Shown: piece after piece, positions 1-64,000 of the stretch
Layout: every line of letters starts with the position of its first letter
How positions within the stretch are numbered: the first letter of the stretch is position 1
NCBI GenBank assembly: GCA_008933805.1
Contig: WBUH01000001.1
Location: forward strand, 408,344 to 472,343
Direction: 5' to 3'
Length of the DNA stretch: 64,000 nt
Origin: Bacteroidota bacterium
GTDB lineage: Bacteria > Bacteroidota > Bacteroidia > UBA8524
Notes under the pieces: generated by a model
Told to the model about the DNA's origin: nothing
The model's database searches: none
What the model saw: only the letters and a program-made list of their open reading frames with translations
Position numbers and translations under genes: made by a program

Positions 1-861
1 AATAGATTGCGAAAGAGCAGCGATTGCCGCGCGTTGCGCAATTGAGTTGGTACCCGATGTAAACTGCCCTTGTAATTTCTCACAGGCGGCTGCAATGGGT
101 TTTGGTGCCCCAATGTAACCAATACGCCAGCCTGTCATGGCAAACGCTTTTGATACGCCGTTTACCACAATAGCACGGTTGCTAAGGTTCTCAAAACTTG
201 CAAGGCTTTCGTGTTTGCCAACGTAGTTTATGTGTTCGTAAATTTCATCGCTCACCACATACACCTGCGGATATTTATCCAGCATGGCAGCAATGGCTTC
301 CATCTCGGCACGGTTATATACGCTACCGCTTGGATTACAGGGCGATGAAAACATCATCAGTTTTGTTTTTGGGGTAATGTGGGCTTCAATTTGCTCAGCT
401 GTTACCTTAAAATCTTGTTCTATGCCTGCATAAATCAATACTGGTTTGCCGCCGGCAAACTCAACCATTGATGCATAACTCACCCAAAAAGGGGCAGGGA
501 TTACTACTTCGTCGCCGGGATTAACGATGGATAGCACCACGTTCATCAGCGATTGTTTAGCCCCGGTAGAAACAACTACTTGGTCGGGGGTAAAGGTTAA
601 ATTATTCTCGCGGCTGAACTTGGAACACACCGCCTCACGGAGGTCGATAAAACCTGCCACGGGGGTGTAGTGCGTATAATTATCGTGAATGGCTTGTATT
701 GCAGCTTCTTTAATATGTAGGGGAGTGTCAAAATCAGGCTCACCCAAACTAAGGTTAATTACCTTATGGCCTTTGGAGGCCAACTCGCGGCCAAGTTTGG
801 CCATGCCCAGCGTTTGCGATTCGGCAAATGAATTAACCCTGTCGGCTATTTGTAATGTCAT
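1..861 (-). CDS. PLP-dependent aminotransferase, class I/II (aspartate aminotransferase-like), C-terminus cut off by window edge
   Basis: Reading the minus strand from an ATG at 859-861 gives 287 uninterrupted codons running off the left edge. The N-terminus (MTLQIADRV...) and the fold-type I landmarks are those of the aspartate/prephenate aminotransferase subgroup: LGEPDFDTP near residues 39-47, SPCNPSG (Asn176), SDEIYEH (Asp205, which contacts the pyridine nitrogen), and SKAFAMTGWRIG with the Schiff-base lysine at Lys238 and a phosphate-binding Arg246. The family transfers an amino group between amino acids and 2-oxo acids in the cytosol. About 110 C-terminal residues, including the substrate carboxylate-binding arginine, lie outside the window, so exact substrate preference cannot be judged. 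It looks monocistronic: the next gene upstream ends 166 nt away, behind a terminator. Confidence 0.93.
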   Translation of the reverse strand, partial: MTLQIADRVNSFAESQTLGMAKLGRELASKGHKVINLSLGEPDFDTPLHIKEAAIQAIHDNYTHYTPVAGFIDLREAVCSKFSRENNLTFTPDQVVVSTGAKQSLMNVVLSIVNPGDEVVIPAPFWVSYASMVEFAGGKPVLIYAGIEQDFKVTAEQIEAHITPKTKLMMFSSPCNPSGSVYNRAEMEAIAAMLDKYPQVYVVSDEIYEHINYVGKHESLASFENLSNRAIVVNGVSKAFAMTGWRIGYIGAPKPIAAACEKLQGQFTSGTNSIAQRAAIAALSQSI

Positions 862-957
862 CCGTCAATATCTAAAATGCGAATATATAGATTTTACGGG
901 CTTGCGGTGATTGAATTGCATAATTTTGATTGAACAGCATAAAAGCGTCTTTAGAAA

Positions 958-990
958 TAAAAAAGCGGGACAACATCATGTCGTCCCGCT
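958..990 (-). terminator. Rho-independent terminator after the anti-sigma gene
   Basis: An inverted repeat with arms AGCGGGAC (964-971) and GTCCCGCT (983-990) continues inward with one mismatch. Read on the minus strand it is followed by a run of T residues (complement of 958-964). It sits 38 nt past the stop codon of the anti-sigma gene and before the aminotransferase gene. Confidence 0.75.
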
Positions 991-1027
991 CTTTGTTTTA
1001 GGAAGAATCCGTTTATTTCCGGACTTT

Positions 1028-1819
1028 TTATACTTTAACTGTTCCCAGTACAATCATTTCTTCAAGTGTTGGGCTCACCGCTCCACCACGTTTTTCAAGC
1101 GTAATGGCAAAAGCCTGCGCTTTGTTTATTTGCTTCAATTGTTGCAGGGCTGTAATGTTCAGTTCCATTACACCGGCATCTACAGGCACACCGTCCACCA
1201 ACGCCCACAACTGGTATTGCTTATCGGCAGGGGCAGGGGGTAGGTTATTAATGTTTACAAATACATTGTTTTTAGCAGTATCCCAATACACGGTAACTTG
1301 TGCAGGCACATTGGGTTTTACGCTTGCCAACGTTACCATTTTAAGGGTAGGGCTTTTCAAAACTCCCAATTCACCTTCAGCAGAGCTAAGGGCTGTGCTT
1401 TGGCTTTGGTTTTGGGCAAACAATTCTTGTTTTTCGCTTTCAAGTCTTGCCACTTGTCGTTGGCTATCTTGCCAACGGCCGTAATACACCACATTTAGCA
1501 CCACACTACCAACTAGCAAAGCTATTGAGGCCACCATGCCGTATTGTGTCCAACGGCTTTGTATAGTAGCCCTGCGGGGAATATTGATTCCTTTTTCTTC
1601 TGATAAGCGGGCAAGTATTTTTTCTTTTAAATCGGCAGGAGGGGTTTTATCGTACTGCTGCACATAGCTTTGCACAATTCCTTCAATGGTAGCAATTTCA
1701 GCATTCACTTCAGTGTACTGGGCGCGCCATTCATCTACCTGCTTGGTTTCTTCTGCATTGGTAAGCCCCAATACATACAGTTCAAGTAATCCGCTATTTA
1801 TGATTTCAGTAATGTCCAC
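1028..1819 (-). CDS. Anti-sigma factor, RskA-like
   Basis: The 263-residue protein has the anti-sigma-K (RskA) layout. An N-terminal cytosolic part (about 1-90) would bind the sigma factor, one membrane helix follows (about residues 92-113, YGMVASIALLVGSVVLNVVYY), then a coiled-coil stretch (SQRQVARLESEKQELF), and a C-terminal extracytoplasmic RskA domain ending in LEKRGGAVSPTLEEMIVLGTV. The family holds its ECF sigma factor at the membrane until released by a signal or proteolysis. The start codon lies inside the sigma gene (22-nt overlap), the usual translational coupling of such pairs. The signal it senses cannot be told from the sequence. Confidence 0.88.
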   Translation of the reverse strand: MDITEIINSGLLELYVLGLTNAEETKQVDEWRAQYTEVNAEIATIEGIVQSYVQQYDKTPPADLKEKILARLSEEKGINIPRRATIQSRWTQYGMVASIALLVGSVVLNVVYYGRWQDSQRQVARLESEKQELFAQNQSQSTALSSAEGELGVLKSPTLKMVTLASVKPNVPAQVTVYWDTAKNNVFVNINNLPPAPADKQYQLWALVDGVPVDAGVMELNITALQQLKQINKAQAFAITLEKRGGAVSPTLEEMIVLGTVKV

Positions 1820-2379
1820 AGCAGTAAAAATTTTAAAATCCGTTTTAGTTCAATCATTGCGGCACGCACACGGGTTTTTACTGTGCCAAGCGGTATGCCA
1901 AGCTCTTTTGAAACCTCTTCTTGTGTGTACCCTTCAAAATAAAGTTTCTCAATCAAAACGCTGTACTTTTCGTCAATAGCAAGGGCTTTTTCTTTTATGC
2001 CTATCGTATTAACATTAATAGAATCAGCTTCTTTATTTTCAAGAATACTTACGGAATCATCAAGGCTTTGGTTTTCTTGTCCTGCTCTGTAGTTTTTCGA
2101 CCGTATAAAATCAATAGCCGTATTGCGGGTAATGTTTAGTAGCCAAGTAAACAGTGAGGATTTTTGGGGATTGTACCCGCTTATATTTTTCCAAACTTTT
2201 ACAAAACTGTCTTGCAGCACATCTGCGGCAAATTCATCGTTTTTTATCACCTTGCACACAACACCGTATAAAGTATTGCTATATTGGTCGTATAGCTGCG
2301 AATACGCATCTTGTTTACCAAGCTGCATAGCTTCTACCAGCAATTGTTCAGTAGGGTATGTCAGGTTTCTCTTTGCCAA
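1798..2379 (-). CDS. ECF-type RNA polymerase sigma factor
   Basis: A 193-residue protein with sigma-70 region 2 at about residues 25-95 (ADVLQDSFVKVWKNISGY, then FTWLLNITRNTAIDFIR) and region 4 at about 140-185 (GYTQEEVSKELGIPLGTVKTR helix-turn-helix). Regions 1 and 3 are missing, as in all extracytoplasmic-function sigma factors. It is followed, with overlap, by its RskA-like anti-sigma factor, which most resembles the SigK/RskA arrangement. It would redirect RNA polymerase to a small regulon when the anti-sigma releases it. The divergent DUF2141 gene 83 nt away is a possible target, but I see no shared promoter motif that proves it. Confidence 0.93.
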   Translation of the reverse strand: MAKRNLTYPTEQLLVEAMQLGKQDAYSQLYDQYSNTLYGVVCKVIKNDEFAADVLQDSFVKVWKNISGYNPQKSSLFTWLLNITRNTAIDFIRSKNYRAGQENQSLDDSVSILENKEADSINVNTIGIKEKALAIDEKYSVLIEKLYFEGYTQEEVSKELGIPLGTVKTRVRAAMIELKRILKFLLLWTLLKS

Positions 2380-2462
2380 TTCAAAGCAATTTTACACAAT
2401 AAGTTCAAATAAATTCTGTTTTAGAAAAACATTTTTAAGATTTGAAGAGTTAAGATGATACC

Positions 2463-2879
2463 ATGTTTATAAACATACTTATAGGAATACTTAGCATGAT
2501 GCCTGCCAACGAAAAAAAAGGCAAATTGGTGATTGAAGTTAGCGGCGTAAAAGAAGTGCGCGGCGACGTGCAAATTGGTATCTATAACAAGGCAGACGGT
2601 TTTAGCGAAAAGAATACCGTTTACATGGGTAAAATAGTATCCGTGAGCGGTACTACTGTAACTGTCGAAATTCCGGATTTACCGCACGGAACGTATGCCA
2701 TATCCGCCTTTCATGATGAGAACCGCAACGGCCAATTAGACAAAGGAATGTTTGGCGTACCTACCGAGGTGTACGGTTTTTCTAACAATGCTCGAGGTAC
2801 GTTCGGGCCGCCTTCATTTGACGATGCAAAGTTTCAATTCAACTCATCGGTGAGCAAGGTTTCACTTCGATTAAAGTAA
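2463..2879 (+). CDS. DUF2141 domain protein
   Basis: A 138-residue protein matching the DUF2141 family from about residue 20 to the end. It has a beta-rich domain with GDVQIGIYNKADGF, the family signature HGTYAISAFHDENRNGQLD (about 77-95) and a GVPTEVYGFSNNARG loop. The first 15 residues are hydrophobic and may be a short signal peptide, so the protein is probably secreted or periplasmic. The family's role is unknown. It is divergent from the ECF sigma gene. The start used here is the first ATG; no better one is seen downstream. Confidence 0.75.
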   Translation: MFINILIGILSMMPANEKKGKLVIEVSGVKEVRGDVQIGIYNKADGFSEKNTVYMGKIVSVSGTTVTVEIPDLPHGTYAISAFHDENRNGQLDKGMFGVPTEVYGFSNNARGTFGPPSFDDAKFQFNSSVSKVSLRLK

Positions 2880-2938
2880 TCTCAACACAAAGCTATTTTA
2901 GCTAACCATTAGGCCATTTTTTTTAAGAGGTTTCACAG

Positions 2939-2946
2939 TATATTTG
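2939..2946 (+). promoter_or_regulatory. Bacteroidota -7 box (TATATTTG) for the secreted protein gene at 2969
   Basis: TATATTTG fits the Bacteroidota TAnnTTTG consensus and lies 22 nt before the ATG at 2969. I see no clear -33 TTG at the expected distance, so the assignment rests on the -7 box alone. Confidence 0.45.
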
Positions 2947-2968
2947 TTAACCACAGCAATTGATATAC

Positions 2969-3820
2969 ATGAAACACATTTACACACTACTGTTTTGTTT
3001 TATTTCCGTTACCACTTGTTTTTCAGCTGATACAGCTACATATACACTTACTGATGCCATTGCCAAAAAGATGGTTAAGGCCGAGATTAAGGGGGCTGAT
3101 GTGATGCAGCCCAATAGCGGCAACACCTACGGAAAGTGTATGTTGCTAAAGCTGATTAATAGTACCAATACTGTGTTTAATGTGAAGCTTGAAGTTGGGC
3201 AACAATTGGTGCCTGCCGACAGTACTGTGCAAACCATGATTGTAACTGAAAACCGCACGTTTTTGATGAAAGCCCGCGGGCAAATAAAGGAATACATAAA
3301 TGCCATGTGTATGCAAATGTTTGATGCCCCGCCTACTAAAGATAAAAGCTTTAGTGTAGGGGGACTTAGCACAGGCTATTTGATGGGTGTTGCCCAGTTG
3401 ATTAATGAGAAAAAGTACTTTGACAGCACCGGCCAATACGCCGTGTGGGGAGTTAGTGATAATTTGGACGTGAGTTATGTGAACGGCAAAGACACCACTG
3501 AAAGGGGGATACTGCAACGCTATGTTTGCAAAGCTACCGGACAACCTTTACCTGAATACAAAGACGGAAAACTGGTAACTAAGATGAATGAAACGGTAGA
3601 GTGGGGTTCATCAAAAGTGCAGAAGGCAACGTTAACGGTGTATGACAAGAAAGGAAAGGTGGTGAAGCAGGTGTTGAAGGACGAACAAATGACGATAGGC
3701 TATCACTCGTATGTAATTGTGTTGAGTAATGCCGAATTGCCAGCGGGCGAATATAAAATTGTGTTGTATTTGGATGGCAAGCTCGAATCTACTAGGAAAG
3801 TAGTATTGCCTAAATTATAA
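2969..3820 (+). CDS. Secreted protein of unknown function
   Basis: I do not recognise the family. The ATG at 2969 starts a clear signal peptide (MKHIYTLLFCFISVTTCFS, cleavage probably after CFS or FSA), so I prefer it over an in-frame TTG three codons upstream. The mature part has about 265 residues. Its first half mentions an ordered beta-rich domain with a Cys-containing segment (NAMCMQMFDAPPTKDKS). Its end, from about residue 205, resembles an Ig-like or secretion-associated beta sandwich (VQKATLTVYDKKGKVVKQV ... LPAGEYKIVLYLDGK). The KGKVVKQ/AGxYKIVLYxDGK pattern resembles type IX secretion C-terminal domains, but it is not a clear match. Confidence 0.7.
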   Translation: MKHIYTLLFCFISVTTCFSADTATYTLTDAIAKKMVKAEIKGADVMQPNSGNTYGKCMLLKLINSTNTVFNVKLEVGQQLVPADSTVQTMIVTENRTFLMKARGQIKEYINAMCMQMFDAPPTKDKSFSVGGLSTGYLMGVAQLINEKKYFDSTGQYAVWGVSDNLDVSYVNGKDTTERGILQRYVCKATGQPLPEYKDGKLVTKMNETVEWGSSKVQKATLTVYDKKGKVVKQVLKDEQMTIGYHSYVIVLSNAELPAGEYKIVLYLDGKLESTRKVVLPKL

Positions 3821-3848
3821 GTTAGTACACTTTATATCTTTTGATTGT

Positions 3849-4412
3849 ATGGAAAATGCTGAATGGCAAGAAATTATTGCCGCAAATAATACATTAACCG
3901 ACCAAGAAAAGCACTTCAATACGCTATGTACTGAGTATAGGAAGTTTGCATCGGGGTGGCTGCTGGCTACCTTTAGCGGAGCCGGTTTTGTGCTCACTAA
4001 TGCCAACAGTTTGCCCTATCCGCAGGAACTTTTGATTGCGTTACTCGGCTATGCGGGTTCTGTGGGAATGGTGACTCTTTGGAATATTGACATAGGACTT
4101 TACCACCGCTTGTTGGATGCTGCGTTTACCGAGGGATTGAAGTTGGAAGAAAACTATCCGCAATTACCCCAAACCAGGCACAATATGGTGAAGCTGCAAG
4201 GCGGACGCGGAATACAACCCCGCGTGAGTTGGTTTTACAGCCTGCCCATTTTTATACTGCTGTTTATTGCCACATGGAATTTAGATGGGTATTTAGGCAT
4301 TAGCGGTTGGACTGCTTGGGGTTTATGGCTGGGTACTTTCTTTGTGTACAGCGCCTTTTCATCATACATCCGCAACGATAATACCTTGAATTTTAGAAGG
4401 AAGGTGAAATAG
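3849..4412 (+). CDS. Membrane protein of unknown function
   Basis: A 187-residue protein. The N-terminal 40 residues are soluble and charged (NTLTDQEKHFNTLCTEYRKFA), followed by about four hydrophobic segments: roughly 39-58 (WLLATFSGAGFVLTNA), 60-80 (LLIALLGYAGSVGMVTLW), 128-148 (FYSLPIFILLFIATW) and 155-172. The middle loop contains YHRLLDAAFTEGLKLEENYP. No family is recognised. It lies 8 nt before the next gene on the same strand, so the two are probably co-transcribed, and both point toward the 3' end of the injection-system operon. Confidence 0.6.
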   Translation: MENAEWQEIIAANNTLTDQEKHFNTLCTEYRKFASGWLLATFSGAGFVLTNANSLPYPQELLIALLGYAGSVGMVTLWNIDIGLYHRLLDAAFTEGLKLEENYPQLPQTRHNMVKLQGGRGIQPRVSWFYSLPIFILLFIATWNLDGYLGISGWTAWGLWLGTFFVYSAFSSYIRNDNTLNFRRKVK

Positions 4413-4419
4413 TAATAAT

Positions 4420-4851
4420 ATGGCTTCAATAAAACTTAAATGTCTTACCAAGACCGAAAATAAATTACAGTTGGGAGTTTGGATAATTGACCCAGAACTT
4501 GATACGTTTATAGAGCAACCCTATTATTTTTTGCAAGCATTGTACGACGCTGCAAAAGAAAAAAATACAGGTGAAATTCTTAGTTTAAACCGTAACGACT
4601 TAACAGATGCTGAGTGGGTTATTAATAATGCACATTTGTACGTGGAGGACGTATGGTTGATTGATGCAAAAAACTACCCCGTAGATGAAAGTGTATTTGC
4701 ATTGGAAGACAGCCAATACCAGAAATTTTGGAAAGATTTGGATAAAGTGCCTTATGCAGAATTTGAATTAACTGTTACTGACCCTAAATGGGTGAGCCAT
4801 ATCAAACAAAACACGACTTGGGAATCAATGGCAGGATTCGTTGGTTATTAA
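4420..4851 (+). CDS. Small acidic protein of unknown function, tail-to-tail with the DUF4157 gene
   Basis: A 143-residue, clearly acidic, soluble protein (for example PELDTFIEQPYY, NDLTDAEWVI, DAKNYPVDESVFALEDS) with several Trp and Tyr and no signal peptide or membrane segment. No family is recognised. Its TAA stop at 4849-4851 overlaps the stop of the oppositely oriented 1378-aa DUF4157 gene (4848-4850), so there is no intergenic terminator. Acidic, compact, 100-150-residue proteins next to nuclease toxins are often immunity proteins; that reading is purely positional here. It is 8 nt downstream of the membrane-protein gene. Confidence 0.65.
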   Translation: MASIKLKCLTKTENKLQLGVWIIDPELDTFIEQPYYFLQALYDAAKEKNTGEILSLNRNDLTDAEWVINNAHLYVEDVWLIDAKNYPVDESVFALEDSQYQKFWKDLDKVPYAEFELTVTDPKWVSHIKQNTTWESMAGFVGY

Positions 4852-7800
4852 TAAACTATCTTACCAGCGGCCTGAGCATCTTGAATGTTTTTTCTGTAAT
4901 TATTTCTTCTGCCTGGCGTATCGGTAGCCCAGTTTGAGTTTACAAAGTTTAACAGGTCGGTTTCATTTGCAAGTGGCGTACCTGCAGGTGCCATAAGTAT
5001 TCCCATAGCAACATTTCTAAAGAGTGTAGTTTGAATTGAAAATGCCCTTATTTGTAAGTCGTTGATTGCCCCTGAACTCCTTAAGCCACTTATGGATAGT
5101 GGGCCGGGGCCAACCGGAGCAGGAAGTCCGATATTTGAAACAGTATAATCACCCTGAGAAGAATTATTCTTTTCCCACCTGCTTGTAGATGCATTCCAGT
5201 CCATATACCCCCATTTAAAAGTAACCGCACTAATAAAATCAGGGTCAGTATCAGGGGTAATGTCAATGTCCTGCCATAATACTTTTTTAGGGTCGGCATC
5301 ATAAGCTCGCTTCATTCCCTCTTCAAACCCTGACTCCATACTTGTATTATCACTTCCAGGCATCGGTACAAGGTTAGAATCAGTAGGTTTTCCGCCTAAA
5401 TTTCCATTTAATAGGTGTGCACGAACCCACCTGGTGCTTCCGCTTGCCAATCCCAACGGTCTTAGTTTGGCAAACGCTGCGGTAAGATTTCTACTTGGAT
5501 TAGGTTCGCCCCCTTCTTCGTGATTATTGTGATCGCGATATAAAAACCTCACATTTCTGCTACTACGTGCCGGGGTGTTATTAAACCCTGCGGAGAATGC
5601 CATGCGGGGTACCAGATGTGTAGCTGCTGAGGCTGAAACGCCAATAATTACAATCTGATCCGCCATGTCGTTCATTATTTGTTCCGCAGTTCTTGGATTA
5701 GGGTCGGTGCTTGCTCTGTTAGTAATGGCGCGCATCTCTTCAGATAATGTTCTCATTGTTCGCAAAGCAGCACGTTTGGCATCGTCTAATTGTCCTGCAG
5801 TTTGAAGTTCGTTTTGCCGTCTTGTTATCCATCCGCCAATATGCTGAGGTTCACTGGCCAATATAAGTTGTGCGCCCGGTCCCGAACCTTGGAAGTACAA
5901 TGAATGCCGTTCCCCACCTTCTCTAAACTCTTTTCTTGCCCTCCACCAATCTCTTACTGCTGCAACCCCTCTTCTCAGTCCGTTCAAGATGGCACCCCCC
6001 ACCCGTATAGCTCCGTCTATAACTCGTAGTATGGCATTATCTATTCGTAGGCGTACGTTAGTGATGGCTCCGCGAATGTGTTCGCCAATGCGGTTAAAGC
6101 CGAACTGATTAGCAAGGAAGCCGATGATAATAGGTATGCTTCGGGCTAAAATACCTTCTAAGAACTCAGCGGCAGGGCCTAAGTTCCCCTGTGCAATATT
6201 GCCCAGCATTTGGAAATAGCTGTTCACTATGCGCAGCATGGGCACAAAGTACTCAACAAAGCTTTGTATGGCATTATAAATAGCGATGATACTATTGATA
6301 ACAGGCATTATACCTGTAATGTCAAGCAAGCTGAGTAGCCATTGGGTAGCGCGCGCAATAATACGGGTACTGATAAAGCTTACCACTGCATCAATCACTC
6401 CGCTCCAAAGATTATCCAAGAACTGGCTGATACGTTCCCAAATTGCGGCAGGGCCACGCTCTACCACATCGCGGATAAACTGCCAAACTCCTGTGGCTAC
6501 TTCTAATGCACGGCGCAATTGGGCAGCGCGTTCAGGGCCTATGCGGCGGGCAAGTAACTCAAAAATATGGTCGACACTCAAGCCTAGTATCTGAAGTATA
6601 AAAGTGAAAATTGACGAGAAGCTTAAATCAGCAGGACGGGTGATACCCATGCCTTCCATCTGACCGAACAGCCAGTCGGCTACACCTCCTACAAGGTGGG
6701 TAAGTATATTATCAAAGAAACGGATAAAGCCTTGTTTCAAGCCTTCTAACAGGTTGAGGAAGAATTGCACAGGGTTGCGCAAAATATCCATAATGGCTTG
6801 TGAGGCATTGCGTAGTAAATCCACAATCAAATCAGGCGGGATGCCTAAAATGCGGCACATTTCACAGAAGAACGTCCATATAGCCCCTGCTATATTTCCA
6901 TCTACAAATACTTGGTACAAAATGGTCATTGCCACGGTTTGCAGTCTTGTCCAAGCGTCGCGCACCTGCAATAGCTGTTGGAATAAAGGTATGCGCGCCA
7001 GTATTTGCTCAATTACGAATGTTTTTATAGGGTTAACAATGCAAGCAGGAATCAACTTCAACGGCCCTAAAACAAAATCGCCCAAACGGCCCATCAGATT
7101 GGTGACGGTATCTACTAACCGCTGCAACATGTTTAGTATGGGTTGTATAAAGCTTACCAAGTATTGCAAGCCTCTTCCTATACTATCAAACAGGTTGATA
7201 ACCGTATTTTGCACCCAATCGGTAAGATTGTTTACCGAGTCTCGCAACCAACTCAGCAGCGATGATGCAAAACTCAGCCAAGTATTGGTGCTTAGTCCGT
7301 CGATAAACGATACGATACGGGTAGCAAATCCCCCCACCGTTTCTGATAGCCAAGCACCAGCTTCGTTAAGTCTTGTTTTAAAGGTATCTACAGTTTGTAT
7401 AACCGCAGGCAGTATAGTATCCCTGAGGGTAGCTTGTTGGGCGGCTACTTCGGCACCGTTATCACCCATGGCGGTAGCCATGCTGTTTACATTAGCCATC
7501 CAGCCTTGTATGGTTTCGCTAAGGTTGGTAATAGCCCTAAGGGGTAAAATATCCAGTACCTTTTGCGCCACTTGTTGCACCGGCTCAATTACAGGGCGCA
7601 GGGTATCTTTTATACCTGTCCATACTTCGCCTACCTTATTGCCCAGCCATTGAACTACTCCGTTTTCATTAGCTTCTCCGGCTTCGTTAGTACCAATGCC
7701 CAGTTTCTCTTTCACCCAGTTCCAAGCAGCGGCTCCGTAATCACGTATAGGCTGTGTCCAATTCCATATTCGTGTACCAAGGTTTTGCAACCATGTCCAT

Positions 7801-8984
7801 ACTTCGCCCGCCGTATTTCGCAGCCAATCCATTACTGGCGCACCGTACGAAGCCCACAAACCACTGAAAAAGTCGCCAATAGGGCGTACAAACTCTACCA
7901 GTTTATCCCACGCAGTAGTGGCCAGCGTGGTTAGGTAGGTTTTCAGTTGGTTAAGGGCTGCAAACAAGGGGGCGCAATCTCCATTGGCAAGTGCTGTTAT
8001 AATAGGTTGTACCGCTTGGTACATGGTGATAAATGCGGTGCGTAAAAAGGTTACCGCTTCGCCCACATTGGGGAATGTATTAAATATACTGCTGAGCGCA
8101 CCCGTAAGTTTTTCACGCAAAAAGCCAAAAATGCCCTTGTCGTTTATTTCGCGCAGCATTTGCACAAACTCAGGCGAGGCAACACTCTCGGCAATGCTCC
8201 ATGCTTGGTCGGCAAGCCAATCGCCTACGCCGCGTTGCACCACAGGTTCTTTTTCCTGTGTGGCGGGCGCAGCGTTGTTGGTTTCTCTTCTTGCTACTGC
8301 TCCTTGCTGCACCGTGTGCGTCAACTCGTGCGCAAGCAACGATTTTCCGTTGTTTGAATGCGGATTATACTCGCCTGAATTGAAATAAATGTCTTTACCT
8401 ACAGTAAATGCTCTTGCACCTAAACCTTTGTTAAAGTTTTGAGCATAAGAGCCGGTATGCACTTTTACATTACTGAAATCGGCTCCGATTTTTGAGCCCA
8501 TTTCACTGCTAATACTGCGCGGTAGGGGAGAGCCTCCGCCCCTTGTACTTTGGATGGATGACGATAGTTTTGAAGAGGCAAAACCTCCGTTGGGTAAGGC
8601 TGCACCTTTGGTTTGTATTTTCAGCTCTTCGGTGCCGGGTTGCTCATCTTTGGTAGCGACTGATGCTTTGCGCTGTATGGGTTCTTTCTCTTCTTCTTTG
8701 CGTTGTACTTCCTCTTCTTGTTCTTTCCTGCTAACTTTTTCTTCCTCTTCCTTGCGGTTTACTTTTTCTTCTTTTTCACAATCAGTGCATTTGCGGCTGA
8801 TGGCGGGCATCATGCTGATGGTGCTTGCCTTGGGGTTGCCGCACATGGGCATCCGCATCACCTTATCGGCAACGGCGTCCGCTTCTTTTTCTTCGCGGTC
8901 GTTTACACCGCCCACACGAAGTTTTGCCTGCAAACGGGTTGAAGGCTTTTCGGGCTTGGGGCTATATGCTAATGCGACTGACAT
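4848..8984 (-). CDS. DUF4157 (eCIS-core) giant protein with C-terminal nuclease-like domain; probable injection-system cargo
   Basis: A 1378-residue protein, last gene of the injection-system operon. The N-terminus carries the conserved segment LRVGGVNDREEKEADAVAD (22-40) and a CTDC motif (66-69), then a charged repeat region of RKEEEEKV-like units (about 70-106). The DUF4157 domain (about 150-230) contains the zinc-peptidase-like HELTH motif (His219, Glu220, His223). Residues about 260-1050 are long amphipathic helices rich in Trp (IWNWTQP, AAAWNWVKEKLG) with hydrophobic stretches that could insert into membranes. The last 190 residues contain RAHLLNGNLGG (His1190) followed by SNLVPMP, the spacing seen in DNA/RNA non-specific endonucleases. 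DUF4157 is known as the eCIS-core domain. A nuclease cargo carried by the particle is my inference. Confidence 0.85.
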   Translation of the reverse strand: MSVALAYSPKPEKPSTRLQAKLRVGGVNDREEKEADAVADKVMRMPMCGNPKASTISMMPAISRKCTDCEKEEKVNRKEEEEKVSRKEQEEEVQRKEEEKEPIQRKASVATKDEQPGTEELKIQTKGAALPNGGFASSKLSSSIQSTRGGGSPLPRSISSEMGSKIGADFSNVKVHTGSYAQNFNKGLGARAFTVGKDIYFNSGEYNPHSNNGKSLLAHELTHTVQQGAVARRETNNAAPATQEKEPVVQRGVGDWLADQAWSIAESVASPEFVQMLREINDKGIFGFLREKLTGALSSIFNTFPNVGEAVTFLRTAFITMYQAVQPIITALANGDCAPLFAALNQLKTYLTTLATTAWDKLVEFVRPIGDFFSGLWASYGAPVMDWLRNTAGEVWTWLQNLGTRIWNWTQPIRDYGAAAWNWVKEKLGIGTNEAGEANENGVVQWLGNKVGEVWTGIKDTLRPVIEPVQQVAQKVLDILPLRAITNLSETIQGWMANVNSMATAMGDNGAEVAAQQATLRDTILPAVIQTVDTFKTRLNEAGAWLSETVGGFATRIVSFIDGLSTNTWLSFASSLLSWLRDSVNNLTDWVQNTVINLFDSIGRGLQYLVSFIQPILNMLQRLVDTVTNLMGRLGDFVLGPLKLIPACIVNPIKTFVIEQILARIPLFQQLLQVRDAWTRLQTVAMTILYQVFVDGNIAGAIWTFFCEMCRILGIPPDLIVDLLRNASQAIMDILRNPVQFFLNLLEGLKQGFIRFFDNILTHLVGGVADWLFGQMEGMGITRPADLSFSSIFTFILQILGLSVDHIFELLARRIGPERAAQLRRALEVATGVWQFIRDVVERGPAAIWERISQFLDNLWSGVIDAVVSFISTRIIARATQWLLSLLDITGIMPVINSIIAIYNAIQSFVEYFVPMLRIVNSYFQMLGNIAQGNLGPAAEFLEGILARSIPIIIGFLANQFGFNRIGEHIRGAITNVRLRIDNAILRVIDGAIRVGGAILNGLRRGVAAVRDWWRARKEFREGGERHSLYFQGSGPGAQLILASEPQHIGGWITRRQNELQTAGQLDDAKRAALRTMRTLSEEMRAITNRASTDPNPRTAEQIMNDMADQIVIIGVSASAATHLVPRMAFSAGFNNTPARSSRNVRFLYRDHNNHEEGGEPNPSRNLTAAFAKLRPLGLASGSTRWVRAHLLNGNLGGKPTDSNLVPMPGSDNTSMESGFEEGMKRAYDADPKKVLWQDIDITPDTDPDFISAVTFKWGYMDWNASTSRWEKNNSSQGDYTVSNIGLPAPVGPGPLSISGLRSSGAINDLQIRAFSIQTTLFRNVAMGILMAPAGTPLANETDLLNFVNSNWATDTPGRRNNYRKNIQDAQAAGKIVY

Positions 8985-9002
8985 GATAGAGGAAGGTGTT
9001 TG

Positions 9003-10391
9003 CTACATAGTACGTCCGTATTTTTTATATTCTAACTTAATTCCGTTTAAAATATCTGCGTTGCGAATGATGGAGCCTCCGCGTCTCAGTGCCATTAATG
9101 AAGCGTACTGAATTACGTTCATTATTACTCCGCCGCTCATCTCGTATTTTGAGGCTATTTGCTTAAAATCAACGTTGTCATCAAATGTAACAATGTCTGA
9201 AAAGCCTTGTTTCCAAAGTTTATAGCGGTGTTCAGCATCGGGAATAGGGAAGTGGATAATGCTTTGAAATCGACGGGCAAAGGCTTCGTCGATATTGCTG
9301 CGCAGGTTGGTGGCCAAAATGGTTAATCCTGCATAATCTTCAAGCCGTTGCAACAAAAACGAAATCTCTTGATTGGCATATCGGTCGTGCGAGTCGTTTA
9401 TTTGGGTACGTTTGCCAAACAGCGAATCGGCTTCGTCAAAAAACAAAATCCATTGATTTTTCTCGGCTTCATCAAAAATACGCGCTAAGTTCTTAGCCGT
9501 TTCTCCAATGTATTTTGAGATAATTTTTGATAAGTCAATCCTATACACATCTAAGCCTGCCTGTTTACCCAAAACGGAAGCTGTAAGGGTTTTTCCTGTA
9601 CCGGGCGGGCCGTAAAACAAGGCTCTGAAACCGGGACGCAGATGTTTATTCATGCCCCAGTCTTCAACAAGAGTGTGGTTGTGTTGCACCCATGTTTGTA
9701 TGTACTCAACCCCTTCCATGGTATCTTGTTCAAGCACCAAATCATCCCATTCTAAAGGGGTATTAAGTAGCTTGGCAGGAAAATCAACTCCGTAACGGGG
9801 CTTGCTTTTAGTGCCTAGTGTAAAATACTCCAAATAGTTGTGTGTGATGGTGATAGGGAAGGAAGTGTAAGGCTCTGAAGGGTCAACACTATCGCTTTCT
9901 AATACACTGTTTGTCCAAAAAAAGTGCGATGGTCCAAAGTGTTTTACATAAGTAAACCTCGATTCAGCATCTTGTCCTGCGATAATAAATAAGAAGGTTT
10001 CAAAGGTGGGCAAAAAGCCGTTGGCGGTTTTGCCCTTTTTTCCGCCGAACTCTGAAAACACTTGCCCTGTGTTTTGGTTGGTAATCAAGAAAACATCCAG
10101 CAATTCAGGGCTTATGTGGGGAGCCATTGACAACGCCAATAAAAGACGTTCGCTAAATCCCAATTCAAAATCATTGACATAGCGTGAATATGGCGACCCA
10201 TTGTCTCCACTTAATTTGGGTGGCTCTACCTCATAAATGTTGGTAATGTCTCCCGCATCGCTTCCAAAGTTTAAACGTGCGCGTGTGTCCAATACCGCTG
10301 ATAGCCAACGCAATTCATTGGCTATTGTGTAGGCAATTGTGCCTGCGGGGGTGGTTTCTACCATGCTACTGTCAGTAATTCTTTGCTCCAT
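9003..10391 (-). CDS. AAA+ ATPase of the contractile injection system
   Basis: A 462-residue protein. The N-terminal part (about 1-210) is the winged, non-catalytic region common to eCIS ATPases. The AAA+ module follows, with Walker A GPPGTGKT at 261-268, Walker B ILFFDEAD with Asp319 and Glu320, a sensor region ILATNLRSNID and an arginine-finger-type segment EAFARRFQSIIHFPIPD. Every eCIS subtype carries one such ATPase (Afp15/Pvc15). It acts in the producing cell, probably in particle assembly or cargo loading, rather than in recycling a sheath as ClpV does. The start codon overlaps the end of the tape-measure-family gene by 34 nt and the DUF4157 gene follows after 18 nt. Confidence 0.93.
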   Translation of the reverse strand: MEQRITDSSMVETTPAGTIAYTIANELRWLSAVLDTRARLNFGSDAGDITNIYEVEPPKLSGDNGSPYSRYVNDFELGFSERLLLALSMAPHISPELLDVFLITNQNTGQVFSEFGGKKGKTANGFLPTFETFLFIIAGQDAESRFTYVKHFGPSHFFWTNSVLESDSVDPSEPYTSFPITITHNYLEYFTLGTKSKPRYGVDFPAKLLNTPLEWDDLVLEQDTMEGVEYIQTWVQHNHTLVEDWGMNKHLRPGFRALFYGPPGTGKTLTASVLGKQAGLDVYRIDLSKIISKYIGETAKNLARIFDEAEKNQWILFFDEADSLFGKRTQINDSHDRYANQEISFLLQRLEDYAGLTILATNLRSNIDEAFARRFQSIIHFPIPDAEHRYKLWKQGFSDIVTFDDNVDFKQIASKYEMSGGVIMNVIQYASLMALRRGGSIIRNADILNGIKLEYKKYGRTM

Positions 10392-11914
10392 TTTAGTTTA
10401 ATTACAGATATAGGCCAAGGTAGCGAACTCATTAAAACATCAATTGTTTTTCTTTCAACAGTAAGTTGCCAGGTGGCCGGGGCACTTTTCAGTATCCCTT
10501 CTCTTATCACAAAAGATTCAATCAACCCCTCTATTGATGTGTTTTTTAGTTTATCCCAGTTATTTCTTACGGCATTCCACAGTTCAGTTCTGATTTCATC
10601 CCACTTTTCGTCAATCTCGCCTTTTACTGATACAGTTTCAGCAGGGTGCATTCCGCAAAGTATTTTGGCAAGCACCAGTAGGCTTTCATCTTCGGGCAGT
10701 TGTTTATACACAAGGTAGTGCAGCAACAAAACCGCTTTGTGTTGTGCTGCAACATCCGTAAATACACCGTCAGTAAGGTAACCTGTAGTTTCAAACAACC
10801 TGCCCAAGTAGGGCCATATCAGTACCAAGCCCGAGTTCTGAACTCTTATGCCTTCGGTAAAAGTCTTGTTATTCGGTTTTGCATCTGCACTTACTTTATC
10901 CCCTTTAGTGGAGAGTGTTTTAGCTGCAGTCTTTTTGGGTGATGAGCCGTTTTTAGTAGGGGCAGCATCATTGCCGCCGTCTTTTGGTTCACCGTCATTC
11001 ACAGCTTGTTGGGCTGTTATGGTGCGAAGTAGCGAATAGGCAGCCGTTTGTAGTATCGTAACGTTTGTGCCTGATGTTTTTGCATCGATTGGGGTAACGG
11101 CTTCTTGCTGCAAAAACGTAATAGCATTTTGCTGTAAAATGGGGTGATGGTGTTGGGTTTGTTGTAACCAATACGACATAGCAGATGTAATTGTTTCTAA
11201 GGTTTGAGGTTGATTTTTTATGTGAGTAACCCATAGCGGGAAACACACCCAACTTATACACCAATATACATTTTTTGCTATGCCGGTAGTAACCAACTTA
11301 TTCACCAATTGTAACAGCTGTGTGGCATCTTCACCGCCAAGAACTGTGACAAGCCTTTTAAAGCTGTTTTGAGGTGTTAGCTCCACAAACCGCTGAAAAT
11401 ATAAGGGCTGTAACAGTAATTGTTTTACCTGTTTAGCCGCATCACTTTTTTGTTGTACGGTATTCTCCCATTGGTCAAACACATCTTGCAACAACCTTGT
11501 GTGGTTTTCATCGTTATACCACCACGGGAAGGTGCCGTTTTGCAAATAAAACAGCAGGGTTTCCCAACTGCTTTTGCCTGCATTGGCTTTTTGCACTGGC
11601 AAAACAGTGTTTGATGCATGGCTGTGTGAGGATGTGAGCCGCCGTGTTAGTTGCTTTTGCAACTGCTGTTTAAACTCGCTGATAAAACGGGATTTAAAAT
11701 CACTGATGTTTTTAAAATCAAGGGATAGCTCTAAGCGATCGATATACACTGTTTCATCGCCAGCATAGCTGTCAAGCAGGTCATTCAGCACACGCGGCAT
11801 CTCTGCCTGAAGCCATTGTTGAAGACTTTGGTTTACTGTGGTAGCCGCAGCCATATCACCCACTTGTATTTTGAGGGTTTGCTTGTTTATGATATGGTTG
11901 TTTTGAGTGGCCAT
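10358..11914 (-). CDS. Contractile injection system tape-measure-family protein (CIS_TMP)
   Basis: A 518-residue protein. Its N-terminus (HIINKQTLKIQVG... LQQWLQAEMPRVLNDLLDSYAG...VYIDRLELSLDF) and C-terminal segment (SGLVLIWPYLGRLFETTGYL ... AVLLLHYLVYKQ, then LLVLAKILCGM) match the family annotated as contractile injection system tape measure protein. The middle (about 315-350) is a low-complexity Lys/Gly/Ala/Thr linker. In eCIS loci this gene sits just before the AAA+ ATPase, as here. The family name implies control of tube length. At 518 residues it is short for a conventional helical tape measure, and a different role in assembly is possible. Confidence 0.8.
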   Translation of the reverse strand: MATQNNHIINKQTLKIQVGDMAAATTVNQSLQQWLQAEMPRVLNDLLDSYAGDETVYIDRLELSLDFKNISDFKSRFISEFKQQLQKQLTRRLTSSHSHASNTVLPVQKANAGKSSWETLLFYLQNGTFPWWYNDENHTRLLQDVFDQWENTVQQKSDAAKQVKQLLLQPLYFQRFVELTPQNSFKRLVTVLGGEDATQLLQLVNKLVTTGIAKNVYWCISWVCFPLWVTHIKNQPQTLETITSAMSYWLQQTQHHHPILQQNAITFLQQEAVTPIDAKTSGTNVTILQTAAYSLLRTITAQQAVNDGEPKDGGNDAAPTKNGSSPKKTAAKTLSTKGDKVSADAKPNNKTFTEGIRVQNSGLVLIWPYLGRLFETTGYLTDGVFTDVAAQHKAVLLLHYLVYKQLPEDESLLVLAKILCGMHPAETVSVKGEIDEKWDEIRTELWNAVRNNWDKLKNTSIEGLIESFVIREGILKSAPATWQLTVERKTIDVLMSSLPWPISVIKLKWSKELLTVAW

Positions 11915-11925
11915 TTACAGCATAC

Positions 11926-14900
11926 TTATTTCCCGAAAACAAAGTTTGCTTCAGCGATTACACCTTCATCACTGCTTATTTCTAAAGTTTTGCTTTGTGA
12001 ACCCATTCCGGCTACTGAAACTTCAATGGTTCTTGTGCCCGCTGCCAGTTTCATAGTATAGAATTGGCGGTATAATTGTGTGTTAATGCCGTCAATAGGG
12101 GCAATTACGCCATCCACTCTGAAAGTAAGTTCGGTGGGGGATGGTAATCTTGGGATACCGTTTGAGATGATATCAATAGTACCGCGTACTGCACCGTATT
12201 TTATTTCCTTCTTCTCTTCAACCCCAATAAAAATGGTAATGGTTGATTCGCTTACGGTTTCTCCTGTATTTTTATTAATAAAGGCATAGTTAAGGGTATC
12301 AATTAATACCAGTCTTTTTGCCTCTTTTATTTTCTCGGCATTTGGTTTGTACACCAGTATTTTGCTGTACTTATCGTCTTCGGGCAAGTATTCTTCTTCT
12401 TCAAAACTCACTCCTCCAAACTCACCTTGCGACGAGAAAGGTTCGTACTCATCAGGGTTGTACACGTTGTTAAGCAGTTGTATTCTCAACTCGGGGAACT
12501 CATTGTCCTTCTCGATAATTATACGAGTAACAGGGAATGCAATGGGGGTAACGTTGTAGTTGTCAACGTCAATATCTTTGCAAGGATCGCAATGGCATAC
12601 AGTTCCGGTCAGGTCGGCAAAAACCAGTCCTGCGTTGTCCGTTGCAAACTCTTCGTAATACCCTTTGTCTTGCAGTTGTGTGTATGCTTCAATCACCTGA
12701 AGGATAATAGGGTCAGGCTCGCCCTTAATAATCCCTTGCCAATCCGTTTTTTCGCCCTTTACCACATCCTCTTTAAACTCTTTTCCCTTAAAGTCTTTTC
12801 TATAGTTACCCTCTTTTTCGGGTTCTGCAAAAGCAACCAATACAAACGTTTGTCCACGGTAAACTCCTGCGGTATGTTCAAGGCCGGGGTTTTGCTTTAA
12901 TACAAGGCTCAGGTTAAACTCTTTCCTCAATGCCTCCAGCCTACGCTCCATGGTGTCGTTTATAGTGGCAATGGTTAGGTAAGGGTAAATGAGCATAAAG
13001 TTTAAGAACTCATCGGCAAAGTGCATCCCTACAACTATTGCCCTGTAAGCGTTTTTGGTTGAGTCGTTGCTGTTTTCGTCGTTTATCTTGTCAGCCAGTT
13101 GCTTCATTAAGTCAACCCATTTGTTAAGGGCACAGCGGTAAGCATCGCACCAGCGTTCAAAATCAAATTGTTCAAGGTCTCCGGGCATGGCTGCAATCAG
13201 TGATTTTATACATTCACGGATTGTCGAGATACGCTTGCTTATTTCTTCCTCATCACTTGTAGGCTGTTTGTCGCCTTTTTCAACTTTAAATTCAACAGCA
13301 CGTTTGGCATAATCGGCCCATTTGGAACTGGATGATGGTTTTGCTTCGGTCTCCACCTTAGTCTCAAAGCCGGCTTTATAATAATATCCCTCGTTGGCAG
13401 CTTCACTGGCTTGGGGGTTAGCGGTTTCTTTTTTAAGCTCCTCTTCTTTTTTCAGCTTATCAAAGTAGTCGCTTTCCTTTTTCATGGCATTGCCTATACC
13501 GCTTATATTTTCAAGGGTTTTTATGCCTTTTATAAGGTTGGTTAGCACAAACCGCATTTTATTGCGCCAAATGGCGTAATCCGTTTCAAGATCCGAGAAT
13601 ACACAACGTATTTTTTTAACGTCTCCACCTTCACCCACAAATAAAGTGATGGTTTTAAAATCAAGGTTAAACATGCGGGCAATTTTACCCAGCATGCTTC
13701 TGGCATCACTTTCATGCTGGCCTATATGGCCTTCAATGCGCAAAAAGGGATAGTCGTTGATGTTGTAATACAGCGGTGTTTCGTGAGGGCTTTTAGGATA
13801 ATCCTGCTCAGTGATGTGCTCTTGTGTGTGATAACTGGTTACATGTACCGGTAGTTTGCGGCAGGGTAAGCACAATTCTTCGTCCCAAACATCAGCCAAT
13901 GAAAAACCATAAGGGGTGGCGTTTTTAAGATTATAATATACAGGGATGGCCCGTAGCCCCAAGCGTGTGCTTTTTTCTTTTGAGGGGGTTATCAGTATTT
14001 CTTTTTCTTTGGTTAAACTGTCTAAGTCAGCATCAAAGCTGTATAACATAGCAATAATGCGTTTATACAGGGTGCTTACTTTTTCGTTTTGTTCTTTTTG
14101 CTCGTTGATGATGGGAGCACTAACAAAGTGCTGGCGCAGGGGAGATAACGGGCAAGATATTTCGCCCAGCATCAGGTGCATGGGGAATGATTTCTCGTTG
14201 GGTATGCACTGGTTGTTAAGGTGCGATGCGGCACAGCAAAACTCATTATAAGCCAATGTTAAGTCGAGCAGGAAGTCATAGAAATACTGCACGCCGAATT
14301 TGCCGAGCAAATATTTATCAATCAATTCCTGGTATTTGGATTCCCAATTGGCAAGGTCGTAATCCGTAATCGGGTTATTTGGAATGCTTTTTTGCAGCAG
14401 TAGATGAAATGCATCGTAGGCATTGTAACAGGCCTCCATTATGCCTTTTATCATCATCATTGAAACACTTAGGTATTCCCATATTACCTCTCCTGCATTG
14501 CCTGCTTTTTGAGCGTTTAACATGGCACGTAGCATAGGCAGCCGCTCCAAATCAAACTGCTTTAAAAAGATAGGCTCTTGTTTGTTAAGGGCTAAGTTGG
14601 GATTAACCGTGTTGTTTATTTCGGTTAAATGGGTTTTTGAAATAAGCAGCTTACGAACGGTAAAAATGCGTTCAATACCAATTTCGTCACAGCTTTTGCC
14701 CAAACACGATTTAAGGTCTTTGTCGTACTCCTCTAAATACAATACCACTACATAGTTTTGCCAATGGGCATCTGTAAGCAGGCTTAGCGGCGACACATTT
14801 GGTTCACTACTGTATGCACTTGTAAGCAGCTCAAGCATTGGATAAATTTGGTTGCCGGTTTGCACAAAATGCGGGTACGATGTGCCTTCGGGCAGGGCGT

Positions 14901-15159
14901 AGCTTCTGTAATACTCAAGGTTACAATCGCCCAGCGAAATCAAAAAACCTTCAGAGGTTACCCCCGTACCTTTTGAAATATGTATCCTGTTTTGCGCCTT
15001 TTGCATGGTAACTGCCAAACCGCAAACAATGCCCGTGCCTATCAGGTAGGTGCGTGTAATGCGGGTTTGCTCGTCCAAGTACGCCCGTACCGAGTTTAGT
15101 TGGTCGGCGGTAAGTACTTGGTTATTCTCAAAAACCGGGTATTTATTTATTGTGGCCAT
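11926..15159 (-). CDS. Large injection-system protein of unknown fold, at the position of fibre or baseplate-cage genes
   Basis: A 1077-residue protein encoded between the second baseplate protein (23 nt upstream) and the tape-measure-family gene (11 nt downstream). The N-terminus (NNQVLTADQLNSVRAYLDEQ ... GTGIVCGLAV) looks like a structural attachment domain seen in particle proteins. A Cys-containing motif LCLPCRKLP lies near 430. A charged, Lys/Glu-rich probable coiled coil covers about 560-650. A CHCDPC cluster lies at 855-860, and the last 100 residues are a beta-sandwich-like segment. In Afp/PVC-type clusters this slot holds the host-binding fibre gene. Baseplate-cage or spoke protein is an equally good guess. 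I do not recognise a named family. Confidence 0.72.
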   Translation of the reverse strand: MATINKYPVFENNQVLTADQLNSVRAYLDEQTRITRTYLIGTGIVCGLAVTMQKAQNRIHISKGTGVTSEGFLISLGDCNLEYYRSYALPEGTSYPHFVQTGNQIYPMLELLTSAYSSEPNVSPLSLLTDAHWQNYVVVLYLEEYDKDLKSCLGKSCDEIGIERIFTVRKLLISKTHLTEINNTVNPNLALNKQEPIFLKQFDLERLPMLRAMLNAQKAGNAGEVIWEYLSVSMMMIKGIMEACYNAYDAFHLLLQKSIPNNPITDYDLANWESKYQELIDKYLLGKFGVQYFYDFLLDLTLAYNEFCCAASHLNNQCIPNEKSFPMHLMLGEISCPLSPLRQHFVSAPIINEQKEQNEKVSTLYKRIIAMLYSFDADLDSLTKEKEILITPSKEKSTRLGLRAIPVYYNLKNATPYGFSLADVWDEELCLPCRKLPVHVTSYHTQEHITEQDYPKSPHETPLYYNINDYPFLRIEGHIGQHESDARSMLGKIARMFNLDFKTITLFVGEGGDVKKIRCVFSDLETDYAIWRNKMRFVLTNLIKGIKTLENISGIGNAMKKESDYFDKLKKEEELKKETANPQASEAANEGYYYKAGFETKVETEAKPSSSSKWADYAKRAVEFKVEKGDKQPTSDEEEISKRISTIRECIKSLIAAMPGDLEQFDFERWCDAYRCALNKWVDLMKQLADKINDENSNDSTKNAYRAIVVGMHFADEFLNFMLIYPYLTIATINDTMERRLEALRKEFNLSLVLKQNPGLEHTAGVYRGQTFVLVAFAEPEKEGNYRKDFKGKEFKEDVVKGEKTDWQGIIKGEPDPIILQVIEAYTQLQDKGYYEEFATDNAGLVFADLTGTVCHCDPCKDIDVDNYNVTPIAFPVTRIIIEKDNEFPELRIQLLNNVYNPDEYEPFSSQGEFGGVSFEEEEYLPEDDKYSKILVYKPNAEKIKEAKRLVLIDTLNYAFINKNTGETVSESTITIFIGVEEKKEIKYGAVRGTIDIISNGIPRLPSPTELTFRVDGVIAPIDGINTQLYRQFYTMKLAAGTRTIEVSVAGMGSQSKTLEISSDEGVIAEANFVFGK

Positions 15160-15182
15160 AACGCATTTTTTCTTTTATGGGT

Positions 15183-18100
15183 TTACATGGTACCAAGCAT
15201 GGTATTGTTTAGCACTATTGCGCCCTTAAAGGTGTCTGATCCGCTTTCGTCGCAGCTGTGTAGGCGGCCTTCGGGGTAAATGGTGCGTAGCTTTTCTATT
15301 ATTTCAATAAGGTGGGTTAATGCAGTTTTTAGTTTGTTTTTCAATGCGGCATCGTTGGGGTTGCCGCTATGGCGCAGGGTGTTTAGGGCTATCAGCCATT
15401 CTTTGTAGCGTAGTTCGTATTCTGCCATTTGCTCGGGGTTTATCCAGCAAATGTTCATGGCCAAGTGGGCAGGAGCCTCAATACGCATGGTTTTTTCCAT
15501 AAAACCGCGCAGGTAAATATTTCTGAAACGTTGAGGCCAGTAGGGCATGACCACACTCATTACAAAGCTGTAGGTATCGGCTATTTTGCATTCCTCACAA
15601 TCGGCATCGGTGTTTATACCCATCAGGGTATCATCAAACGCATCGGGTGGTGTTTTTTGGGTAGAGTAACGCGGGCGAAGCAAAACGTGTTCGGTTAGGT
15701 GCATTCCTTCGCGTTCCAGCAAAATGTCTTGTAAGGTTTTCACGCAGTCTTCCACAGCGGCAATGTCTCGTCCGCCACGTATGGTAAGCACTTTACCGCT
15801 TACTTTTTTAATATCAAAAACTAGATTGTATAGGATTGTGCCGCTTGCATTTGCTGAAATTTTTTCAGCAACTTTAATTTCGGTATTTCCTCCGCTGTGC
15901 TTTATGCCTGTGATGGTATAGGTGGTTTCTGCACCGCCGTTTTGGTTTTTAAATACAATAGAGGTGTTGTTGTATATGTTTTGTGTGAGGTTCTGTCCGG
16001 TTACTATCAGGCAGTTGCCTGTTTTGGTTAATGCGGCTGTATAGCTTTGCTCAAACGTAACAACCCCCAACGGCGAGGTAGCGCTAAGGGTTTTATTAAT
16101 GGTGATTTCTATAAAAGGCCCTTTTGATTTTGCGTTGGTTACTTTGTGTGTGCCGTTATTGGCTGCCGAAGCTGCAATGGTAACGCTTGCTTGGGGATAG
16201 TTTTCAATGGCTGCGGCTAACGGAGCGTTAAAATCTTTGGCGTAGCTCTTTCCTATGGCGCCGTTGTGGTCGTTTAGGATAAAGTAATAGTTGCTGCTAT
16301 ACGGCGGAGCATCGGGAGTGAAACCGTAGTTATCTTCATCCGATGCGAACCGGAGCAATTGCCAAAGTTTGTTTATCTTATTGTCTTCACCTTTTTGAAG
16401 TACAGTAGCCTGTGAATCTCCTTTAAGGGCTTCGCCGTGCAACTCGCCTGTCATTAGCAGGTTGGCGTTGGTAAAGGCAAACGGCTTTTTATATAATTTG
16501 TAACTGATAATGTATTGCGGAGGGTCGGTCACCATATCCGCACTCACGGTTGAAGTAATGTAAGCATTGATAGCAGGGGTAAGATTTTTGCGGTTAGCCC
16601 CCGGTTGGTGTAAAAACTCGTTGGTGCACAATAAAATGGCGTCGGCAATATCAGCCTCGGCCAAAGCAGTTGTATTATAATCTTTATAGCTGATAGCCAG
16701 CGGTTGCGTTTTTTCTAAATCTGCATACAGGGTGTAAATAAACTTACTTGCTTGTTTACTAATGCTGTAGTTGTTTCTAAAAATACCTGCGGCTACAACG
16801 CTTTCCAAGTTCTCAAGCAAGGCATCTGTATTGGCAAATGCACTTATGTTTTTAAGAGGAATATCAGTAGCGGTCTTACGTACGGTGTAGTTTAAACCGG
16901 CAATCTTAAATACATCGGGAGTAAAGAAGAGTGTATTGGGATGCCGAGCGTTAATGCCGGATAGCAACGAGGTGCGTTTTTCGTACCCGCTCACGTTTTG
17001 CTGGTTCCAAATCACAGCGTCGTGTGCATTGAAGGCTTTGCCTCTATTGGCACTTATCTCGGGGTATAAGTTTAAAAACTCCAACTTGTCCTTTATCAGT
17101 TCCATGCCTGCTTTTGGGCCATCTATGCTATATGCAAGCAGGGCATAGTCGGTAAATTGCTCACAAAAGCGAGCCAGCAAGTGGTCTAAGAATTTGTTTT
17201 TACGTTTCTCAAACTCGGCGGGAGTTTCCGCAGCATTTTGCAAACTTTCCTCAATGGTGGTTGGGTCGGCAATCAGATGCCCGTCGTTTGGGTGCGACGT
17301 TAGCGGGTGGGCTGTAAAGTAGGTTTTGTTAAATATGAGATTACCGTCCGTATCTGTTCCCTTATTCATTGAGAACAGCTCTTTTACGCCCGTTAATTGG
17401 TTCAGGTAACCTTCAAGCAATTGGTCAAAAAACAATAAAAAGCCTTTCAGCTGGTTTGCTTGTGCTTCCCGCTTTTTCAATGCTTCGGGGTCTGTCGGTG
17501 GGAATTTCAAGCCCGCCGTATTTACTCCGTAGGTAAGCGGTAAATCTTCGGCTACTGCGGTATAATCATCCGTTTCGCGCCACTTGCCTTTGGGAACGGG
17601 CATATCCAGCACTGGGTTGGGGTGTATGCGTGTGCGGTCGGTGGATTTCAATTCATCCAATACCGCAAACATTTCGTCTTCGTCATACCCAAACGGCAGA
17701 GTATCTTTATAAAAGGTAAGTTTTGATAACTCTTCTGATAATCTGGGGACGTATAATTGGTTGTAAGCCAGTTCTAAGCACCAACGTACTGATTTTTCGG
17801 TAACACTGCCATCGGCATTGTCTTGCGGTTTGTTGGCTATTTGCAGGTTGCGCACTGCAATCACCGGACGTTTTCCGTCCACCTTCACATCCATTATAAT
17901 GCGTATAATGTCTGATGCGTGGATGCACTTTGCCCGCTCAGTGGCACTTAATTCTTCAGGGTCTATAAAACCGTGTTCAAGGGCAGGGCCGTCAAAAATC
18001 TCGTCGCTGTTATACCCCTTTGCCTGCATTTCTTCCAGACTGTAGAAATACACTTGCGGCGAAAGGAACTGAGCCACATCGTGGTATATGGCGGCGGCAA

Positions 18101-19163
18101 CTTCGGTAGGGTTGGCGGTAGCGGTTATTTCAATATCCCCACACAATAGTATTTCTTCTATCCTAAGGGCATTTTCGCTGTAAAAATCTTCGCACAGGTT
18201 GCGGTGCGCTTGTAATTTGCGCTGTGCAGCGGCCAGTATGCGGCGGATAACGTTTATTTTCTTTTTGTAGGTTTCCACCAAAGCAGTACTGCCTTTAAAA
18301 ATAAAGTCGTCAATGGCTTTGGCTATCTTCTCTAAACCTAGAATAGGGTCGGTTCCGCCCGAAGTAAGTTTGGTGCCTTCTAATTTTAAACCTCCGGCTT
18401 CCCAAGTCAGTTTAACTTCATAACCTGAGGGTACTTCTTCTTCGTAAGAACTGAACGACTCAATATGTTGTTTGATGGATGCGTTTTGGGCAAAATTCAC
18501 CTGCTTGTTATCCCAACGTGGGAAACCAATAACCATGTGAAACTGCACGCCTTCCATTTTTGGGTCGTCAGGGTGAGAAACCACAGTATAGGTAGCTTTT
18601 AGGGTGTTCTCGTTCAAATCACCGTACACTGCCGATTCATCAAACTCAAACAAAACGTCGTACAGACCTTTTACAAAAAACGATTCTTGTCCGGCATAGC
18701 TTTGCTTGTGTTCAAGTATGTGTTTCAGCTGGTTCACATAAATCAACACCTCAGCGTCGCTTGCCACTTCCAGCCAAGCGTTTTTAATGCCCAGTAGTTC
18801 GGTAGTACCGTCAACAGTTTCTTCAATTACCACATCCATCAGCAATTTGCGATAGTCGTTGATGGTTAAAGGGGCGTTGTGAAGTATTTGGCGGGCGGTA
18901 TAAAAATTCTGGTAATCGCTAACCGGGGCAGAAGGGCCTGCTGCAAGCAGGTCTTTAATATCAAAAGTGAGACGGTAGCCCAAATCGGTAATGGCATAGC
19001 ACAAGGCTTCCAACAGGGTAATCCCCGGGTCGTGCAAGTTGTGGTCGGTCCATATAACCCCGCTAAGCTCGGTGATACGTTCCAACCCCTTCTCACGCAG
19101 TGTATCAAACTGCATGCTTTCCAACTCGTAAGGTGCTTTTGATATAGTTACCGGTTCAGTCAT
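15183..19163 (-). CDS. Second large baseplate protein (Afp12/gp7-like position)
   Basis: A 1326-residue protein beginning with the segment typical of eCIS baseplate wedge proteins: LERITELSGVIWTDHNLHDP, then GITLLEALCYAITDLGYRL (about 30-68). It carries a conserved CEEC motif (1189-1192) followed by VVMPYWPQRFRN and a C-terminal helical segment (about 1235-1300). The middle includes repeated beta-rich modules, for example around 960-1130 with SYTAALTKTGNCLIVTGQN. It directly follows the baseplate J gene (13-nt gap). In Afp/PVC terms this is the partner of the gpJ-like protein in the baseplate wedge. The assignment rests on the N-terminal signature, size and gene order; the internal modules are not recognised. 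Confidence 0.8.
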   Translation of the reverse strand: MTEPVTISKAPYELESMQFDTLREKGLERITELSGVIWTDHNLHDPGITLLEALCYAITDLGYRLTFDIKDLLAAGPSAPVSDYQNFYTARQILHNAPLTINDYRKLLMDVVIEETVDGTTELLGIKNAWLEVASDAEVLIYVNQLKHILEHKQSYAGQESFFVKGLYDVLFEFDESAVYGDLNENTLKATYTVVSHPDDPKMEGVQFHMVIGFPRWDNKQVNFAQNASIKQHIESFSSYEEEVPSGYEVKLTWEAGGLKLEGTKLTSGGTDPILGLEKIAKAIDDFIFKGSTALVETYKKKINVIRRILAAAQRKLQAHRNLCEDFYSENALRIEEILLCGDIEITATANPTEVAAAIYHDVAQFLSPQVYFYSLEEMQAKGYNSDEIFDGPALEHGFIDPEELSATERAKCIHASDIIRIIMDVKVDGKRPVIAVRNLQIANKPQDNADGSVTEKSVRWCLELAYNQLYVPRLSEELSKLTFYKDTLPFGYDEDEMFAVLDELKSTDRTRIHPNPVLDMPVPKGKWRETDDYTAVAEDLPLTYGVNTAGLKFPPTDPEALKKREAQANQLKGFLLFFDQLLEGYLNQLTGVKELFSMNKGTDTDGNLIFNKTYFTAHPLTSHPNDGHLIADPTTIEESLQNAAETPAEFEKRKNKFLDHLLARFCEQFTDYALLAYSIDGPKAGMELIKDKLEFLNLYPEISANRGKAFNAHDAVIWNQQNVSGYEKRTSLLSGINARHPNTLFFTPDVFKIAGLNYTVRKTATDIPLKNISAFANTDALLENLESVVAAGIFRNNYSISKQASKFIYTLYADLEKTQPLAISYKDYNTTALAEADIADAILLCTNEFLHQPGANRKNLTPAINAYITSTVSADMVTDPPQYIISYKLYKKPFAFTNANLLMTGELHGEALKGDSQATVLQKGEDNKINKLWQLLRFASDEDNYGFTPDAPPYSSNYYFILNDHNGAIGKSYAKDFNAPLAAAIENYPQASVTIAASAANNGTHKVTNAKSKGPFIEITINKTLSATSPLGVVTFEQSYTAALTKTGNCLIVTGQNLTQNIYNNTSIVFKNQNGGAETTYTITGIKHSGGNTEIKVAEKISANASGTILYNLVFDIKKVSGKVLTIRGGRDIAAVEDCVKTLQDILLEREGMHLTEHVLLRPRYSTQKTPPDAFDDTLMGINTDADCEECKIADTYSFVMSVVMPYWPQRFRNIYLRGFMEKTMRIEAPAHLAMNICWINPEQMAEYELRYKEWLIALNTLRHSGNPNDAALKNKLKTALTHLIEIIEKLRTIYPEGRLHSCDESGSDTFKGAIVLNNTMLGTM

Positions 19164-19176
19164 TTACTACAATCGT

Positions 19177-22100
19177 TTATTTGTTACATCCGCACTCCTC
19201 TAATTCGTTAAACACGGGCGAGTACACCAGGTTACTGCCGCAGTTGCTGCAAAAACAACCGCTGCCCTCCAGCGGGGTTAATGTGTGCGTGGCGTATGAG
19301 GTAAACACCGAAGCTGCTGTAGTTGCCTCTGCTGTATCGGTATCTGCATTAGCGTTTACATTCAGCCAAGCGGGGGCGTGTATGTGCATTTCTACACACT
19401 GCACAAAATCTACATACTCCAACTGCTCAATGTGATAAATAAGGTTGCTTTTGTGTATGGTGGTGCCAAACAGCAACTCAGCATCGCTGTTATACGCCCA
19501 AGGGGCTAAAAACTCAGTGATTTTTTCGTGAAGTTTATCCAAGCATATTCCCACGTCTTCGCCGTCGTAAAAACGTACTTGCAAACGCACTTCCACCTCT
19601 TCGTAAATGGGGTTTTGTACCTCAATTTTTGCATGCGGTGTAGTACAGGTGGCAAGGTATGCCTTCACATCTTCCAAGGTACTTTTTGATACTTTGGGCT
19701 TCAACGGGTCTAAGGCATTTTGGTTATACGTGTCGGGCACCATTACCACTGTTACATAACCGGGAGCAAGGGGTTTGTAGCCGTTATCAGCACCGCTGTA
19801 ATAGGTGTGGTTGATTGCTTTTACGCGGTGTATGCCTGTAAAATTTTGCAGTATCAGCCGCTCGTAATCCCAAATGGTAATGGCGCGTTTTTTATGGCGT
19901 AAGCGTTCGCTTACCCGCACATAAAATGTGCTTCCGCTTTCTTGGGCTGCTCCGCCAAAAGAGGCATAGGGCTGCGATACTCCTTTTACGGATGAGTTGG
20001 GGGTGAACAGTTTGCTGATGGTTTTTGCCGCAAGGGTTTCGCCCGTGGCTTCTAAACCGTTGTGGGGGTAAAACTCGGCTTGTATGGCTTGCGGTAGTAT
20101 TTGAATGATTTTGCATACCGCGTCGGCATTTGCCGCAACAGCTAACCGAACCCATATCTTATCGGCGGGCATTAATGTATTGCCGGCATTGGCTGTTGAA
20201 GGCAGACTTAGTGTAACAATGCCTGTTTTTAGCAGTCCGTTGGTATTTTCACGTTGTAATTGGGCATCAGTAAAGTTTACCCATTGGTTATTGCTTAAAT
20301 AGCTCCATTCAACAACTGCAGTATCGGCCTCAGGGTTAGAGCTGCCTTCGGCTAATTGAAACAACAAGTTCACACTTTGTGGAGGCACGCAGTTTTCAAA
20401 ACCCAAATATAGTTCGCCTTTGTTACTGAAGGTGGGCAGCAGCGGTTTTATCTGCAAGCCGCCCGATGTGGTATTTTGCTGTGCCGAACCAAAAGGCCCG
20501 CAATGGAAAAACTTTGAGGTTGGGCTACTCAGTAACTCTATGGTTTCTGTAGCTGTGTAAGTAAGGTAAAGCTCCTCAAATTCAGGAGTATAAGGATTGT
20601 TGGGGACATAGTCTAATTGTTTTGTCTTGTCTGTAGCAGCCAATCCTAAGATGATGCCTTTTCCATACGAAAGTTGATACTCATCGTGCAAAAAGTCATA
20701 GCTGTTTAGTTCAAAAGCTAAATACCCTCTGTTTGAAGTGGTAGCATACCTTTTCCCTGCATCCGTATCTGGGTCTATTGTACTTGTTGTGAAACCCGAA
20801 GCTACCCATGTTTTGGGTGAGGTAGGTACAATGTCTGTAGATTCAAACATTGAAACCGCAGTTCCGTCGTCCCATTCGTTGCCGCTTAATAGATAGGGTT
20901 TTACGTTGTAATCATTGGTTTTGGGTTTTACTGTTGCCGAATGAAAGTTTGCATGATAGTCATAAAACTTAACAGCAGGCAGGTTGCGCCATTTAAAAGA
21001 GGCTTTTACTTGAGTGATTTTTTTTGAAAAAGCTTCGTTACTGCCTACATAAAACCTTGAGCCGATGACAGGTCGGGCACCAAAAGGCTGCATCGGCTTG
21101 GCGGGGTCTAATACTCCTTGCTCGTTTTGAAGTATCAGGGTTTTAAGCCCTGTTACATCAACCTGTATGCTTACATTTTTAATATTAAGTGTTTTTAACT
21201 GTTCAAATGCTGCATTCGTAGTCCCTTTTGCAAAGGTTATTTTCAGGCAGGGATATTTTGCATTAAACCCTTCGCCGTGTGTTTTGGAGTTGTAATCAAT
21301 AATTGCTTTTGCCGCTTTTGAGAAACCGAATTTAATGGTAAACGTAGCCCCGCTAAGGGTAGCTGATTGTACACCTGCTGCTCCATCGGCTCCTGTGGCC
21401 AAGGCAGCGGTGAGGTCTTGCTCTATCCAACCCTTTTCTCCGGTTGCGGTAATGATAAAATCAGTAATGGCAAGCAACTGTGGTGTTGGGTTAGGGATGT
21501 TGGTTTCTAACTCAAACGTAAGGGTCACAATCCGCACTCCTTCGGCCATGCGCAGGGTAGGGGATTCTATAGCAAACCCAAACGGGGTTTCTTCGCGGCT
21601 TTCATCGCCAAAGGGCAGCCATCCGCTTTCTTCTTTCGTTAGTTCTTCACCTTTGCCGTCGTTACTGTTGGCTATTGCTGAGGCAAACAGTTGGCGGCTG
21701 TTTTTAGCATAAATGCTGCAAATGCTGGTGAGCGAGGATTTATTTAAACTATAATCATCCGTAAGTGCATACAGTTTTTCAACACCGTTTACTTTTTCAC
21801 CTGTTTTAAACAAAGTACCTTCTTCAATCTCAAATGCGGCAATGTGTTTTGCCAACTGACCTATCAGGTACACTTGGTCGGGGATGGCTTCGTTTTCGGC
21901 AAAGCCCAATACATCGCGGTAAAAGAACTCAAGGTGTTTAGTGCCAAGCGTATTTAAATCGGCTTGCGCAATGGCAAACAATTCTAAGAATGCTGCAAAC
22001 AGTGCAAAGTGGGGAGCGGTATATCCGGCTTCGTCTAACTGCTGGGTAAAAAACTCTTTCCAGCCGCCGTTGGGGGTATTTGTATGGTCGTAATAGTTAT

Positions 22101-22251
22101 AATGATTGGCTGTTTCTTTAGTAAACTCCAGCAAGGCGTTAAAATCGCGTTCATCAATCTGCACAAATTTTTCTTTCAGGCCTTCGGGGAGCCTTTTCAC
22201 CTGGCTGGTGCCTTGGCGTTGTACGCCTGCTGTGAAACAGTTTAACGACAT
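19177..22251 (-). CDS. Baseplate J-like wedge protein (Afp11/gp6-like)
   Basis: A 1024-residue protein with the baseplate J hallmark in its last 300 residues: YVRVSERLRHKKRAITIWDYE, then LILQNFTGIHRVKAINHT, APGYVTVVMVP and IYEEVEVRLQVRFYDGEDVG. The N-terminal part (FNALLEFTKETANHYNYYD) and the central beta domains are typical of the large eCIS versions. The protein ends in an unusual Cys-rich tail with Cys999, 1001, 1004, 1020 and 1022, which could bind a metal or form disulfides in the finished particle. It follows gp25 by 8 nt and precedes the second wedge protein by 13 nt. It should form the ring that links spike hub and sheath. Confidence 0.88.
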   Translation of the reverse strand: MSLNCFTAGVQRQGTSQVKRLPEGLKEKFVQIDERDFNALLEFTKETANHYNYYDHTNTPNGGWKEFFTQQLDEAGYTAPHFALFAAFLELFAIAQADLNTLGTKHLEFFYRDVLGFAENEAIPDQVYLIGQLAKHIAAFEIEEGTLFKTGEKVNGVEKLYALTDDYSLNKSSLTSICSIYAKNSRQLFASAIANSNDGKGEELTKEESGWLPFGDESREETPFGFAIESPTLRMAEGVRIVTLTFELETNIPNPTPQLLAITDFIITATGEKGWIEQDLTAALATGADGAAGVQSATLSGATFTIKFGFSKAAKAIIDYNSKTHGEGFNAKYPCLKITFAKGTTNAAFEQLKTLNIKNVSIQVDVTGLKTLILQNEQGVLDPAKPMQPFGARPVIGSRFYVGSNEAFSKKITQVKASFKWRNLPAVKFYDYHANFHSATVKPKTNDYNVKPYLLSGNEWDDGTAVSMFESTDIVPTSPKTWVASGFTTSTIDPDTDAGKRYATTSNRGYLAFELNSYDFLHDEYQLSYGKGIILGLAATDKTKQLDYVPNNPYTPEFEELYLTYTATETIELLSSPTSKFFHCGPFGSAQQNTTSGGLQIKPLLPTFSNKGELYLGFENCVPPQSVNLLFQLAEGSSNPEADTAVVEWSYLSNNQWVNFTDAQLQRENTNGLLKTGIVTLSLPSTANAGNTLMPADKIWVRLAVAANADAVCKIIQILPQAIQAEFYPHNGLEATGETLAAKTISKLFTPNSSVKGVSQPYASFGGAAQESGSTFYVRVSERLRHKKRAITIWDYERLILQNFTGIHRVKAINHTYYSGADNGYKPLAPGYVTVVMVPDTYNQNALDPLKPKVSKSTLEDVKAYLATCTTPHAKIEVQNPIYEEVEVRLQVRFYDGEDVGICLDKLHEKITEFLAPWAYNSDAELLFGTTIHKSNLIYHIEQLEYVDFVQCVEMHIHAPAWLNVNANADTDTAEATTAASVFTSYATHTLTPLEGSGCFCSNCGSNLVYSPVFNELEECGCNK

Positions 22252-22259
22252 TGTTTATA

Positions 22260-22706
22260 CTATATATCGGTAGCTTCTTTTAAATAAAAAGGGTACACCA
22301 TGTTGTTGCGGGTGTTGGTGCTTATCACCGTGTATTCAACCACTAGCATAATTAAACCCTCGGTTTCGGTAACCAAGGTTTTCACATTATCTAGTTTTAT
22401 GCGGGGTTCAAAGTAGATAATAGCCTTGCGCACACGGTCTTTTAATCGGGTTAGCAAGCCTATGTCCATGCCTTCAAACATTAAGTCCTGCAAGTCGCCG
22501 CCGTATTGGGGTTGCATTACCCGCTCACCCAAGGCAGTTGAAAACAGTATTTCGAGGCTTTGGTTAATGTCTTCTTCTCCTTGTGCAAGATGTACGCCTG
22601 CATTACCGCCTGCGGCATGCTTAAAGAAGGCGGGCGGAAATGTCCATCCTCTGCCTAAAAATGTATTGATATCTTTTGCTTCGGGTTTCACAGTGTTATC
22701 CTCCAA
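22260..22706 (-). CDS. gp25/GPW-type baseplate protein
   Basis: A 148-residue protein matching the GPW/gp25 family over nearly its whole length: FLGRGWTFPPAFF near the start, then EEDINQSLEILFSTALGERVMQP and YGGDLQDLMFEGMD. The ERVMQPxYG segment is the family's best-conserved stretch. gp25 forms the inner baseplate and nucleates sheath polymerisation. Its first 11 nt overlap the end of the PAAR gene, and the baseplate J gene follows after 8 nt, in the order expected for spike and baseplate genes. Confidence 0.93.
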   Translation of the reverse strand: MEDNTVKPEAKDINTFLGRGWTFPPAFFKHAAGGNAGVHLAQGEEDINQSLEILFSTALGERVMQPQYGGDLQDLMFEGMDIGLLTRLKDRVRKAIIYFEPRIKLDNVKTLVTETEGLIMLVVEYTVISTNTRNNMVYPFYLKEATDI

Positions 22707-22977
22707 TAATTACAGTTGGGCAGCCTACTGCCGACATGGCTCCGCAGGCACAGGTATCAGAAGTGCGCAAGGCAGGTTTGCCGCCTATAAGCACAGTGCC
22801 TGAGCCGCTTGTAAAAGGGCTTGACGGTACGTGCCCCGATTGGGGCGGTAAGGGGCAGGTGTGCATATCGCCCAGCACGGCGGCGGGTTTGCCTCCTACC
22901 AAAACATTGGCTACACCGGGGCCTACAATGCTGCCCCCGTGTGTACTTGCGTCTCCTACTGTTGCTGCTGCTGCCAT
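22696..22977 (-). CDS. PAAR-type spike tip protein
   Basis: A 93-residue protein built of PAAR-like repeats: DASTHGGSIVGPGVANVLVGGKP, broken here as GPGVANVLVGGKPAAVLGD, then CPLPPQSGHVP and GSGTVLIGGKPALRTSDTCACG. PAAR proteins form the sharp zinc-stabilised cone at the tip of VgrG-type spikes. His and Cys residues (HTCP, CACG, VGCP) are consistent with metal binding. It is placed immediately after the VgrG-like gene (7 nt) and overlaps the gp25 gene. No extra toxin domain is attached. Confidence 0.93.
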   Translation of the reverse strand: MAAAATVGDASTHGGSIVGPGVANVLVGGKPAAVLGDMHTCPLPPQSGHVPSSPFTSGSGTVLIGGKPALRTSDTCACGAMSAVGCPTVIIGG

Positions 22978-22984
22978 TGGTTTA

Positions 22985-24712
22985 TCAGTTTATTTGTACC
23001 ATGCTTCCTTTTATAGTGGTGGTGCCGCCCGATGATACTTCGGAACCTGCGGAACCTTCTCCCTTAAATTTTGCAGAGGCACTTATCTCCACATTTACGC
23101 CTTCTATTTTCACGTCTCCGGTTGCCTTTAGGGTGATATCAGCGCCGCTTTCAAGGGTAATACCGTCGCTGCTTAGGGTAAGTGTGTTATTGTTGGCATC
23201 TTTGGCTACAATACTGCCTTCGGCTTCATCAATTACCACGCTGTAGCCGCCGGGAGTTTCTATGGTTACGCTGGGTGATTCATCATTAAATACCAGCTTC
23301 ATCCCGCTACGGGTAACAATGCCTTTTTCGTTATTGTCTTCAGTAGCTTCTATCATAGGGGGGATGCCACTGCTGTATAATTTTCCTAGTATGATGGGAT
23401 TGCGTGGGTCGTCATTCAAGAAGCCCAATACCACTTCGTCATTCAATTCAGGAAAAAATATCCAGCCGTGTGAGTCGCCGGCATCGGGGGCTGTCATGCG
23501 CGCCCAAATACCTTCTCCTTCGTTATCCACTAAGGGTAATTTCACTTTCACGCGGCTTTCGCCGTCGGGGTCGTTGTGTATGGCGGTAACAATGCCTATT
23601 TGCAGTCCGTTTACCGCGGGTAGTAATCCACTGGCAGGTTTTTCAACAACATCGTCATAGCGGTGGGCGAACAAATCTTTGGTAATCCCGAATTGCAAAT
23701 CGCAATACCAGCCCATTTCGTTGTTGAAATAATGGTTCACAGCAGTGATTACCGTGGTGCCGTTAAAGCGGTTTCCAAAGCCCTGAAAGTTGATTAATGT
23801 TCCAGTGGCGTAGCTATGCTGCCCCGAAACCCTGATGCGGCCTTGTATTTTGCTAAGTCGACTGTATAGGAGCCTACTATCGGCCCAAGCTTTGTTTTCT
23901 GTTTCATCAATTTTTCCGCCGTGATACACGGTATAATCTTCCCACTCCATCACACTCGAAAGAGTGCTTCCGTCTAAATCTCCTTGTGTGGCCAAGCTGG
24001 GTTCAGAGGCTTCGCTTTCAGTAATCTCCTGATTGGTGTAATTCCAAGTTTTTGCCTTTACAGCGGGAAACTGGTCGCGGGCATCAATCTCCGCTTCAAA
24101 CTCGTAAGTATCCAGTCCGAAGTTGAAGGTAGTTTCGGCTGAACCCCCTGCGGGGGCTTTTATTTCTATTTTATTTTGGTTGATTAGTACCCATTTGCCG
24201 TTCAGTTCGGCGCGGGTTACTATAAAATCCCAATCGGTACAGTTGTACTGCACCATTTCTTTGTGGGTTACGCTGGTGCTTTCAATGTCTTTATCAATCG
24301 ATGCTGCCCCTATCAACTCATCAAAAATGTCAGCATCTTTTACATCGTTGTACACTTTGTTTTTGCGCGCACCGGTTAGTACTACAGCCTTGTGGCGGCA
24401 CTCCAATTCAAGGTTCGGGTTTTCATAGTTGTTTATTTTTATGCCGTGTTTGGTAATGATGCCGTGAAAAATGGCTTGCTTATCAGAGCCGTATCCTGCG
24501 TTCACTTGTATTTCAGCTCCGGGCGCAAATATGTCTTCGTTGCTGTGCGGAAAATCCTGCGTGGCATTGTCGCCGTCCATCAGCACAATTTTGGCAACGG
24601 GTATTTTGTTCACACTGCTGTTGGTGGCAATGCTCAAAAGGCCGTACTGCCCGCCAAGGGCTGTTCCGTTCACCAATATCTCAAACGATGCAATTTCTAA
24701 TGCGGCGGGCAT
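22985..24712 (-). CDS. VgrG-type spike protein
   Basis: A 575-residue fusion with the gp27-like hub in about the first 340 residues (ASFEILVNGTALGGQYGLLS, DWDFIVTRAELNGKWVLI). A gp5-type OB domain covers about 365-450, with IGIVTAIHNDPDGESRVKVK and GWIFFPELNDEVVLGFLNDD. A repetitive beta-helix needle covers about 490-565 (TLTLSSDGITLESGADITLK). It trimerises at the centre of the baseplate and carries the PAAR tip encoded next. It is longer than gpV alone, and no lysozyme domain is present between OB fold and needle, as usual for eCIS. Confidence 0.94.
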   Translation of the reverse strand: MPAALEIASFEILVNGTALGGQYGLLSIATNSSVNKIPVAKIVLMDGDNATQDFPHSNEDIFAPGAEIQVNAGYGSDKQAIFHGIITKHGIKINNYENPNLELECRHKAVVLTGARKNKVYNDVKDADIFDELIGAASIDKDIESTSVTHKEMVQYNCTDWDFIVTRAELNGKWVLINQNKIEIKAPAGGSAETTFNFGLDTYEFEAEIDARDQFPAVKAKTWNYTNQEITESEASEPSLATQGDLDGSTLSSVMEWEDYTVYHGGKIDETENKAWADSRLLYSRLSKIQGRIRVSGQHSYATGTLINFQGFGNRFNGTTVITAVNHYFNNEMGWYCDLQFGITKDLFAHRYDDVVEKPASGLLPAVNGLQIGIVTAIHNDPDGESRVKVKLPLVDNEGEGIWARMTAPDAGDSHGWIFFPELNDEVVLGFLNDDPRNPIILGKLYSSGIPPMIEATEDNNEKGIVTRSGMKLVFNDESPSVTIETPGGYSVVIDEAEGSIVAKDANNNTLTLSSDGITLESGADITLKATGDVKIEGVNVEISASAKFKGEGSAGSEVSSGGTTTIKGSMVQIN

Positions 24713-24716
24713 GGGT

Positions 24717-25436
24717 TTATACTTTTTCTATGGGTGGAAAAGCAAGATGTGTAGCTTGTTTTAATTTTCTAAAGTTGTTCAGACGGTTCACCTCAGCAAT
24801 TTTCAGGTAATACTGTGGGTCGTTGTAAATTTCAGAGGTCATGTACGGCAAGTTATCCATACCGTTTGCAGTAACGTAGTGGGTAAGGTCGGGACTGTTA
24901 CGTTGGGCTTCGGCAGCTTGTTCTTCCAGCGCCTTGTGGCTCATAAAAGTGCAGTTTACCTTAGCCCGCAATGGCTTCCCGTCAGGGGCAAACAGTGAAT
25001 AGGTAACCTTTGCAGTGGTTAACACTCCTTGAAACAACAAGGTACCCCAACTTACTTTTAAAAAATTAGGACGGTGCGAACTTGGTTGCAACTCAAACGT
25101 AAGACGCAAAAAACGTTGTATCGAGTCTTCCACATGACCTTCAGCACGTATCAGTGCAAATTCGGCCTCGTTGCCCGTGTGCGAAGCTCCCGTTGCGTCC
25201 CAAAGCAATTCAATTGTTAGGTCTTTGCCTTTTGCGCTTTTAAATTGGGGCAGGCTGTCGGTAGCATTTTCAGGCCTTTCTGTATCAAACTCGTTTTTGT
25301 ACTCAACATCATAGGTATTGGGGTTGTACAATACATCAAAGGTGCCTACAATTTTTTTGTAGGTTTCGTCACTATGTGCAATTATGTGCACCTTAGTGAG
25401 GTTTCCCGATGGCATAAATACATTTTCAATTCCCAT
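24717..25436 (-). CDS. CIS tube-junction protein with C-terminal LysM-like domain (Afp7-like)
   Basis: A 239-residue protein. The N-terminal two thirds match the contractile injection system tube protein domain (GTFDVLYNPNTYDVEYKNEF, SAKGKDLTIELLWDATGA, then PNFLKVSWGTLLFQGVLTTA and VTYSLFAPDGKPLRAKVNCTF). The C-terminus (about 185-235) has a LysM-like stretch ending YLKIAEVNRLNNFRKL. In Afp/PVC particles the matching protein joins the spike hub to the first tube ring. It lies between the small DUF5908-like gene (3 nt) and the spike gene (4 nt). Confidence 0.9.
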   Translation of the reverse strand: MGIENVFMPSGNLTKVHIIAHSDETYKKIVGTFDVLYNPNTYDVEYKNEFDTERPENATDSLPQFKSAKGKDLTIELLWDATGASHTGNEAEFALIRAEGHVEDSIQRFLRLTFELQPSSHRPNFLKVSWGTLLFQGVLTTAKVTYSLFAPDGKPLRAKVNCTFMSHKALEEQAAEAQRNSPDLTHYVTANGMDNLPYMTSEIYNDPQYYLKIAEVNRLNNFRKLKQATHLAFPPIEKV

Positions 25437-25439
25437 GTG

Positions 25440-25595
25440 CTATCGTTCGTTTTTTGCTTTTACAATGGTTTTTATCTCGTCCACGGCCTTTTTCAGGCGT
25501 TTGTCCAAATCAGAATTTGTCGGCGGTGTTCCAGCACTTCCAGTGCTTTGTCCCACCTGTACAGATACTACTATCTCGTTTATTTGTACGGGCAT
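25440..25595 (-). CDS. Small DUF5908-like injection-system protein
   Basis: A 51-residue protein starting MPVQINEIVVSVQVG and ending in a Lys-rich helix (LDKRLKKAVDEIKTIVKAK). Short proteins beginning MPxxIxELxI with a charged helical tail, placed between tube genes and the LysM gene, are annotated DUF5908 in eCIS clusters. I chose the ATG at 25593-25595 because it lies 4 nt after the stop of the tube gene and starts the conserved motif; a longer in-frame reading would overlap the tube gene. Its role is unknown; its position suggests a tube or baseplate assembly factor. Confidence 0.7.
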   Translation of the reverse strand: MPVQINEIVVSVQVGQSTGSAGTPPTNSDLDKRLKKAVDEIKTIVKAKNER

Positions 25596-25599
25596 ACGG

Positions 25600-26055
25600 T
25601 TAAATAATTGGGATGGCTCTATAGTATTGGTAGGCAAGCTCCACCTGTTCTACCATCAGTTGAGGTTCTTGAGCGTTTAATCCCGTTACACTCCATTTCA
25701 CAGGGTAAGCCTGTACCACGTTCCATGCGTGCAGGGGTACGTGGTCTTCGTTCAGCAAGGTGATTAACAGGTCTGACGGAGTAAAATGAAACTCCTCAAC
25801 TCCTTTTTTGAACCAAGAGATTAGCTGTGAATGGTTGAGCATTCCGCGTTTAAGTGTAATGTTGCTAAATGTGGCAGTAGTAGGCAGCTTGTGCGAGAAA
25901 CGGTTTTCACCTCCCTCTTTAAACTCTTCGGTAGTTACAGTAACATCAAGCCCTGTAACTTCCTGAAAGCCAATGTCGGGTATGCCCGGCATCAGAGCCA
26001 CCAAGCCAATAAAATTTACACTAAAGTGCAGCCCTATGGGTGGGTATTTAAACAT
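25600..26055 (-). CDS. Tail tube protein, gp19 family (second copy, Afp5-like position)
   Basis: A 151-residue protein of the T4 gp19-like tube family: N-terminal FSVNFIGLVALMPGIPDIGFQEVTGLDV (two overlapping segments), then the family motif FSNITLKRGML near the middle, and ELAYQYYRAIPI at the end. It has the same plan as the 143-residue tube protein just upstream (NITLKRGM/I, hydrophobic W-x-V turn, C-terminal helix), so the two are paralogues. Having a main tube protein plus one or two adaptors that make the first rings next to the hub is the known arrangement in Afp/PVC. Being nearest to the LysM gene, this copy is the likelier adaptor. Confidence 0.88.
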   Translation of the reverse strand: MFKYPPIGLHFSVNFIGLVALMPGIPDIGFQEVTGLDVTVTTEEFKEGGENRFSHKLPTTATFSNITLKRGMLNHSQLISWFKKGVEEFHFTPSDLLITLLNEDHVPLHAWNVVQAYPVKWSVTGLNAQEPQLMVEQVELAYQYYRAIPII

Positions 26056-26073
26056 ACTTCCCTATGGTTTCGC

Positions 26074-26505
26074 TTATACAGCCTCTACTGTTAAACCTTC
26101 GTGTGCCAGCTCAATGCTTTCCATTGCCACCTCGTTGCCGGTGCTGTTAAGCGTTGGTCCTTCAACTTTGCAAGGCCAGCAGTTGCGCACTTTCCACACC
26201 ATCACAGGGGCGTGTTCTTCGTTCAGCAAGCTGATGGTAATATCACGACGCTCAATGTTGTTTAGTTTCACGGTGTTCAACCATTTAAAAAACTCATTGT
26301 CGCCTTTATAAATACCTCTTTTTAGGGTGATGTTTGAGTATTTAGGAATACCGGGCATTTTGGTGGTGTGGTATTCGGGCGATACGCCTTCCCTGTATTC
26401 AATTGGTTGTACTTCAACGGTTAGTCCGCTTGCTTCTGTGAAACCGATGCGGCTGCCACCCCATTCAACTTGGAAGTGGAATACCGGAACTGGATAAGTT
26501 GCCAT
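26074..26505 (-). CDS. Tail tube protein, gp19 family (first copy, probable main tube)
   Basis: A 143-residue gp19-like tube protein: VFHFQVEWGGSRIGFTEASG, VQPIEYREGVSPEYHTTKMP, then the hallmark YSNITLKRGIYKGDNEFFKW, and EVAMESIELAHEGLTV at the end. It stacks as hexamers inside the sheath and encloses the cargo. It directly follows the shorter sheath gene (22 nt) and precedes its paralogue by 18 nt. Being adjacent to the sheath genes, it is the best candidate for the abundant tube subunit, but which copy dominates the particle cannot be read from sequence. Confidence 0.9.
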   Translation of the reverse strand: MATYPVPVFHFQVEWGGSRIGFTEASGLTVEVQPIEYREGVSPEYHTTKMPGIPKYSNITLKRGIYKGDNEFFKWLNTVKLNNIERRDITISLLNEEHAPVMVWKVRNCWPCKVEGPTLNSTGNEVAMESIELAHEGLTVEAV

Positions 26506-26527
26506 AGTATTTATAATTGATTAGTGT

Positions 26528-27934
26528 TTATGATTTTTGTAACAGGTGTGAGAATTTTAGGATGATGAACTCGGCAGGACGGACAACGGCCATACCTATT
26601 TCAATGTTCAAGCGGCCTTCCAGTATATCCAACGAGGTCATTGTTACACCAAGACCTACGTTTACAAAGAAGGCATCAGCGGGCACAGCGCCTTGCAAGG
26701 CACCTTGTCGCCAAAGGGTAGTTAAAAAGTTCTCAATCATGGTTTTTACCCGCACCCATGTGTTAGCATCGTTGGGTTCAAACACCACAAACTCCGAAGC
26801 TTTTTTAATGCTTTCTTCGGCAAAGTTGTAAAAGCGGCGTACGTTCACATACCTCCACTCGTTATCATTACCGGCCAGTGTGCGCGCACCCCAAACCAGT
26901 GTGCCTTTGCCGGTAAAAGTGCGTACCACGTTGATACTTTTTCCGCTGGTAGCATCCACGTTCAGCACTCCTTGTTCTTCGGCAGTTACTTTAATGGTAG
27001 GGCCTACAATGCTCAACACCGACTCATTTGCAGGGGCTTTCCATACTCCGCGCTGGTTGTCAACACGGGCATATATGCCTGCAATAGCAGGGGTAGGGGG
27101 CACGGTAATGGTTTTTTCTTTTATCTTGGCTATTAACTGGCTGTACAAGTTGGGATTAGCCGTTTTAATGGCTGCCAATGTGTTGCCGTTATAGCTGGTG
27201 CCTGAGTGTGCTTTTGTGTGGGTAACCGTTAGTGTTGATTCGTCAACGGTGTATTTAAGGGTAGTTTGCAAAAAGGGGTAGTAGCACATACCATAGCTAA
27301 GGTTGTTTGCGCTTACGTGGTTATCTCTAAAGGTTTTGGCATCGTTAAAGCTGTTTCCGGTTTCGCCCCAAATGTCCATTAACACTACGCGGTCTTTTAG
27401 TTTTTGCGCTTGTGCCAATGCTGCATCGTAAGCTACTTTGTAGTTGGTAGCTGGCTTATCTGTAAACACCAATATTGTAGGCTCGTCTTGCTTTTCAAGC
27501 GATTTTATTGCGTTAGAAACCGCCGTGTCAAAATCAAAGCCGCCGCCATCGTTATAATCACCAATAGTAACAATGTAGCAAGGGCCGCCACCATTAGCAA
27601 AGTACATTTGCAGGGCGTAATACATATACTTGCCCGATACTTTTGTATTGTCTTCGGTTACGGTAATGGTGCGCACGGCTGTCGCTACGTCAGTACCATC
27701 ATCGGTAATAGCAACTGAAAGCACTGCGTTTTCGCTGGCACCTTCGCCAAAAAACCTTACGTATTCGGGCATTGATGTAATGCGAAACGGTTTTGTTATC
27801 GCTTTCTTTTGCCCGTCAAGGGCTATTTGTGTGCGGCCTATAAAGGCAGGTATGGCGGTTGCCACAGGAGCCACGCTTGCAGGCAGCAGGGATACTTCTT
27901 CTATATATACCCCGGGTGTTGTATAAGTTGCCAT
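26528..27934 (-). CDS. Tail sheath protein (468 aa, short paralogue)
   Basis: A 468-residue contractile sheath protein. It starts MATYTTPGVYIEEVSLLPAS, the linker arm, has the sheath core GGGPCYIVTIGDY (about 115), and ends in the conserved C-terminal domain FTGKGTLVWGARTLAGNDNEW ... LDILEGRLNIEIGMAVVRPA-EFI. Its N-terminal 30 and C-terminal 150 residues are nearly identical to those of the upstream 583-residue sheath, pointing to duplication within the operon. The difference is an insertion in the longer copy. Sheath subunits wrap the tube and contract to drive it through the target envelope. Confidence 0.94.
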   Translation of the reverse strand: MATYTTPGVYIEEVSLLPASVAPVATAIPAFIGRTQIALDGQKKAITKPFRITSMPEYVRFFGEGASENAVLSVAITDDGTDVATAVRTITVTEDNTKVSGKYMYYALQMYFANGGGPCYIVTIGDYNDGGGFDFDTAVSNAIKSLEKQDEPTILVFTDKPATNYKVAYDAALAQAQKLKDRVVLMDIWGETGNSFNDAKTFRDNHVSANNLSYGMCYYPFLQTTLKYTVDESTLTVTHTKAHSGTSYNGNTLAAIKTANPNLYSQLIAKIKEKTITVPPTPAIAGIYARVDNQRGVWKAPANESVLSIVGPTIKVTAEEQGVLNVDATSGKSINVVRTFTGKGTLVWGARTLAGNDNEWRYVNVRRFYNFAEESIKKASEFVVFEPNDANTWVRVKTMIENFLTTLWRQGALQGAVPADAFFVNVGLGVTMTSLDILEGRLNIEIGMAVVRPAEFIILKFSHLLQKS

Positions 27935-27947
27935 AGTTTAATAAGGT

Positions 27948-29699
27948 TTATGATTTTGCCAATAGGTGTGAAAATTTCAGGATGATAAACTCAGCAGGGC
28001 GTACTGCGGCCATTCCTATTTCTATATTCATACGGCCTTCCAATATGTCTAGCGAAGTCATAGTAACGCCCAAACCGATGTTAACAAAGAAGGCATCCTC
28101 AGGTTTAGCCCCTGCTAATGCACCGTCGCGCCAAAGTCCGGTTAAAAAGTTGGTGATAGAACCTTTTACTTTTACCCAAGTATTAGCGTCGTTAGGTTCA
28201 AATACTACAAACTCCGTTGATTTTTTTATGCTCTCTTCAACAAAGATGTATAACCTGCGCACGGGCACATACCTCCACTCGTTGTCGTTTCCGGCCAGTG
28301 TGCGGGCACCCCATACCAATACTCCTTTGCCTGTAAAAGTGCGGATGGCATTTATGCTCTTACCGCTGGTAGCATCCACATTTAGCAGGCCTTGCTCATC
28401 GTCGGTAATATCTACGTTAGGCTTGTTTACCATTGCAAGGCTGTAGTTTGCGGGTGCTTTCCAAACCCCGCGGTTTCTGTCAACACTGGCATATACGCCG
28501 CACATGGCTGCGCTTGGGTACAGCGTAAGTGTTTTTTCTTTTAGCAGGGCAATAATCTTGTTATACAAAGCAAGGTCGCTAAGGTCTTTACCGCCCGATA
28601 GTTTTGCAGGCACGGTAACCCCCGCATCGTTTGATGCCAGCGTAATGTTGTTGCCCGCAGGGCCGTTCATAGTTCCTTTGGCGTCCAACTCAACCGTCGT
28701 GCCTACTTTGGTGGCGGTTAAAATATCTTTAGTAGCCGCGTGGGTATTTATTTTTTCTGCAATTTTTGTAGCCGTTGCACCTTCGTTTGCGCCTATTTCT
28801 ATATTGCTGCCTGTATTATCACCGGCCTTAAAGGTAAATACGGTGCCATTTATTGTGAGTGTTTTGTTGGCAGTAGGGTTTGTACCTACTGAGATAGTAC
28901 CTTCGGCAGGGATATAAGTGCCGTTTAAGTACGATACTTTTTTTGTGTTGTAGATGTTTGCAGGAGCGGTGCGGGTATCGGCTATAGCAATCTCTGACAC
29001 ATCGTACAGATAGTTAATAGTAGTTTGCAACGAAGGGAAATAAGCGGCGCCGTATTTAAGGTTAGCCAGTGATACCTCGTTGTTTCTAAAATTACCTGCA
29101 ACAGTACTTATTGAATCGCTGGCGCTGCCTTCAAGGGTATCTATTACCGCAAAGCGGTCTTGCAATTTGTTGCATTGTACCAGCATGGCATCATTCAGTT
29201 GCCTGCGCGATGCTGATGTACCTAACTTTACAATTTCAGGGATAACTAATAGGGTTATTTCGTCTTCTTTTTCGCAAGATTTAAGCCCGTTTTCAAGCTC
29301 GGTAGCGTCAAGTGTGCCTCCGGGGGTAATGTTACCTACCGATACTATCCAGCAAGGTCCGCCTCCGTTACCGAAGTACATTTTTACCTGATAATATAAC
29401 AAGTATGGCGACCACGACGATGGATTGTTAAGGGTTAGGGTAGCATTATCGGTTGAGCCCGCAGGAGGGTCGGTAAGACTTACTGTAAAAGCCTCGTTCA
29501 GCGTAGTGCCAAACATCTGCTCAAACTCAAGCAGCGATGTAATTCGCTTAGGGGTATTAACGGCAAAGTCTACACCGTTTTCTTTTCGTTGTTTGGTATA
29601 GCCAATAAACGCAGGTATGGCGGTGGCTACTGGGGCAATGCTTGCGGGCAGTGTAGAAATTTCTTCCACATACACGCCTGGGGTGGTATATGTTGCCAT
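27948..29699 (-). CDS. Tail sheath protein (583 aa) with an inserted beta-rich domain
   Basis: A 583-residue sheath with the same arm (MATYTTPGVYVEEISTLPAS) and C-terminal core (FTGKGVLVWGARTLAGNDNE, LDILEGRMNIEIGMAAVRPA) as the 468-residue copy 13 nt downstream. It differs by an insertion at about residues 259-373 (TLTINGTVFTFKAGDNTGSN, AEKINTHAATKDILTATKVG). This has the composition of the small domain found in Mu-type sheath proteins and some tail proteins (a G-x-x-F-T-F strand, an A-x-x-I-A-x-x-I-N helix, then a P-A-G-N-N-I-T loop). Such insertions project from the sheath surface. The gap upstream (112 nt) is the largest in the operon. Confidence 0.93.
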   Translation of the reverse strand: MATYTTPGVYVEEISTLPASIAPVATAIPAFIGYTKQRKENGVDFAVNTPKRITSLLEFEQMFGTTLNEAFTVSLTDPPAGSTDNATLTLNNPSSWSPYLLYYQVKMYFGNGGGPCWIVSVGNITPGGTLDATELENGLKSCEKEDEITLLVIPEIVKLGTSASRRQLNDAMLVQCNKLQDRFAVIDTLEGSASDSISTVAGNFRNNEVSLANLKYGAAYFPSLQTTINYLYDVSEIAIADTRTAPANIYNTKKVSYLNGTYIPAEGTISVGTNPTANKTLTINGTVFTFKAGDNTGSNIEIGANEGATATKIAEKINTHAATKDILTATKVGTTVELDAKGTMNGPAGNNITLASNDAGVTVPAKLSGGKDLSDLALYNKIIALLKEKTLTLYPSAAMCGVYASVDRNRGVWKAPANYSLAMVNKPNVDITDDEQGLLNVDATSGKSINAIRTFTGKGVLVWGARTLAGNDNEWRYVPVRRLYIFVEESIKKSTEFVVFEPNDANTWVKVKGSITNFLTGLWRDGALAGAKPEDAFFVNIGLGVTMTSLDILEGRMNIEIGMAAVRPAEFIILKFSHLLAKS

Positions 29700-29811
29700 A
29701 GTTTATAGTATTCGGTTACGTTTTGTTTTTTCCTTTTATAAAGTCAAACCGTGTTATGCAATCTCAAATCTTCCCTTTTCCTGCGTGATAGCTATTCGCT
29801 TTCCTTTTCCA

Positions 29812-30954
29812 CTATATGTACACGTAAATATTGCAATTGTCGTCTACCCGTACATCCGGTGCCGGATTGGGTAAACTGCTTATCAGCACGTTCCCTGCTG
29901 TTGCCGTCGGCGAGCCGTCGGGTATCTTTTTCAATTCAAGTTTTGTCTTAGGCACTTCGTAAAACGGTATCTTCACCGTTGATTCAAATACCATAGTAGG
30001 TAAGCTGTTTATACTGTCTGCCGTATTTGGCAGTGCTTGTCCGCCGCCACCCATAGCCGGGTTGCCGCTAAATGTATAGGTATTGTATATAGGGCCGCTA
30101 TCACCGCTTTTATCACTCAATACCAAATCGGTGGCAGTAAAGTCAAGGCCGCTTCTATTTATAATGTAGTACTTCCAAATGCTCTCAGCCCGTTTTAAGT
30201 CAAGGCGCAGGTTTTTGGCCGCAACGGGTGGTGTTGGTTTGGATAATGATAGTTGCATTACGCCTGAAACATTGCTACGACTTAACTCATCATGGATATA
30301 AACCTGCAGCGTTTTTTCAGTGGCATCGTCGCGCTTTAGAACTATTGTGTAATAACCGCTTCCGCTTTTACTCACATCAAAAAAGCCCTTAAAAGTACGA
30401 AGCAGGTTACCCGTATCCTTCTCATTGTCCGCATTTAAAGTATAAGGGCCGGTAATAGGGTTTCCATCACTATCGTATTGGGCTACAATGGCCGAGCCGC
30501 TTTGGTTTTTTATCGTAACCTTTAAAGATTTGGAGGTAGTTTTCTCTGTAAACCTAAAACTAAACTGCTCTGCATACATGGCGTGCAGCACCTTGTATTT
30601 AAGGTCAGTCAATGCTCCGTCGGTATAATAAAACATACGGCAACCGTTTGTGTAGGTTACGGTTGATGGAGCTTCTTCATCCAAATTAGTGATACCAAAA
30701 AATGAGGCAGGGCTTTTAACGCTTATACCAAATACAAAGGTTAAATCATTGTCGATATCAATCGTAGGAGTGTTAGGTTGTGAACTCTCGTATAATAGGG
30801 TAAAACCACACCCAAAATTTCTGTAAAGCAGTCGCTGTTGGCGCATCAACCGATGTACGTCGGCGGTTAATAAAAACTCAAAATCATCCGTTACACCACT
30901 TTTGTAAAAGTTGTGCAGCATTTCAAGTTTTATTAATGTTTGATAGCCTGCCAT
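29812..30954 (-). CDS. Unrecognised injection-system protein next to the tail terminator (possible cap adaptor)
   Basis: A 380-residue soluble protein, second gene of the operon. The N-terminus (EMLHNFYKSGVTDDFEFLLT, ADVHRLMRQQRLLYRNFGCG) is helical and conserved-looking. The rest is beta-rich with two likely Ig-like modules (SLKVTIKNQSGSAIVAQYDS, GYYTIVLKRDDATEKTLQV) and a C-terminal segment ending DDNCNIYVYI. No named family is recognised. Its start overlaps the stop of the DUF4255 gene by one nucleotide, so the two are translationally coupled. Because DUF4255 proteins cap the far end of the sheath, an adaptor or extension of that cap is a reasonable guess. AlgoCIS from Algoriphagus is a described Bacteroidota particle with a cap adaptor. 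Confidence 0.75.
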   Translation of the reverse strand: MAGYQTLIKLEMLHNFYKSGVTDDFEFLLTADVHRLMRQQRLLYRNFGCGFTLLYESSQPNTPTIDIDNDLTFVFGISVKSPASFFGITNLDEEAPSTVTYTNGCRMFYYTDGALTDLKYKVLHAMYAEQFSFRFTEKTTSKSLKVTIKNQSGSAIVAQYDSDGNPITGPYTLNADNEKDTGNLLRTFKGFFDVSKSGSGYYTIVLKRDDATEKTLQVYIHDELSRSNVSGVMQLSLSKPTPPVAAKNLRLDLKRAESIWKYYIINRSGLDFTATDLVLSDKSGDSGPIYNTYTFSGNPAMGGGGQALPNTADSINSLPTMVFESTVKIPFYEVPKTKLELKKIPDGSPTATAGNVLISSLPNPAPDVRVDDNCNIYVYI

Positions 30955-31559
30955 CAGTTTTTACCTGCTAAGTCAATACCAAGGTTTTCAATTAGTCCTG
31001 CGGGTTCTATACTGTTTTCTTGTATAGTTATCATCCGCACTTTATACAACACACTGGGCAAATAGTTAGTGCCCACTACGCTCCAAAAATTATTCATCTG
31101 TTCAAACGTAAACGAGAACAGCTCTAACACCAGTTTGGGTATCTCGGGAGCCAATGTGGCCATCAACGGCGAATTGGCAGGTGTAAAAACACTCTTACCC
31201 TGAAAGAAGCCGATAATATTGCTCAGTTGTTTCAATCCCTCAATGTAATCGTCGCCTGTATCTGCCAGCTCATTATTGGTGTAGTTGGCAGAGAAGAGGA
31301 CGTATAGATTAAGGTAGATATCGGGATTGCGGGCATCAAAACCTCCGGCGGTGTTGCGCACCTTTACCTGTTGATCTTTTGATACTCGGTCTTCTTCGAT
31401 GTTTATTAGTGAAACCCCTATGGTTTTGTTGGGTATAGCTAATCCTTTTGAGTTTGCAACGCTGGTTAGTACTGCCAAATCACTCATTGCCCCACCTGTT
31501 TTTAAGTTCAGGTAACGGTTCACTTCTTGAGTAAGAAAATTAAGGGCCGAATGAATCAT
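30954..31559 (-). CDS. DUF4255 tail terminator/cap protein (Afp16/Pvc16-like), first gene of the eCIS operon
   Basis: A 201-residue protein. The ATG at 31557-31559 begins MIHSALNFLTQEVNRYL, the usual start of DUF4255 (Pvc16 N-terminal) proteins; an in-frame TTG six codons upstream would add residues not seen in the family. Typical stretches are VGVSLINIEEDRVSKD (here IGVSLINIEEDRVSK), NPDIYLNLYVLFSANY and LELFSFTFEQMNNFWSVVG. The family forms the hexameric cap that ends tube and sheath polymerisation. Being first in the operon, 75 nt behind the predicted -7 box, is typical of eCIS. Confidence 0.92.
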   Translation of the reverse strand: MIHSALNFLTQEVNRYLNLKTGGAMSDLAVLTSVANSKGLAIPNKTIGVSLINIEEDRVSKDQQVKVRNTAGGFDARNPDIYLNLYVLFSANYTNNELADTGDDYIEGLKQLSNIIGFFQGKSVFTPANSPLMATLAPEIPKLVLELFSFTFEQMNNFWSVVGTNYLPSVLYKVRMITIQENSIEPAGLIENLGIDLAGKN

Positions 31560-31633
31560 ACAATAGTGATTATGCAATTAAACAGCTACTTCACAAAAAT
31601 GTATCAGCGGATAGAGACTGACACATTGCAATT

Positions 31634-31666
31634 CAAATATAGAAAACAATTTCACTTTTACTACAA
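31634..31666 (-). promoter_or_regulatory. Predicted promoter of the eCIS operon
   Basis: On the minus strand TTG (31666-31664) is followed after 22 nt by TATATTTG (31641-31634), fitting the Bacteroidota -33/-7 pattern with a slightly long spacer. Transcription would start near 31627, leaving a leader of about 70 nt before the DUF4255 start codon. It is the only good match in the 279-nt divergent intergenic region. Confidence 0.55.
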
Positions 31667-31711
31667 CTTTTAGGGTTAAGTTTTGTTATAAAGTGAATTT
31701 TGGGTGTTATG

Positions 31712-31788
31712 ACGGGGTAGATAAAACGGATTAAAAATTTTAGTAAAAAATTTTCAAAAATTCAAATCCAAAGTCTGAGTTACCCCGT
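31712..31788. repeat. Separated 8-bp inverted repeat upstream of the eCIS promoter
   Basis: ACGGGGTA at 31712-31719 is exactly matched by its complement TACCCCGT at 31781-31788, 61 nt apart. The interval is extremely AT-rich (runs of A and T). These are the only G/C-rich patches in the divergent region between the eCIS operon and the 137-aa gene, so they could be a two-site operator. A chance pair of 8-mers cannot be excluded. Confidence 0.3.
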
Positions 31789-31838
31789 AAGTATGTACAG
31801 CTCTTATTGGGCTTAAGAAATACCACACACTTATCAAT

Positions 31839-32252
31839 ATGTCAGCAACATACTATGAAAAGGAGCAGTACGACAATGATGTTGAGTACTATCGTCATTA
31901 TTACAGGGTTACAGAAACCCACATGCCGGTTATTAATCTTGCCATTATATCCGACAGGGGGAAGGACAGTTTACGGTTGAAGATTGAACCCAATGAGTTC
32001 TTTTATGACAAGAAACTGTTTTCAATTTTTTGGAAGGTAAAAGGAAGCACAGATTTCGGCCAGTTTTTTTACGATGGGGAAGGACCGTTGTATGATTATG
32101 AGTTTGCCGCCGAAATATGTAAGTACTTACAGATTGATTTGATTGAAATGAATTATTGCGGGATGCCATTGTTTGATAAACGACGCACAGAGGTATTTAT
32201 CAAAACGTTTGAAGATTTTCATAAAATGGTTTCAGGAGAACTAGCACTGTGA
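31839..32252 (+). CDS. Small protein of unknown function divergent from the eCIS operon
   Basis: A 137-residue soluble protein rich in Tyr and Phe (YYEKEQYDNDVEYYRHYYRV, FFYDKKLFSIFWKV, YDYEFAAEICKYLQIDLIEM). No signal peptide, membrane helix or DNA-binding motif is evident, and I do not recognise a family. It is transcribed away from the eCIS operon across a 279-nt AT-rich region and ends at a strong terminator shared with pdhB. A link to the eCIS (regulator, immunity or effector) is possible from position only. Confidence 0.65.
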   Translation: MSATYYEKEQYDNDVEYYRHYYRVTETHMPVINLAIISDRGKDSLRLKIEPNEFFYDKKLFSIFWKVKGSTDFGQFFYDGEGPLYDYEFAAEICKYLQIDLIEMNYCGMPLFDKRRTEVFIKTFEDFHKMVSGELAL

Positions 32253-32265
32253 TGTTTTTAAAATG

Positions 32266-32292
32266 AAAAAGCCACCTTTTCAGGTGGCTTTT
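32266..32292. terminator. Bidirectional terminator between the 137-aa gene and pdhB
   Basis: Stem GCCACCT/AGGTGGC (32271-32277 with 32282-32288), flanked by a run of A on the left and T on the right, so it can stop transcripts from both converging genes. Confidence 0.88.
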
Positions 32293-32315
32293 CTATTTGG
32301 TTGAATGTGCAGCTA

Positions 32316-33293
32316 TTAAGCGTACATTACTGATTTTATTGCTTCAAGTGTGCGTTGTACAGTAGGTACAGTAGCATCTACCATTGCACGTGCATACCCC
32401 ATAGGTACATCACGGTTGGTAATACGTTGTATTGGGGCATCTAAGTAATCAAATGCACGACGTTGTACCATGTATGAAATTTCTGAAGAGATAGAGGCAA
32501 GCGGCCAAGCTTCTTCAACTATCACCAAACGGTTAGTTTTCTTTACTGAGTTAATGATGGTATCATAATCAATAGGTCTAACGCTGCGTAAATCAATTAC
32601 CTCAGCACTAATACCGTCTTTTGCAAGCTCATCAGCAGTTTCGTAAGCAACCTTCATCATTTTTCCAAACGATACAATGGTTACGTCAGTACCTTGCCTT
32701 ACCACATTGGCTACTCCGATTGGAAGCAAGTATTCTTCTTCCGGTACAGGACCTTTATCGCCATACATCAACTCACTTTCCATAAAAATAACAGGGTCGT
32801 TATCACGGATAGCCGTTTTTAATAAACCTTTTGCATCGTATGGATTGCTGGGCACCACCACTTTCAAACCGGGGCAGTTAGCATACCAGTTTTCAAAGTT
32901 TTGTGAGTGTTGTGCAGCAAGTTGGCCGGCGTTTCCTGTTGGGCCACGGAAAACCATCGGTGCGCCAAACTGCCCGCCGCTCATGCTTAGGGTTTTAGCC
33001 GCACTGTTTATCACTTGGTCGATAGCCACCAACGAGAAGTTAAACGTCATAAACTCAATAATAGGACGAAGTCCGTTCATGGCAGCTCCAACGCCAATAC
33101 CTGCAAAACCAAGCTCGGCAATAGGGGTATCAATTACCCTTTTAGGGCCAAACTCATCAAGCATGCCTTGGCTCACTTTGTATGCACCGTTGTACTCGGC
33201 AACTTCTTCGCCCATTAAAAATACATTAGGGTCGCGGCGCATTTCCTCGCTCATCGCTTCGCGCAGTGCTTCACGGAATTGGATTTCTCTCAT
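32316..33293 (-). CDS. pdhB: Pyruvate dehydrogenase E1 component, beta subunit
   Basis: A 325-residue protein with the E1-beta pattern along its full length: REIQFREALREAMSEEMRRD, VFLMGEEVAEYNGAYKVSQG, IDTPIAELGFAGIGVGAAMN (containing the Glu that activates the thiamine diphosphate ring), FRGPTGNAGQLAAQHSQNFE, and DLRSVRPIDYDTIINSVKKT. With the alpha subunit it decarboxylates pyruvate and passes the acetyl group to E2 lipoyl domains. The alpha subunit is not in the window, so the subunits are encoded apart, as is common in Bacteroidota. It is a single gene, ending at a bidirectional terminator. A TAnnTTTG match lies at 33315-33322 without a clear -33 element. Other branched-chain 2-oxo acid E1-beta proteins are similar but less so. 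Confidence 0.92.
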   Translation of the reverse strand: MREIQFREALREAMSEEMRRDPNVFLMGEEVAEYNGAYKVSQGMLDEFGPKRVIDTPIAELGFAGIGVGAAMNGLRPIIEFMTFNFSLVAIDQVINSAAKTLSMSGGQFGAPMVFRGPTGNAGQLAAQHSQNFENWYANCPGLKVVVPSNPYDAKGLLKTAIRDNDPVIFMESELMYGDKGPVPEEEYLLPIGVANVVRQGTDVTIVSFGKMMKVAYETADELAKDGISAEVIDLRSVRPIDYDTIINSVKKTNRLVIVEEAWPLASISSEISYMVQRRAFDYLDAPIQRITNRDVPMGYARAMVDATVPTVQRTLEAIKSVMYA

Positions 33294-33455
33294 CGTTTAT
33301 TCGTTTCGGGTGCGCAAAAATAAAATAAAATACTATTTAATACTGTGGTAGCCAATAAAACCTTGTCACATATTATCAGCAGTGTAGCTTAATGCAGAAT
33401 AAAGGGTGTTTGGCACTTGGTTTGCTGCTTTTGGGGTTCTGTAATTTTTTAAGCA

Positions 33456-33782
33456 ATGGCTTGGTTAACATTAATAATAGCAGGATTGTTTGAGGTTGGG
33501 TTTACCACCTGCCTCAGCAAAGCCAAAAATACAGTAGGAACTACTGCTATGTGGTGGTGGGCAGGTTTTTTTATTACTCTAATACTAAGTATGCTTTTGT
33601 TGTACAAGGCTACCCGCACATTACCTATGGGTACTGCTTATGCTGTTTGGACAGGCATTGGAGCTGTTGGAACCGTCCTAATAGGTATCACAGTTTTTAA
33701 AGAGCCGGCTGATTTTTGGCGGGCTTTTTTCATTTCTACACTTATTGCTTCTATTGTAGGACTTAAAATGATAACAAAGTAA
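33456..33782 (+). CDS. Small multidrug resistance family exporter, Gdx/SugE-like
   Basis: A 108-residue protein with four membrane helices (about 2-22, 29-49, 57-78, 84-104). The functional Glu13 lies in the first helix (AGLFEVGFTTCLSKA), and AVWTGIGAVGTVLIGI in helix 3 is the signature of the Gdx (SugE) branch, whose members export guanidinium in exchange for protons. QacE/EmrE-type drug exporters have a different helix 3. It is likely monocistronic or paired with the small ORF that starts 3 nt after its stop. No guanidine riboswitch is recognised in the 160 nt upstream. Confidence 0.88.
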   Translation: MAWLTLIIAGLFEVGFTTCLSKAKNTVGTTAMWWWAGFFITLILSMLLLYKATRTLPMGTAYAVWTGIGAVGTVLIGITVFKEPADFWRAFFISTLIASIVGLKMITK

Positions 33783-33785
33783 GAA

Positions 33786-33950
33786 GTGACAAAGCTTAGT
33801 AAGAACTCAAAGCTGTTAGGTAAATACCGTCAGATAAAAGGCAAGATAAGATTTTACAGAAGCGTGAGGGATATTAAAAGAGGGCTAACCTCTGCGGCTG
33901 ATTTCCTGTTTTTTATAGTTGAGCTTATTATAACGATACTATTTCAATAA
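33786..33950 (+). CDS. Possible 54-aa single-span membrane protein
   Basis: An open frame from GTG at 33786 to TAA at 33950, beginning 3 nt after the exporter stop. The first 32 residues are strongly basic (KLSKNSKLLGKYRQIKGK, FYRSVRDIKRG) and the last 18 are hydrophobic (FLFFIVELIITILFQ), the shape of a tail-anchored small membrane protein. The tight spacing, charge distribution and the terminator 24 nt behind it are in favour. The GTG start and lack of a known family are against. Confidence 0.38.
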   Translation: MTKLSKNSKLLGKYRQIKGKIRFYRSVRDIKRGLTSAADFLFFIVELIITILFQ

Positions 33951-33973
33951 GTACATTGTAGTAGCCCATAAAC

Positions 33974-34009
33974 AAAAAAGACGGCCTGTATAACAGGCCG
34001 TCTTTTTTT
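33974..34009. terminator. Bidirectional terminator between the SMR exporter region and secDF
   Basis: Stem GACGGCCTGT / ACAGGCCGTC with a 3-nt loop (33980-33989 with 33993-34002), preceded by six A and followed by seven T. It serves both the plus-strand exporter transcript and the secDF transcript arriving from the right. Confidence 0.92.
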
Positions 34010-34026
34010 ATTAAGGGGTGTAAAGA

Positions 34027-37000
34027 TTACTTATCACCGTTTTTTTGAGCTGCTTTTTTGTTACTCCATTCAATCAACTGTGCTGATAGCGGGCTACCGA
34101 TACACAATGATGAATATGTACCCAAAATAATACCTGTTGTTAGTGCAAAGGCAAAGCCCCTGATGGTTTCACCACCAAACAAGAATACTAACAGGATAAC
34201 GATAATGGTAGTTAACGAAGTCATTATCGTACGGCTAAGGGTATTGTTCAAAGCAAGGTTAATTACTTTAGAAGTATCCTTCTCGTGCTTGTGCTCACCC
34301 AAGAACTCCCTTACACGGTCAAATACAACCACAGAGTCGTTAATTGAGTAACCGATAACGGTTAGTATAGCTGCAATAAACGCTTGGTCGATTTCAAGAC
34401 CGAAAGGAACGATACCGTGCAACAATGAGAACAGCGATAGTACCAGCATTACGTCATGCACAAGCATTATAACTGTTGCCACAGCAAACTGCCAACGTCT
34501 GAAACGTATTAAAATGTAAATAAACATACCTATCAATGCCAACACGATTGACAAGATAGCAGCTTGTTTAATATCAGAAGCTACCGTTGGGCCTACTTTG
34601 TATGAGGTTAGTATTTCGTATTTACCACCTTGTGTAGTTTTTAAACCTTCATCAAGTTTTGCTAATACCATTTCGCTGGCTTTTGCATCCAAACTATTGA
34701 TTTGGTAGGTAGTGGTAATTTTTAATGAGTTATCAGTACCGTATACTTTCACTTCAGGCTTTCCTTCCAAAGGTTTTTCAAGAGCGGCACGGGCATCAGC
34801 TGCTGAAACAGGATTTTCAAACTTCACTACATACGACCAACCACCTTCAAAGTCAACACCGGTATCAAAACCGCGTGTAACCATTGAACCTATACCGGCA
34901 ATAATTAATATACCAGAAACGGTATAGAATAGTTTGCTCTTTCCAATGAAGTCAAAGTTTGCATTACGCAATAGACTCTTAGTGGCAGGGAACCAAAATG
35001 ATACGTTTTTCTCACGCTTAGCCATCCACTCAAATATTACACGGGTTAATAAAAACGCAGTGAACATAGAGCTTGCAATACCTATCAATAGGGTGATAGC
35101 AAAACCTGATATAGGGCCTGAACCAAATACAGCCAATACAGCACCTGCAAGGGCGGTGGTTAAGTTTGAGTCAATAATTGCTGAAGATGCATTCTTATAA
35201 CCGTTTGCAATAGCAGTACGAAGGTTACGACCTGCCCATATTTCTTCTTTAATACGTTCGTAGATAAGTACGTTAGCATCCACCGCCATACCCAAGGTAA
35301 GGATAATACCGGCGATACCGGGAAGGGTTAGTGCCGCTTGGAACGAAGCCAGAGTACCTACAATGAAGAACAAGTTTAGTAACACAGCTAAGTCGGCTAT
35401 TAAACCGGCGGTGTTGTAAACAATATACATGGTAAGAATAACAGCTAGGAAACCAACCAAAATAGAAAGCATACCGCTATTGATACTGTCTTTACCCAAG
35501 GTAGGACCTACAACCGCTTCTTCAACAATGCGGGCAGGAGCAGGAAGTTTACCCGCTTTAAGGATGTTTGACAAATCTTTTGCTTCTTCAGGAGTAAAGC
35601 TACCCATGATGCGTGATTGTCCGTTAGGAATTTCACCGTTAACAGTTGGAGCAGAGTATACTAAGCCATCAAGTACAATGGCCACAGCTTTTTGTGGTTT
35701 AGCAGCAGCAGCAGTGGCAGTAATTTTCCTCCACTTTTGTGCGCCTTCCAAGCTCATAGTCATGCTGATTTCGTTACCACCTAATTGGTCAACAGTTGGG
35801 CGGGCATCAGTTACTACATCACCTTCAAGAGCAGCACCACCGTCGCGTTCTGCTTTCAAGGCATACATAAACATTACTTTGCCTTCTTCATCTACCGGTT
35901 TGTTACCCCATGCAAACACCATGTCGGCAGGTAGTACTTGTTCCCTTAGTATTGAGTCGTTCAAAATAGCGTTTACTTTAGCAGTATCTTTAACTGCTGA
36001 AGAACCGATGTGTGCACCATCACCAAATGTGTATTTGCCATCTTCAGTTTGAGCGTAGTTAGGGAAGAAACCAGCTTCGATAAGGAAGTTTCTTTCTTGT
36101 GCTTTTTCAGCGGCAAGTGTTGCGCTATCCTTAGTACCGGTGTCGGCTTTTTTGGCAAGACCTGTATCAGTTTTTGATGAATCACCAATTGCTGTAGTAG
36201 AAGTTGCAGCAGCCAGTTTAGTAGTATCGTTAGCAGACTTGCTTGAATCAGCTTCATTAAGCTTATTTTTATTCTTCAAGTAATCGCTGATTTTACCAAA
36301 ATGGGCATCAAATTCTTGAACGCTGTAAACGTTCCAAAACTCAAGCTTTGCAGTGTTTTGTAACAAACGGCGTACCCTTTCAGGATTATCAACGCCCGGC
36401 AATTCAACCATTACGCGCCCTGAGTTGCCAAGCAACTGTACGGTAGGTTGGGTTACACCAAACTGGTCGATACGGGTTTTTAAGATTTTATAAATCCTGT
36501 CAACTGATGCAGCAGATTCTGTTTTAAGGTATTGTACTACCTCTTCATCGGTTGATGTAAGACTGATTTGTTGGTCTTTGTTAAAGAATACAGCACTTAG
36601 TTTAAGGTTAGGGTTACTTGCTTTAAACTGTTTTGTAAACTCATCAATTATATCTGCTTCAGGATTAACAGATTTTGCGGCTATAGCAGATTCAAGGGCT
36701 GCATTAAGTGCAGGAGACTTGCTATCGCTAGCTAAAGCCCTGATAATATCAGCTACAGAAATTTCCATTACCACGTTCATACCGCCTTGCAAGTCAAGAC
36801 CCAAGTTCAACTGGGCTTCTTTAACTTGTAGATAAGTAAAACTCTTAATACCAAGGTTATACACCTTTTCTGTGGCAATCGAGTCGAGGTATTTACGTTT
36901 CAACACGGGGTCGCCCATGCTTACTTCGTCAGCCTCTTTTTCAATCATGTAAGCCTTCAGGGTAAATGATAGCTGGTATAAACACACCAGTATCAGCGCG

Positions 37001-37035
37001 ATGGCGAAAAACTTTACAACGCCTTGATTTTTCAT
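34027..37035 (-). CDS. secDF: Fused protein translocase subunit SecDF
   Basis: A 1002-residue fusion of SecD and SecF, the usual Bacteroidota form. The SecD half starts with a membrane helix (FFAIALILVCLYQLSF) and LGLDLQGGMNVVMEIS (about 77), has the P1 domain with ELPGVDNPERVRRLLQNTAK, and the membrane motif TLPGIAGIILTLGMAVDANV with the proton-carrying Asp. The SecF half begins about residue 690 (NFDFIGKSKLFYTVSG) and has VIGYSINDSVVVFDRVRE. It uses the proton gradient to pull exported chains through SecYEG. An Ala/Thr/Asp/Lys-rich low-complexity insert (about 265-315) sits in the SecD periplasmic part. A good promoter lies upstream and a terminator follows. Confidence 0.96.
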   Translation of the reverse strand: MKNQGVVKFFAIALILVCLYQLSFTLKAYMIEKEADEVSMGDPVLKRKYLDSIATEKVYNLGIKSFTYLQVKEAQLNLGLDLQGGMNVVMEISVADIIRALASDSKSPALNAALESAIAAKSVNPEADIIDEFTKQFKASNPNLKLSAVFFNKDQQISLTSTDEEVVQYLKTESAASVDRIYKILKTRIDQFGVTQPTVQLLGNSGRVMVELPGVDNPERVRRLLQNTAKLEFWNVYSVQEFDAHFGKISDYLKNKNKLNEADSSKSANDTTKLAAATSTTAIGDSSKTDTGLAKKADTGTKDSATLAAEKAQERNFLIEAGFFPNYAQTEDGKYTFGDGAHIGSSAVKDTAKVNAILNDSILREQVLPADMVFAWGNKPVDEEGKVMFMYALKAERDGGAALEGDVVTDARPTVDQLGGNEISMTMSLEGAQKWRKITATAAAAKPQKAVAIVLDGLVYSAPTVNGEIPNGQSRIMGSFTPEEAKDLSNILKAGKLPAPARIVEEAVVGPTLGKDSINSGMLSILVGFLAVILTMYIVYNTAGLIADLAVLLNLFFIVGTLASFQAALTLPGIAGIILTLGMAVDANVLIYERIKEEIWAGRNLRTAIANGYKNASSAIIDSNLTTALAGAVLAVFGSGPISGFAITLLIGIASSMFTAFLLTRVIFEWMAKREKNVSFWFPATKSLLRNANFDFIGKSKLFYTVSGILIIAGIGSMVTRGFDTGVDFEGGWSYVVKFENPVSAADARAALEKPLEGKPEVKVYGTDNSLKITTTYQINSLDAKASEMVLAKLDEGLKTTQGGKYEILTSYKVGPTVASDIKQAAILSIVLALIGMFIYILIRFRRWQFAVATVIMLVHDVMLVLSLFSLLHGIVPFGLEIDQAFIAAILTVIGYSINDSVVVFDRVREFLGEHKHEKDTSKVINLALNNTLSRTIMTSLTTIIVILLVFLFGGETIRGFAFALTTGIILGTYSSLCIGSPLSAQLIEWSNKKAAQKNGDK

Positions 37036-37098
37036 TCGGTTCTCTTAATTATATATAAATGTCTTTAATGCGGTATTTACCAAAATTTTAAAGAACGG

Positions 37099-37129
37099 CA
37101 AATATAGACGTTGTGGTATAAAAGTGCAA
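37099..37129 (-). promoter_or_regulatory. Promoter of secDF
   Basis: On the minus strand TTG (37129-37127), 20-nt spacer, then TATATTTG (37106-37099): a near-ideal Bacteroidota promoter. Transcription would start near 37092, about 57 nt before the secDF ATG. Confidence 0.72.
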
Positions 37130-37188
37130 TGTACGCCACAGCGTTGCCGTTTTTTTTTACAAAAAGCTGATAAGCAAGATATTATAGT

Positions 37189-37884
37189 TTAACTGTTTAT
37201 TTCTATAAAACGCTCTATATCATCCTCTTTGCCAAGAATAATGATAGTGTCGGTATCGTAAATGATAGTATTTTCTTTAGGTATACCAAATATGTGGGCT
37301 TCTTTTGCAGGGAGTCCGGCACTGTCAATTACCTCATATTCACGTTTTATGGTAATAAGATTTAATTCATATTTTTCTTGCATTTGTAAGTCTCCCACGG
37401 TGCGGTTCCATACACCCTTTGGGGGGCGTATTTCTGCAATTTCGTAATCATCGGGTAATTGCAAAAAGGTCATCACACTAGGGTGTATAAGTCGTTCAGC
37501 CACAATAATTCCAACTTCATCTTCGGGTGATAGAATTTCTTTTATCCCCATTTTCTCTAGTATCATCCGTTGCTGGCGGTTACCGGCACGGGCAATAATC
37601 CGTTTCACCTTCATGTCCATCAAGTGCGCTACAGTTAGCAGCAGTGCTTCAAAGTTTTCACCAATAGCAACTACTACTGCATCCATATCGCGGATGTTTA
37701 CTGCGTCAAGTGATTTCACATCGGTACTATCCATTGTAATTGCATAGGCAACATCATCGCGCAAAGGGTCAACTTTCGATTCTTCGCTATCAATAGCTAC
37801 CACCTCAGCTCCCCTGTTTGATAATGTAAGGGCTATTTTAGAGCCAAAGCGACCCATGCCTATTACTGCAAAACGGTAATTCAT
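37189..37884 (-). CDS. TrkA/KtrA-family potassium channel regulator (RCK domains)
   Basis: A 231-residue protein with an N-terminal Rossmann RCK_N domain: FAVIGMGRFGSKIALTLSNR (GxGxxG at about 9-14), VVAIDSEESKVD with the ribose-binding acidic residue, and MDAVVVAIGENFEALLLTVA. A C-terminal RCK_C domain (about 145-229) follows, ending TIIILGKEDDIERF. Such proteins bind nucleotides and gate a membrane potassium-uptake subunit (TrkH/KtrB). The membrane partner is not in this window. It is followed downstream by secDF on the same strand after 150 nt, and preceded by udk 19 nt upstream, so trkA and udk probably share a transcript. Confidence 0.9.
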   Translation of the reverse strand: MNYRFAVIGMGRFGSKIALTLSNRGAEVVAIDSEESKVDPLRDDVAYAITMDSTDVKSLDAVNIRDMDAVVVAIGENFEALLLTVAHLMDMKVKRIIARAGNRQQRMILEKMGIKEILSPEDEVGIIVAERLIHPSVMTFLQLPDDYEIAEIRPPKGVWNRTVGDLQMQEKYELNLITIKREYEVIDSAGLPAKEAHIFGIPKENTIIYDTDTIIILGKEDDIERFIEINS

Positions 37885-37903
37885 ATAAATGCAAATGTAT
37901 TAT

Positions 37904-38545
37904 TTAACCTGTTTGAATTTTAGTCTCGGCTAATAAAGTCTTAAAATGATTTTCAACCACTTGCAGGCTGGTGGTAAAATGACTGTTATTTAAAATTATA
38001 ATATCGGCCATTTCTCTGTAGGGCGACAGGTATTTTTGAAACGCCGGCTGCACATGGTATTGCCACTGGTACAAAACCAAATCTTGGGGTATGTTTCGCT
38101 CTGTTACATCGCGTTGCAAACGTCGTTTCAGTTTCAAATCCTCGTCTGCATCCACAAACAATTTTAGCGACAACATGTCAAAAATGTCGTTGTAATAGAA
38201 AATAAAAAGCCCTTCGATTATAATGATAGGAGCGGGATTAAAATCCAGCCATTCAACAGGTTCGTTGGGGTTATTAAAATTATACGATTGTTTTTTGATA
38301 GTTTTTCCGGCAGCAAGGTTCAGCAAATCTGTATGAAAACGGGGTAAGTCAACCGATTCGGGCAGATCAAAATTTACTTCGCCATTTTCATCGCGCACTT
38401 GTTGGTCAAGCGGTTTGTAATAATCGTCTTGTGATATAAAGCAAATCTCATGAGGCCCAAATTTTTCTTTAAGTGATTTAAGAAAAAGGGTTTTGCCTGA
38501 TGCGCTTCCGCCTGTTATGCCCACAAGATAAGGTTTGCCGTCCAT
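37904..38545 (-). CDS. udk: Uridine kinase
   Basis: A 213-residue P-loop kinase: Walker A GITGGSASGKT at about 9-19, then CFISQDDYYKPLDQQ, NFDLPESVDLPRFHTDL, PIIIIEGLFIFYYNDI (Walker B-like) and FVDADEDLKLKRRLQRDVTE, the lid with arginines. The family phosphorylates uridine and cytidine in pyrimidine salvage. The length matches the usual 205-215 residues. It precedes the trkA-like gene with a 19-nt gap. Confidence 0.92.
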   Translation of the reverse strand: MDGKPYLVGITGGSASGKTLFLKSLKEKFGPHEICFISQDDYYKPLDQQVRDENGEVNFDLPESVDLPRFHTDLLNLAAGKTIKKQSYNFNNPNEPVEWLDFNPAPIIIIEGLFIFYYNDIFDMLSLKLFVDADEDLKLKRRLQRDVTERNIPQDLVLYQWQYHVQPAFQKYLSPYREMADIIILNNSHFTTSLQVVENHFKTLLAETKIQTG

Positions 38546-38619
38546 ATATGGGGTGCGAAGTTACTAAAATCTAAATGTATGCTACATTGAATTTGGTAGG
38601 CAATAGCTTAAAGCATTGT

Positions 38620-39255
38620 CTACAATTCATAATAACCGGGATAAGGAAGTCTTTTTTCAGTAGTTATATCGTCAGGAGTGGCCGCTACTACTTGCTGTTT
38701 TATATGAAGCAAGCCCGACCAATAGGGCAAGTCTAAGTCTTCTTCATCATCTGATGGAGGAGCTTGACGCAACTTGGCCGAGGCCTCATCCAACTTAAAT
38801 TTCAAAATCATGGTTTGGCGCATTTCACCTGCATTGGGCAATCTGCTTTCTTTCCAACGGCCGGGTATCATTTTCTCAGTAAATGCTTCAAGGGCATTCA
38901 TTCGTTCGGTTTCATCGGTCACAAGTTCTGCATTGGCAAAGGCAACAACTGAGCGGTAATTAACCGAGTGATGAAATACAGATTTGGCAAGCACCAACGC
39001 ATCAATATGGGTTACGCTGATACAAACCGGAATACCCTCAGCCATTTGGCGCATGTATCCGCTTCCTACCGAACCGTGAATGTATAAATAGTTGTCAATG
39101 CGGCAATACCCTGTTGGAATACTAAAAGGCTGGTTGTTTTGTGCATAGCTTAGGGTACATATCAACCCCTCGTCTAAAATGTTATAAATGGTTTCTTCGG
39201 TATAATCACCGCGTTTGGCAAGGCGGGATATTTTGGTTTTATCAGTAGCGTTCAT
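38620..39255 (-). CDS. Pyridoxamine 5'-phosphate oxidase-family flavin-binding protein
   Basis: A 211-residue protein with the split-barrel fold of the PNPOx-like / NimA group: EETIYNILDEGLICTLSYAQ, then SIPTGYCRIDNYLYIHGSVG, VCISVTHIDALVLAKSVFHH, and NYRSVVAFANAELVTDETER. Members bind FMN or F420, and some reduce nitroimidazoles. The His/Ser positions that contact the flavin are present (YIHGSVGSG). The C-terminal 40 residues carry an acidic linker (PPSDDEEDLDL). The exact substrate is not predictable. It is divergent from the small metal-handling operon that starts at 39326. Confidence 0.82.
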   Translation of the reverse strand: MNATDKTKISRLAKRGDYTEETIYNILDEGLICTLSYAQNNQPFSIPTGYCRIDNYLYIHGSVGSGYMRQMAEGIPVCISVTHIDALVLAKSVFHHSVNYRSVVAFANAELVTDETERMNALEAFTEKMIPGRWKESRLPNAGEMRQTMILKFKLDEASAKLRQAPPSDDEEDLDLPYWSGLLHIKQQVVAATPDDITTEKRLPYPGYYEL

Positions 39256-39325
39256 AGTTTTAAAAAAGTTCCGAAAGTTATGTTTCTGCCATCAATATTG
39301 CTGTATTTTCGCCCCCGATTTTGGT

Positions 39326-39706
39326 TTGAAAAAGCTACTTGCCATATTTTTATCCGTTATACTGGCATGGCCTTTATTAGTAAAGGTTGCCATTGTGGTG
39401 TATTGGCAAGCCAACCAACAGTACATAGCCCAAAACCTTTGCGAAAACCGCGATAATCCTGATAGCGATTGCGGGGGTAGTTGCCATCTTGAGAAGCAAC
39501 TTGAAAACGCCGACGAAAACAACGCTCCTTTTACACCCCATAAAGGGATTGAAAAAATAGAGATACCTGCGTTTGATATGGCCGGGCAATTGCAGTGGCA
39601 ACCCCTTGAGGCAAACAATACGGCACTGTATAATATTGCCGAAGAGTTATTTTTACCCTACGATTTTACATCACCTGTTTTCCATCCGCCCGAGGCAAAA
39701 GTTTGA
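39326..39706 (+). CDS. Small Cys-containing membrane-anchored protein, probable metal-handling operon
   Basis: The TTG at 39326 begins LKKLLAIFLSVILAWPLLVK, a clear N-terminal membrane or signal segment, giving 126 residues; the longer reading from 39215 would start inside the oppositely oriented PNPOx gene. After the helix comes the conserved-looking motif QNLCENRDNPDSDCGGSCHL followed by EKQL, with three or four Cys and a His. Short Bacteroidota proteins with a CENRxxPxxxCxGxCxLxK motif are often encoded beside transporter-like outer-membrane proteins. Metal (copper) binding is likely but not proven. The next gene, an outer-membrane protein, starts 50 nt downstream. Confidence 0.65.
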   Translation: MKKLLAIFLSVILAWPLLVKVAIVVYWQANQQYIAQNLCENRDNPDSDCGGSCHLEKQLENADENNAPFTPHKGIEKIEIPAFDMAGQLQWQPLEANNTALYNIAEELFLPYDFTSPVFHPPEAKV

Positions 39707-39756
39707 CTGCTGAAAATCTTCTAATTCTTAATCGTCAAACATTTTAAACCGTTTTA

Positions 39757-40668
39757 ATGAAAAAATATGTAACCGCCATTGTTGCAATGGTGTGTGTTGT
39801 CAATGCGCTTGCCTGCGAAGTATGCGGCTGCGCAGTTGGGGGCAGCACAATGGGTATATTGCCCCGATTTGGACGTCACTTTGTGGGGGTAAAGTATAAT
39901 TACACGTCCTTCACCTCAAAACACCAAACCTTGTTCAACGGGCAGAAGCCCGTTTATTCAACCGAATATTTTACTACTGCTACCCTGTGGGGCAGATATG
40001 TGCCGCACAAAACGGTGCAATTGTTTGCCTTTGTCCCCTACACCTACTTTGCCAGAAATGAGGACGGGATAAGCACCCGAACACAGGGTTTGGGCGATAT
40101 TACGCTTATGGCCAATTATGTATTGCTAAACACTACTGATAGTGCCAAAAGAAAGTTTAAGCACGCGTTGCAAATTGGCGGAGGAATAAAACTGCCCTTG
40201 GGGGCAACCGATAGAAGGGATGCTAACGGTATTTTACCTCAAAATATGCAGCAAGGCACCGGTTCTTTTGATGTACCTATCAACCTGCTATATACCCTTA
40301 GGTATAAAAAGGCGGGGATGAATGTTGAGGCAGGATATACGGTGAACAATGCCGGATCCAATGAGTATTGGTACGGTAATAAGTTTAACGGCGCATTGCG
40401 TTTGTTTTATTGGCAAGATTACCGCAATACCAGTTTTTTACCGCAAATAGGTATTAACTACGAGCACCGCGAGCGCGATTGGTACAAACCCGACGGATTT
40501 TTGAATTTTACGGGAGGCGATGCCCTATCGGCTACTGTTGTGGCCGATGTGTATTTTTATAAGATGGCCGTTGGGGTGGGCGTTAAACAACCCCTTATTT
40601 ATAATTGGGGTGGCGGAAGTGTTACTGAAAAAATTTCGTTCACATCAAGCATCGTTTATATGTTTTAA
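39757..40668 (+). CDS. Outer-membrane transporter-like protein with a Cys-rich N-terminus
   Basis: A 303-residue protein with a signal peptide (MKKYVTAIVAMVCVVNALA) followed at once by CEVCGCAVGG, a three-Cys motif, and then a beta-barrel-like sequence of alternating aromatic residues (FVGVKYNYTSFTSKH, TATLWGRYVPHKTVQLFAFV, GLGDITLMANYVLL, GGGIKLPLGATDRRD) ending IVYMF with terminal Phe, typical for outer-membrane barrels. The GLGDITL...GGGIKLPLG signature is that of the transporter/meta-pathway phenol porin-like group. Its place between a Cys-rich anchored protein and a His-rich lipoprotein suggests metal export or sensing. Confidence 0.75.
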   Translation: MKKYVTAIVAMVCVVNALACEVCGCAVGGSTMGILPRFGRHFVGVKYNYTSFTSKHQTLFNGQKPVYSTEYFTTATLWGRYVPHKTVQLFAFVPYTYFARNEDGISTRTQGLGDITLMANYVLLNTTDSAKRKFKHALQIGGGIKLPLGATDRRDANGILPQNMQQGTGSFDVPINLLYTLRYKKAGMNVEAGYTVNNAGSNEYWYGNKFNGALRLFYWQDYRNTSFLPQIGINYEHRERDWYKPDGFLNFTGGDALSATVVADVYFYKMAVGVGVKQPLIYNWGGGSVTEKISFTSSIVYMF

Positions 40669-40680
40669 TGTATCTAATTA

Positions 40681-41097
40681 ATGAAACCGTTTATAAAAAG
40701 GGCGGCCTTGGCTGCCATACTAGCGTTCTTTATTACTTCATGTAGCAAGAAGGAGCAAAATCCTTCTCCATCAAATAATCCGGCTGAGAAAGCAGTGTTT
40801 GATATACAATCGCCTAAAGAAGGTACTGTATTTAACATTGGCGATACTGTGTGGCTTAAGGGCACAGTTACTACTCAGGATGATTTGCACGGCTACGATG
40901 TGAAGATTACCAATACCACTGCGCAAAGTGTGGTGTTTTTTGGCGGCGACCATTTGCACGGCAATACGATAGTGTTAAACTCGTTTTGGGTTAACAATGT
41001 TAAAAGCCCCTCAGAAATGGTGTTTGAGCTGGCAATTGCAAAAAACCACAGCGGTGCTGTTGAACGACAACTTGTAAATTTCCATTGTCATCCATAG
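40681..41097 (+). CDS. His-rich lipoprotein
   Basis: A 138-residue protein with a lipoprotein signal (LAAILAFFITSC, Cys21 as lipid acceptor), then a Ser/Pro/Asn linker and a single beta-sandwich-like domain (FDIQSPKEGTVFNIGDTVWL, DVKITNTTAQSVVFFGGDHL). Histidines cluster in DDLHGYDV, GGDHLHGN and the very C-terminus FHCHP, as expected for a metal-binding site. It starts 12 nt after the barrel gene and is the last gene of the operon, before a strong terminator. No named family is certain. Confidence 0.72.
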   Translation: MKPFIKRAALAAILAFFITSCSKKEQNPSPSNNPAEKAVFDIQSPKEGTVFNIGDTVWLKGTVTTQDDLHGYDVKITNTTAQSVVFFGGDHLHGNTIVLNSFWVNNVKSPSEMVFELAIAKNHSGAVERQLVNFHCHP

Positions 41098-41121
41098 ATA
41101 TATAGAAGTTTTAATTGAGCG

Positions 41122-41156
41122 AAAAACGCCGGACAGTTTCCTGTCAGGCGTTTTTT
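41122..41156. terminator. Bidirectional terminator after the lipoprotein gene
   Basis: Stem AAAAACGCCGGACAG / CTGTCAGGCGTTTTT with a 4-nt loop and a single mismatch, between converging genes (lipoprotein on plus, VOC on minus). Confidence 0.88.
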
Positions 41157-41168
41157 GTTTAGTGCGGT

Positions 41169-41552
41169 TTACAAAAGTTGGGTAATCCACCAAGTGTTGC
41201 CAAAGGGGTCGGTTATCCCTCCGCTGCGTCCATAATCTTTGTTCTCAGGCGGAAAGATAGAAGTTGCTCCGGCGGCTATCGCTTTTGCATAACAATCATC
41301 GGCATCAGCCACATACACATACAAACCTGCTGTGCAAGGTTGCCAAGGGCCGCCTGCCTGCCCAAACATTATCAGGCTGTCGCCTATACTCACTTCGGCG
41401 TGCATAATTTCAGTACTGCCTTCGCGTGTATAGCGGCTCACTTCTTGGGCATCAAATACAGCCTTTGTAAAATCAAAAAACAACGATGCGTTGTTTAAAA
41501 TTAAATAGGGCATTACGTTGTGGTGCCCTGCGGGGATGCTAAGTGTTGTCAT
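41169..41552 (-). CDS. VOC (glyoxalase/bleomycin-resistance) family protein, PhnB-like
   Basis: A 127-residue protein of the VOC fold in the PhnB/YdcE-like group: NVMPYLILNNASLFFDFTKA, then EIMHAEVSIGDSLIMFGQAG (containing the His/Glu pair used for metal in enzymatic members), LYVYVADADDCYAKAIAAGA, and GRSGGITDPFGNTWWITQLL at the end. Members include dioxygenases, isomerases and binding proteins, so function is open. It is followed downstream by a bidirectional terminator. A -7 box lies 12 nt before the start codon. Confidence 0.88.
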   Translation of the reverse strand: MTTLSIPAGHHNVMPYLILNNASLFFDFTKAVFDAQEVSRYTREGSTEIMHAEVSIGDSLIMFGQAGGPWQPCTAGLYVYVADADDCYAKAIAAGATSIFPPENKDYGRSGGITDPFGNTWWITQLL

Positions 41553-41563
41553 AGTTTATAGAA

Positions 41564-41571
41564 CAAAGGTA
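41564..41571 (-). promoter_or_regulatory. Bacteroidota -7 box (TACCTTTG) for the VOC gene
   Basis: TACCTTTG on the minus strand ends 12 nt before the VOC start codon. It would give a leader of only a few nucleotides. No TTG at the usual distance was found. Confidence 0.42.
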
Positions 41572-41608
41572 GGGGTTGGTTTTTTGTAAAATTGTACAAA
41601 CACGACAT

Positions 41609-42415
41609 TTACGTAGCACTCATATACTCTGCGCCCTCAGCGTGGCCGCCAAAGTAGGTTTTGGGGTGATGTCCTGAAAAGGCTTTAAAATCACGGATAA
41701 AGTGCGATTGATCGTAATACCCGCAACGATGTGCAATGTGGGTAAGTGGCAGTTGGCTGCCGTATAGCTTTAAAACATTTTGAAAACGGGCAATGCGTGT
41801 GTATAGTTTGGGACTGAACCCTGAATATTCTTTGAATCTGCGCTCAAACTGGCGTACCGAAAGGCTGTAGGTATCGGCTAATAGACTAACGTTACGTGTT
41901 TCAGCATCAAACAGCACTTGTTTTATTGACGTTAAAATACCCGGATGCGGTACAAACTGTTTGTTAAGTCGTTGTTGAAAGAAACCGCAAAGCAAATGCA
42001 ACCGTTGATGATTAGTTTCAGCAAGCATCATTTGTTCTTCAAGGCAACGGCCGTCAGCATTAGCCAGGGTTTGCCAATCGGGAGCATGATTACTGGTTTC
42101 GTAGGTAGGGATGCCAAATAATAGGGGGATTGCAAACGGGTATAAGTACACCCCGAAAATGCTGAAATCTTCGGTAGTTATAAACCTTCGGTAATGTTGT
42201 GACTGACCGTGTAAATGAAACAGGGGAGAGGATAGGATGCCGTTGGGTGTGATTTCATTAAACCGGCCTTTGTAATGGCAAATCAGTTCGGGGCAACCAT
42301 CGGCATACGAGCGGTATATATAAGGAGTTTGTGCAGAAGCCTCACCCTCAAGCACCCAAAAACTGCGCACATACAGTGCCAGCGAAGGAGGTGGAGGGAT
42401 AGTGAGGTAACGCAT
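41609..42415 (-). CDS. AraC-family transcriptional regulator
   Basis: A 268-residue protein. The N-terminal part (about 1-140: YLTIPPPPSLALYVRSFWVL, YADGCPELICHYKG) matches the small-molecule-sensing domain of the DUF6597 type. The C-terminal AraC DNA-binding domain (about 165-262) has two helix-turn-helix units: SLLADTYSLSVRQFERRFKE and THIAHRCGYYDQSHFIRDFK, followed by FSGHHPKTYFG. It is upstream of, and in the same direction as, the VOC gene (56-nt gap), so it may control it. No effector can be predicted. Confidence 0.88.
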   Translation of the reverse strand: MRYLTIPPPPSLALYVRSFWVLEGEASAQTPYIYRSYADGCPELICHYKGRFNEITPNGILSSPLFHLHGQSQHYRRFITTEDFSIFGVYLYPFAIPLLFGIPTYETSNHAPDWQTLANADGRCLEEQMMLAETNHQRLHLLCGFFQQRLNKQFVPHPGILTSIKQVLFDAETRNVSLLADTYSLSVRQFERRFKEYSGFSPKLYTRIARFQNVLKLYGSQLPLTHIAHRCGYYDQSHFIRDFKAFSGHHPKTYFGGHAEGAEYMSAT

Positions 42416-42445
42416 AGTAAAACAAAAATAGAACTAAGTAATAAA

Positions 42446-42477
42446 CAAAAAAGCCTTTCAGGGTTTCTGAAAGGCTT
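42446..42477 (-). terminator. Terminator downstream of tRNA-Leu
   Basis: An 11-bp stem AAGCCTTTCAG / CTGAAAGGCTT (42451-42461 with 42467-42477) and a T run when read on the minus strand. It ends the tRNA transcript. Confidence 0.88.
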
Positions 42478-42486
42478 TCGGGGTTG

Positions 42487-42570
42487 TGCCCAAGACCGGG
42501 GTCGAACCGGTACGAGTGTTAGCTCACTGGTGTTTGAGACCAGCGCGTCTACCAATTCCGCCACCTGGGC
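42487..42570 (-). tRNA. tRNA-Leu (anticodon CAA)
   Basis: The minus strand folds as a class II tRNA of 84 nt. The acceptor stem is GCCCAGG/CTTGGGC with A73, the D arm contains AATTGGTAGACG, the anticodon stem is CTGGT/ACCAG with loop CTCAAAC (anticodon CAA, reading UUG), there is a long variable arm TGAGCTAACACTCG (part), and the T arm is ACCGGTTCGACCCCGGT. CCA is not encoded (the next bases are CAA), as usual for Bacteroidota. It lies 48 nt downstream of hscB and may be co-transcribed with it. Confidence 0.96.
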
Positions 42571-42618
42571 AGGTAGTTTTCCTTTTACTACCGCGCTGCT
42601 ACAGGGTAGCAGGGATAA

Positions 42619-43158
42619 TTAAGGGGTTGCAAATGTATGTAAAGTTTCTATTAAGCGCAAAATATATTTACGTTTATGATAAATTTCTTTTGCTTTTAAC
42701 AGAAGTGTTTGTTTTTCAGCATCATTTGCTGCGTCGAATTTTATACCTGTTTCAGTAAGTTGTCCGTTTATGTCTGTTTGAAGGTCTTCAACTTGCTTTT
42801 GCAGCCCTGCAATCATGGTCTGGTCGGGGTTTAATTCAAACTCCATCAACGCCTCGTTAATGTCCATCATCTCCATTAAAAAATCAGGAGGCAACGAGTG
42901 TTTATCCCCTTCGGTTACCAATCCTTGCAAATCCAAAATGTGATGTACACGGCGGTAATAATCTTTTAAGGTTTTGTAGGCATTATTGTTCAGGGTGCTC
43001 ATCTCAAGCATTTCAGCTTGTTTAGCACTGTCTTCCTGTCCAAAATGGTCGGGGTGATAGCTGCGGGTATTCTGGTAGTATTTGTCCTTTAGCAGCTTCT
43101 CATCAATATTAAAAGCAACCGGCAGGCCAAAAAACTCAAAATAGTTAACAGATGTCAA
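42619..43158 (-). CDS. hscB: Fe-S cluster assembly co-chaperone HscB
   Basis: A 179-residue protein with an N-terminal J domain (NYFEFFGLPVAFNIDEKLLK, SYHPDHFG containing the intact HPD) and the C-terminal three-helix HscB domain (about 85-175: SLPPDFLMEMMDINEALMEF). It stimulates the ATPase of a dedicated Hsp70 (HscA) and delivers the IscU scaffold. hscA and isc genes are not adjacent; instead it follows rseP by 3 nt. The HSLPPDFLMEMMDINE segment is the family's diagnostic stretch. Confidence 0.92.
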   Translation of the reverse strand: MTSVNYFEFFGLPVAFNIDEKLLKDKYYQNTRSYHPDHFGQEDSAKQAEMLEMSTLNNNAYKTLKDYYRRVHHILDLQGLVTEGDKHSLPPDFLMEMMDINEALMEFELNPDQTMIAGLQKQVEDLQTDINGQLTETGIKFDAANDAEKQTLLLKAKEIYHKRKYILRLIETLHTFATP

Positions 43159-43161
43159 ACC

Positions 43162-44484
43162 TTACTTGGTGAAAATTTTATAAAAGTCGTTACCGAAGAT
43201 AAACACCATCAGCGACAGCAATATCACCATACCGATTACTTGCATCACGTGCAGGAATTTTTCGGGCAATGGGCGGCCGCTTACCATTTCTATCAGTAAG
43301 AATACAACGTGTCCGCCGTCAAGTGCGGGGATGGGAAGCAAGTTCATAAAGGCAAGGATTACCGATAGCAAACCGGTTAGGTTCCAAAAACGTTGCCAGT
43401 CCCAATCGCTGCCAAATTGCTGAGCAATGCCCACAGGGCCTGACAGTGACTTAGAAGCATCGGCTTCGCCTTGGAATATTTTGCCGAAGAAACGCACGTT
43501 AAGGCTTAGGTTTTCAGCGGCTAAATCATAACCCACACCAAAGCTTTGGCCAAAACTAAAGCGCTCAACAATAATGGTGTCGGGCAAATCGGTTTTTTGA
43601 ACAATGCCCATTTTGCCGTTTTTATCAATATTTGCTACCAGTTGTATCGTGTCTTTGTCACGAACCACTTTTAGCGGTGCCCAATGTTGCGGGTGTTTTC
43701 TGACTAATTTGGTAAACTCGTGGAAATACTTAACAGGCTGACCGTAAATCTCAATGATTTTGTCACCTCTTTTAAGAGCAGGGCTTTTACCGTTTGCGTT
43801 CACATAGGTTGAGTCAACCGTGAATTTTGTACGCATGGCGATAAAGTTGTTCTTATTATCCGCCATACTGTCTATAAACCCTTTAGGTAATGTAATATCT
43901 ACCCTTTTTCCATTGCGTTCTACTGTATATACAGCACCGTCCAAGTAATGGTTGGGGTTGGTTACCTCCCTAAAAGTGGTTACTTTCTTACCGTCAATTT
44001 CTAGAATTTTATCACCGTCTTCAAAGCCTACACTGCGACCCAAATCAAGGGCTGCAATACCGTGTATGGCTTTTTCCATCGGCTCAGATTCACGACCGTA
44101 GCCAAAAGCTAAAAAGGCAAAAATTAATATACCCAAAATGGCGTTTACAGTAACACCGCCAATCATTACGATTAGGCGTTGCCATGCCGGTTTGGCGCGA
44201 AACTCCCAAGGTTCTGGATCGTGTTTCAATTGGTCAGTGTCCAACGATTCATCAATCATACCGGCAATTTTCACATAGCCGCCCAATGGCAGCCAGCCTA
44301 TACCGTATTCTGTATCGCCCTTTTTAAAGCTGAATAGTTTTATTCCCCATGCGTCAAAAAACAGGTAGAATTTTTCTACCTTAATTCCAAAAGCCCTAGC
44401 GGCTAAAAAGTGTCCTAACTCGTGCAGGGTTACCAAAATGGCCAGTGATAGAATCAACTGTCCGGCCATTACCAATACATCCAT
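43162..44484 (-). CDS. rseP: RIP metalloprotease RseP (site-2 protease)
   Basis: A 440-residue integral membrane zinc protease. The HELGH zinc site is in the first helix (His21-Glu22-Leu-Gly-His25), the third ligand is in NLLPIPALDGGHV near residue 383, and a PDZ-type domain lies between (about 195-300: PALKRGDKIIEIYGQPVKYF). A shorter PDZ-like stretch, GRSVGFEDGDKILEIDGKKV, is also present. RseP cleaves anti-sigma factors and leftover signal peptides within the membrane, so it may act on the RskA-like protein encoded at 1028-1819 after a first cut. Four membrane segments are visible. hscB follows after 3 nt. Confidence 0.93.
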   Translation of the reverse strand: MDVLVMAGQLILSLAILVTLHELGHFLAARAFGIKVEKFYLFFDAWGIKLFSFKKGDTEYGIGWLPLGGYVKIAGMIDESLDTDQLKHDPEPWEFRAKPAWQRLIVMIGGVTVNAILGILIFAFLAFGYGRESEPMEKAIHGIAALDLGRSVGFEDGDKILEIDGKKVTTFREVTNPNHYLDGAVYTVERNGKRVDITLPKGFIDSMADNKNNFIAMRTKFTVDSTYVNANGKSPALKRGDKIIEIYGQPVKYFHEFTKLVRKHPQHWAPLKVVRDKDTIQLVANIDKNGKMGIVQKTDLPDTIIVERFSFGQSFGVGYDLAAENLSLNVRFFGKIFQGEADASKSLSGPVGIAQQFGSDWDWQRFWNLTGLLSVILAFMNLLPIPALDGGHVVFLLIEMVSGRPLPEKFLHVMQVIGMVILLSLMVFIFGNDFYKIFTK

Positions 44485-44530
44485 CTATGTTTATTTATTA
44501 TTTGTGGGCGATATTACAAATTTCGAGTCG

Positions 44531-44538
44531 CAAAGGTA
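44531..44538 (-). promoter_or_regulatory. Bacteroidota -7 box (TACCTTTG) for rseP-hscB
   Basis: A canonical TACCTTTG on the minus strand 46 nt upstream of the rseP start. A clear -33 TTG is lacking. Confidence 0.48.
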
Positions 44539-44570
44539 GTTTTTTTCGTTGAGTGGCTACGGCTAAACTA

Positions 44571-45437
44571 TTAAAAGTCTATTTCGCCGTATTTGCCCGC
44601 CTCATAATCCATAATGGCCGTTTGTATTTCTTTAAAGCTGTTCATCACAAAAGGACCGTAAGGAACAATCGGTTCGCCGATGGGCACACCGCCGTAAAGC
44701 ATCAGGTCACGGTCTTCGTCAGATGGGTTGCTAATGGGCAAGCCAACACTGTGTTCGTCAAATATTGCCATGTGGTAGCTACCCACAGGGGTTTTATCTT
44801 CTCCCAGTAATACTTCATTTTTGGGTGCGTAAGCAAAAATGTTGTAATCAAGCGGTACTTGTAGCATCACATCTGTTTTAGCAGGTAAGTGCAAATGGTA
44901 CACAAACACAGGGCTGAAGGTTTTTACAGGTGAAGCAAGCTCGCCGTAACTTCCGGCAAGTATTTTCAAATAGGCACCGTTTTCAAACTTGTGGCGTGGT
45001 ATTTCACTGTCATTCAGGTTAAAGTACTCAGGTTTGTGGCCTTTGTGCTTGGCAGGCAGGTTTATCCATAACTGAAAACCATGCAACAAACCTCCTTGCG
45101 ACGAAAAGTCCTTGCTTTGTTTTTCTGAATGAATAATGCCGCTCCCTGCTATCATGTATTGCATTCCCCCCGATTTGGCAATACCGTGGTTACCCATACT
45201 GTCTTTATGTTCTATCTCTCCTTCAAGAATGTAGGAAAGGGTAATAAAACCGCGGTGCGGATGCTCATCAGTACCTTTTTGGGGTCCGGGACCTTGTTGT
45301 GTAGGTCCCATTTGGTCAAGCAATAAAAAAGGGTCAAAATGTTTCAATTCCCTGTTGGGTAAGGGACGGTTTATATACATACCCGGAGCTAATAACTCCC
45401 TTGTGGCAGCGTATGTTTTAATTACTTTTCGGCTCAT
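44571..45437 (-). CDS. Pirin-family protein
   Basis: A 288-residue double-cupin protein: HPHRGFITLSYILEGEIEHK with the metal-ligand histidines, MQYMIAGSGIIHSEKQS, LHGFQLWINLPAKHKG and a C-terminal cupin with GEPIVPYGPFVMNSFKEIQT. Bacterial pirins bind iron, and some have quercetinase activity; others modulate enzymes such as pyruvate dehydrogenase. The N-terminal VIKTYAATRELLAPGMYINR is typical. It is a single gene; an 18-bp palindrome lies 13 nt upstream of the start. Confidence 0.92.
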   Translation of the reverse strand: MSRKVIKTYAATRELLAPGMYINRPLPNRELKHFDPFLLLDQMGPTQQGPGPQKGTDEHPHRGFITLSYILEGEIEHKDSMGNHGIAKSGGMQYMIAGSGIIHSEKQSKDFSSQGGLLHGFQLWINLPAKHKGHKPEYFNLNDSEIPRHKFENGAYLKILAGSYGELASPVKTFSPVFVYHLHLPAKTDVMLQVPLDYNIFAYAPKNEVLLGEDKTPVGSYHMAIFDEHSVGLPISNPSDEDRDLMLYGGVPIGEPIVPYGPFVMNSFKEIQTAIMDYEAGKYGEIDF

Positions 45438-45450
45438 TGTCGTAAGATTT

Positions 45451-45468
45451 CATTTGTAAATACAAATG
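45451..45468. promoter_or_regulatory. Palindromic operator-like site before the pirin gene
   Basis: CATTTGTA-AA-TACAAATG, a perfect inverted repeat with 8-bp arms and a 2-bp centre, 13 nt from the pirin ATG. It would overlap the leader or the promoter and looks like a dimeric regulator site. Confidence 0.45.
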
Positions 45469-45516
45469 TTGAGCCAAAGTGGTTTTTGGTGGTTAGTTGT
45501 TGGTAGGAGCGTTTTT

Positions 45517-45618
45517 GCGACGGGCATAAAGCCCATCGCTTTGAGAGTTGCAGCGCGGAGCAGGGTTTTAAACCCTGCTCCGCGCTAAAATTTTAAAGAA
45601 CAGGATTTTATATCCTGT
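45517..45618. repeat. Hairpin repeat cluster (three palindromes)
   Basis: Three consecutive palindromes. The first, at 45517-45539, has 9-bp arms (GCGACGGGC / GCCCATCGC, one mismatch) around ATAAA. The second, at 45552-45586, has perfect 17-bp arms (AGCGCGGAGCAGGGTTT and its complement). The third, at 45600-45618, is ACAGGAT-TTTAT-ATCCTGT. The same order of element types occurs at 57489-57818. The 227-nt gap between the pirin and lipoprotein genes holds nothing else recognisable. Confidence 0.8.
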
Positions 45619-45664
45619 AATTTTATTGCGGAGGGCTTTAACCCACCTTAGATTGAAGAAATAT

Positions 45665-46339
45665 CTACTTGCCGAGGTCACAAAAAAGGCTAGTCTTTCC
45701 TTTCGAAAGCCTTATAAAGTATATATTGAAATAACCTAATGAGCGAAGTGCATTTTTCAAATCAACCACTGTACCCATTTTTAGTTCGCGTTCAAAAAGT
45801 AGGTTTATGTTTGCTGTTTGAGGCTCCCAGCTATGAATTGGGGTTAAGAGTTTTGTTAAAGTATCTAAATCGTTATAATAGTTTCCTTGCCAGTAATATA
45901 AGGCAGTATCGGTTCCCCTTTTATAGCCTACTGTAATGGTATTTTCAATGATACTTCTCATTTCTATACTTTTTTTACAGCTATCGGTAATTAGATCAAT
46001 AATCATAAGAGGTTCAGAATAATAAGAAGGCTTTCCTCTTACATACCTGTTGCCATCTATTATCAAACTATCAGGATAAAACTTTGCAGGGAAAGATTGC
46101 GTGCCAATGTTTAGGGAACTTTCAGTGACAATCACTTTTTCCTGTATGCGGTTAAGCCATGATGTTACAACTGTTACACTGTCATTTTCAATATTCAGAT
46201 AGTCGAGTGTGTAGATTACCCACCCTGATTTGTAATTGTCTTTTACCAAAAACCATTCCCCTTCAATGGATTTATGGTTTTGTTCAGGCTTCAAACAGCC
46301 TAACTGCAATAAACAAAAAAGAAACAGCTGTAATCTCAT
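45665..46339 (-). CDS. Lipoprotein of unknown function
   Basis: A 224-residue protein with a lipoprotein signal (LFLFCLLQLGC, Cys15). The N-terminal part (IEGEWFLVKDNYKSGWVIYT) resembles lipocalin-like proteins of Bacteroidota, with strands SVTVVTSWLNRIQEKVIVTE and YPDSLIIDGNRYVRGK. The last 60 residues (INLLFERELKMGTVVDLKNA, LRSLGYFNIYFIRLS) resemble an ExbD-like C-terminal module, with a beta-alpha-beta pattern and a KNALRSLG helix. No named family is certain. It ends 4 nt before... no: its start codon lies 4 nt after the stop of the NUDIX gene, so they probably form one transcript. Confidence 0.68.
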   Translation of the reverse strand: MRLQLFLFCLLQLGCLKPEQNHKSIEGEWFLVKDNYKSGWVIYTLDYLNIENDSVTVVTSWLNRIQEKVIVTESSLNIGTQSFPAKFYPDSLIIDGNRYVRGKPSYYSEPLMIIDLITDSCKKSIEMRSIIENTITVGYKRGTDTALYYWQGNYYNDLDTLTKLLTPIHSWEPQTANINLLFERELKMGTVVDLKNALRSLGYFNIYFIRLSKGKTSLFCDLGK

Positions 46340-46343
46340 GCTA

Positions 46344-46898
46344 TCAAATCTTTCCCTCGTCCATCCATATTTTGGCCTTAAGCACCGTCATTACCGTAAG
46401 ACTGTCGGTCACTTCGTTATCCATTACCATGCGGTACAATTCAGCAAAAGGCAGTTTGCGCACCTCAAGACGTTCATCATCGTCGGGGTGTGGTTCGGTA
46501 AAGCTCAATCCCTTTGCTACATACATATAGGCATATTCGTTAGTAGCACTGTTGCTGGTATGGCTGGTGAGTAATAGCTGCCAATCACGGGCTATCACTC
46601 CGCATTCCTCTTGCAATTCACGCTTGGCACTCTCTATCGGCTCCACATCCAAATGACCGCCGCCTTCTGGTATTTCCCAACTGTATTGGTTAATAGGGTA
46701 GCGGTATTGGCCCACAATCCAAGTATTATAGTCATCGTCAAGCGGTAATACTCCAATAGCAAGGTTTTTAAACTCGGTAACTGTATAAATGCCATTGCTG
46801 CCGCCGGGGTTTATTACCTTATGGTGGTTAATGCGAACCCAAGGGGTTTCGTGCACAATCTCTGATGATAAAGTCGTCCAAGGGTTTTCCTGACTCAC
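46344..46898 (-). CDS. NUDIX hydrolase, ADP-ribose pyrophosphatase-like
   Basis: A 184-residue protein. The Nudix box is IPEGGGHLDVEPIESAKREL continuing QEECGV (about 76-102), in the form PEGGGxLxxxPxESAKRELQEE seen in ADP-sugar pyrophosphatases. The preceding WIVGQYRYPINQYSWE matches the substrate-side loop of the family. It probably hydrolyses ADP-ribose or a related nucleoside diphosphate sugar. A -7 box (TATTTTTG, 46915-46922) lies 16 nt before the start. The lipoprotein gene follows after 4 nt. Confidence 0.9.
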   Translation of the reverse strand: MSQENPWTTLSSEIVHETPWVRINHHKVINPGGSNGIYTVTEFKNLAIGVLPLDDDYNTWIVGQYRYPINQYSWEIPEGGGHLDVEPIESAKRELQEECGVIARDWQLLLTSHTSNSATNEYAYMYVAKGLSFTEPHPDDDERLEVRKLPFAELYRMVMDNEVTDSLTVMTVLKAKIWMDEGKI

Positions 46899-46914
46899 GT
46901 TTGTAAAGTTTTTT

Positions 46915-46922
46915 CAAAAATA
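46915..46922 (-). promoter_or_regulatory. Bacteroidota -7 box (TATTTTTG) for the NUDIX gene
   Basis: TATTTTTG on the minus strand, 16 nt before the NUDIX ATG. No -33 TTG is seen at the standard distance. Confidence 0.4.
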
Positions 46923-46952
46923 TCTTTTTACTACGCCCTGTGGGGTTTTATT

Positions 46953-48476
46953 TTGGTTAAAAAACCACAAGTATTGATAAACAAGGCACAAGTACAAAAA
47001 CGTTTCAATGTAATAGCGCTTTGGTTTTTAGTTATGGCCTATCTACACTACTTGCGCCCCCTGTTTTTGGTTGATTTTTGGTACGATGAGGTGATGAGTT
47101 TAGAAGAGTTCATTCTTGTACCCTTCAAAAAAACCGTTACCGATTACCCTGTCCCCAATAATCATATCTTTTTTAGCCTGTTGATGAACGGCTGGCTGAA
47201 ATTATGGGGCATACACACCTTTGCCGAAGCCGTGCAATCCATTTGGGTAGTTAGGTTATTGCCCGCGTTATTTAGTGCGGGAGCATTGTTTACTGTAACC
47301 GCCACCGTAAACAGGGCTACAAAACAACAATGGTGCGTAGTGGGCATGGTTGCCCTTATGGCTATGCTGCCTTTTTATAACTACGCAACGCAGGTAAGAG
47401 GGTATGGGCTTAGTATAATGCTGATTACATTGATAACCAACAGGCTGTTAGCCTATTACCAAACCCGCAAAGCAAAGTGGGGTGTATGGGCAAGTGTATT
47501 CACAGCATTGTTTATTTATACTATCCCTTCTAATCTATACCCTGTGATTGCGTTCTTAGCCGTTGCAGGAACAATGTGCTTACGGACATTAGCTAAGGAA
47601 GGCTTTAAACAGGCTGTAAATTCAGTTCATGCAAAGGCGGCGTTGTTTGTGGGGAGTGGAGTTGTGATTGCCATTGTATTATACCTTCCCGTTTTTAAAC
47701 AGGTAATTAGTAACGACTATGTGAAATCAGCGGGGATGTTCAGGGCTGAGATATGGAACGAAGCCTTACAAATAGTTAGGTATTTGCTAAAACCGTATTA
47801 CATATCTCTTATTCTTATACTGTGGGGGTTATGGTTTGCAGTGGCCAAAAAAGCTGATATGCGAATAGTGATTGCACTGGCAGTTGTAATTATTTTGCCC
47901 TTTGTCTTTAGCTATATACGCGGCGATAGACCTTTTGATAGGGTGTTTTTATGGATATGTCCTTTGCTGGCAATTATAGTGGGGGTGTTGTACACCCATT
48001 TGCACGAAGGCTTTATTAAACGCTCTATGATGGCTACTTCGTTTCACTTTGTTGTTACACTTGGTTTTATTTGGGGCTTGCAGGATGCAAAAGGACACAG
48101 CCAGCTACGATTAGCCGATGACCTGAAAAACGAAGTAAACCGCTGTGATATTTATTACAACAATCTGCTTACTACGTATCATACTAATCAAAATTTGGGG
48201 TGGTTTAAACAAAACTACTATAGTGATAGTGCAGTGGTGTATTTGCACGAAGTAGATAAGTATGCCATGCAGGGATATTTACCCTTACACGCTATACAAT
48301 GGGAGCCAGACCCGCAAAAAATTAAATCGGTGGATAGGTATTTTATCATCACTTTAGCCCCTACCCAAGCCCAAAACTATTATTTGCAGTTTGACAGTAA
48401 CTATACGTTTAAAAGACTCAATCCAGATTTGGATTATGTGAATATTGTAGAGGCTGTACGGGTTGATAAACAGTAG
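46953..48476 (+). CDS. Membrane glycosyltransferase-like protein (GT39/PMT-like)
   Basis: A 507-residue protein with about ten membrane helices and, after the first, the acidic loop FLVDFWYDEVMSLEEFILVP followed by DYPVPNNHIFFSLLMNGWLK. This is the layout of lipid-phosphate-sugar-dependent glycosyltransferases of the GT39 type (Asp-Glu in the first extracytoplasmic loop). The C-terminal 110 residues are soluble and extracytoplasmic. The start used is TTG at 46953; the next ATG (47037) would cut into the first helix. The acceptor is unknown. The closest alternative is an uncharacterised DUF2029-like transferase. Confidence 0.72.
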   Translation: MVKKPQVLINKAQVQKRFNVIALWFLVMAYLHYLRPLFLVDFWYDEVMSLEEFILVPFKKTVTDYPVPNNHIFFSLLMNGWLKLWGIHTFAEAVQSIWVVRLLPALFSAGALFTVTATVNRATKQQWCVVGMVALMAMLPFYNYATQVRGYGLSIMLITLITNRLLAYYQTRKAKWGVWASVFTALFIYTIPSNLYPVIAFLAVAGTMCLRTLAKEGFKQAVNSVHAKAALFVGSGVVIAIVLYLPVFKQVISNDYVKSAGMFRAEIWNEALQIVRYLLKPYYISLILILWGLWFAVAKKADMRIVIALAVVIILPFVFSYIRGDRPFDRVFLWICPLLAIIVGVLYTHLHEGFIKRSMMATSFHFVVTLGFIWGLQDAKGHSQLRLADDLKNEVNRCDIYYNNLLTTYHTNQNLGWFKQNYYSDSAVVYLHEVDKYAMQGYLPLHAIQWEPDPQKIKSVDRYFIITLAPTQAQNYYLQFDSNYTFKRLNPDLDYVNIVEAVRVDKQ

Positions 48477-48566
48477 TTTGTAAAAAAAATCTACTACAGA
48501 AACACTACTGACATAGGGCTGTCATAACCCCGCTGTTGTTTTGTATCATAAACTAATAACACTACT

Positions 48567-49106
48567 ATGATACTTACACAAACCACCGAAATTTCACTTA
48601 AAACACAAATGGAGGATTTTGCTGCCTATAACCAATGGGCTAACAAAACACTGGTTGATTGGCTGAAGACCAAACCAGTTGAAGTGTTTACCAAAAACAT
48701 ACCCTCAAGCTTCCCTACTTTGCAAAAAACATTGATGCACATTTGGGATGTTGAACAAGGTTGGATAGCAAGATTACAGGGTATGGCTACAAAATCGTTC
48801 ACGTGGGAAGGGTTTGACGGAACACTTGAGGATATTATCGAGGGGCTACTGGAGCAATCTGAAAATACAGCATTGTATGTACAGGCTCTTACCGAAGATG
48901 AGTTAATGGGCGATTGCTTTTTCTCCATACCCTATGTGGGCGATCATACCGTATCTCGCTACGAAATCTTGCAACACGCGTTTTGCCACAGTATTTACCA
49001 TAGGGGGCAAGTAATAACCATGGGACGTAACTTAGGGTTTACGGATGCACCCATGACTGATTTTATGTTTTATCTTCTACGTGTGAAACGCGCATTACAT
49101 GACTAA
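48567..49106 (+). CDS. DinB-family protein
   Basis: A 179-residue four-helix bundle of the DinB type: EDFAAYNQWANKTLVDWLKT, QKTLMHIWDVEQGWIARLQG (first metal His), and EILQHAFCHSIYHRGQVITM with the last two His of the triad, then GRNLGFTDAPMTDFMFYLL. The family includes thiol S-transferases and metal-bound enzymes. The 8-nt overlap with the following winged-helix gene indicates translational coupling. Confidence 0.88.
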   Translation: MILTQTTEISLKTQMEDFAAYNQWANKTLVDWLKTKPVEVFTKNIPSSFPTLQKTLMHIWDVEQGWIARLQGMATKSFTWEGFDGTLEDIIEGLLEQSENTALYVQALTEDELMGDCFFSIPYVGDHTVSRYEILQHAFCHSIYHRGQVITMGRNLGFTDAPMTDFMFYLLRVKRALHD

Positions 49107-50166
49107 GGAAGAAATACTTGAGCAGCGCTTGCAAAGGCAGCATTTTACCCGACAGCCGCATACCAACGCTGCTGAATTGGTGACTGCTTTGGTAGCTGTG
49201 CAATCGCAAGAATATGCAGGAGCCAAATGGGCACTGGGCTTGCGTTTGCCCGGCACAACCGACGAGTTGATTGATGCTGCCTTTAATGCGGGCGAGATAC
49301 TGCGAACACACGTGCTTAGGCCTACGTGGCATTTTGTGGCTCCGCAGGATATACGCAGTTTACTGCAACTTACTGCACCCTACATTCATGCCCTTAGCGA
49401 TTACTACTATCGGCAAAAACAGTTGGATGCAAAAGTGTTTTTGCAATGCAATTCTATTATTGAAAAGGCACTGCGTGATAATAACTACCTTACACGTGAA
49501 GAGCTGAAAGAAGAGTTTGATAAGCACGGAATAGAGACAGATACGTTACGGCTGGCTTATATAATGATGCAGGCAGAGCTTGAAGGACTTATTTGCAGCG
49601 GCCCACGAAAGGGAAAACAGTTTACCTATGCACTAATGGATGAGCGGGTACCAGCCACTAAGCCCTTGAAACGAGAAGAAGCTTTGGAACAGTTTACTCG
49701 GCGTTATTTTGACGGGCACGGGCCTGCCACCATACATGATATGGCCAAATGGAGCGGTTTGAGAATAGGGGATGTGAAAGAGGGGATAAGCTTGGCCGGA
49801 AACAGCTTACAATCAGAAATGGTGGGAAAGCATGAGTTTTGGTTTACACCTTTAATGCCGATTGAAAATAGTAATACTGATAACGTTTGGATGTTGCCTA
49901 CCTACGATGAATATGTGATAGGATATAAAGTAAACGAGGTATTTATGGATGTTGCAAAACCCCAAGGTAGTTTAACTTTTGACAGCACCGTGATGATTAA
50001 CGGAGTACTGAAGGGCTGCTGGCGACGAACTATCAACAAAAAGACAGCTGTTTTTGAAGTTAGTATGTTTACAAAACCAGAAAAGGCCCTGCGAAAGCAA
50101 ATAGAAGCGGCATGCGAGAAATACGCAACCTTTTTTGGGGTAAAAGCAGAAGTGTTTTTTGTTTGA
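49099..50166 (+). CDS. Winged-helix DNA-binding protein of the AlkX/AlkZ-like (HTH_42) family
   Basis: A 355-residue protein. VTALVAVQSQEYAGAKWALG carries the Q-x-Q motif (VQSQ) of the family, and GEILRTHVLRPTWHFVAPQD is its second signature, followed by LTREELKEEFDKHGIETDTL, HGPATIHDMAKWSGLRIGDV and a C-terminal YDEYVIGYK. Relatives are DNA glycosylases (AlkZ, AlkX) that unhook crosslinks, but many members are uncharacterised. Length fits. It overlaps the DinB-family gene by 8 nt, so a shared role in damage handling is possible but unproven. Confidence 0.85.
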   Translation: MTKEEILEQRLQRQHFTRQPHTNAAELVTALVAVQSQEYAGAKWALGLRLPGTTDELIDAAFNAGEILRTHVLRPTWHFVAPQDIRSLLQLTAPYIHALSDYYYRQKQLDAKVFLQCNSIIEKALRDNNYLTREELKEEFDKHGIETDTLRLAYIMMQAELEGLICSGPRKGKQFTYALMDERVPATKPLKREEALEQFTRRYFDGHGPATIHDMAKWSGLRIGDVKEGISLAGNSLQSEMVGKHEFWFTPLMPIENSNTDNVWMLPTYDEYVIGYKVNEVFMDVAKPQGSLTFDSTVMINGVLKGCWRRTINKKTAVFEVSMFTKPEKALRKQIEAACEKYATFFGVKAEVFFV

Positions 50167-50169
50167 TAC

Positions 50170-50949
50170 TTATTTTTCGATTACTACAAACAAGTAGTCA
50201 CCCAACTCATCGTTATAGCGGGCTTTAACTTTTTCAAAAGTTCCGCGTTCAATATCAGTAGCAAGTTGTGCAAGTCCTTGTTCCACTTCTTCTTTGTTTG
50301 CCAGGGCAGCAAACGAAGAAATACCCTGACGTATTTGAGCATCAAAGTATAGTTTAGGTTGATTTTTACCCACGTACAAAAACTTGTCCTGCAAGTCGTT
50401 TTTCACGTAGTACTTATGATTGGCAGTAATGTTTAATCCCGCTTCCGAAACAGCGGATTCAATAGCGGTGTATGATGGCATCTGACGGATTGAGCGTTCA
50501 AGCATTTTAGGGAAATAATGATTGAGCCAATACCCTTGCATTTGCTCAGCCGTTGAGGTAAAAATTACCATACGGGCATTGGGTTTCAACACACGGTACA
50601 GCTCTTTAAAAGCAAGAATTAAATTAGTCCAGTGGTGAATGGTAAGAGTACCTATCGCTCCGTCAAAATAATTGTCGGTAAACGGAATGTTCTCTGCACT
50701 GCCTAATTGCCATTTCACCGATTGACTTTTGGTTTTGGCTTGCTCTAACATCAATGTTGAAGGTTCAACACCCACCATGTTAATGCCTTTGTGGGCCAGC
50801 GTGATAGTATAATTGCCCGTACCGCACCCTATATCCAAACAAACCCCTTCAGGTTGTGGCTGTAATAATCCAAAAAGCGTTTGCGCCAAATACGGGTCGG
50901 CGGTACGTGTTTGATTGTATTGGCTGCCAATGGTGTTATAGGTCGTCAT
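50170..50949 (-). CDS. Class I SAM-dependent methyltransferase
   Basis: A 259-residue protein started at the ATG at 50947-50949 (MTTYNTIGSQYNQTRTADPY), which matches the usual N-terminus; an earlier in-frame ATG at 50997 adds a basic extension not expected for the family. Motif I is VCLDIGCGTGNYTITL, the acidic residue of motif II is VGVEPS, and NYFDGAIGTLTIHHWTNLIL is the post-II region. The fold is the UbiE/methyltransferase-11 type. The substrate is not predictable. It is convergent with the winged-helix gene, 3 nt apart, with no terminator between. Confidence 0.87.
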   Translation of the reverse strand: MTTYNTIGSQYNQTRTADPYLAQTLFGLLQPQPEGVCLDIGCGTGNYTITLAHKGINMVGVEPSTLMLEQAKTKSQSVKWQLGSAENIPFTDNYFDGAIGTLTIHHWTNLILAFKELYRVLKPNARMVIFTSTAEQMQGYWLNHYFPKMLERSIRQMPSYTAIESAVSEAGLNITANHKYYVKNDLQDKFLYVGKNQPKLYFDAQIRQGISSFAALANKEEVEQGLAQLATDIERGTFEKVKARYNDELGDYLFVVIEK

Positions 50950-51082
50950 GCGATGTGTGTGTTTACGACGTGATTTTTTTAGACAAAAAATACTCAATTA
51001 GTTTGAAATGGAGTATAAGTAGGTTCAATCAGTTTAAGCAATCAATGAGCAAAATTATAAACTGACGAGGGTTGAAAAGGTA

Positions 51083-51802
51083 CTAAGCCATTTCCAACTT
51101 AGGCAATTGCCATTCGGGTATTGTACCGTCAGCATTCTCCACCAAACCGTCGCGTAAGCGAACAATGCGTTTGGCGCGCTGTGCAATATCTTCTTCGTGG
51201 GTAACCACAATAATAGTGTTGCCTTGTTTGTGTAAATCTTCAAACAACTGCATTATTTCAACAGAGGTTTTGGTATCCAAGTTACCGGTAGGCTCATCGG
51301 CCAATATAATACTGGGTCTGTTTACAAGTGCGCGGGCCACGGCAACACGTTGACGCTGGCCTCCCGACAGTTCATTCGGGCGGTGGTTAACACGGTCGCC
51401 CAAACCCACTGATTTCAACACTTCCATGGCGCGCTCCAAACGTTCTTCTTTTTTTATCCCTGCATATATTAAGGGCAACGCCACGTTCTCAAGAGACGAT
51501 AAACGGGGCAATAGGTTAAACGTTTGAAATACGAACCCGATTTCTTGATTACGGATATCGGCCAGCTCATTATCCCCCATGCTGCTCACATCTTTCCCGT
51601 TCAGCATATAAGTGCCCGATGTTGGGGTATCCAATGCTCCCAATACATTCATCAAGGTAGATTTTCCCGAACCCGAAGGTCCCATCAAAGCCACGTATTC
51701 ACCCTTAAATATTTCGATGTTTACATCTTTAAGAGCATACAGCACCTCGGTGCCCATAATATACCTGCGTTGGATATGTTGTAAATGGATTAATGCACTC
51801 AT
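51083..51802 (-). CDS. ABC transporter ATP-binding protein, LolD/MacB type
   Basis: A 239-residue ATPase: Walker [10 protein letters not shown] (about 40-48), Q-loop [15 protein letters not shown], signature [15 protein letters not shown], Walker [17 protein letters not shown] and switch His in VVTHEEDIA. The short spacing and the phrase [20 protein letters not shown] are typical of the MacB/LolD/FtsE class that powers membrane permeases with periplasmic loops (lipoprotein or export complexes). No permease is adjacent: upstream is gatC, downstream a methyltransferase gene. The partner must be elsewhere. Confidence 0.92.
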
Positions 51803-51841
51803 GGAATTTTAATTTGGGATTAAAAGTTGTTGAAATGTAGC

Positions 51842-52135
51842 TCAGCCTTTATCAATCACCTTTGGTGCGCGGAAATAATCACTATCCTTCTTAGGGGCAT
51901 TAAATAAAGCTTCGGCTTTATTCAAGTGGCCTTTTACCTCATCCGTACGCAATACATTTACGTCTTCGGTCATATAAATCAGCGGCTCAACTCCTTCGGT
52001 ATCTACTTGGTTCAACTGTTCACAAAAACCGATTATTTTTTCCAAATCGGCTTTAATGGCATCACGTTCACCGGCTTCAAACTCAAGCTTTGCCAAGTGC
52101 GAAAGATGGTTTACCAACTCATCGTTAACTTGCAT
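51842..52135 (-). CDS. gatC: Asp/Glu-tRNA amidotransferase subunit C
   Basis: A 97-residue protein with the GatC pattern: VNHLSHLAKLEFEAGERDAI at the start, then IIGFCEQLNQVDTEGVEPLI, and the end YFRAPKVIDKG. It stabilises GatA in the GatCAB enzyme that makes Gln-tRNA or Asn-tRNA by transamidation. The start overlaps the plsC-like gene by 11 nt, so it is the tail of the operon containing DUF4199, SRPBCC, acyltransferase and gatC. gatA and gatB are not here. Confidence 0.93.
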   Translation of the reverse strand: MQVNDELVNHLSHLAKLEFEAGERDAIKADLEKIIGFCEQLNQVDTEGVEPLIYMTEDVNVLRTDEVKGHLNKAEALFNAPKKDSDYFRAPKVIDKG

Positions 52136-52889
52136 ATTCGTTCAATTTTGTTTCAATAATATGAAAAACATTTTGTTTCAACTCCTCTGCATCAGTGGGT
52201 TTTAGATGGGCAGCCGCAATAGGACGATGAACATACATTCGCAGCTTTCCGGGGCGGGCAGCAAAGGGTCCGTATTCAGGTACTTTTATCCAGTTATCAG
52301 GTAAAGTAACCGGCAATACATAAGCGCCTGATGCTATCGCTGCCTTAAATGGGCCGTCTTTAAATCTTCCCAAATCGGGTACCCACGTACCGATAGTACC
52401 TTCCGGAAATATCACAATACTGGTGCCATCTTCTTGCATCCGTTTATTGGCAAGCTTGAAAGCCGCCGCAGCATTGTGCGGGCTTTTACGGTCAACCCCT
52501 ATATCCATTGTTCTGAAAAACCGTCCAAAAACGGGTATCCGTTCCAACTCAGCTTTTGCCATAAAAGTTACATACCCGGGCAATCCGCAAGTAATAACGG
52601 GAATATCAACGTACGAAGTATGATTAGCCACCACAACGTATGTCTTTTTTGGGTCGAATTCTTCCTCAAACTCCACTTTTAACCATAAACCCGATAAGGT
52701 CATCAGGAACCATCCCCACACTTTACGCCCGAAGTGGGCAGCCGGATACATTTTTTTGTGTGAAAGGGTGATAGCAAACCAAGGATACAACACTATAAAA
52801 CCAAAGCCCAGTAAAAAGAAAAACCACCAGCCGTGTATGCGTTGCAAAGCATTAGGGTGGGGTATTTTAGAGGCTTTTTTTCTAGCCAT
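52125..52889 (-). CDS. plsC: 1-acyl-sn-glycerol-3-phosphate acyltransferase
   Basis: A 254-residue membrane-associated acyltransferase. An N-terminal hydrophobic helix (WWFFFLLGFGFIVLYPWFAI), the catalytic NHTSYVD (His90 and Asp95), the glycerol-phosphate-binding FPEGTIG (about 160) and VLPVTLPDNW are all present. It transfers an acyl chain to lysophosphatidic acid, giving phosphatidic acid. It overlaps gatC by 11 nt downstream and the SRPBCC gene by 8 nt upstream. The family contains other lipid acyltransferases, so the substrate is likely rather than certain. Confidence 0.88.
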   Translation of the reverse strand: MARKKASKIPHPNALQRIHGWWFFFLLGFGFIVLYPWFAITLSHKKMYPAAHFGRKVWGWFLMTLSGLWLKVEFEEEFDPKKTYVVVANHTSYVDIPVITCGLPGYVTFMAKAELERIPVFGRFFRTMDIGVDRKSPHNAAAAFKLANKRMQEDGTSIVIFPEGTIGTWVPDLGRFKDGPFKAAIASGAYVLPVTLPDNWIKVPEYGPFAARPGKLRMYVHRPIAAAHLKPTDAEELKQNVFHIIETKLNEYAS

Positions 52890-53283
52890 TCATCACAGTT
52901 TTTAATTGCTCAACCTGATATTTTAAGAAGTTTTCAAGTGGTTTCACTGCCACCATCTTCAAAAACATATTCAAATCAGCTTCAAGTATGGCGTTTACTG
53001 TGCATCCGTTTGCAGCAGGGTTAATCACCCATTTCAGCATAAAGTCAAAAGGTTTTCTGCCGTCCGGCTCAAGAGCAATCAGAGCATCTTCAATAGTTTC
53101 TTTCATCCTCAATGCCAAATCAGCCGTGCCTTGGATAGTGAAACTACAAGTTACCTCAGTACTTTGCCAGTTAATTACCTGTGCGGGCATTAGCTGTTTA
53201 TGGTTGTTACAATCTGCCAAAAAAGCAAATACTTCTGCCGAAGGTTTGTTTATAGCCGTTTGGCCTGCTTCAATTACTGTCAT
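52882..53283 (-). CDS. SRPBCC-family protein
   Basis: A 133-residue helix-grip protein: INKPSAEVFAFLADCNNHKQ, a START/polyketide-cyclase-like N-terminus, then VTCSFTIQGTADLALRMKET and a C-terminal helix (FLKMVAVKPLENFLKYQVEQ). This form is common in Bacteroidota beside lipid-related genes. A ligand-binding role is likely; no catalytic residues are evident. It overlaps plsC by 8 nt and the DUF4199 gene by 4 nt (ATGA). Confidence 0.85.
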   Translation of the reverse strand: MTVIEAGQTAINKPSAEVFAFLADCNNHKQLMPAQVINWQSTEVTCSFTIQGTADLALRMKETIEDALIALEPDGRKPFDFMLKWVINPAANGCTVNAILEADLNMFLKMVAVKPLENFLKYQVEQLKTVMNG

Positions 53284-53891
53284 TGTTGTTTTCTGGTTGC
53301 TATTACTGATGCTACTATAACGGATAAAAGCAAGCCGATTAGAACCAACGGGCCTGTAAATGAAATGACTGCACCTGAAAAGGTGAAAAGCTGTCCGGCT
53401 TTATCTAATTTGGTTTGTACCACTTTTGCTGAGTCAGAAGCCATTTGTTCAATACGAGGTCTGTCGGCTTGTGTTGTGCGAACAGTATCATTATAGTTCA
53501 CCACAAAATTCTCTTTGTATTGGACAATTGTGGTGGCTGTTGAATCTTTTTCTTTTACAAAAAAGGTCTCAGCCTCTTTCATATAAGTTACTTTAACATC
53601 AGGGTTTATGTAGTTGAAATAAATAACATATCCGATAGCCGTAACTATCGCCGCCATTGCAGAAATAAGAATACCGTTGAACATACAACGCGCAAAAGAA
53701 ATATGCCCGTTGTTACGTTGCTTATAGTCCCTTAGCGCAAGGTAAATCCCTAAACCTAGCGTAAGCAGGTTGATAACCAGGATGTAGAGTTTGGTAGAAG
53801 GGTCTTTAAAAATATCTAATTGGTTGCCGACTAAGGTTTCAATAAGGATAAATGCTCCGGCTAGCGCACCCCACAAATACGTTTGTTTCAT
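53280..53891 (-). CDS. DUF4199 membrane protein
   Basis: A 203-residue protein with four membrane helices (about 5-22, 31-52, 72-95, 168-198) and the DUF4199 pattern: YILVINLLTLGLGIYLALRD, then HISFARCMFNGILISAMAAI, then the periplasmic segment with the charged FFVKEKDSTATT and a final TM ending SVIVASVIATRKQQ. Its function is unknown, but the family is largely restricted to Bacteroidota, supporting the assignment of the organism. It couples to the SRPBCC gene by an ATGA overlap. Confidence 0.88.
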   Translation of the reverse strand: MKQTYLWGALAGAFILIETLVGNQLDIFKDPSTKLYILVINLLTLGLGIYLALRDYKQRNNGHISFARCMFNGILISAMAAIVTAIGYVIYFNYINPDVKVTYMKEAETFFVKEKDSTATTIVQYKENFVVNYNDTVRTTQADRPRIEQMASDSAKVVQTKLDKAGQLFTFSGAVISFTGPLVLIGLLLSVIVASVIATRKQQ

Positions 53892-53902
53892 TTTGGTTCA
53901 AT

Positions 53903-53941
53903 AAAAAATGCCTTCGGCAAAAATACATTACCAAAGGCATA
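53903..53941 (-). terminator. Probable terminator downstream of the DUF3276 gene
   Basis: Stem ATGCCTT / AAAGGCAT with an 18-nt loop and, read on the minus strand, a run of T after the stem. The loop is larger than usual, so strength is uncertain. Confidence 0.5.
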
Positions 53942-53995
53942 TAAATGCTTTTATACTGCCCAAAAAAGACAGTTAATATTTTTAAGGAAAAAGTC

Positions 53996-54322
53996 TTATG
54001 CTTCGTCGGCGCGGTCGTAGTCTTCCGAGTATTCAGCTTGTGAGCGGTTAAACTCCTCAAAATCATACTCAGGCATCAGCTCGCTTTTCACGTGGTTTAT
54101 GGTGTCGTTCAAGGCATCCATAAATTTGTTAAAATCTTCTTTGTATAAAAAGATTTTATGCTTCACATACATCCCGTTATCCTGCCTTTTTTTGCTCTCG
54201 GTAATGGTTATGTAATAGTCATTCCCACGGGTAGATTTAACATCAAAAAAATAGGTGCGTTTTCCTGCCCTTATTTTTTTTGAGTAAATCTCATCTCTAT
54301 CATTTTTGTTAAAATCCTCCAT
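53996..54322 (-). CDS. DUF3276 PUR-domain protein
   Basis: A 108-residue protein with the PUR-alpha-like pattern: YSKKIRAGKRTYFFDVKSTR, DYYITITESKKR, then MYVKHKIFLYKEDFNKFMDA. Homologues bind single-stranded nucleic acids. The C-terminal 25 residues are acidic. It is conserved throughout Bacteroidota and often is a single-gene unit, as here: 131 nt separate it from the upstream ABC exporter and 104 nt from DUF4199, with a likely terminator between. Confidence 0.9.
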   Translation of the reverse strand: MEDFNKNDRDEIYSKKIRAGKRTYFFDVKSTRGNDYYITITESKKRQDNGMYVKHKIFLYKEDFNKFMDALNDTINHVKSELMPEYDFEEFNRSQAEYSEDYDRADEA

Positions 54323-54453
54323 TTTAATCCTCTATTGCGTTTCGTTTAGTTCTGCAATTACTCCAATATTTCTGTAAAAATAGAAAGTTGCGGGCATTAT
54401 TTGCAAATTTTAGTCGAATTTTTTTTTTGGATAGAACAAGGAGTTTTATTACA

Positions 54454-56241
54454 TTATGCTGTAGTGTCTTCTACCTCTTCGCGCATCTGCTTATAATATA
54501 GCTCGGCATACTTGCCGCCTGCGTCTAGCAAGGTTTTGTGATTTCCGGTTTCAATTATCTCGCCGTCATCAAGTACAATTATGTTGTCAGCACCTATTAC
54601 TGAGGAGATTCTGTGGCTGATAATTATCGCAGTTTTATCTTGAAAAATGTCTTTAAAATTAGTCAAAATAGTAGCCTCGGTTTTAGTATCTACCGCTGAT
54701 AAGCAATCATCGAGCAATAAAATTTCAGGCTCTTTAATAATTGCCCTTGCAATGGCTACACGTTGTTTTTGGCCTCCCGAAAGCGTTACACCGCGCTCAC
54801 CTACCATGGTTTCAAACTGCTTCGGAAAATCCATAATATTATCATAAATATCAGCCTGTTTTGCAGCTTGAGCCACCTTCTCGTGCGGGTTTTCGCGGTT
54901 ACTTAAGCCAAAAGCAATATTTTCAGAAATACTATCGCTAAACAAAAACACATCTTGTGGCACATAGCCCACACGCTCCCTAAAATCTTCAAGATTAGTA
55001 GCACTAAGAGGTTTTCCGTCAATTAATATTTGGCCTTCCTGCACATCGTACAAACGTAATAGCAACGATGCTATGGTACTTTTACCCGAGCCTGTAGAGC
55101 CAATAATACCAAAGGTTTGTCCTTTTTGTATACTGAAATTAATATTGGTTAATGCCTTTTGTTTGGCATTTTCATACTTAAAGCCCACATTCACAAACTC
55201 AATGGCGTTGTTAAAATCAAAGGGTTGGTGGCTGGTATTTACAATTTCGGGCTGGGTATCTAAAAATTCATTGATACGGGCTTGTGAAGCGGCGGCTCTT
55301 TGCACCAGCGATGTAATATAACCCAATGATGCCACCGGCCATGTAAGCATGTTCACATAAATCACAAACTCGGCAATATTACCATAGGTTAGCTCTCCGG
55401 CAATTACCAGCTTACCGCCTATAAAAATGGTTAGCAAAGTACTAAGCCCCACCAGCATCATTATTAGAGGGAAGAACAGCGCATCCACCTTCACCAGCTT
55501 CATCGATTTATCTTTATAATCTTCGCACTCTTTTTCAAAAGCACGTTGCGATGCGGTTTCTTTGGCAAATGCTTTGATGATTTTGATACCTGAAAATGCT
55601 TCTTGCGTAAAGCTGGTTACTTTTGATAATTGCGATTGTATTTTATCGCTCTGTTGCTCAATCATGGTATTCACATAGTAGATAGCAATGGCCAAAATGG
55701 GCAGTGGTATCAGTGAGTACAGCGTTAGCTCAACATTAATAGAAAGCATGATGCCGATAACAATCACAAACAGGGTGATGGTATTGATAAAATACATAAT
55801 CGCTGGGCCAATGTACATGCGCACGCGTCCTACATCTTCGCTGATGCGGTTCATCAAATCGCCCGTATTGTTTTTGCGGTAAAATGATTGAGACAATTTT
55901 TGGTAGTGCGCATAAATGTCGTTTTTCATGTCGTACTCAATATGCCTTGATACCACAATAATGGTTTGACGCATAAAGAACATGAAGATACCTTTTAGTA
56001 TCGTGGTGCCCACAATCAGCATAAAAAAGTAAAGGCTCACGCGGCCAATTGCTTCAACGGAGCTGTCATTTATTACAAAACCGGGTGCATCGGTTATTTT
56101 TTTGCCTTCGCTCATGGCTTCGCTCACCAGCGGGCCAATCCATACGCCAAAAATGTTAGAAACGGTTACAAACAAAGTACCCAACAGCAACTTCCAGCGG
56201 TACTTAAACAGGTATTTATTAAGGGTAGATAAGGTTTTCAA
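54454..56241 (-). CDS. ABC exporter, fused permease-ATPase (MsbA-like)
   Basis: A 595-residue half-transporter: six membrane helices (about 15-320) and an ATPase with Walker A GSTGSGKST (about 380), signature LSGGQKQRVAIARA, Walker B LLLDDCLSAVD and switch His ISHRIS. The class exports lipids (MsbA), peptides or drugs as homodimers. The unusual Cys after Walker B DD (LLLDDCLSAVD) is common in this group. There is no adjacent membrane fusion protein, so MsbA-type lipid export or multidrug efflux are both possible. Confidence 0.9.
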   Translation of the reverse strand: MKTLSTLNKYLFKYRWKLLLGTLFVTVSNIFGVWIGPLVSEAMSEGKKITDAPGFVINDSSVEAIGRVSLYFFMLIVGTTILKGIFMFFMRQTIIVVSRHIEYDMKNDIYAHYQKLSQSFYRKNNTGDLMNRISEDVGRVRMYIGPAIMYFINTITLFVIVIGIMLSINVELTLYSLIPLPILAIAIYYVNTMIEQQSDKIQSQLSKVTSFTQEAFSGIKIIKAFAKETASQRAFEKECEDYKDKSMKLVKVDALFFPLIMMLVGLSTLLTIFIGGKLVIAGELTYGNIAEFVIYVNMLTWPVASLGYITSLVQRAAASQARINEFLDTQPEIVNTSHQPFDFNNAIEFVNVGFKYENAKQKALTNINFSIQKGQTFGIIGSTGSGKSTIASLLLRLYDVQEGQILIDGKPLSATNLEDFRERVGYVPQDVFLFSDSISENIAFGLSNRENPHEKVAQAAKQADIYDNIMDFPKQFETMVGERGVTLSGGQKQRVAIARAIIKEPEILLLDDCLSAVDTKTEATILTNFKDIFQDKTAIIISHRISSVIGADNIIVLDDGEIIETGNHKTLLDAGGKYAELYYKQMREEVEDTTA

Positions 56242-56281
56242 GGGAATATTAAAAATAGGGTTATGTTAAGCCAAAAAAAAT

Positions 56282-56289
56282 TACTTTTG
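56282..56289 (+). promoter_or_regulatory. Bacteroidota -7 box (TACTTTTG) for the leucine-type dehydrogenase gene
   Basis: TACTTTTG 36 nt before the ATG at 56326. It lies downstream of the longer in-frame reading (56263), supporting the shorter start. The -33 element is weak. Confidence 0.5.
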
Positions 56290-56325
56290 CGGCATCTTTT
56301 TAAAACCGCACAAAATTATCACATT

Positions 56326-57426
56326 ATGTTGGAAACTAAAGAAAACATTCAGGCCACACAGGTTGACCTATTTGGGCAACTTTCTACGTTCGATCACGAA
56401 CAAGTAGTTTTTTGCCAAGACAACCACACCGGCCTAAAAGCCATTATTGCCATACACAACACGGTTTTGGGACCGGGGTTGGGTGGTACCCGCATGTGGC
56501 TTTATAACAACGAAAAGGATGCCATAAATGATGCTTTGCGTCTTTCTCGCGGAATGACGTATAAAGCTGCCATTAGCGGATTGAACCTTGGCGGAGCAAA
56601 AGCGGTTATTATTGGCGACGCTAAAACACAAAAGAGCGAAGCTCTTTTCCGTAAATTCGGGCGTTTTGTTGAGAACCTAAACGGTAAATACATCACTGCT
56701 GAAGACGTGAACACTACTACTAAAGATATGGAGTACGTGAACATGGAAACTGAGCACGTTGTAGGTTTGCCCGAGTGGACAGGCGGCGGCGGCGATCCTT
56801 CGCCCGTTACGGCTTTCGGTACTTACATGGGTATGAAGGCATCTGCCAAGCAAGCATGGGGTAACGACAGTTTGGCAGGCAAAACTGTGGCAGTACAAGG
56901 TATTGGTAAAGTAGGTTTCCACTTGTTGGAGCATTTGCACAACGAGGGAGCTAAAATTTATGTTACCGACCTTAACCAAGACATCCTTAAAAAAGCTAAC
57001 GACACTTTTGGTGCTATTGTAGTACCCGGAGATGATATTTTTGGCTTAGACGTTGATATTTTTGCACCTTGTGCTATGGGTGCCATACTGAACGACCAAA
57101 CTATCCCTCAATTGAAGTGCAGCATTGTGGCCGGCGCAGCTAACAACCAACAAGCTGACGAAAAGGTACACGGACCTATGCTGAAAGAAAAAGGCATTTT
57201 GTATGCACCTGACTTTGTAATTAATGCAGGTGGTTTGATTAACGTTTACAGCGAGTGGACAGGCTACAACAAAGAGAAAGCCTACTCACAAGCTGAGAAT
57301 ATTTACAACACCATTTTGAACATTTATTCTCACGCTGATGCGCACAATACTCACCCGCAAGCTGCTGCAATAGCACTTGCTGAGAAGCGTATTCACGATA
57401 CAATGAAACTACGTTCAACGTATTAA
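56326..57426 (+). CDS. Leu/Phe/Val/Glu-type amino-acid dehydrogenase
   Basis: A 366-residue protein starting MLETKENIQATQVDLFGQLS; the start follows a -7 box and fits the family N-terminus better than an upstream ATG at 56263. Signature stretches include GPGLGGTRMWLYNNEKDAIN, MTYKAAISGLNLGGAKAVII (catalytic Lys in the GLNLGGxKAV segment), ITAEDVNTTTKDMEYVNMET, the NAD site VAVQGIGKVGFHLLEHLHNE and IVAGAANNQQADEKVHGPML. The enzymes oxidatively deaminate branched-chain amino acids in the cytosol, giving 2-oxo acids for branched fatty acids. Which amino acid is preferred cannot be told. Confidence 0.92.
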   Translation: MLETKENIQATQVDLFGQLSTFDHEQVVFCQDNHTGLKAIIAIHNTVLGPGLGGTRMWLYNNEKDAINDALRLSRGMTYKAAISGLNLGGAKAVIIGDAKTQKSEALFRKFGRFVENLNGKYITAEDVNTTTKDMEYVNMETEHVVGLPEWTGGGGDPSPVTAFGTYMGMKASAKQAWGNDSLAGKTVAVQGIGKVGFHLLEHLHNEGAKIYVTDLNQDILKKANDTFGAIVVPGDDIFGLDVDIFAPCAMGAILNDQTIPQLKCSIVAGAANNQQADEKVHGPMLKEKGILYAPDFVINAGGLINVYSEWTGYNKEKAYSQAENIYNTILNIYSHADAHNTHPQAAAIALAEKRIHDTMKLRSTY

Positions 57427-57447
57427 TCCATAAGATTAACCGATACT

Positions 57448-57486
57448 AAAGCCTGTGTGCGTTTGCACACAGGCTTTTTTGTTTTT
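57448..57486 (+). terminator. Terminator after the dehydrogenase gene
   Basis: A perfect stem AAAGCCTGTGTGC / GCACACAGGCTTT with a 4-nt loop (GTTT), followed by a long T run. Confidence 0.92.
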
Positions 57487-57488
57487 TG

Positions 57489-57818
57489 GCGACGGAGATA
57501 AAGCCCGCCTCGAAGGGGTTCGTTTCGAATGGTTTTATACCATTCGAAGCGAAAATACCCAAAGCCCCGAATTTTATATTCGGGGGAATTACAAATTGTA
57601 GTTTCGGTAATTATACTAAGACGGGTATAAAACCCGCCTCTTTTACGGGATACGTCCCGAAGGGTTTAAAACCCTTCGGGCGCTAATACTCAATAGCCCG
57701 AATTTTATATTCGGGGGGATTAACAAATAAGCAGTTTCGGTAATCACGAATAAGACGGGCATAAAGCCCGCCTCTTTTGCATTGTATCAACCCGCGAATG
57801 GTTTAAACCATTCGCGGG
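57489..57818. repeat. Array of compensating hairpins (2.5 repeat units)
   Basis: This 499-nt gap between the dehydrogenase and deoxyhypusine-synthase genes contains a terminator, this array and a promoter. The array is built of short ATAAA-loop hairpins (57493-57510, 57621-57638, 57755-57772, as GACGGnnATAAAnCCCGCC), long palindromes (57520-57552; 57656-57680, perfect 12-bp arms; 57791-57818, a perfect 28-nt palindrome) and TTTAT-loop hairpins CCCGAAT-TTTAT-ATTCGGG (57565-57585 and 57697-57715). A less conserved spacer with GTTTCGGTAAT follows each unit (57601, 57734). Arm sequences differ between copies but stay complementary. Confidence 0.85.
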
Positions 57819-57865
57819 TATTTCAATCTCTAATCACTCACCACTAAACACCCATAAATTAACAG

Positions 57866-57896
57866 TTGCCCATTGGCTGCTCACCAATTATATTTG
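57866..57896 (+). promoter_or_regulatory. Promoter of the deoxyhypusine-synthase-family gene
   Basis: TTG at 57866-57868, a 20-nt spacer, then TATATTTG at 57889-57896: a near-ideal Bacteroidota promoter with transcription starting near 57903, about 23 nt before the ATG. Confidence 0.75.
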
Positions 57897-57925
57897 CACC
57901 CTAAATTTTTTAGACCCTACAAATC

Positions 57926-58900
57926 ATGACAAAAGGACCTATATCACAGTTTATCACCCACCACTATCGTCATTTTAACGCCGCTGCTTTGGTTGATGCT
58001 GCCAAAGGCTACGAAACCCACCTGCTTGAAGGCGGTAAAATGTTGGTGAGTCTTGCCGGTGCTATGAGTACAGCCGAATTGGGCATCTCATTGGCAGAAA
58101 TGATACGTCAGGACAAAGTGGCGATTATAAGCTGTACAGGGGCAAACCTTGAAGAAGATATAATGAACCTTGTGGCGCATACCCATTACAAGCGTGTGCC
58201 TAACTACCGTGATTTGAGCCCAAAAGAAGAGTGGGACTTACTTGAGCAAGGGTTTAACCGTGTTACCGATACCTGCATACCTGAGGAGGAAGCATTCCGC
58301 CGCATACAACGCCATATACACAAAATATGGAAAGATGCCGAAGACAGCGGCGAGCGCTACTTCCCTCACGAGTATATGTATAAACTGTTGTTGAGCGGTG
58401 TAATGAAAGAAAATTACGAAATACCCGTTGAGCACAGTTGGATGATTGCAGCAGCCGAAAAGAACCTACCCATTATTGTTCCCGGTTGGGAAGACAGTAC
58501 CATGGGTAATATTTTTGCCAGTTACTGCATAAAAGGTGAACTGAAAGCCAGCACCATGAAAAGCGGTATAGAATACATGGTATGGTTGGCCGATTGGTAC
58601 CGTAAAAACAGCGGTGGCAAAGGCGTAGGTTTCTTCCAGATAGGTGGCGGTATTGCGGGAGATTTTCCCATTTGCGTGGTGCCTATGATGTATCAGGATT
58701 TGGAGTGGCATGATGTTCCGTTTTGGAGCTATTTCTGCCAAATCAGTGATTCAACCACATCATACGGTTCATACAGCGGTGCGGTGCCCAATGAAAAAAT
58801 TACATGGGGTAAATTAGACATTAATACACCTAAGTTTATTGTTGAGTCTGATGCCACCATCGTAGCCCCCTTGATATTCGCTTATTTGCTGGGCTGGTAA
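57926..58900 (+). CDS. Deoxyhypusine synthase family protein
   Basis: A 324-residue protein with the deoxyhypusine/homospermidine synthase plan: SLAGAMSTAELGISLAEMIR, AIISCTGANLEEDIMNLVA with the NAD-binding loop, VGFFQIGGGIAGDFPICVVP, GSYSGAVPNEKITWGKLDI and the C-terminal FIVESDATIVAPLIFAYLL. Lys296 in WGK aligns with the catalytic lysine of human deoxyhypusine synthase (Lys329) that carries the butylamine. Bacteria lack eIF5A, so the likely reaction is polyamine-related (homospermidine-like) or modification of an unknown protein. It is a single gene with its own promoter; the next gene starts 114 nt later. Confidence 0.88.
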   Translation: MTKGPISQFITHHYRHFNAAALVDAAKGYETHLLEGGKMLVSLAGAMSTAELGISLAEMIRQDKVAIISCTGANLEEDIMNLVAHTHYKRVPNYRDLSPKEEWDLLEQGFNRVTDTCIPEEEAFRRIQRHIHKIWKDAEDSGERYFPHEYMYKLLLSGVMKENYEIPVEHSWMIAAAEKNLPIIVPGWEDSTMGNIFASYCIKGELKASTMKSGIEYMVWLADWYRKNSGGKGVGFFQIGGGIAGDFPICVVPMMYQDLEWHDVPFWSYFCQISDSTTSYGSYSGAVPNEKITWGKLDINTPKFIVESDATIVAPLIFAYLLGW

Positions 58901-59014
58901 GGGCTTCTTCCCTCCACTCACCCCAAGTAAGCAGTTTATCAGAAAAGTAACGTTGCCCGTTTATATTGGCAGCCATTGATAAATTAGTTGAAAAACCCTT
59001 TAGGGGTGAGTGAA

Positions 59015-59494
59015 ATGAACAAAAAAATAGAATTTGATGCCGTTTTAATTTCTGCCGGTGATGGCGGAGGTGTATATGCCGAAGTACCTTTTAACGTAGA
59101 GGAAGTTTTTGGTAGCAAAGGCCGTGTGCCTATTACTGCCCTTATTGAAGGCGAATCTTACAAAGGCTCGCTGATGAATATGGGGACAGGCTGTCATATT
59201 TTCCCCGTACTAAGAGCCATTCGCGAGAAAATCGGGAAACAGGTAGGCGATACCATTCATGTAGTGGTTGAGCGCGATACTCAAGAAAGGGTAGTCGAGT
59301 TGCCCGATGAGCTTGGGCAGCTATTGGCCGCCAACCCTGCTGCAAAACAGTTGTTTGACGGACTTTCATTTACCAACCGCAAGGAGTATGCCCGATGGAT
59401 AAGCGATGCTAAACGTGAGGAAACCAAACAAACCCGCCTTGCACAAACCCTTGAAAAGCTGATGGCAGGCAAGAAAAATCCAACTGATAAATAA
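59015..59494 (+). CDS. DUF1905 plus YdeI/OmpD-associated family protein
   Basis: A 159-residue protein started at the ATG at 59015 (MNKKIEFDAVLISAGDGGGV). The N-terminal 100 residues form the DUF1905 beta-barrel (VYAEVPFNVEEVFGSKGRVP, ESYKGSLMNMGTGCHIFPVL, VGDTIHVVVERDTQERVVEL). The C-terminal 50 residues are the YdeI/OmpD-associated helical unit (FDGLSFTNRKEYARWISDAK, EETKQTRLAQTLEKLMAGK). Such proteins are common and weakly characterised; a link to peptide or bacteriocin resistance has been proposed for YdeI. The alternative TTG at 58988 would add nine poorly conserved residues. Confidence 0.85.
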   Translation: MNKKIEFDAVLISAGDGGGVYAEVPFNVEEVFGSKGRVPITALIEGESYKGSLMNMGTGCHIFPVLRAIREKIGKQVGDTIHVVVERDTQERVVELPDELGQLLAANPAAKQLFDGLSFTNRKEYARWISDAKREETKQTRLAQTLEKLMAGKKNPTDK

Positions 59495-59592
59495 ACTCAG
59501 TTATCATTAATCAATTATCATTTTTACAAAACTGTGTAGTGAGCATTAGAATGTGTTTTATGCTTACTACTTAATGAAGATATAAATTCACA

Positions 59593-61959
59593 ATGAATTA
59601 CCCTTTTAACATCGAAGAGAAATTAGGCTTCGATATCATACGAAATAAAATACGCGAAAAATGCCTTAGCTCTTTAGGGGCGGCATTTGTAGATAAAATG
59701 AAGTTTAGCACCGCTTATGATAAAGTGGTGCAACGCTTGGCACAAACCGACGAGTTTTTGCGCATCCTGCAAACCGAGAATAACTTTCCTTCGGATAATT
59801 ACATCGACGCTACCCGCCACTTCAAGCATTTGGGCGTTGAAGGCTTTTTCCTGAGCGAATTCCAATTGCACGAAATACGGCTTTCATTGTCCACCTTCGG
59901 GCAGGTAACCCGTTTTGTGGAGACTAAGAAAGACTTGTACCCACAATTAGCAGAGTTGTTCAGAGACGTTAAGTTTGACGATACCATTATCCGTAAAATA
60001 GACCGCATACTTGACAAAGACGGGAACATGAAACCGTCGGCCTCGCACGAGTTGCTGGATATTGAAGCCGGAATTGTAGAAGCCAACCGTGAGTTGCAAC
60101 GCAAAGTAAACAGCATTTTGCGCCGTGCCCAAAGCGAAGGCTGGGCTGCCGATACCGACGTATCGGTACGTGATAACCGCTTGGTAATTCCCATTTTGGC
60201 CGAACATAAACGTAAAATACCCGGTTTGGTACACGATGAATCGGCAACGGGGCACGTGTATTACATAGAGCCTACCGAGATATTGGAGCTAAACAACCAG
60301 TTGCGCGAGTTGCAAATAGAACGCCGTCGCGAGATTGAACGCATTCTCCGTCAAATATCAGCCGAAATTGCCCCCGAAGCACCTATCCTTACCGAGTATT
60401 ACCACAAACTGGGCGTGATAGATTTTGTGCGGGCGAAAGCCTCTTTCGGGTTGCAAATTCAGGCCATTGTTCCCAAAATTGAGAACAAGACCTCGTTTGT
60501 TTGGAAAAACGCCTACCATCCCATTTTGTGGATGAACCACAAAGCACAGGGCATGGATATTATCCCGCTGGATGTAGACATGAACCCCCAGCAGCGTATT
60601 ATGGTAATATCAGGCCCCAACGCGGGTGGTAAGTCGGTAGCCCTTAAAACACTCGGGTTGCTGCAATACATGATACAAAGCGGTGTACCCGTGCCCATGC
60701 ACGAGAAATCGCAAATGGGCATCTTCGGACAGATATTTATTGATATCGGCGACGAACAATCACTGGATAACGACCTTAGTACGTACAGTTCTCACCTTAC
60801 CAACCTTAAACATTTTATCAATTTTGCCGACAGGAAAACCCTGTTTTTGGTAGATGAGATGGGAACAGGTACCGACCCCCAATTTGGTGGTCCTATGGCC
60901 GAAGCCATTATGGAGGAGTTGAACCAACAAAAGGCGTATGGTGTAATTACCACGCACTTTAGTAACCTAAAAGTATTGGCCAACAATTCTGCAGGAATGG
61001 TTAACGCCAGTATGGCCTACGATACCGCACAATTGAAACCGCTGTTCAGGTTAGAGATTGGCAAACCCGGTAGCTCGTTTGCGTTTGAAGTGGCCGAAAA
61101 AATTGGTTTACACAAACGTGTGATTGAGAAAGCCCGCAAGAAGGTTGGTACCAAGCAAAAGAACGTTGACGAACTGATTGTTCGCTTAGAAAGTGAGCGC
61201 AACGACGTTGTAGAACTTAGAGCCTCGCTTGACCAAAAGCAGGAACACGTGGATAAGCTGATGAGTCATTACACACAGTTAAAGCAAGAGATTGAGGAGA
61301 AGAAGAAAGAATTGTTGCGTAAGGCCAAAGAAGATGCGTTGGAGATTATCAACCAATCGAATCAGTTGATTGAAACTACCATCCGTACTATTAAAGAATC
61401 GAAAGCAGAGAAAGAACAAACCGAAAAGGCTCGTAAAACCCTCGAAACCAAGCGTGAGAAGTTGAACGAGGAAGTGATGGCAGAGAAAATAACTGTGCTG
61501 CCTCAGGATGGTTTGGCGGAGGGGAATAAGGTACGTATTAAAGGCCAGTTTGTGGTGGGTGATATTGTGAGTGTGAAAGGGAACAAAGCAGTGGTAGCGT
61601 TTGGCGACTTACGCAGCAGCATTGCCCTTGATAAGCTGGAAAAAATAAGCATGAAGGAAGCCAAGAAGATAAAGGAAACCTTTAAGGGCTTTGACTTGAA
61701 CGAAAAGATGCTTGAGTTTAAACCTGAGATTGATTTGCGCGGAATGAGGGGAGAGGAGGCTATGAATGAAGCGGTAAACTTTATTGATAAGGCGGTAGTG
61801 CTGGGCTTTGAACGTTTACGCATTGTACACGGTAAAGGCGACGGTATCCTTCGCAAGCTGCTGCGCGATTACCTTAAAAAGCTAAAGGTGGTGCAATCTA
61901 TTGCCGACGAACACGTTGAAATGGGCGGGCAAGGCGTGAGCATTGTTACGCTGCGCTAA
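59593..61959 (+). CDS. mutS2: Endonuclease MutS2
   Basis: A 788-residue protein with the MutS2 layout. N-terminal core and lever helices (ELREIRL-type segments; here FQLHEIRLSLSTFGQVTRFV) precede the ATPase with Walker A GPNAGGKS (about 340-347), TLFLVDEMGTGTDPQFGG and a C-terminal His. A long coiled coil (about 515-640) and the Smr nuclease domain at the end (about 715-788: DLRGMRGEEAMNEAVNFIDK, LRIVHGKGDGILRKLLRDYL) follow. It lacks the mismatch-binding domain of MutS. MutS2 suppresses recombination and, in some bacteria, rescues collided ribosomes. An inverted repeat separates it from the convergent regulator gene. Confidence 0.95.
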   Translation: MNYPFNIEEKLGFDIIRNKIREKCLSSLGAAFVDKMKFSTAYDKVVQRLAQTDEFLRILQTENNFPSDNYIDATRHFKHLGVEGFFLSEFQLHEIRLSLSTFGQVTRFVETKKDLYPQLAELFRDVKFDDTIIRKIDRILDKDGNMKPSASHELLDIEAGIVEANRELQRKVNSILRRAQSEGWAADTDVSVRDNRLVIPILAEHKRKIPGLVHDESATGHVYYIEPTEILELNNQLRELQIERRREIERILRQISAEIAPEAPILTEYYHKLGVIDFVRAKASFGLQIQAIVPKIENKTSFVWKNAYHPILWMNHKAQGMDIIPLDVDMNPQQRIMVISGPNAGGKSVALKTLGLLQYMIQSGVPVPMHEKSQMGIFGQIFIDIGDEQSLDNDLSTYSSHLTNLKHFINFADRKTLFLVDEMGTGTDPQFGGPMAEAIMEELNQQKAYGVITTHFSNLKVLANNSAGMVNASMAYDTAQLKPLFRLEIGKPGSSFAFEVAEKIGLHKRVIEKARKKVGTKQKNVDELIVRLESERNDVVELRASLDQKQEHVDKLMSHYTQLKQEIEEKKKELLRKAKEDALEIINQSNQLIETTIRTIKESKAEKEQTEKARKTLETKREKLNEEVMAEKITVLPQDGLAEGNKVRIKGQFVVGDIVSVKGNKAVVAFGDLRSSIALDKLEKISMKEAKKIKETFKGFDLNEKMLEFKPEIDLRGMRGEEAMNEAVNFIDKAVVLGFERLRIVHGKGDGILRKLLRDYLKKLKVVQSIADEHVEMGGQGVSIVTLR

Positions 61960-61972
61960 TTTTTGATTTGAA

Positions 61973-62021
61973 GATTTGTTGACTTGTAGATTTAGACATT
62001 TAATCTTCAAGTCAACAAATC
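61973..62021. terminator. Inverted repeat between mutS2 and the GlxA-type regulator, probable bidirectional terminator
   Basis: Arms GATTTGTTGACTTG (61973-61986) and CAAGTCAACAAATC (62008-62021) are perfectly complementary around a 21-nt loop. The right arm overlaps the stop codon region of the regulator gene. There is no long T run, so termination strength is uncertain. Confidence 0.5.
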
Positions 62022-63006
62022 AATAAATTACAGCTGACTCTTTATTATACTTATTTCTGTACTCTAACGGCGATAATCCTGTAATCTTGCGGAACACTTC
62101 CCGAAATGCCTTCACGTCAGAATAACCCACATCGTACATTACTTGGTTGATGGTTTTACGCGTGGTTTCAAATGCTTTTTTTGCAGCTTCAATTTTCACA
62201 CGTTGCGCATATTCAACCGGAGTATTCCCCGTAGCTTTTATAAAGCGACGGTCAAAGTTGCGCCTTCCAACTGCAAATTGCGACGACAACTGCTCCATCG
62301 AAATTTTCTCATTCAGGTTCTGCTCAATATAGGCTTGTGCTTTTTGCACCAGTTCATCTCCGTGTTGTTTTTGGCCTGTGAAAATGGCAAACGGCGATTG
62401 ACTTTGCCTGTCAATTTCAATTTGGAAAACCTTTGAACAAAAAATAGCCGTCGTACGGTCGTAATACTTTTCGATAAGGTAAATAATCAGGTTTAAGAAA
62501 GAGTAAGCCCCGCCACAAGTATAAATGCCGTTTTCGTCAGTTATCAGCTTATCCGTTTGTAAATCCACTTTGGGAAACATCGTTCTAAAGCTATCCGCCG
62601 CTGCCCAATTAGTAGAGCAGGTTCTGCCGTCAAGCAATCCGGCAGCGGCCAGCATAAAGGCCCCTGTACAAATGCTCGCTGCCTCAGCCCCGTTTTTGTA
62701 TTGATTCACCAGCCAGTCAATCACTTTTACGTTGCCTTTTATCGCCTCATTGTAGTTGTGGTTCAATGATGGGATAATAATAAGGTCAGTTTTGGCTATG
62801 TCTATTATATCGGTGTGGGGGCGGGCAGTAAATAAGCCTCCAAAAAACTCTACCTCTTTTGATATGCCTGCCAGTTCAATTTTAAACACCTCGTCCCTGC
62901 CGCTGTCTTTCCAATATTTATTCGCTCTCATAAATATTTTATAAGTCCCAACAATGCTGCTGAGATTGTTATGACCGTCAGGTACTATTATGGTAAGGTG
63001 TTTCAT
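62020..63006 (-). CDS. GlxA-family transcriptional regulator (DJ-1/PfpI sensor plus AraC domain)
   Basis: A 328-residue protein started at the ATG at 63004-63006 (MKHLTIIVPDGHNNLSSIVG); a longer reading to 63042 would overlap the divergent promoter region. The N-terminal DJ-1/PfpI-like domain has the elbow AASICTGAFMLAAAGLLDGR (Cys113 at the nucleophile position). The C-terminal AraC domain (about 225-320) has the two helix-turn-helix units SMEQLSSQFAVGRRNFDRRF and INQVMYDVGYSDVKAFREVF. Members regulate neighbouring metabolic genes in response to small molecules. The divergent SRPBCC and SnoaL-like genes are natural targets. Confidence 0.9.
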   Translation of the reverse strand: MKHLTIIVPDGHNNLSSIVGTYKIFMRANKYWKDSGRDEVFKIELAGISKEVEFFGGLFTARPHTDIIDIAKTDLIIIPSLNHNYNEAIKGNVKVIDWLVNQYKNGAEAASICTGAFMLAAAGLLDGRTCSTNWAAADSFRTMFPKVDLQTDKLITDENGIYTCGGAYSFLNLIIYLIEKYYDRTTAIFCSKVFQIEIDRQSQSPFAIFTGQKQHGDELVQKAQAYIEQNLNEKISMEQLSSQFAVGRRNFDRRFIKATGNTPVEYAQRVKIEAAKKAFETTRKTINQVMYDVGYSDVKAFREVFRKITGLSPLEYRNKYNKESAVIY

Positions 63007-63016
63007 AGGTTTTGAA

Positions 63017-63047
63017 CAAAGGTGGTGATTTATGTTGTCCAAATCAA
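63017..63047 (-). promoter_or_regulatory. Possible promoter of the GlxA-type regulator
   Basis: On the minus strand TTG (63047-63045), a 20-nt spacer, and CACCTTTG (63024-63017), one base away from TAnnTTTG. Confidence 0.4.
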
Positions 63048-63138
63048 CCCGCTTAATGGTCTGTTTTACACCCCTGTAAGGTTAATTGCAGTCACCATAT
63101 TTGCAGTTGTTATAACAAACAACTTAACATCTATCACT

Positions 63139-63579
63139 ATGAAAACACAAGATTTAACCTTTACACTTATTGTTGACCAAACACCCGAAGTAGTGTTTAA
63201 TGCTGTTAATAACGTTCGCGGCTGGTGGTCTGAAACCCTTGAGGGCGATTCAGAAAAATTGAACGATGAATTCATATACCGTTACCAAGATATGCACTAC
63301 TCAAAACAACGTTTGGTTGAAGTAGTGCCCAACCAAAAAGTGGTATGGTTGGTTTTGGATAGTTACCTAAGTTTTATTGAGGATAAAACCGAGTGGACAG
63401 GAACTAAAATCAGTTTTGAAATTACAAGGGAGCAAGACAAAACCCAATTGCTTTTTACTCACCACGGCCTTAACCCCGAGGTGGAATGTTATAATGCCTG
63501 TTTTGACGGTTGGAGCCATTACATAAAAGGCAGTTTGGTAGAACTGATTGCGAAAGGGGAGAAGGTAAGTTCTAACTAA
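63139..63579 (+). CDS. SRPBCC/AHSA1-like protein
   Basis: A 146-residue helix-grip protein starting MKTQDLTFTLIVDQTPEVVF, with FNAVNNVRGWWSETLEGDSE, VPNQKVVWLVLDSYLSFIED and TKISFEITREQDKTQLLFTH, the AHSA1 pattern of START-like proteins. An upstream in-frame ATG at 63022 would give an atypical hydrophobic N-terminus and is unlikely. Members bind small hydrophobic ligands or act with Hsp90. It is divergent from the GlxA-type regulator and 18 nt upstream of the SnoaL-like gene. Confidence 0.87.
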   Translation: MKTQDLTFTLIVDQTPEVVFNAVNNVRGWWSETLEGDSEKLNDEFIYRYQDMHYSKQRLVEVVPNQKVVWLVLDSYLSFIEDKTEWTGTKISFEITREQDKTQLLFTHHGLNPEVECYNACFDGWSHYIKGSLVELIAKGEKVSSN

Positions 63580-63597
63580 CATTATTGAGAATAAGCT

Positions 63598-63981
63598 ATG
63601 GAAACAATGAATGCTGCATTTGGTGTGCAAGAAGTGGCCGCAAGGTTTAATGAACTGGCCATGCAAGAGAAATGGTTTGAGATACAAGACGAACTTTTTG
63701 CAGAGGACGTACGAAGTATTGACCCCGCCGGTTCTCCTTATATGGGTTATGCTGAGGGTAAAGCTAATGTGCGTAAAAAGGGCGAAGATTTTGTAAAGAA
63801 CATTACCGACGTTCATAGGATGCACACTACTACACCCCAGGTTGCAGGCAGCTTTTTTACAGTCGGTAGGGAAATGGACATTACCGTTAGTGGTTTCGGC
63901 CGAATCCAAATCAATGAAATAATGCTGTACGAGGTGAGGTATGGGAAAATTGTATTAGAACAGTTTTTCTATACGGTATAA
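63598..63981 (+). CDS. SnoaL-like domain protein
   Basis: A 127-residue alpha-plus-beta barrel protein of the NTF2/SnoaL superfamily: EVAARFNELAMQEKWFEIQD, ELFAEDVRSIDPAGSPY, then EGKANVRKKGEDFVKNI and MDITVSGFGRIQINEIMLYE, ending IVLEQFFYTV. Such proteins range from polyketide cyclases to enzymes acting on small molecules. It is likely the second gene of a two-gene operon with the SRPBCC gene. It ends 19 nt before the window edge. Confidence 0.82.
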   Translation: METMNAAFGVQEVAARFNELAMQEKWFEIQDELFAEDVRSIDPAGSPYMGYAEGKANVRKKGEDFVKNITDVHRMHTTTPQVAGSFFTVGREMDITVSGFGRIQINEIMLYEVRYGKIVLEQFFYTV

Positions 63982-64000
63982 TCTGCCAACTAACATTGTA

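Follow-up and report, generated by a model that had tools for sequence, protein, structure and literature searches.

The extracellular contractile injection systems (eCIS) closest to the locus described here are AlgoCIS, from Algoriphagus machipongonensis, and the thylakoid-anchored system (tCIS) of Anabaena. The tube of AlgoCIS is filled by DUF4157 cargos, particles still form without them, and none of the bacteria tested with AlgoCIS was affected (PMC8894135); attachment to bacterial cells is mediated by Alg19 (PMC13314943). In Anabaena, an extension of Cis12 touches the membrane (PMC8894136). Among eCIS-associated toxins, linkers of more than 1000 aa have been noted, and for most verified toxins no adjacent immunity gene was found (PMC8213781). 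We analysed a stretch of 64,000 nucleotides from a Bacteroidota genome (hereafter, the window) that contains an operon related to these systems.

An eCIS operon of 17 genes

The operon occupies positions 4848-31559 of the minus strand (26,712 bases) and holds 17 ORFs (Table 1), each a multiple of three in length and with no internal stops in a frame check; gene lengths add up to 26,544, with overlaps counted twice. Distances between consecutive genes, for which a few starts are alternative TTG starts, are -1, 112, 13, 22, 18, -38, 3, 4, 7, -11, 8, 13, 23, 11, -34 and 18 nt, i.e. none above 23 nt with the sole exception of 112 nt, in agreement with the compact minus-strand operon described in the initial annotation. 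The curated Pfam cut-off was exceeded by 14 of the 17 ORFs, with the families Pvc16_N, sheath C-terminal domain (twice), gp19 tube (twice), CIS_tube, DUF5908, Phage_base_V, PAAR, gp25, Baseplate_J, CIS_TMP, AAA and eCIS_core, and the proteins of 380, 1077 and 1326 aa, without any family above it, were identified by sequence searches against the PDB. Cap, sheath, tube, spike, PAAR, gp25, two wedges and an AAA+ ATPase all lie in one cluster and, judged from sequence, the presence of this set in a single operon is far beyond chance. Together, the profile and PDB searches and the order of the genes identify the operon as an eCIS, nearest to AlgoCIS and the Anabaena tCIS.

The initial annotation had also recognised an eCIS, and this part of its interpretation stands, including the sheath homology, which is present in profile searches (Table 1). 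It erred in leaving the 380 and 1077 aa proteins without a recognised family, since they correspond to a cap adaptor and to an Alg19/Cis19 tail fibre, and it overlooked both the swapping of tips on a tape-measure-like carrier and the possible immunity gene beside it, which are described below. No second eCIS copy was found in the genome (97.67% complete, 40 contigs), which contains one eCIS_core gene and one CIS_TMP gene, and a sheath query retrieved only the two sheaths of this operon.

Table 1. Features of the eCIS locus, from the start of the operon to the convergent downstream gene; positions refer to the window.
Feature	Position	Strand	Evidence and remarks
Tube cap, Pvc16_N / Alg16A type, 201 aa	30954..31559	-	PF14065 5.3e-31; ATG start at 31559
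Cap adaptor, Alg16B/Cis16B type, 380 aa	29812..30954	-	phmmer to SalCis16b 2.3e-6
Sheath paralogue 1, 583 aa	27948..29699	-	PF17482 2.2e-12
Sheath paralogue 2, 468 aa	26528..27934	-	PDB: tCIS All3325 3.9e-138, AlgoCIS 9.4e-130
Inner tube protein, gp19 family	26074..26505	-	PF06841 3.3e-49
Second tube / tube-initiator protein, gp19 family	25600..26055	-	PF06841 1.1e-39
DUF5908, candidate spike plug (Alg6 position)	25440..25637	-	PF19265 1.3e-7
Alg7/Afp7-type tube-initiator LysM protein	24717..25436	-	PF19266 4.9e-44; All3321 1.2e-44; AlgoCIS 3.8e-41
VgrG-like spike (Alg8)	22985..24712	-	PF04717 9.6e-22, PF05954 4.3e-9
PAAR tip (Alg10)	22696..22977	-	PF05488 2e-21
gp25 wedge initiator (Alg9)	22260..22706	-	PF04965 1.2e-21
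Baseplate J / Alg11	19177..22251	-	AlgoCIS chain 7aeb_G 2.4e-137, All3317 2.5e-125; alignment extends into spike-cage region
Baseplate wedge Cis12/Alg12, 1326 aa	15183..19163	-	All3315 3.9e-134, Algo12 2.1e-99
Tail fibre / crown protein Alg19/Cis19, 1077 aa	11926..15159	-	All3314 8.2e-45, 9wt0 chain a 5.3e-35
CIS_TMP, tape-measure family protein (Cis14), 518 aa	10358..11914	-	PF19268 3.6e-97, full model
AAA+ ATPase, Cis15 by position	9003..10391	-	PF00004 1.2e-29; PDB matches are general AAA+ proteins
Effector: eCIS_core (DUF4157), tape-measure-like carrier and exchangeable C-terminal warhead, 1378 aa	4848..8984	-	PF13699 3.4e-29
Carrier, effector residues 1-1001	5982..8984	-	97.2-99.7% identical in four relatives
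Warhead, effector residues 1041-1378, predicted H-N-N endonuclease	4851..5864	-	Endonuclea_NS_2 0.012-0.014, below cut-off
H-N-N motif of warhead	5340-5423	-	residues H1190, G1198, N1204, N1213
Candidate immunity gene, 143 aa, pI 4.5	4420..4851	+	convergent with effector, overlaps its stop codon

A profile built from eight sequences of the cap adaptor retrieved SalCis16b at 9.6e-10 and, at 0.0023, the cap adaptor of AlgoCIS. Names borne by homologues indicate Bacteroidota as the phylum of this genome. One homologue of the cap adaptor (P0124, 84% identical) is filed under the cyanobacterium Oscillatoria amoena, and we take it as likely derived from a companion bacterium in that assembly. The two sheath paralogues share 74% identity across their C-terminal 209 aa, and the DUF5908 protein aligns nearly full-length, at non-significant values, with Algo6 (E 0.32) and Asl3322 (E 0.99). 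The chain matched by the fibre, 9wt0 chain a, is Alg19 by length and deposit (9WT0 being a tail-fibre deposit). Homology spans the N-terminal half of the fibre plus a single short segment, too little to read the target from it.

An effector with a constant carrier and exchanged tips

The last gene of the operon, after the AAA+ ATPase, encodes an effector with DUF4157 at residues 153-228. Stretches of its residues 270-1019 match PHROG tape-measure families (phrog_58 at best, 8.4e-20, and nine more to E 0.0013), values that composition may inflate in long amphipathic helical proteins such as these, and a simple hydropathy scan located six hydrophobic segments in the carrier (644-959) and one in the tip.

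Relatives whose carriers are 97-99.7% identical to that of the window bear tips that are unrelated or merely distantly related to its own. For instance, only three of 1000 carrier residues differ between the window and P0002, and the two warheads show no meaningful BLAST match to each other (E 3.6), indicating that the warhead has been swapped. Likewise, P0003 and P0004 combine carriers that are 98.2% and 97.2% identical to the window's with other tips, and the window and P0001-P0004 together display three kinds of tip. A constant N-terminal carrier joined to an exchanged C-terminal domain, the mark of polymorphic toxins, is what these proteins have.

The window's tip is a predicted DNA-cutting enzyme, as deduced from the conservation of its motif: the four residues H1190, G1198, N1204 and N1213 are conserved in all 41 tips retrieved with it, which were chosen by BLAST alone and not by motif, and E1221 is found in 40 of them. 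In the window's tip, the usual RGH has alanine in place of glycine. The P0003 tip matches Endonuclea_NS_2 at 2.6e-5, below the cut-off, and the tips of the same type in P0001 and P0006 gave no Pfam nuclease match; a related carrier in another genome (G293) bears a nuclease tip that exceeds the Pfam cut-off (1.5e-16). AlphaFold modelled the 377-aa C-terminus poorly, with a pLDDT of 59, from an alignment of 39 rows, and the best Foldseek match of the tip model, at E 0.56, was not significant, so we claim no fold for it; the 39 rows had been picked by motif, and for this reason the conservation of the residues is based on the BLAST-picked tips instead. Two strands followed by a long helix are predicted around H1190, an arrangement that would fit a beta-beta-alpha-metal nuclease and was not counted as evidence.

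A candidate immunity gene

The gene that runs head-on towards that of the tip encodes an acidic 143-aa protein, a candidate for protecting producer and kin, with the caveat that toxin-immunity pairs are usually co-directional and not convergent. We found two homologues, one of them nearly identical, and neither an immunity family above the cut-off nor a fold match. In G293, the gene for the nuclease tip is followed after 11 nt by a gene of the SUKH immunity family (6.6e-9, above the cut-off). Among 11 DUF4157 proteins of more than 1000 aa from ten other genomes, the small protein encoded downstream was scanned for four, one of which belonged to a recognised immunity family.

The evidence is evenly balanced between this role and a gene unrelated to the toxin, belonging instead with an upstream gene for a membrane-like protein of 187 aa (3849-4412). 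The two genes lie on the same strand, opposite to the effector, with a 7-nt gap, and the lack of family and fold matches also suits such a pairing; however, so small a number of homologues is expected of fast-evolving immunity genes, and the protein is strongly acidic and its gene extends over the toxin gene's stop codon.

Possible modes of action

We consider it reasonably probable that the operon specifies a released particle of the AlgoCIS/tCIS kind, whose Alg19-like fibre binds bacteria and which injects a tape-measure-like carrier with an exchangeable tip, here a predicted nuclease. The part list (with the plug as a candidate only), the DUF4157 domain and the tape-measure similarity of the carrier are read from the sequence itself, and it is from homology to AlgoCIS that we infer release and injection into other cells. 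The particle would be freed from the producer and attach to other bacteria through the fibre, with the carrier packed in the lumen of the tube, as reported for AlgoCIS and its DUF4157 cargos. Contraction of the sheath would push the tube with its cargo across the envelope of the target, the hydrophobic helices of the carrier may aid the tip across the membrane, and the tip would cut nucleic acid, likely in rival bacteria. Replacement of tips by recombination at a fixed junction would alter the effect of the weapon, leaving the loading module unchanged.

It is unlikely that the particle acts inside its producer, as a Streptomyces-like cytoplasmic system whose tape-measure-related nuclease effector hits its own cell or sisters under stress. 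Tme from S. davawensis joins DUF4157 to a tape-measure region and an EndA-like nuclease and acts on its producer's development (PMC11126660); the effector here shares this layout. Pfam recognised no lysis gene among the 17 ORFs; nevertheless, the operon includes an Alg19/Cis19-type fibre, its effector gene comes last whereas tme is described directly upstream of baseplate genes, and the J wedge matches the CIS of S. coelicolor, of a different group from that of S. davawensis, at E 0.0037, against 2.4e-137 for AlgoCIS. A particle anchored to a membrane, of the Anabaena thylakoid or T6SS-iv type, that discharges from the cell or from what is left of it seems quite improbable to us, even if sheath, wedge Cis12, Alg7 and fibre all score best to tCIS proteins and the wedge (1326 aa) is close in length to the Cis12 of tCIS (1335 aa) and exceeds Alg12 (933 aa). 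The long middle part of this wedge does not align with Cis12, the J wedge has its best match in AlgoCIS, and a hydropathy scan detected no hydrophobic segment in the 1326- and 1077-aa proteins. Moreover, none of the 17 ORFs of the operon, the region covered here, encodes a separate Cis13-like protein with a membrane helix, and CIS13_fam gave only sub-threshold matches, one at the N-terminus of the fibre. Finally, we regard a non-functional remnant of a phage tail or CIS in decay as extremely improbable: nothing speaks positively for it beyond the effector being found, among the five genomes of the family, only in the window's own, whereas all 17 frames are open, catalytic-type residues are kept and full-length homologues of carrier and cap adaptor exist elsewhere.

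The released, phage-tail-derived particle could also serve as a weapon that tells kin from rivals, a possibility that we hold as doubtful. Related strains would make one and the same particle and tape-measure cargo, and would exchange just the final 350 residues of the latter plus a private immunity gene (in the window, that of the 143-aa protein), and the particles of each strain would kill relatives with another tip. If true, the length of DUF4157 linkers would be accounted for, and most eCIS toxins would gain the immunity genes that have been missing for them.

A further role for the effector, as tube ruler, was not adopted. Both landmarks used, HExxH and a conserved GFLAN-type motif, are present in 95 of 121 proteins (the window's and 120 homologues). 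The distance from the first to the second peaked at about 690 and at 735-750 residues; a smaller group fell at 1045-1117, and other values lay in between. These proteins had been restricted in length and are related by descent, and AlgoCIS particles form free of cargo. At the edges of the island, the transketolase has counterparts of 80-81% identity in three of the family's four other genomes, and a 263-aa protein has 31-35% matches in all four. Flanking genes were compared around the transketolase in three genomes and around the 263-aa protein in one, and none was shared beyond the gene adjoining the latter, so an empty site could not be demonstrated.

Comparison with known systems

This system is one of many eCIS, and its added value lies in a natural experiment, in which carriers that are three in 1000 residues apart bear unrelated tips. 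The swap suggests that the first 1000 residues suffice for loading, and makes simple to test two matters that the eCIS literature leaves open, namely what very long DUF4157 linkers are for and the lack of immunity genes. Effectors with a DUF4157-linker-toxin layout or related to tape measures are already published; what is new here is the evidence for swapping in the last gene.

With AlgoCIS (PMC8894135, PMC13314943), the window shares the cap and cap adaptor, Alg7, Alg11 with its cage region, Alg12, the Alg19 fibre and a DUF4157 cargo. It differs in having two sheath proteins instead of one, a wedge about 390 aa longer than Alg12, a fibre of 1077 aa as compared with 1443 aa, and one long tape-measure-like effector in place of Cgo1 and Cgo2. 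The Anabaena tCIS (PMC8894136) shares the sheath, Alg7, the wedge, homologues of the crown protein Cis19 and a long Cis12, whereas the window's operon has no separate gene for the Cis13 membrane anchor and the middle of its wedge does not align with Cis12.

Tme (PMC11126660) resembles the window's effector in its N-terminal DUF4157, tape-measure similarity, hydrophobic segments and predicted H-N-N nuclease tip. However, Tme has at least 2247 aa and the window's effector 1378 aa, and the latter has a tip that matches the nuclease profile weakly and belongs to a machine of the AlgoCIS/tCIS kind; being encoded last in the operon, it would be Tme-like in its working and fall outside the Tme gene-cluster group. 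The eCIS-associated toxins (PMC8213781) likewise consist of DUF4157, a long linker and a C-terminal toxin, but the linker in the window matches tape-measure families and is common to near-identical carriers with different tips.

Organization of the operon and its nearest relatives

The initial annotation placed 17 genes in a single operon, and we indeed find 17 minus-strand ORFs, all open and almost without gaps. Pfam assigns 14 of them, and the other three were identified by comparison with solved structures. In the window's genome (97.67% complete), eCIS_core and CIS_TMP were found once each, and a sheath query matches nothing beyond the operon's own pair of sheath genes. The system is intact, of the type of AlgoCIS (from Algoriphagus machipongonensis) and of the thylakoid-anchored tCIS of Anabaena, and it has a notable cargo; its interest lies in a swap junction within this cargo and in a testable immunity candidate.

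Features and PDB sequence searches, in window positions
Feature	Position	Strand	Details
Operon	4848-31559	-	ATG at 31559, stop at 4848
Effector gene	4848-8984	-	last gene of the operon
Candidate immunity gene	4420-4851	+	143 aa, head-on to the effector gene, four-base overlap with its end
Membrane-like gene	3849-4412	+	187 aa, ends 7 nt before the 143-aa gene
Sheath paralogues	26528-29699	-	two genes
Sheath			PDB search: All3325 3.9e-138; AlgoCIS 9.4e-130
J wedge			PDB search: AlgoCIS 2.4e-137; All3317 2.5e-125
Cis12 wedge			PDB search: All3315 3.9e-134; Algo12 2.1e-99
Alg7 position			PDB search: All3321 1.2e-44; AlgoCIS 3.8e-41

AlgoCIS and tCIS are the top two relatives in the four PDB searches with the sheath, the J wedge, the Cis12 wedge and the protein at the Alg7 position, in which the PVC and AFP homologues had much lower scores. 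Proteins of 380 and 1077 aa, initially left without a recognised family as possible lineage-specific parts, turned out to be known components. A profile of the 380-aa protein and seven homologues matches SalCis16b (9.6e-10) and the AlgoCIS cap adaptor (0.0023), whereas the 1077-aa protein matches All3314 (Cis19; 8.2e-45) and chain a of 9WT0 (5.3e-35); judged by sequence, they are the cap adaptor and the fibre or crown (Alg19/Cis19), respectively. The 9WT0 entry is described as the wedge-bound AlgoCIS tail fibre (PMC13314943), and its chain a is Alg19, because its length equals the 1443 residues given there for this protein. The names attached to homologues point to Bacteroidota as the phylum. 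A cap adaptor homologue with 84% identity, P0124, bears the name of a cyanobacterium, Oscillatoria amoena, but probably comes from a companion bacterium. A DUF5908 protein occupies the place expected for the plug Alg6, its alignment to Algo6 (E 0.32) being suggestive only, and the AAA+ ATPase, whose PDB matches are general AAA+ proteins, is named Cis15 by position. Unlike AlgoCIS, which has a single sheath, the operon contains two sheath paralogues, with 74% identity over their C-terminal 209 residues and 45% over the approximately 254 N-terminal ones.

Near-identical carriers with exchanged tips

The effector, of 1378 residues, contains an eCIS_core domain (residues 153-228) with an intact HELTH motif. 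Between residues 270 and 1019, stretches of the protein resemble PHROG families of phage tape measures (8.4e-20, 2e-19, 2.4e-18, 7.3e-18 and others weaker), with scores that composition can inflate. A hydropathy scan located six hydrophobic segments in the carrier (residues 1-1001; segments within 644-959) and one in the tip (residues 1041-1378). In a sample of 395 genomes of the phylum, which includes that of the window, 48 have a match to the effector at E 1e-30, many of these matches covering the DUF4157 part only or the second half of the carrier only; among five genomes of the family, the effector appears in the window's own alone.

A search for homologues yielded 202 proteins; 120 of them were listed, and 45 of the listed ones were aligned in windows. 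Among the 45, the four nearest relatives show 92-100% identity to the effector up to residue 950; past residue 1040, three of them drop to 7-38%, whereas P0001 holds 60-98%. We also compared carrier and tip separately in all 15 pairs of the window's effector and its five closest relatives. The effector and P0002 have three differences in their first 1000 residues, and their tips share nothing recognisable (BLAST E 3.6); with P0001, the shared fraction is 97.9% for the carrier and 74% for the tip. P0002, P0004 and P0005 have a common second tip type (49-63% by BLAST), and the P0003 tip is of the nuclease type, distantly related to that of the window (3.9e-8). Clustering was applied to 119 tips, the window's own plus 118 from the listed homologues (all 120 except P0068 and P0108, which are cut short). 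It gave groups of 90, 20 and 2 plus seven singletons under single linkage at E 1e-4, which can chain.

The second tip type is present in 20 of the 119 tips (P0002, P0004, P0005 and 17 others), with a DHQPQA motif in 11 of the 20; the P0002 tip has no match in Pfam. The length of the carrier core shows peaks near 690 and 735-750 residues and a smaller group at 1045-1117; lineage effects or a relation to tube length may account for this.

Predicted activity of the tip

The window's tip carries RAHLLN..LGG..SNLVP, and at E 1e-4 a BLAST search with it retrieved 41 of the remaining 118 tips. H1190, G1198, N1204 and N1213 are kept in all 41, and E1221 in 40, with alanine in P0071; 39 motif-picked sequences agree on the kept residues. 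The Pfam profile Endonuclea_NS_2 scored 0.012 with the window's tip and 2.6e-5 with that of P0003, both under the cut-off, and 1.5e-16 with a related tip from G293, another genome of the phylum; the P0001 and P0006 tips gave no score with the Pfam nuclease profile. The tip shows the same H-N-N logic as Tme of S. davawensis, reported to have nuclease activity (PMC11126660). Our best guess is that it is a nuclease.

A candidate immunity gene

Geller et al. termed the absence of immunity genes a mystery (PMC8213781). The 143-aa protein encoded beside the effector has a pI of 4.5, versus 9.4 for effector residues 1001-1378, a value that falls to 8.1 when the first 40 of these are omitted. Neither Pfam at its cut-off nor NCBIfam at E 0.1 assigns the 143-aa protein to a family. 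From a set of 5.8 billion proteins, 11 candidates were scored and two returned, P0132 and P0133, the latter at 71%. P0132 shows two differences over 142 residues and has no listed source, so it may be the window's own gene; its cluster and that of the cap adaptor homologue P0122 both give 95,064 as the length of their longest contig, so the two probably share one record with a related CIS. The adjacent 187-aa gene has no match in four other genomes of the family.

Our survey covered 11 DUF4157 proteins of more than 1000 aa from ten other genomes of the phylum, one of which matches only the DUF4157 part, and the next small protein was scanned for four of them. One of these, 11 nt behind a nuclease-tipped carrier in G293, belongs to the SUKH family by a Pfam match above the cut-off; two had no match over the cut-off, and the other had weak membrane-protein matches only. 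Support for the 143-aa protein as a candidate immunity protein for the effector is therefore patchy. In G293 there are several consecutive DUF4157 proteins (L049, L050), one being that nuclease-tipped carrier with the SUKH gene behind.

Comparison with known systems

Geller et al. described proteins that join DUF4157 to a C-terminal toxin, with linkers of more than 1000 aa (PMC8213781), and CIS effectors linked to tape measures are exemplified by Tme (PMC11126660) and Sle1 (PMC13277306), so both the layout and the linkage are already described. Our searches of the open-licence literature turned up no earlier description of tape-measure carriers that are nearly identical yet bear exchanged tips.

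The thylakoid anchorage of tCIS is attributed to the Cis13 membrane helix and a Cis12 extension (PMC8894136). A similar membrane-anchored particle, which we retain as a less likely rival, would agree with the window's Cis12 wedge having about the length of tCIS Cis12, but the middle part of this wedge failed to align, the hydropathy scan found no hydrophobic segment in it or in the fibre, and the operon has no separate Cis13-like gene. AlgoCIS particles, in turn, are reported free in the cytoplasm and present in the supernatant (PMC8894135), with Alg19 as their means of binding Echinicola pacifica (PMC8894135, PMC13314943). CIS are enriched in Bacteroidota, and DUF4157 correlates with Alg19 more than with Cis13 (PMC12210884). 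The homologue of the Alg19 fibre in the window's operon, together with the lack of a separate Cis13-like gene and of hydrophobic segments in wedge and fibre, favours a released mode of action, as in AlgoCIS.
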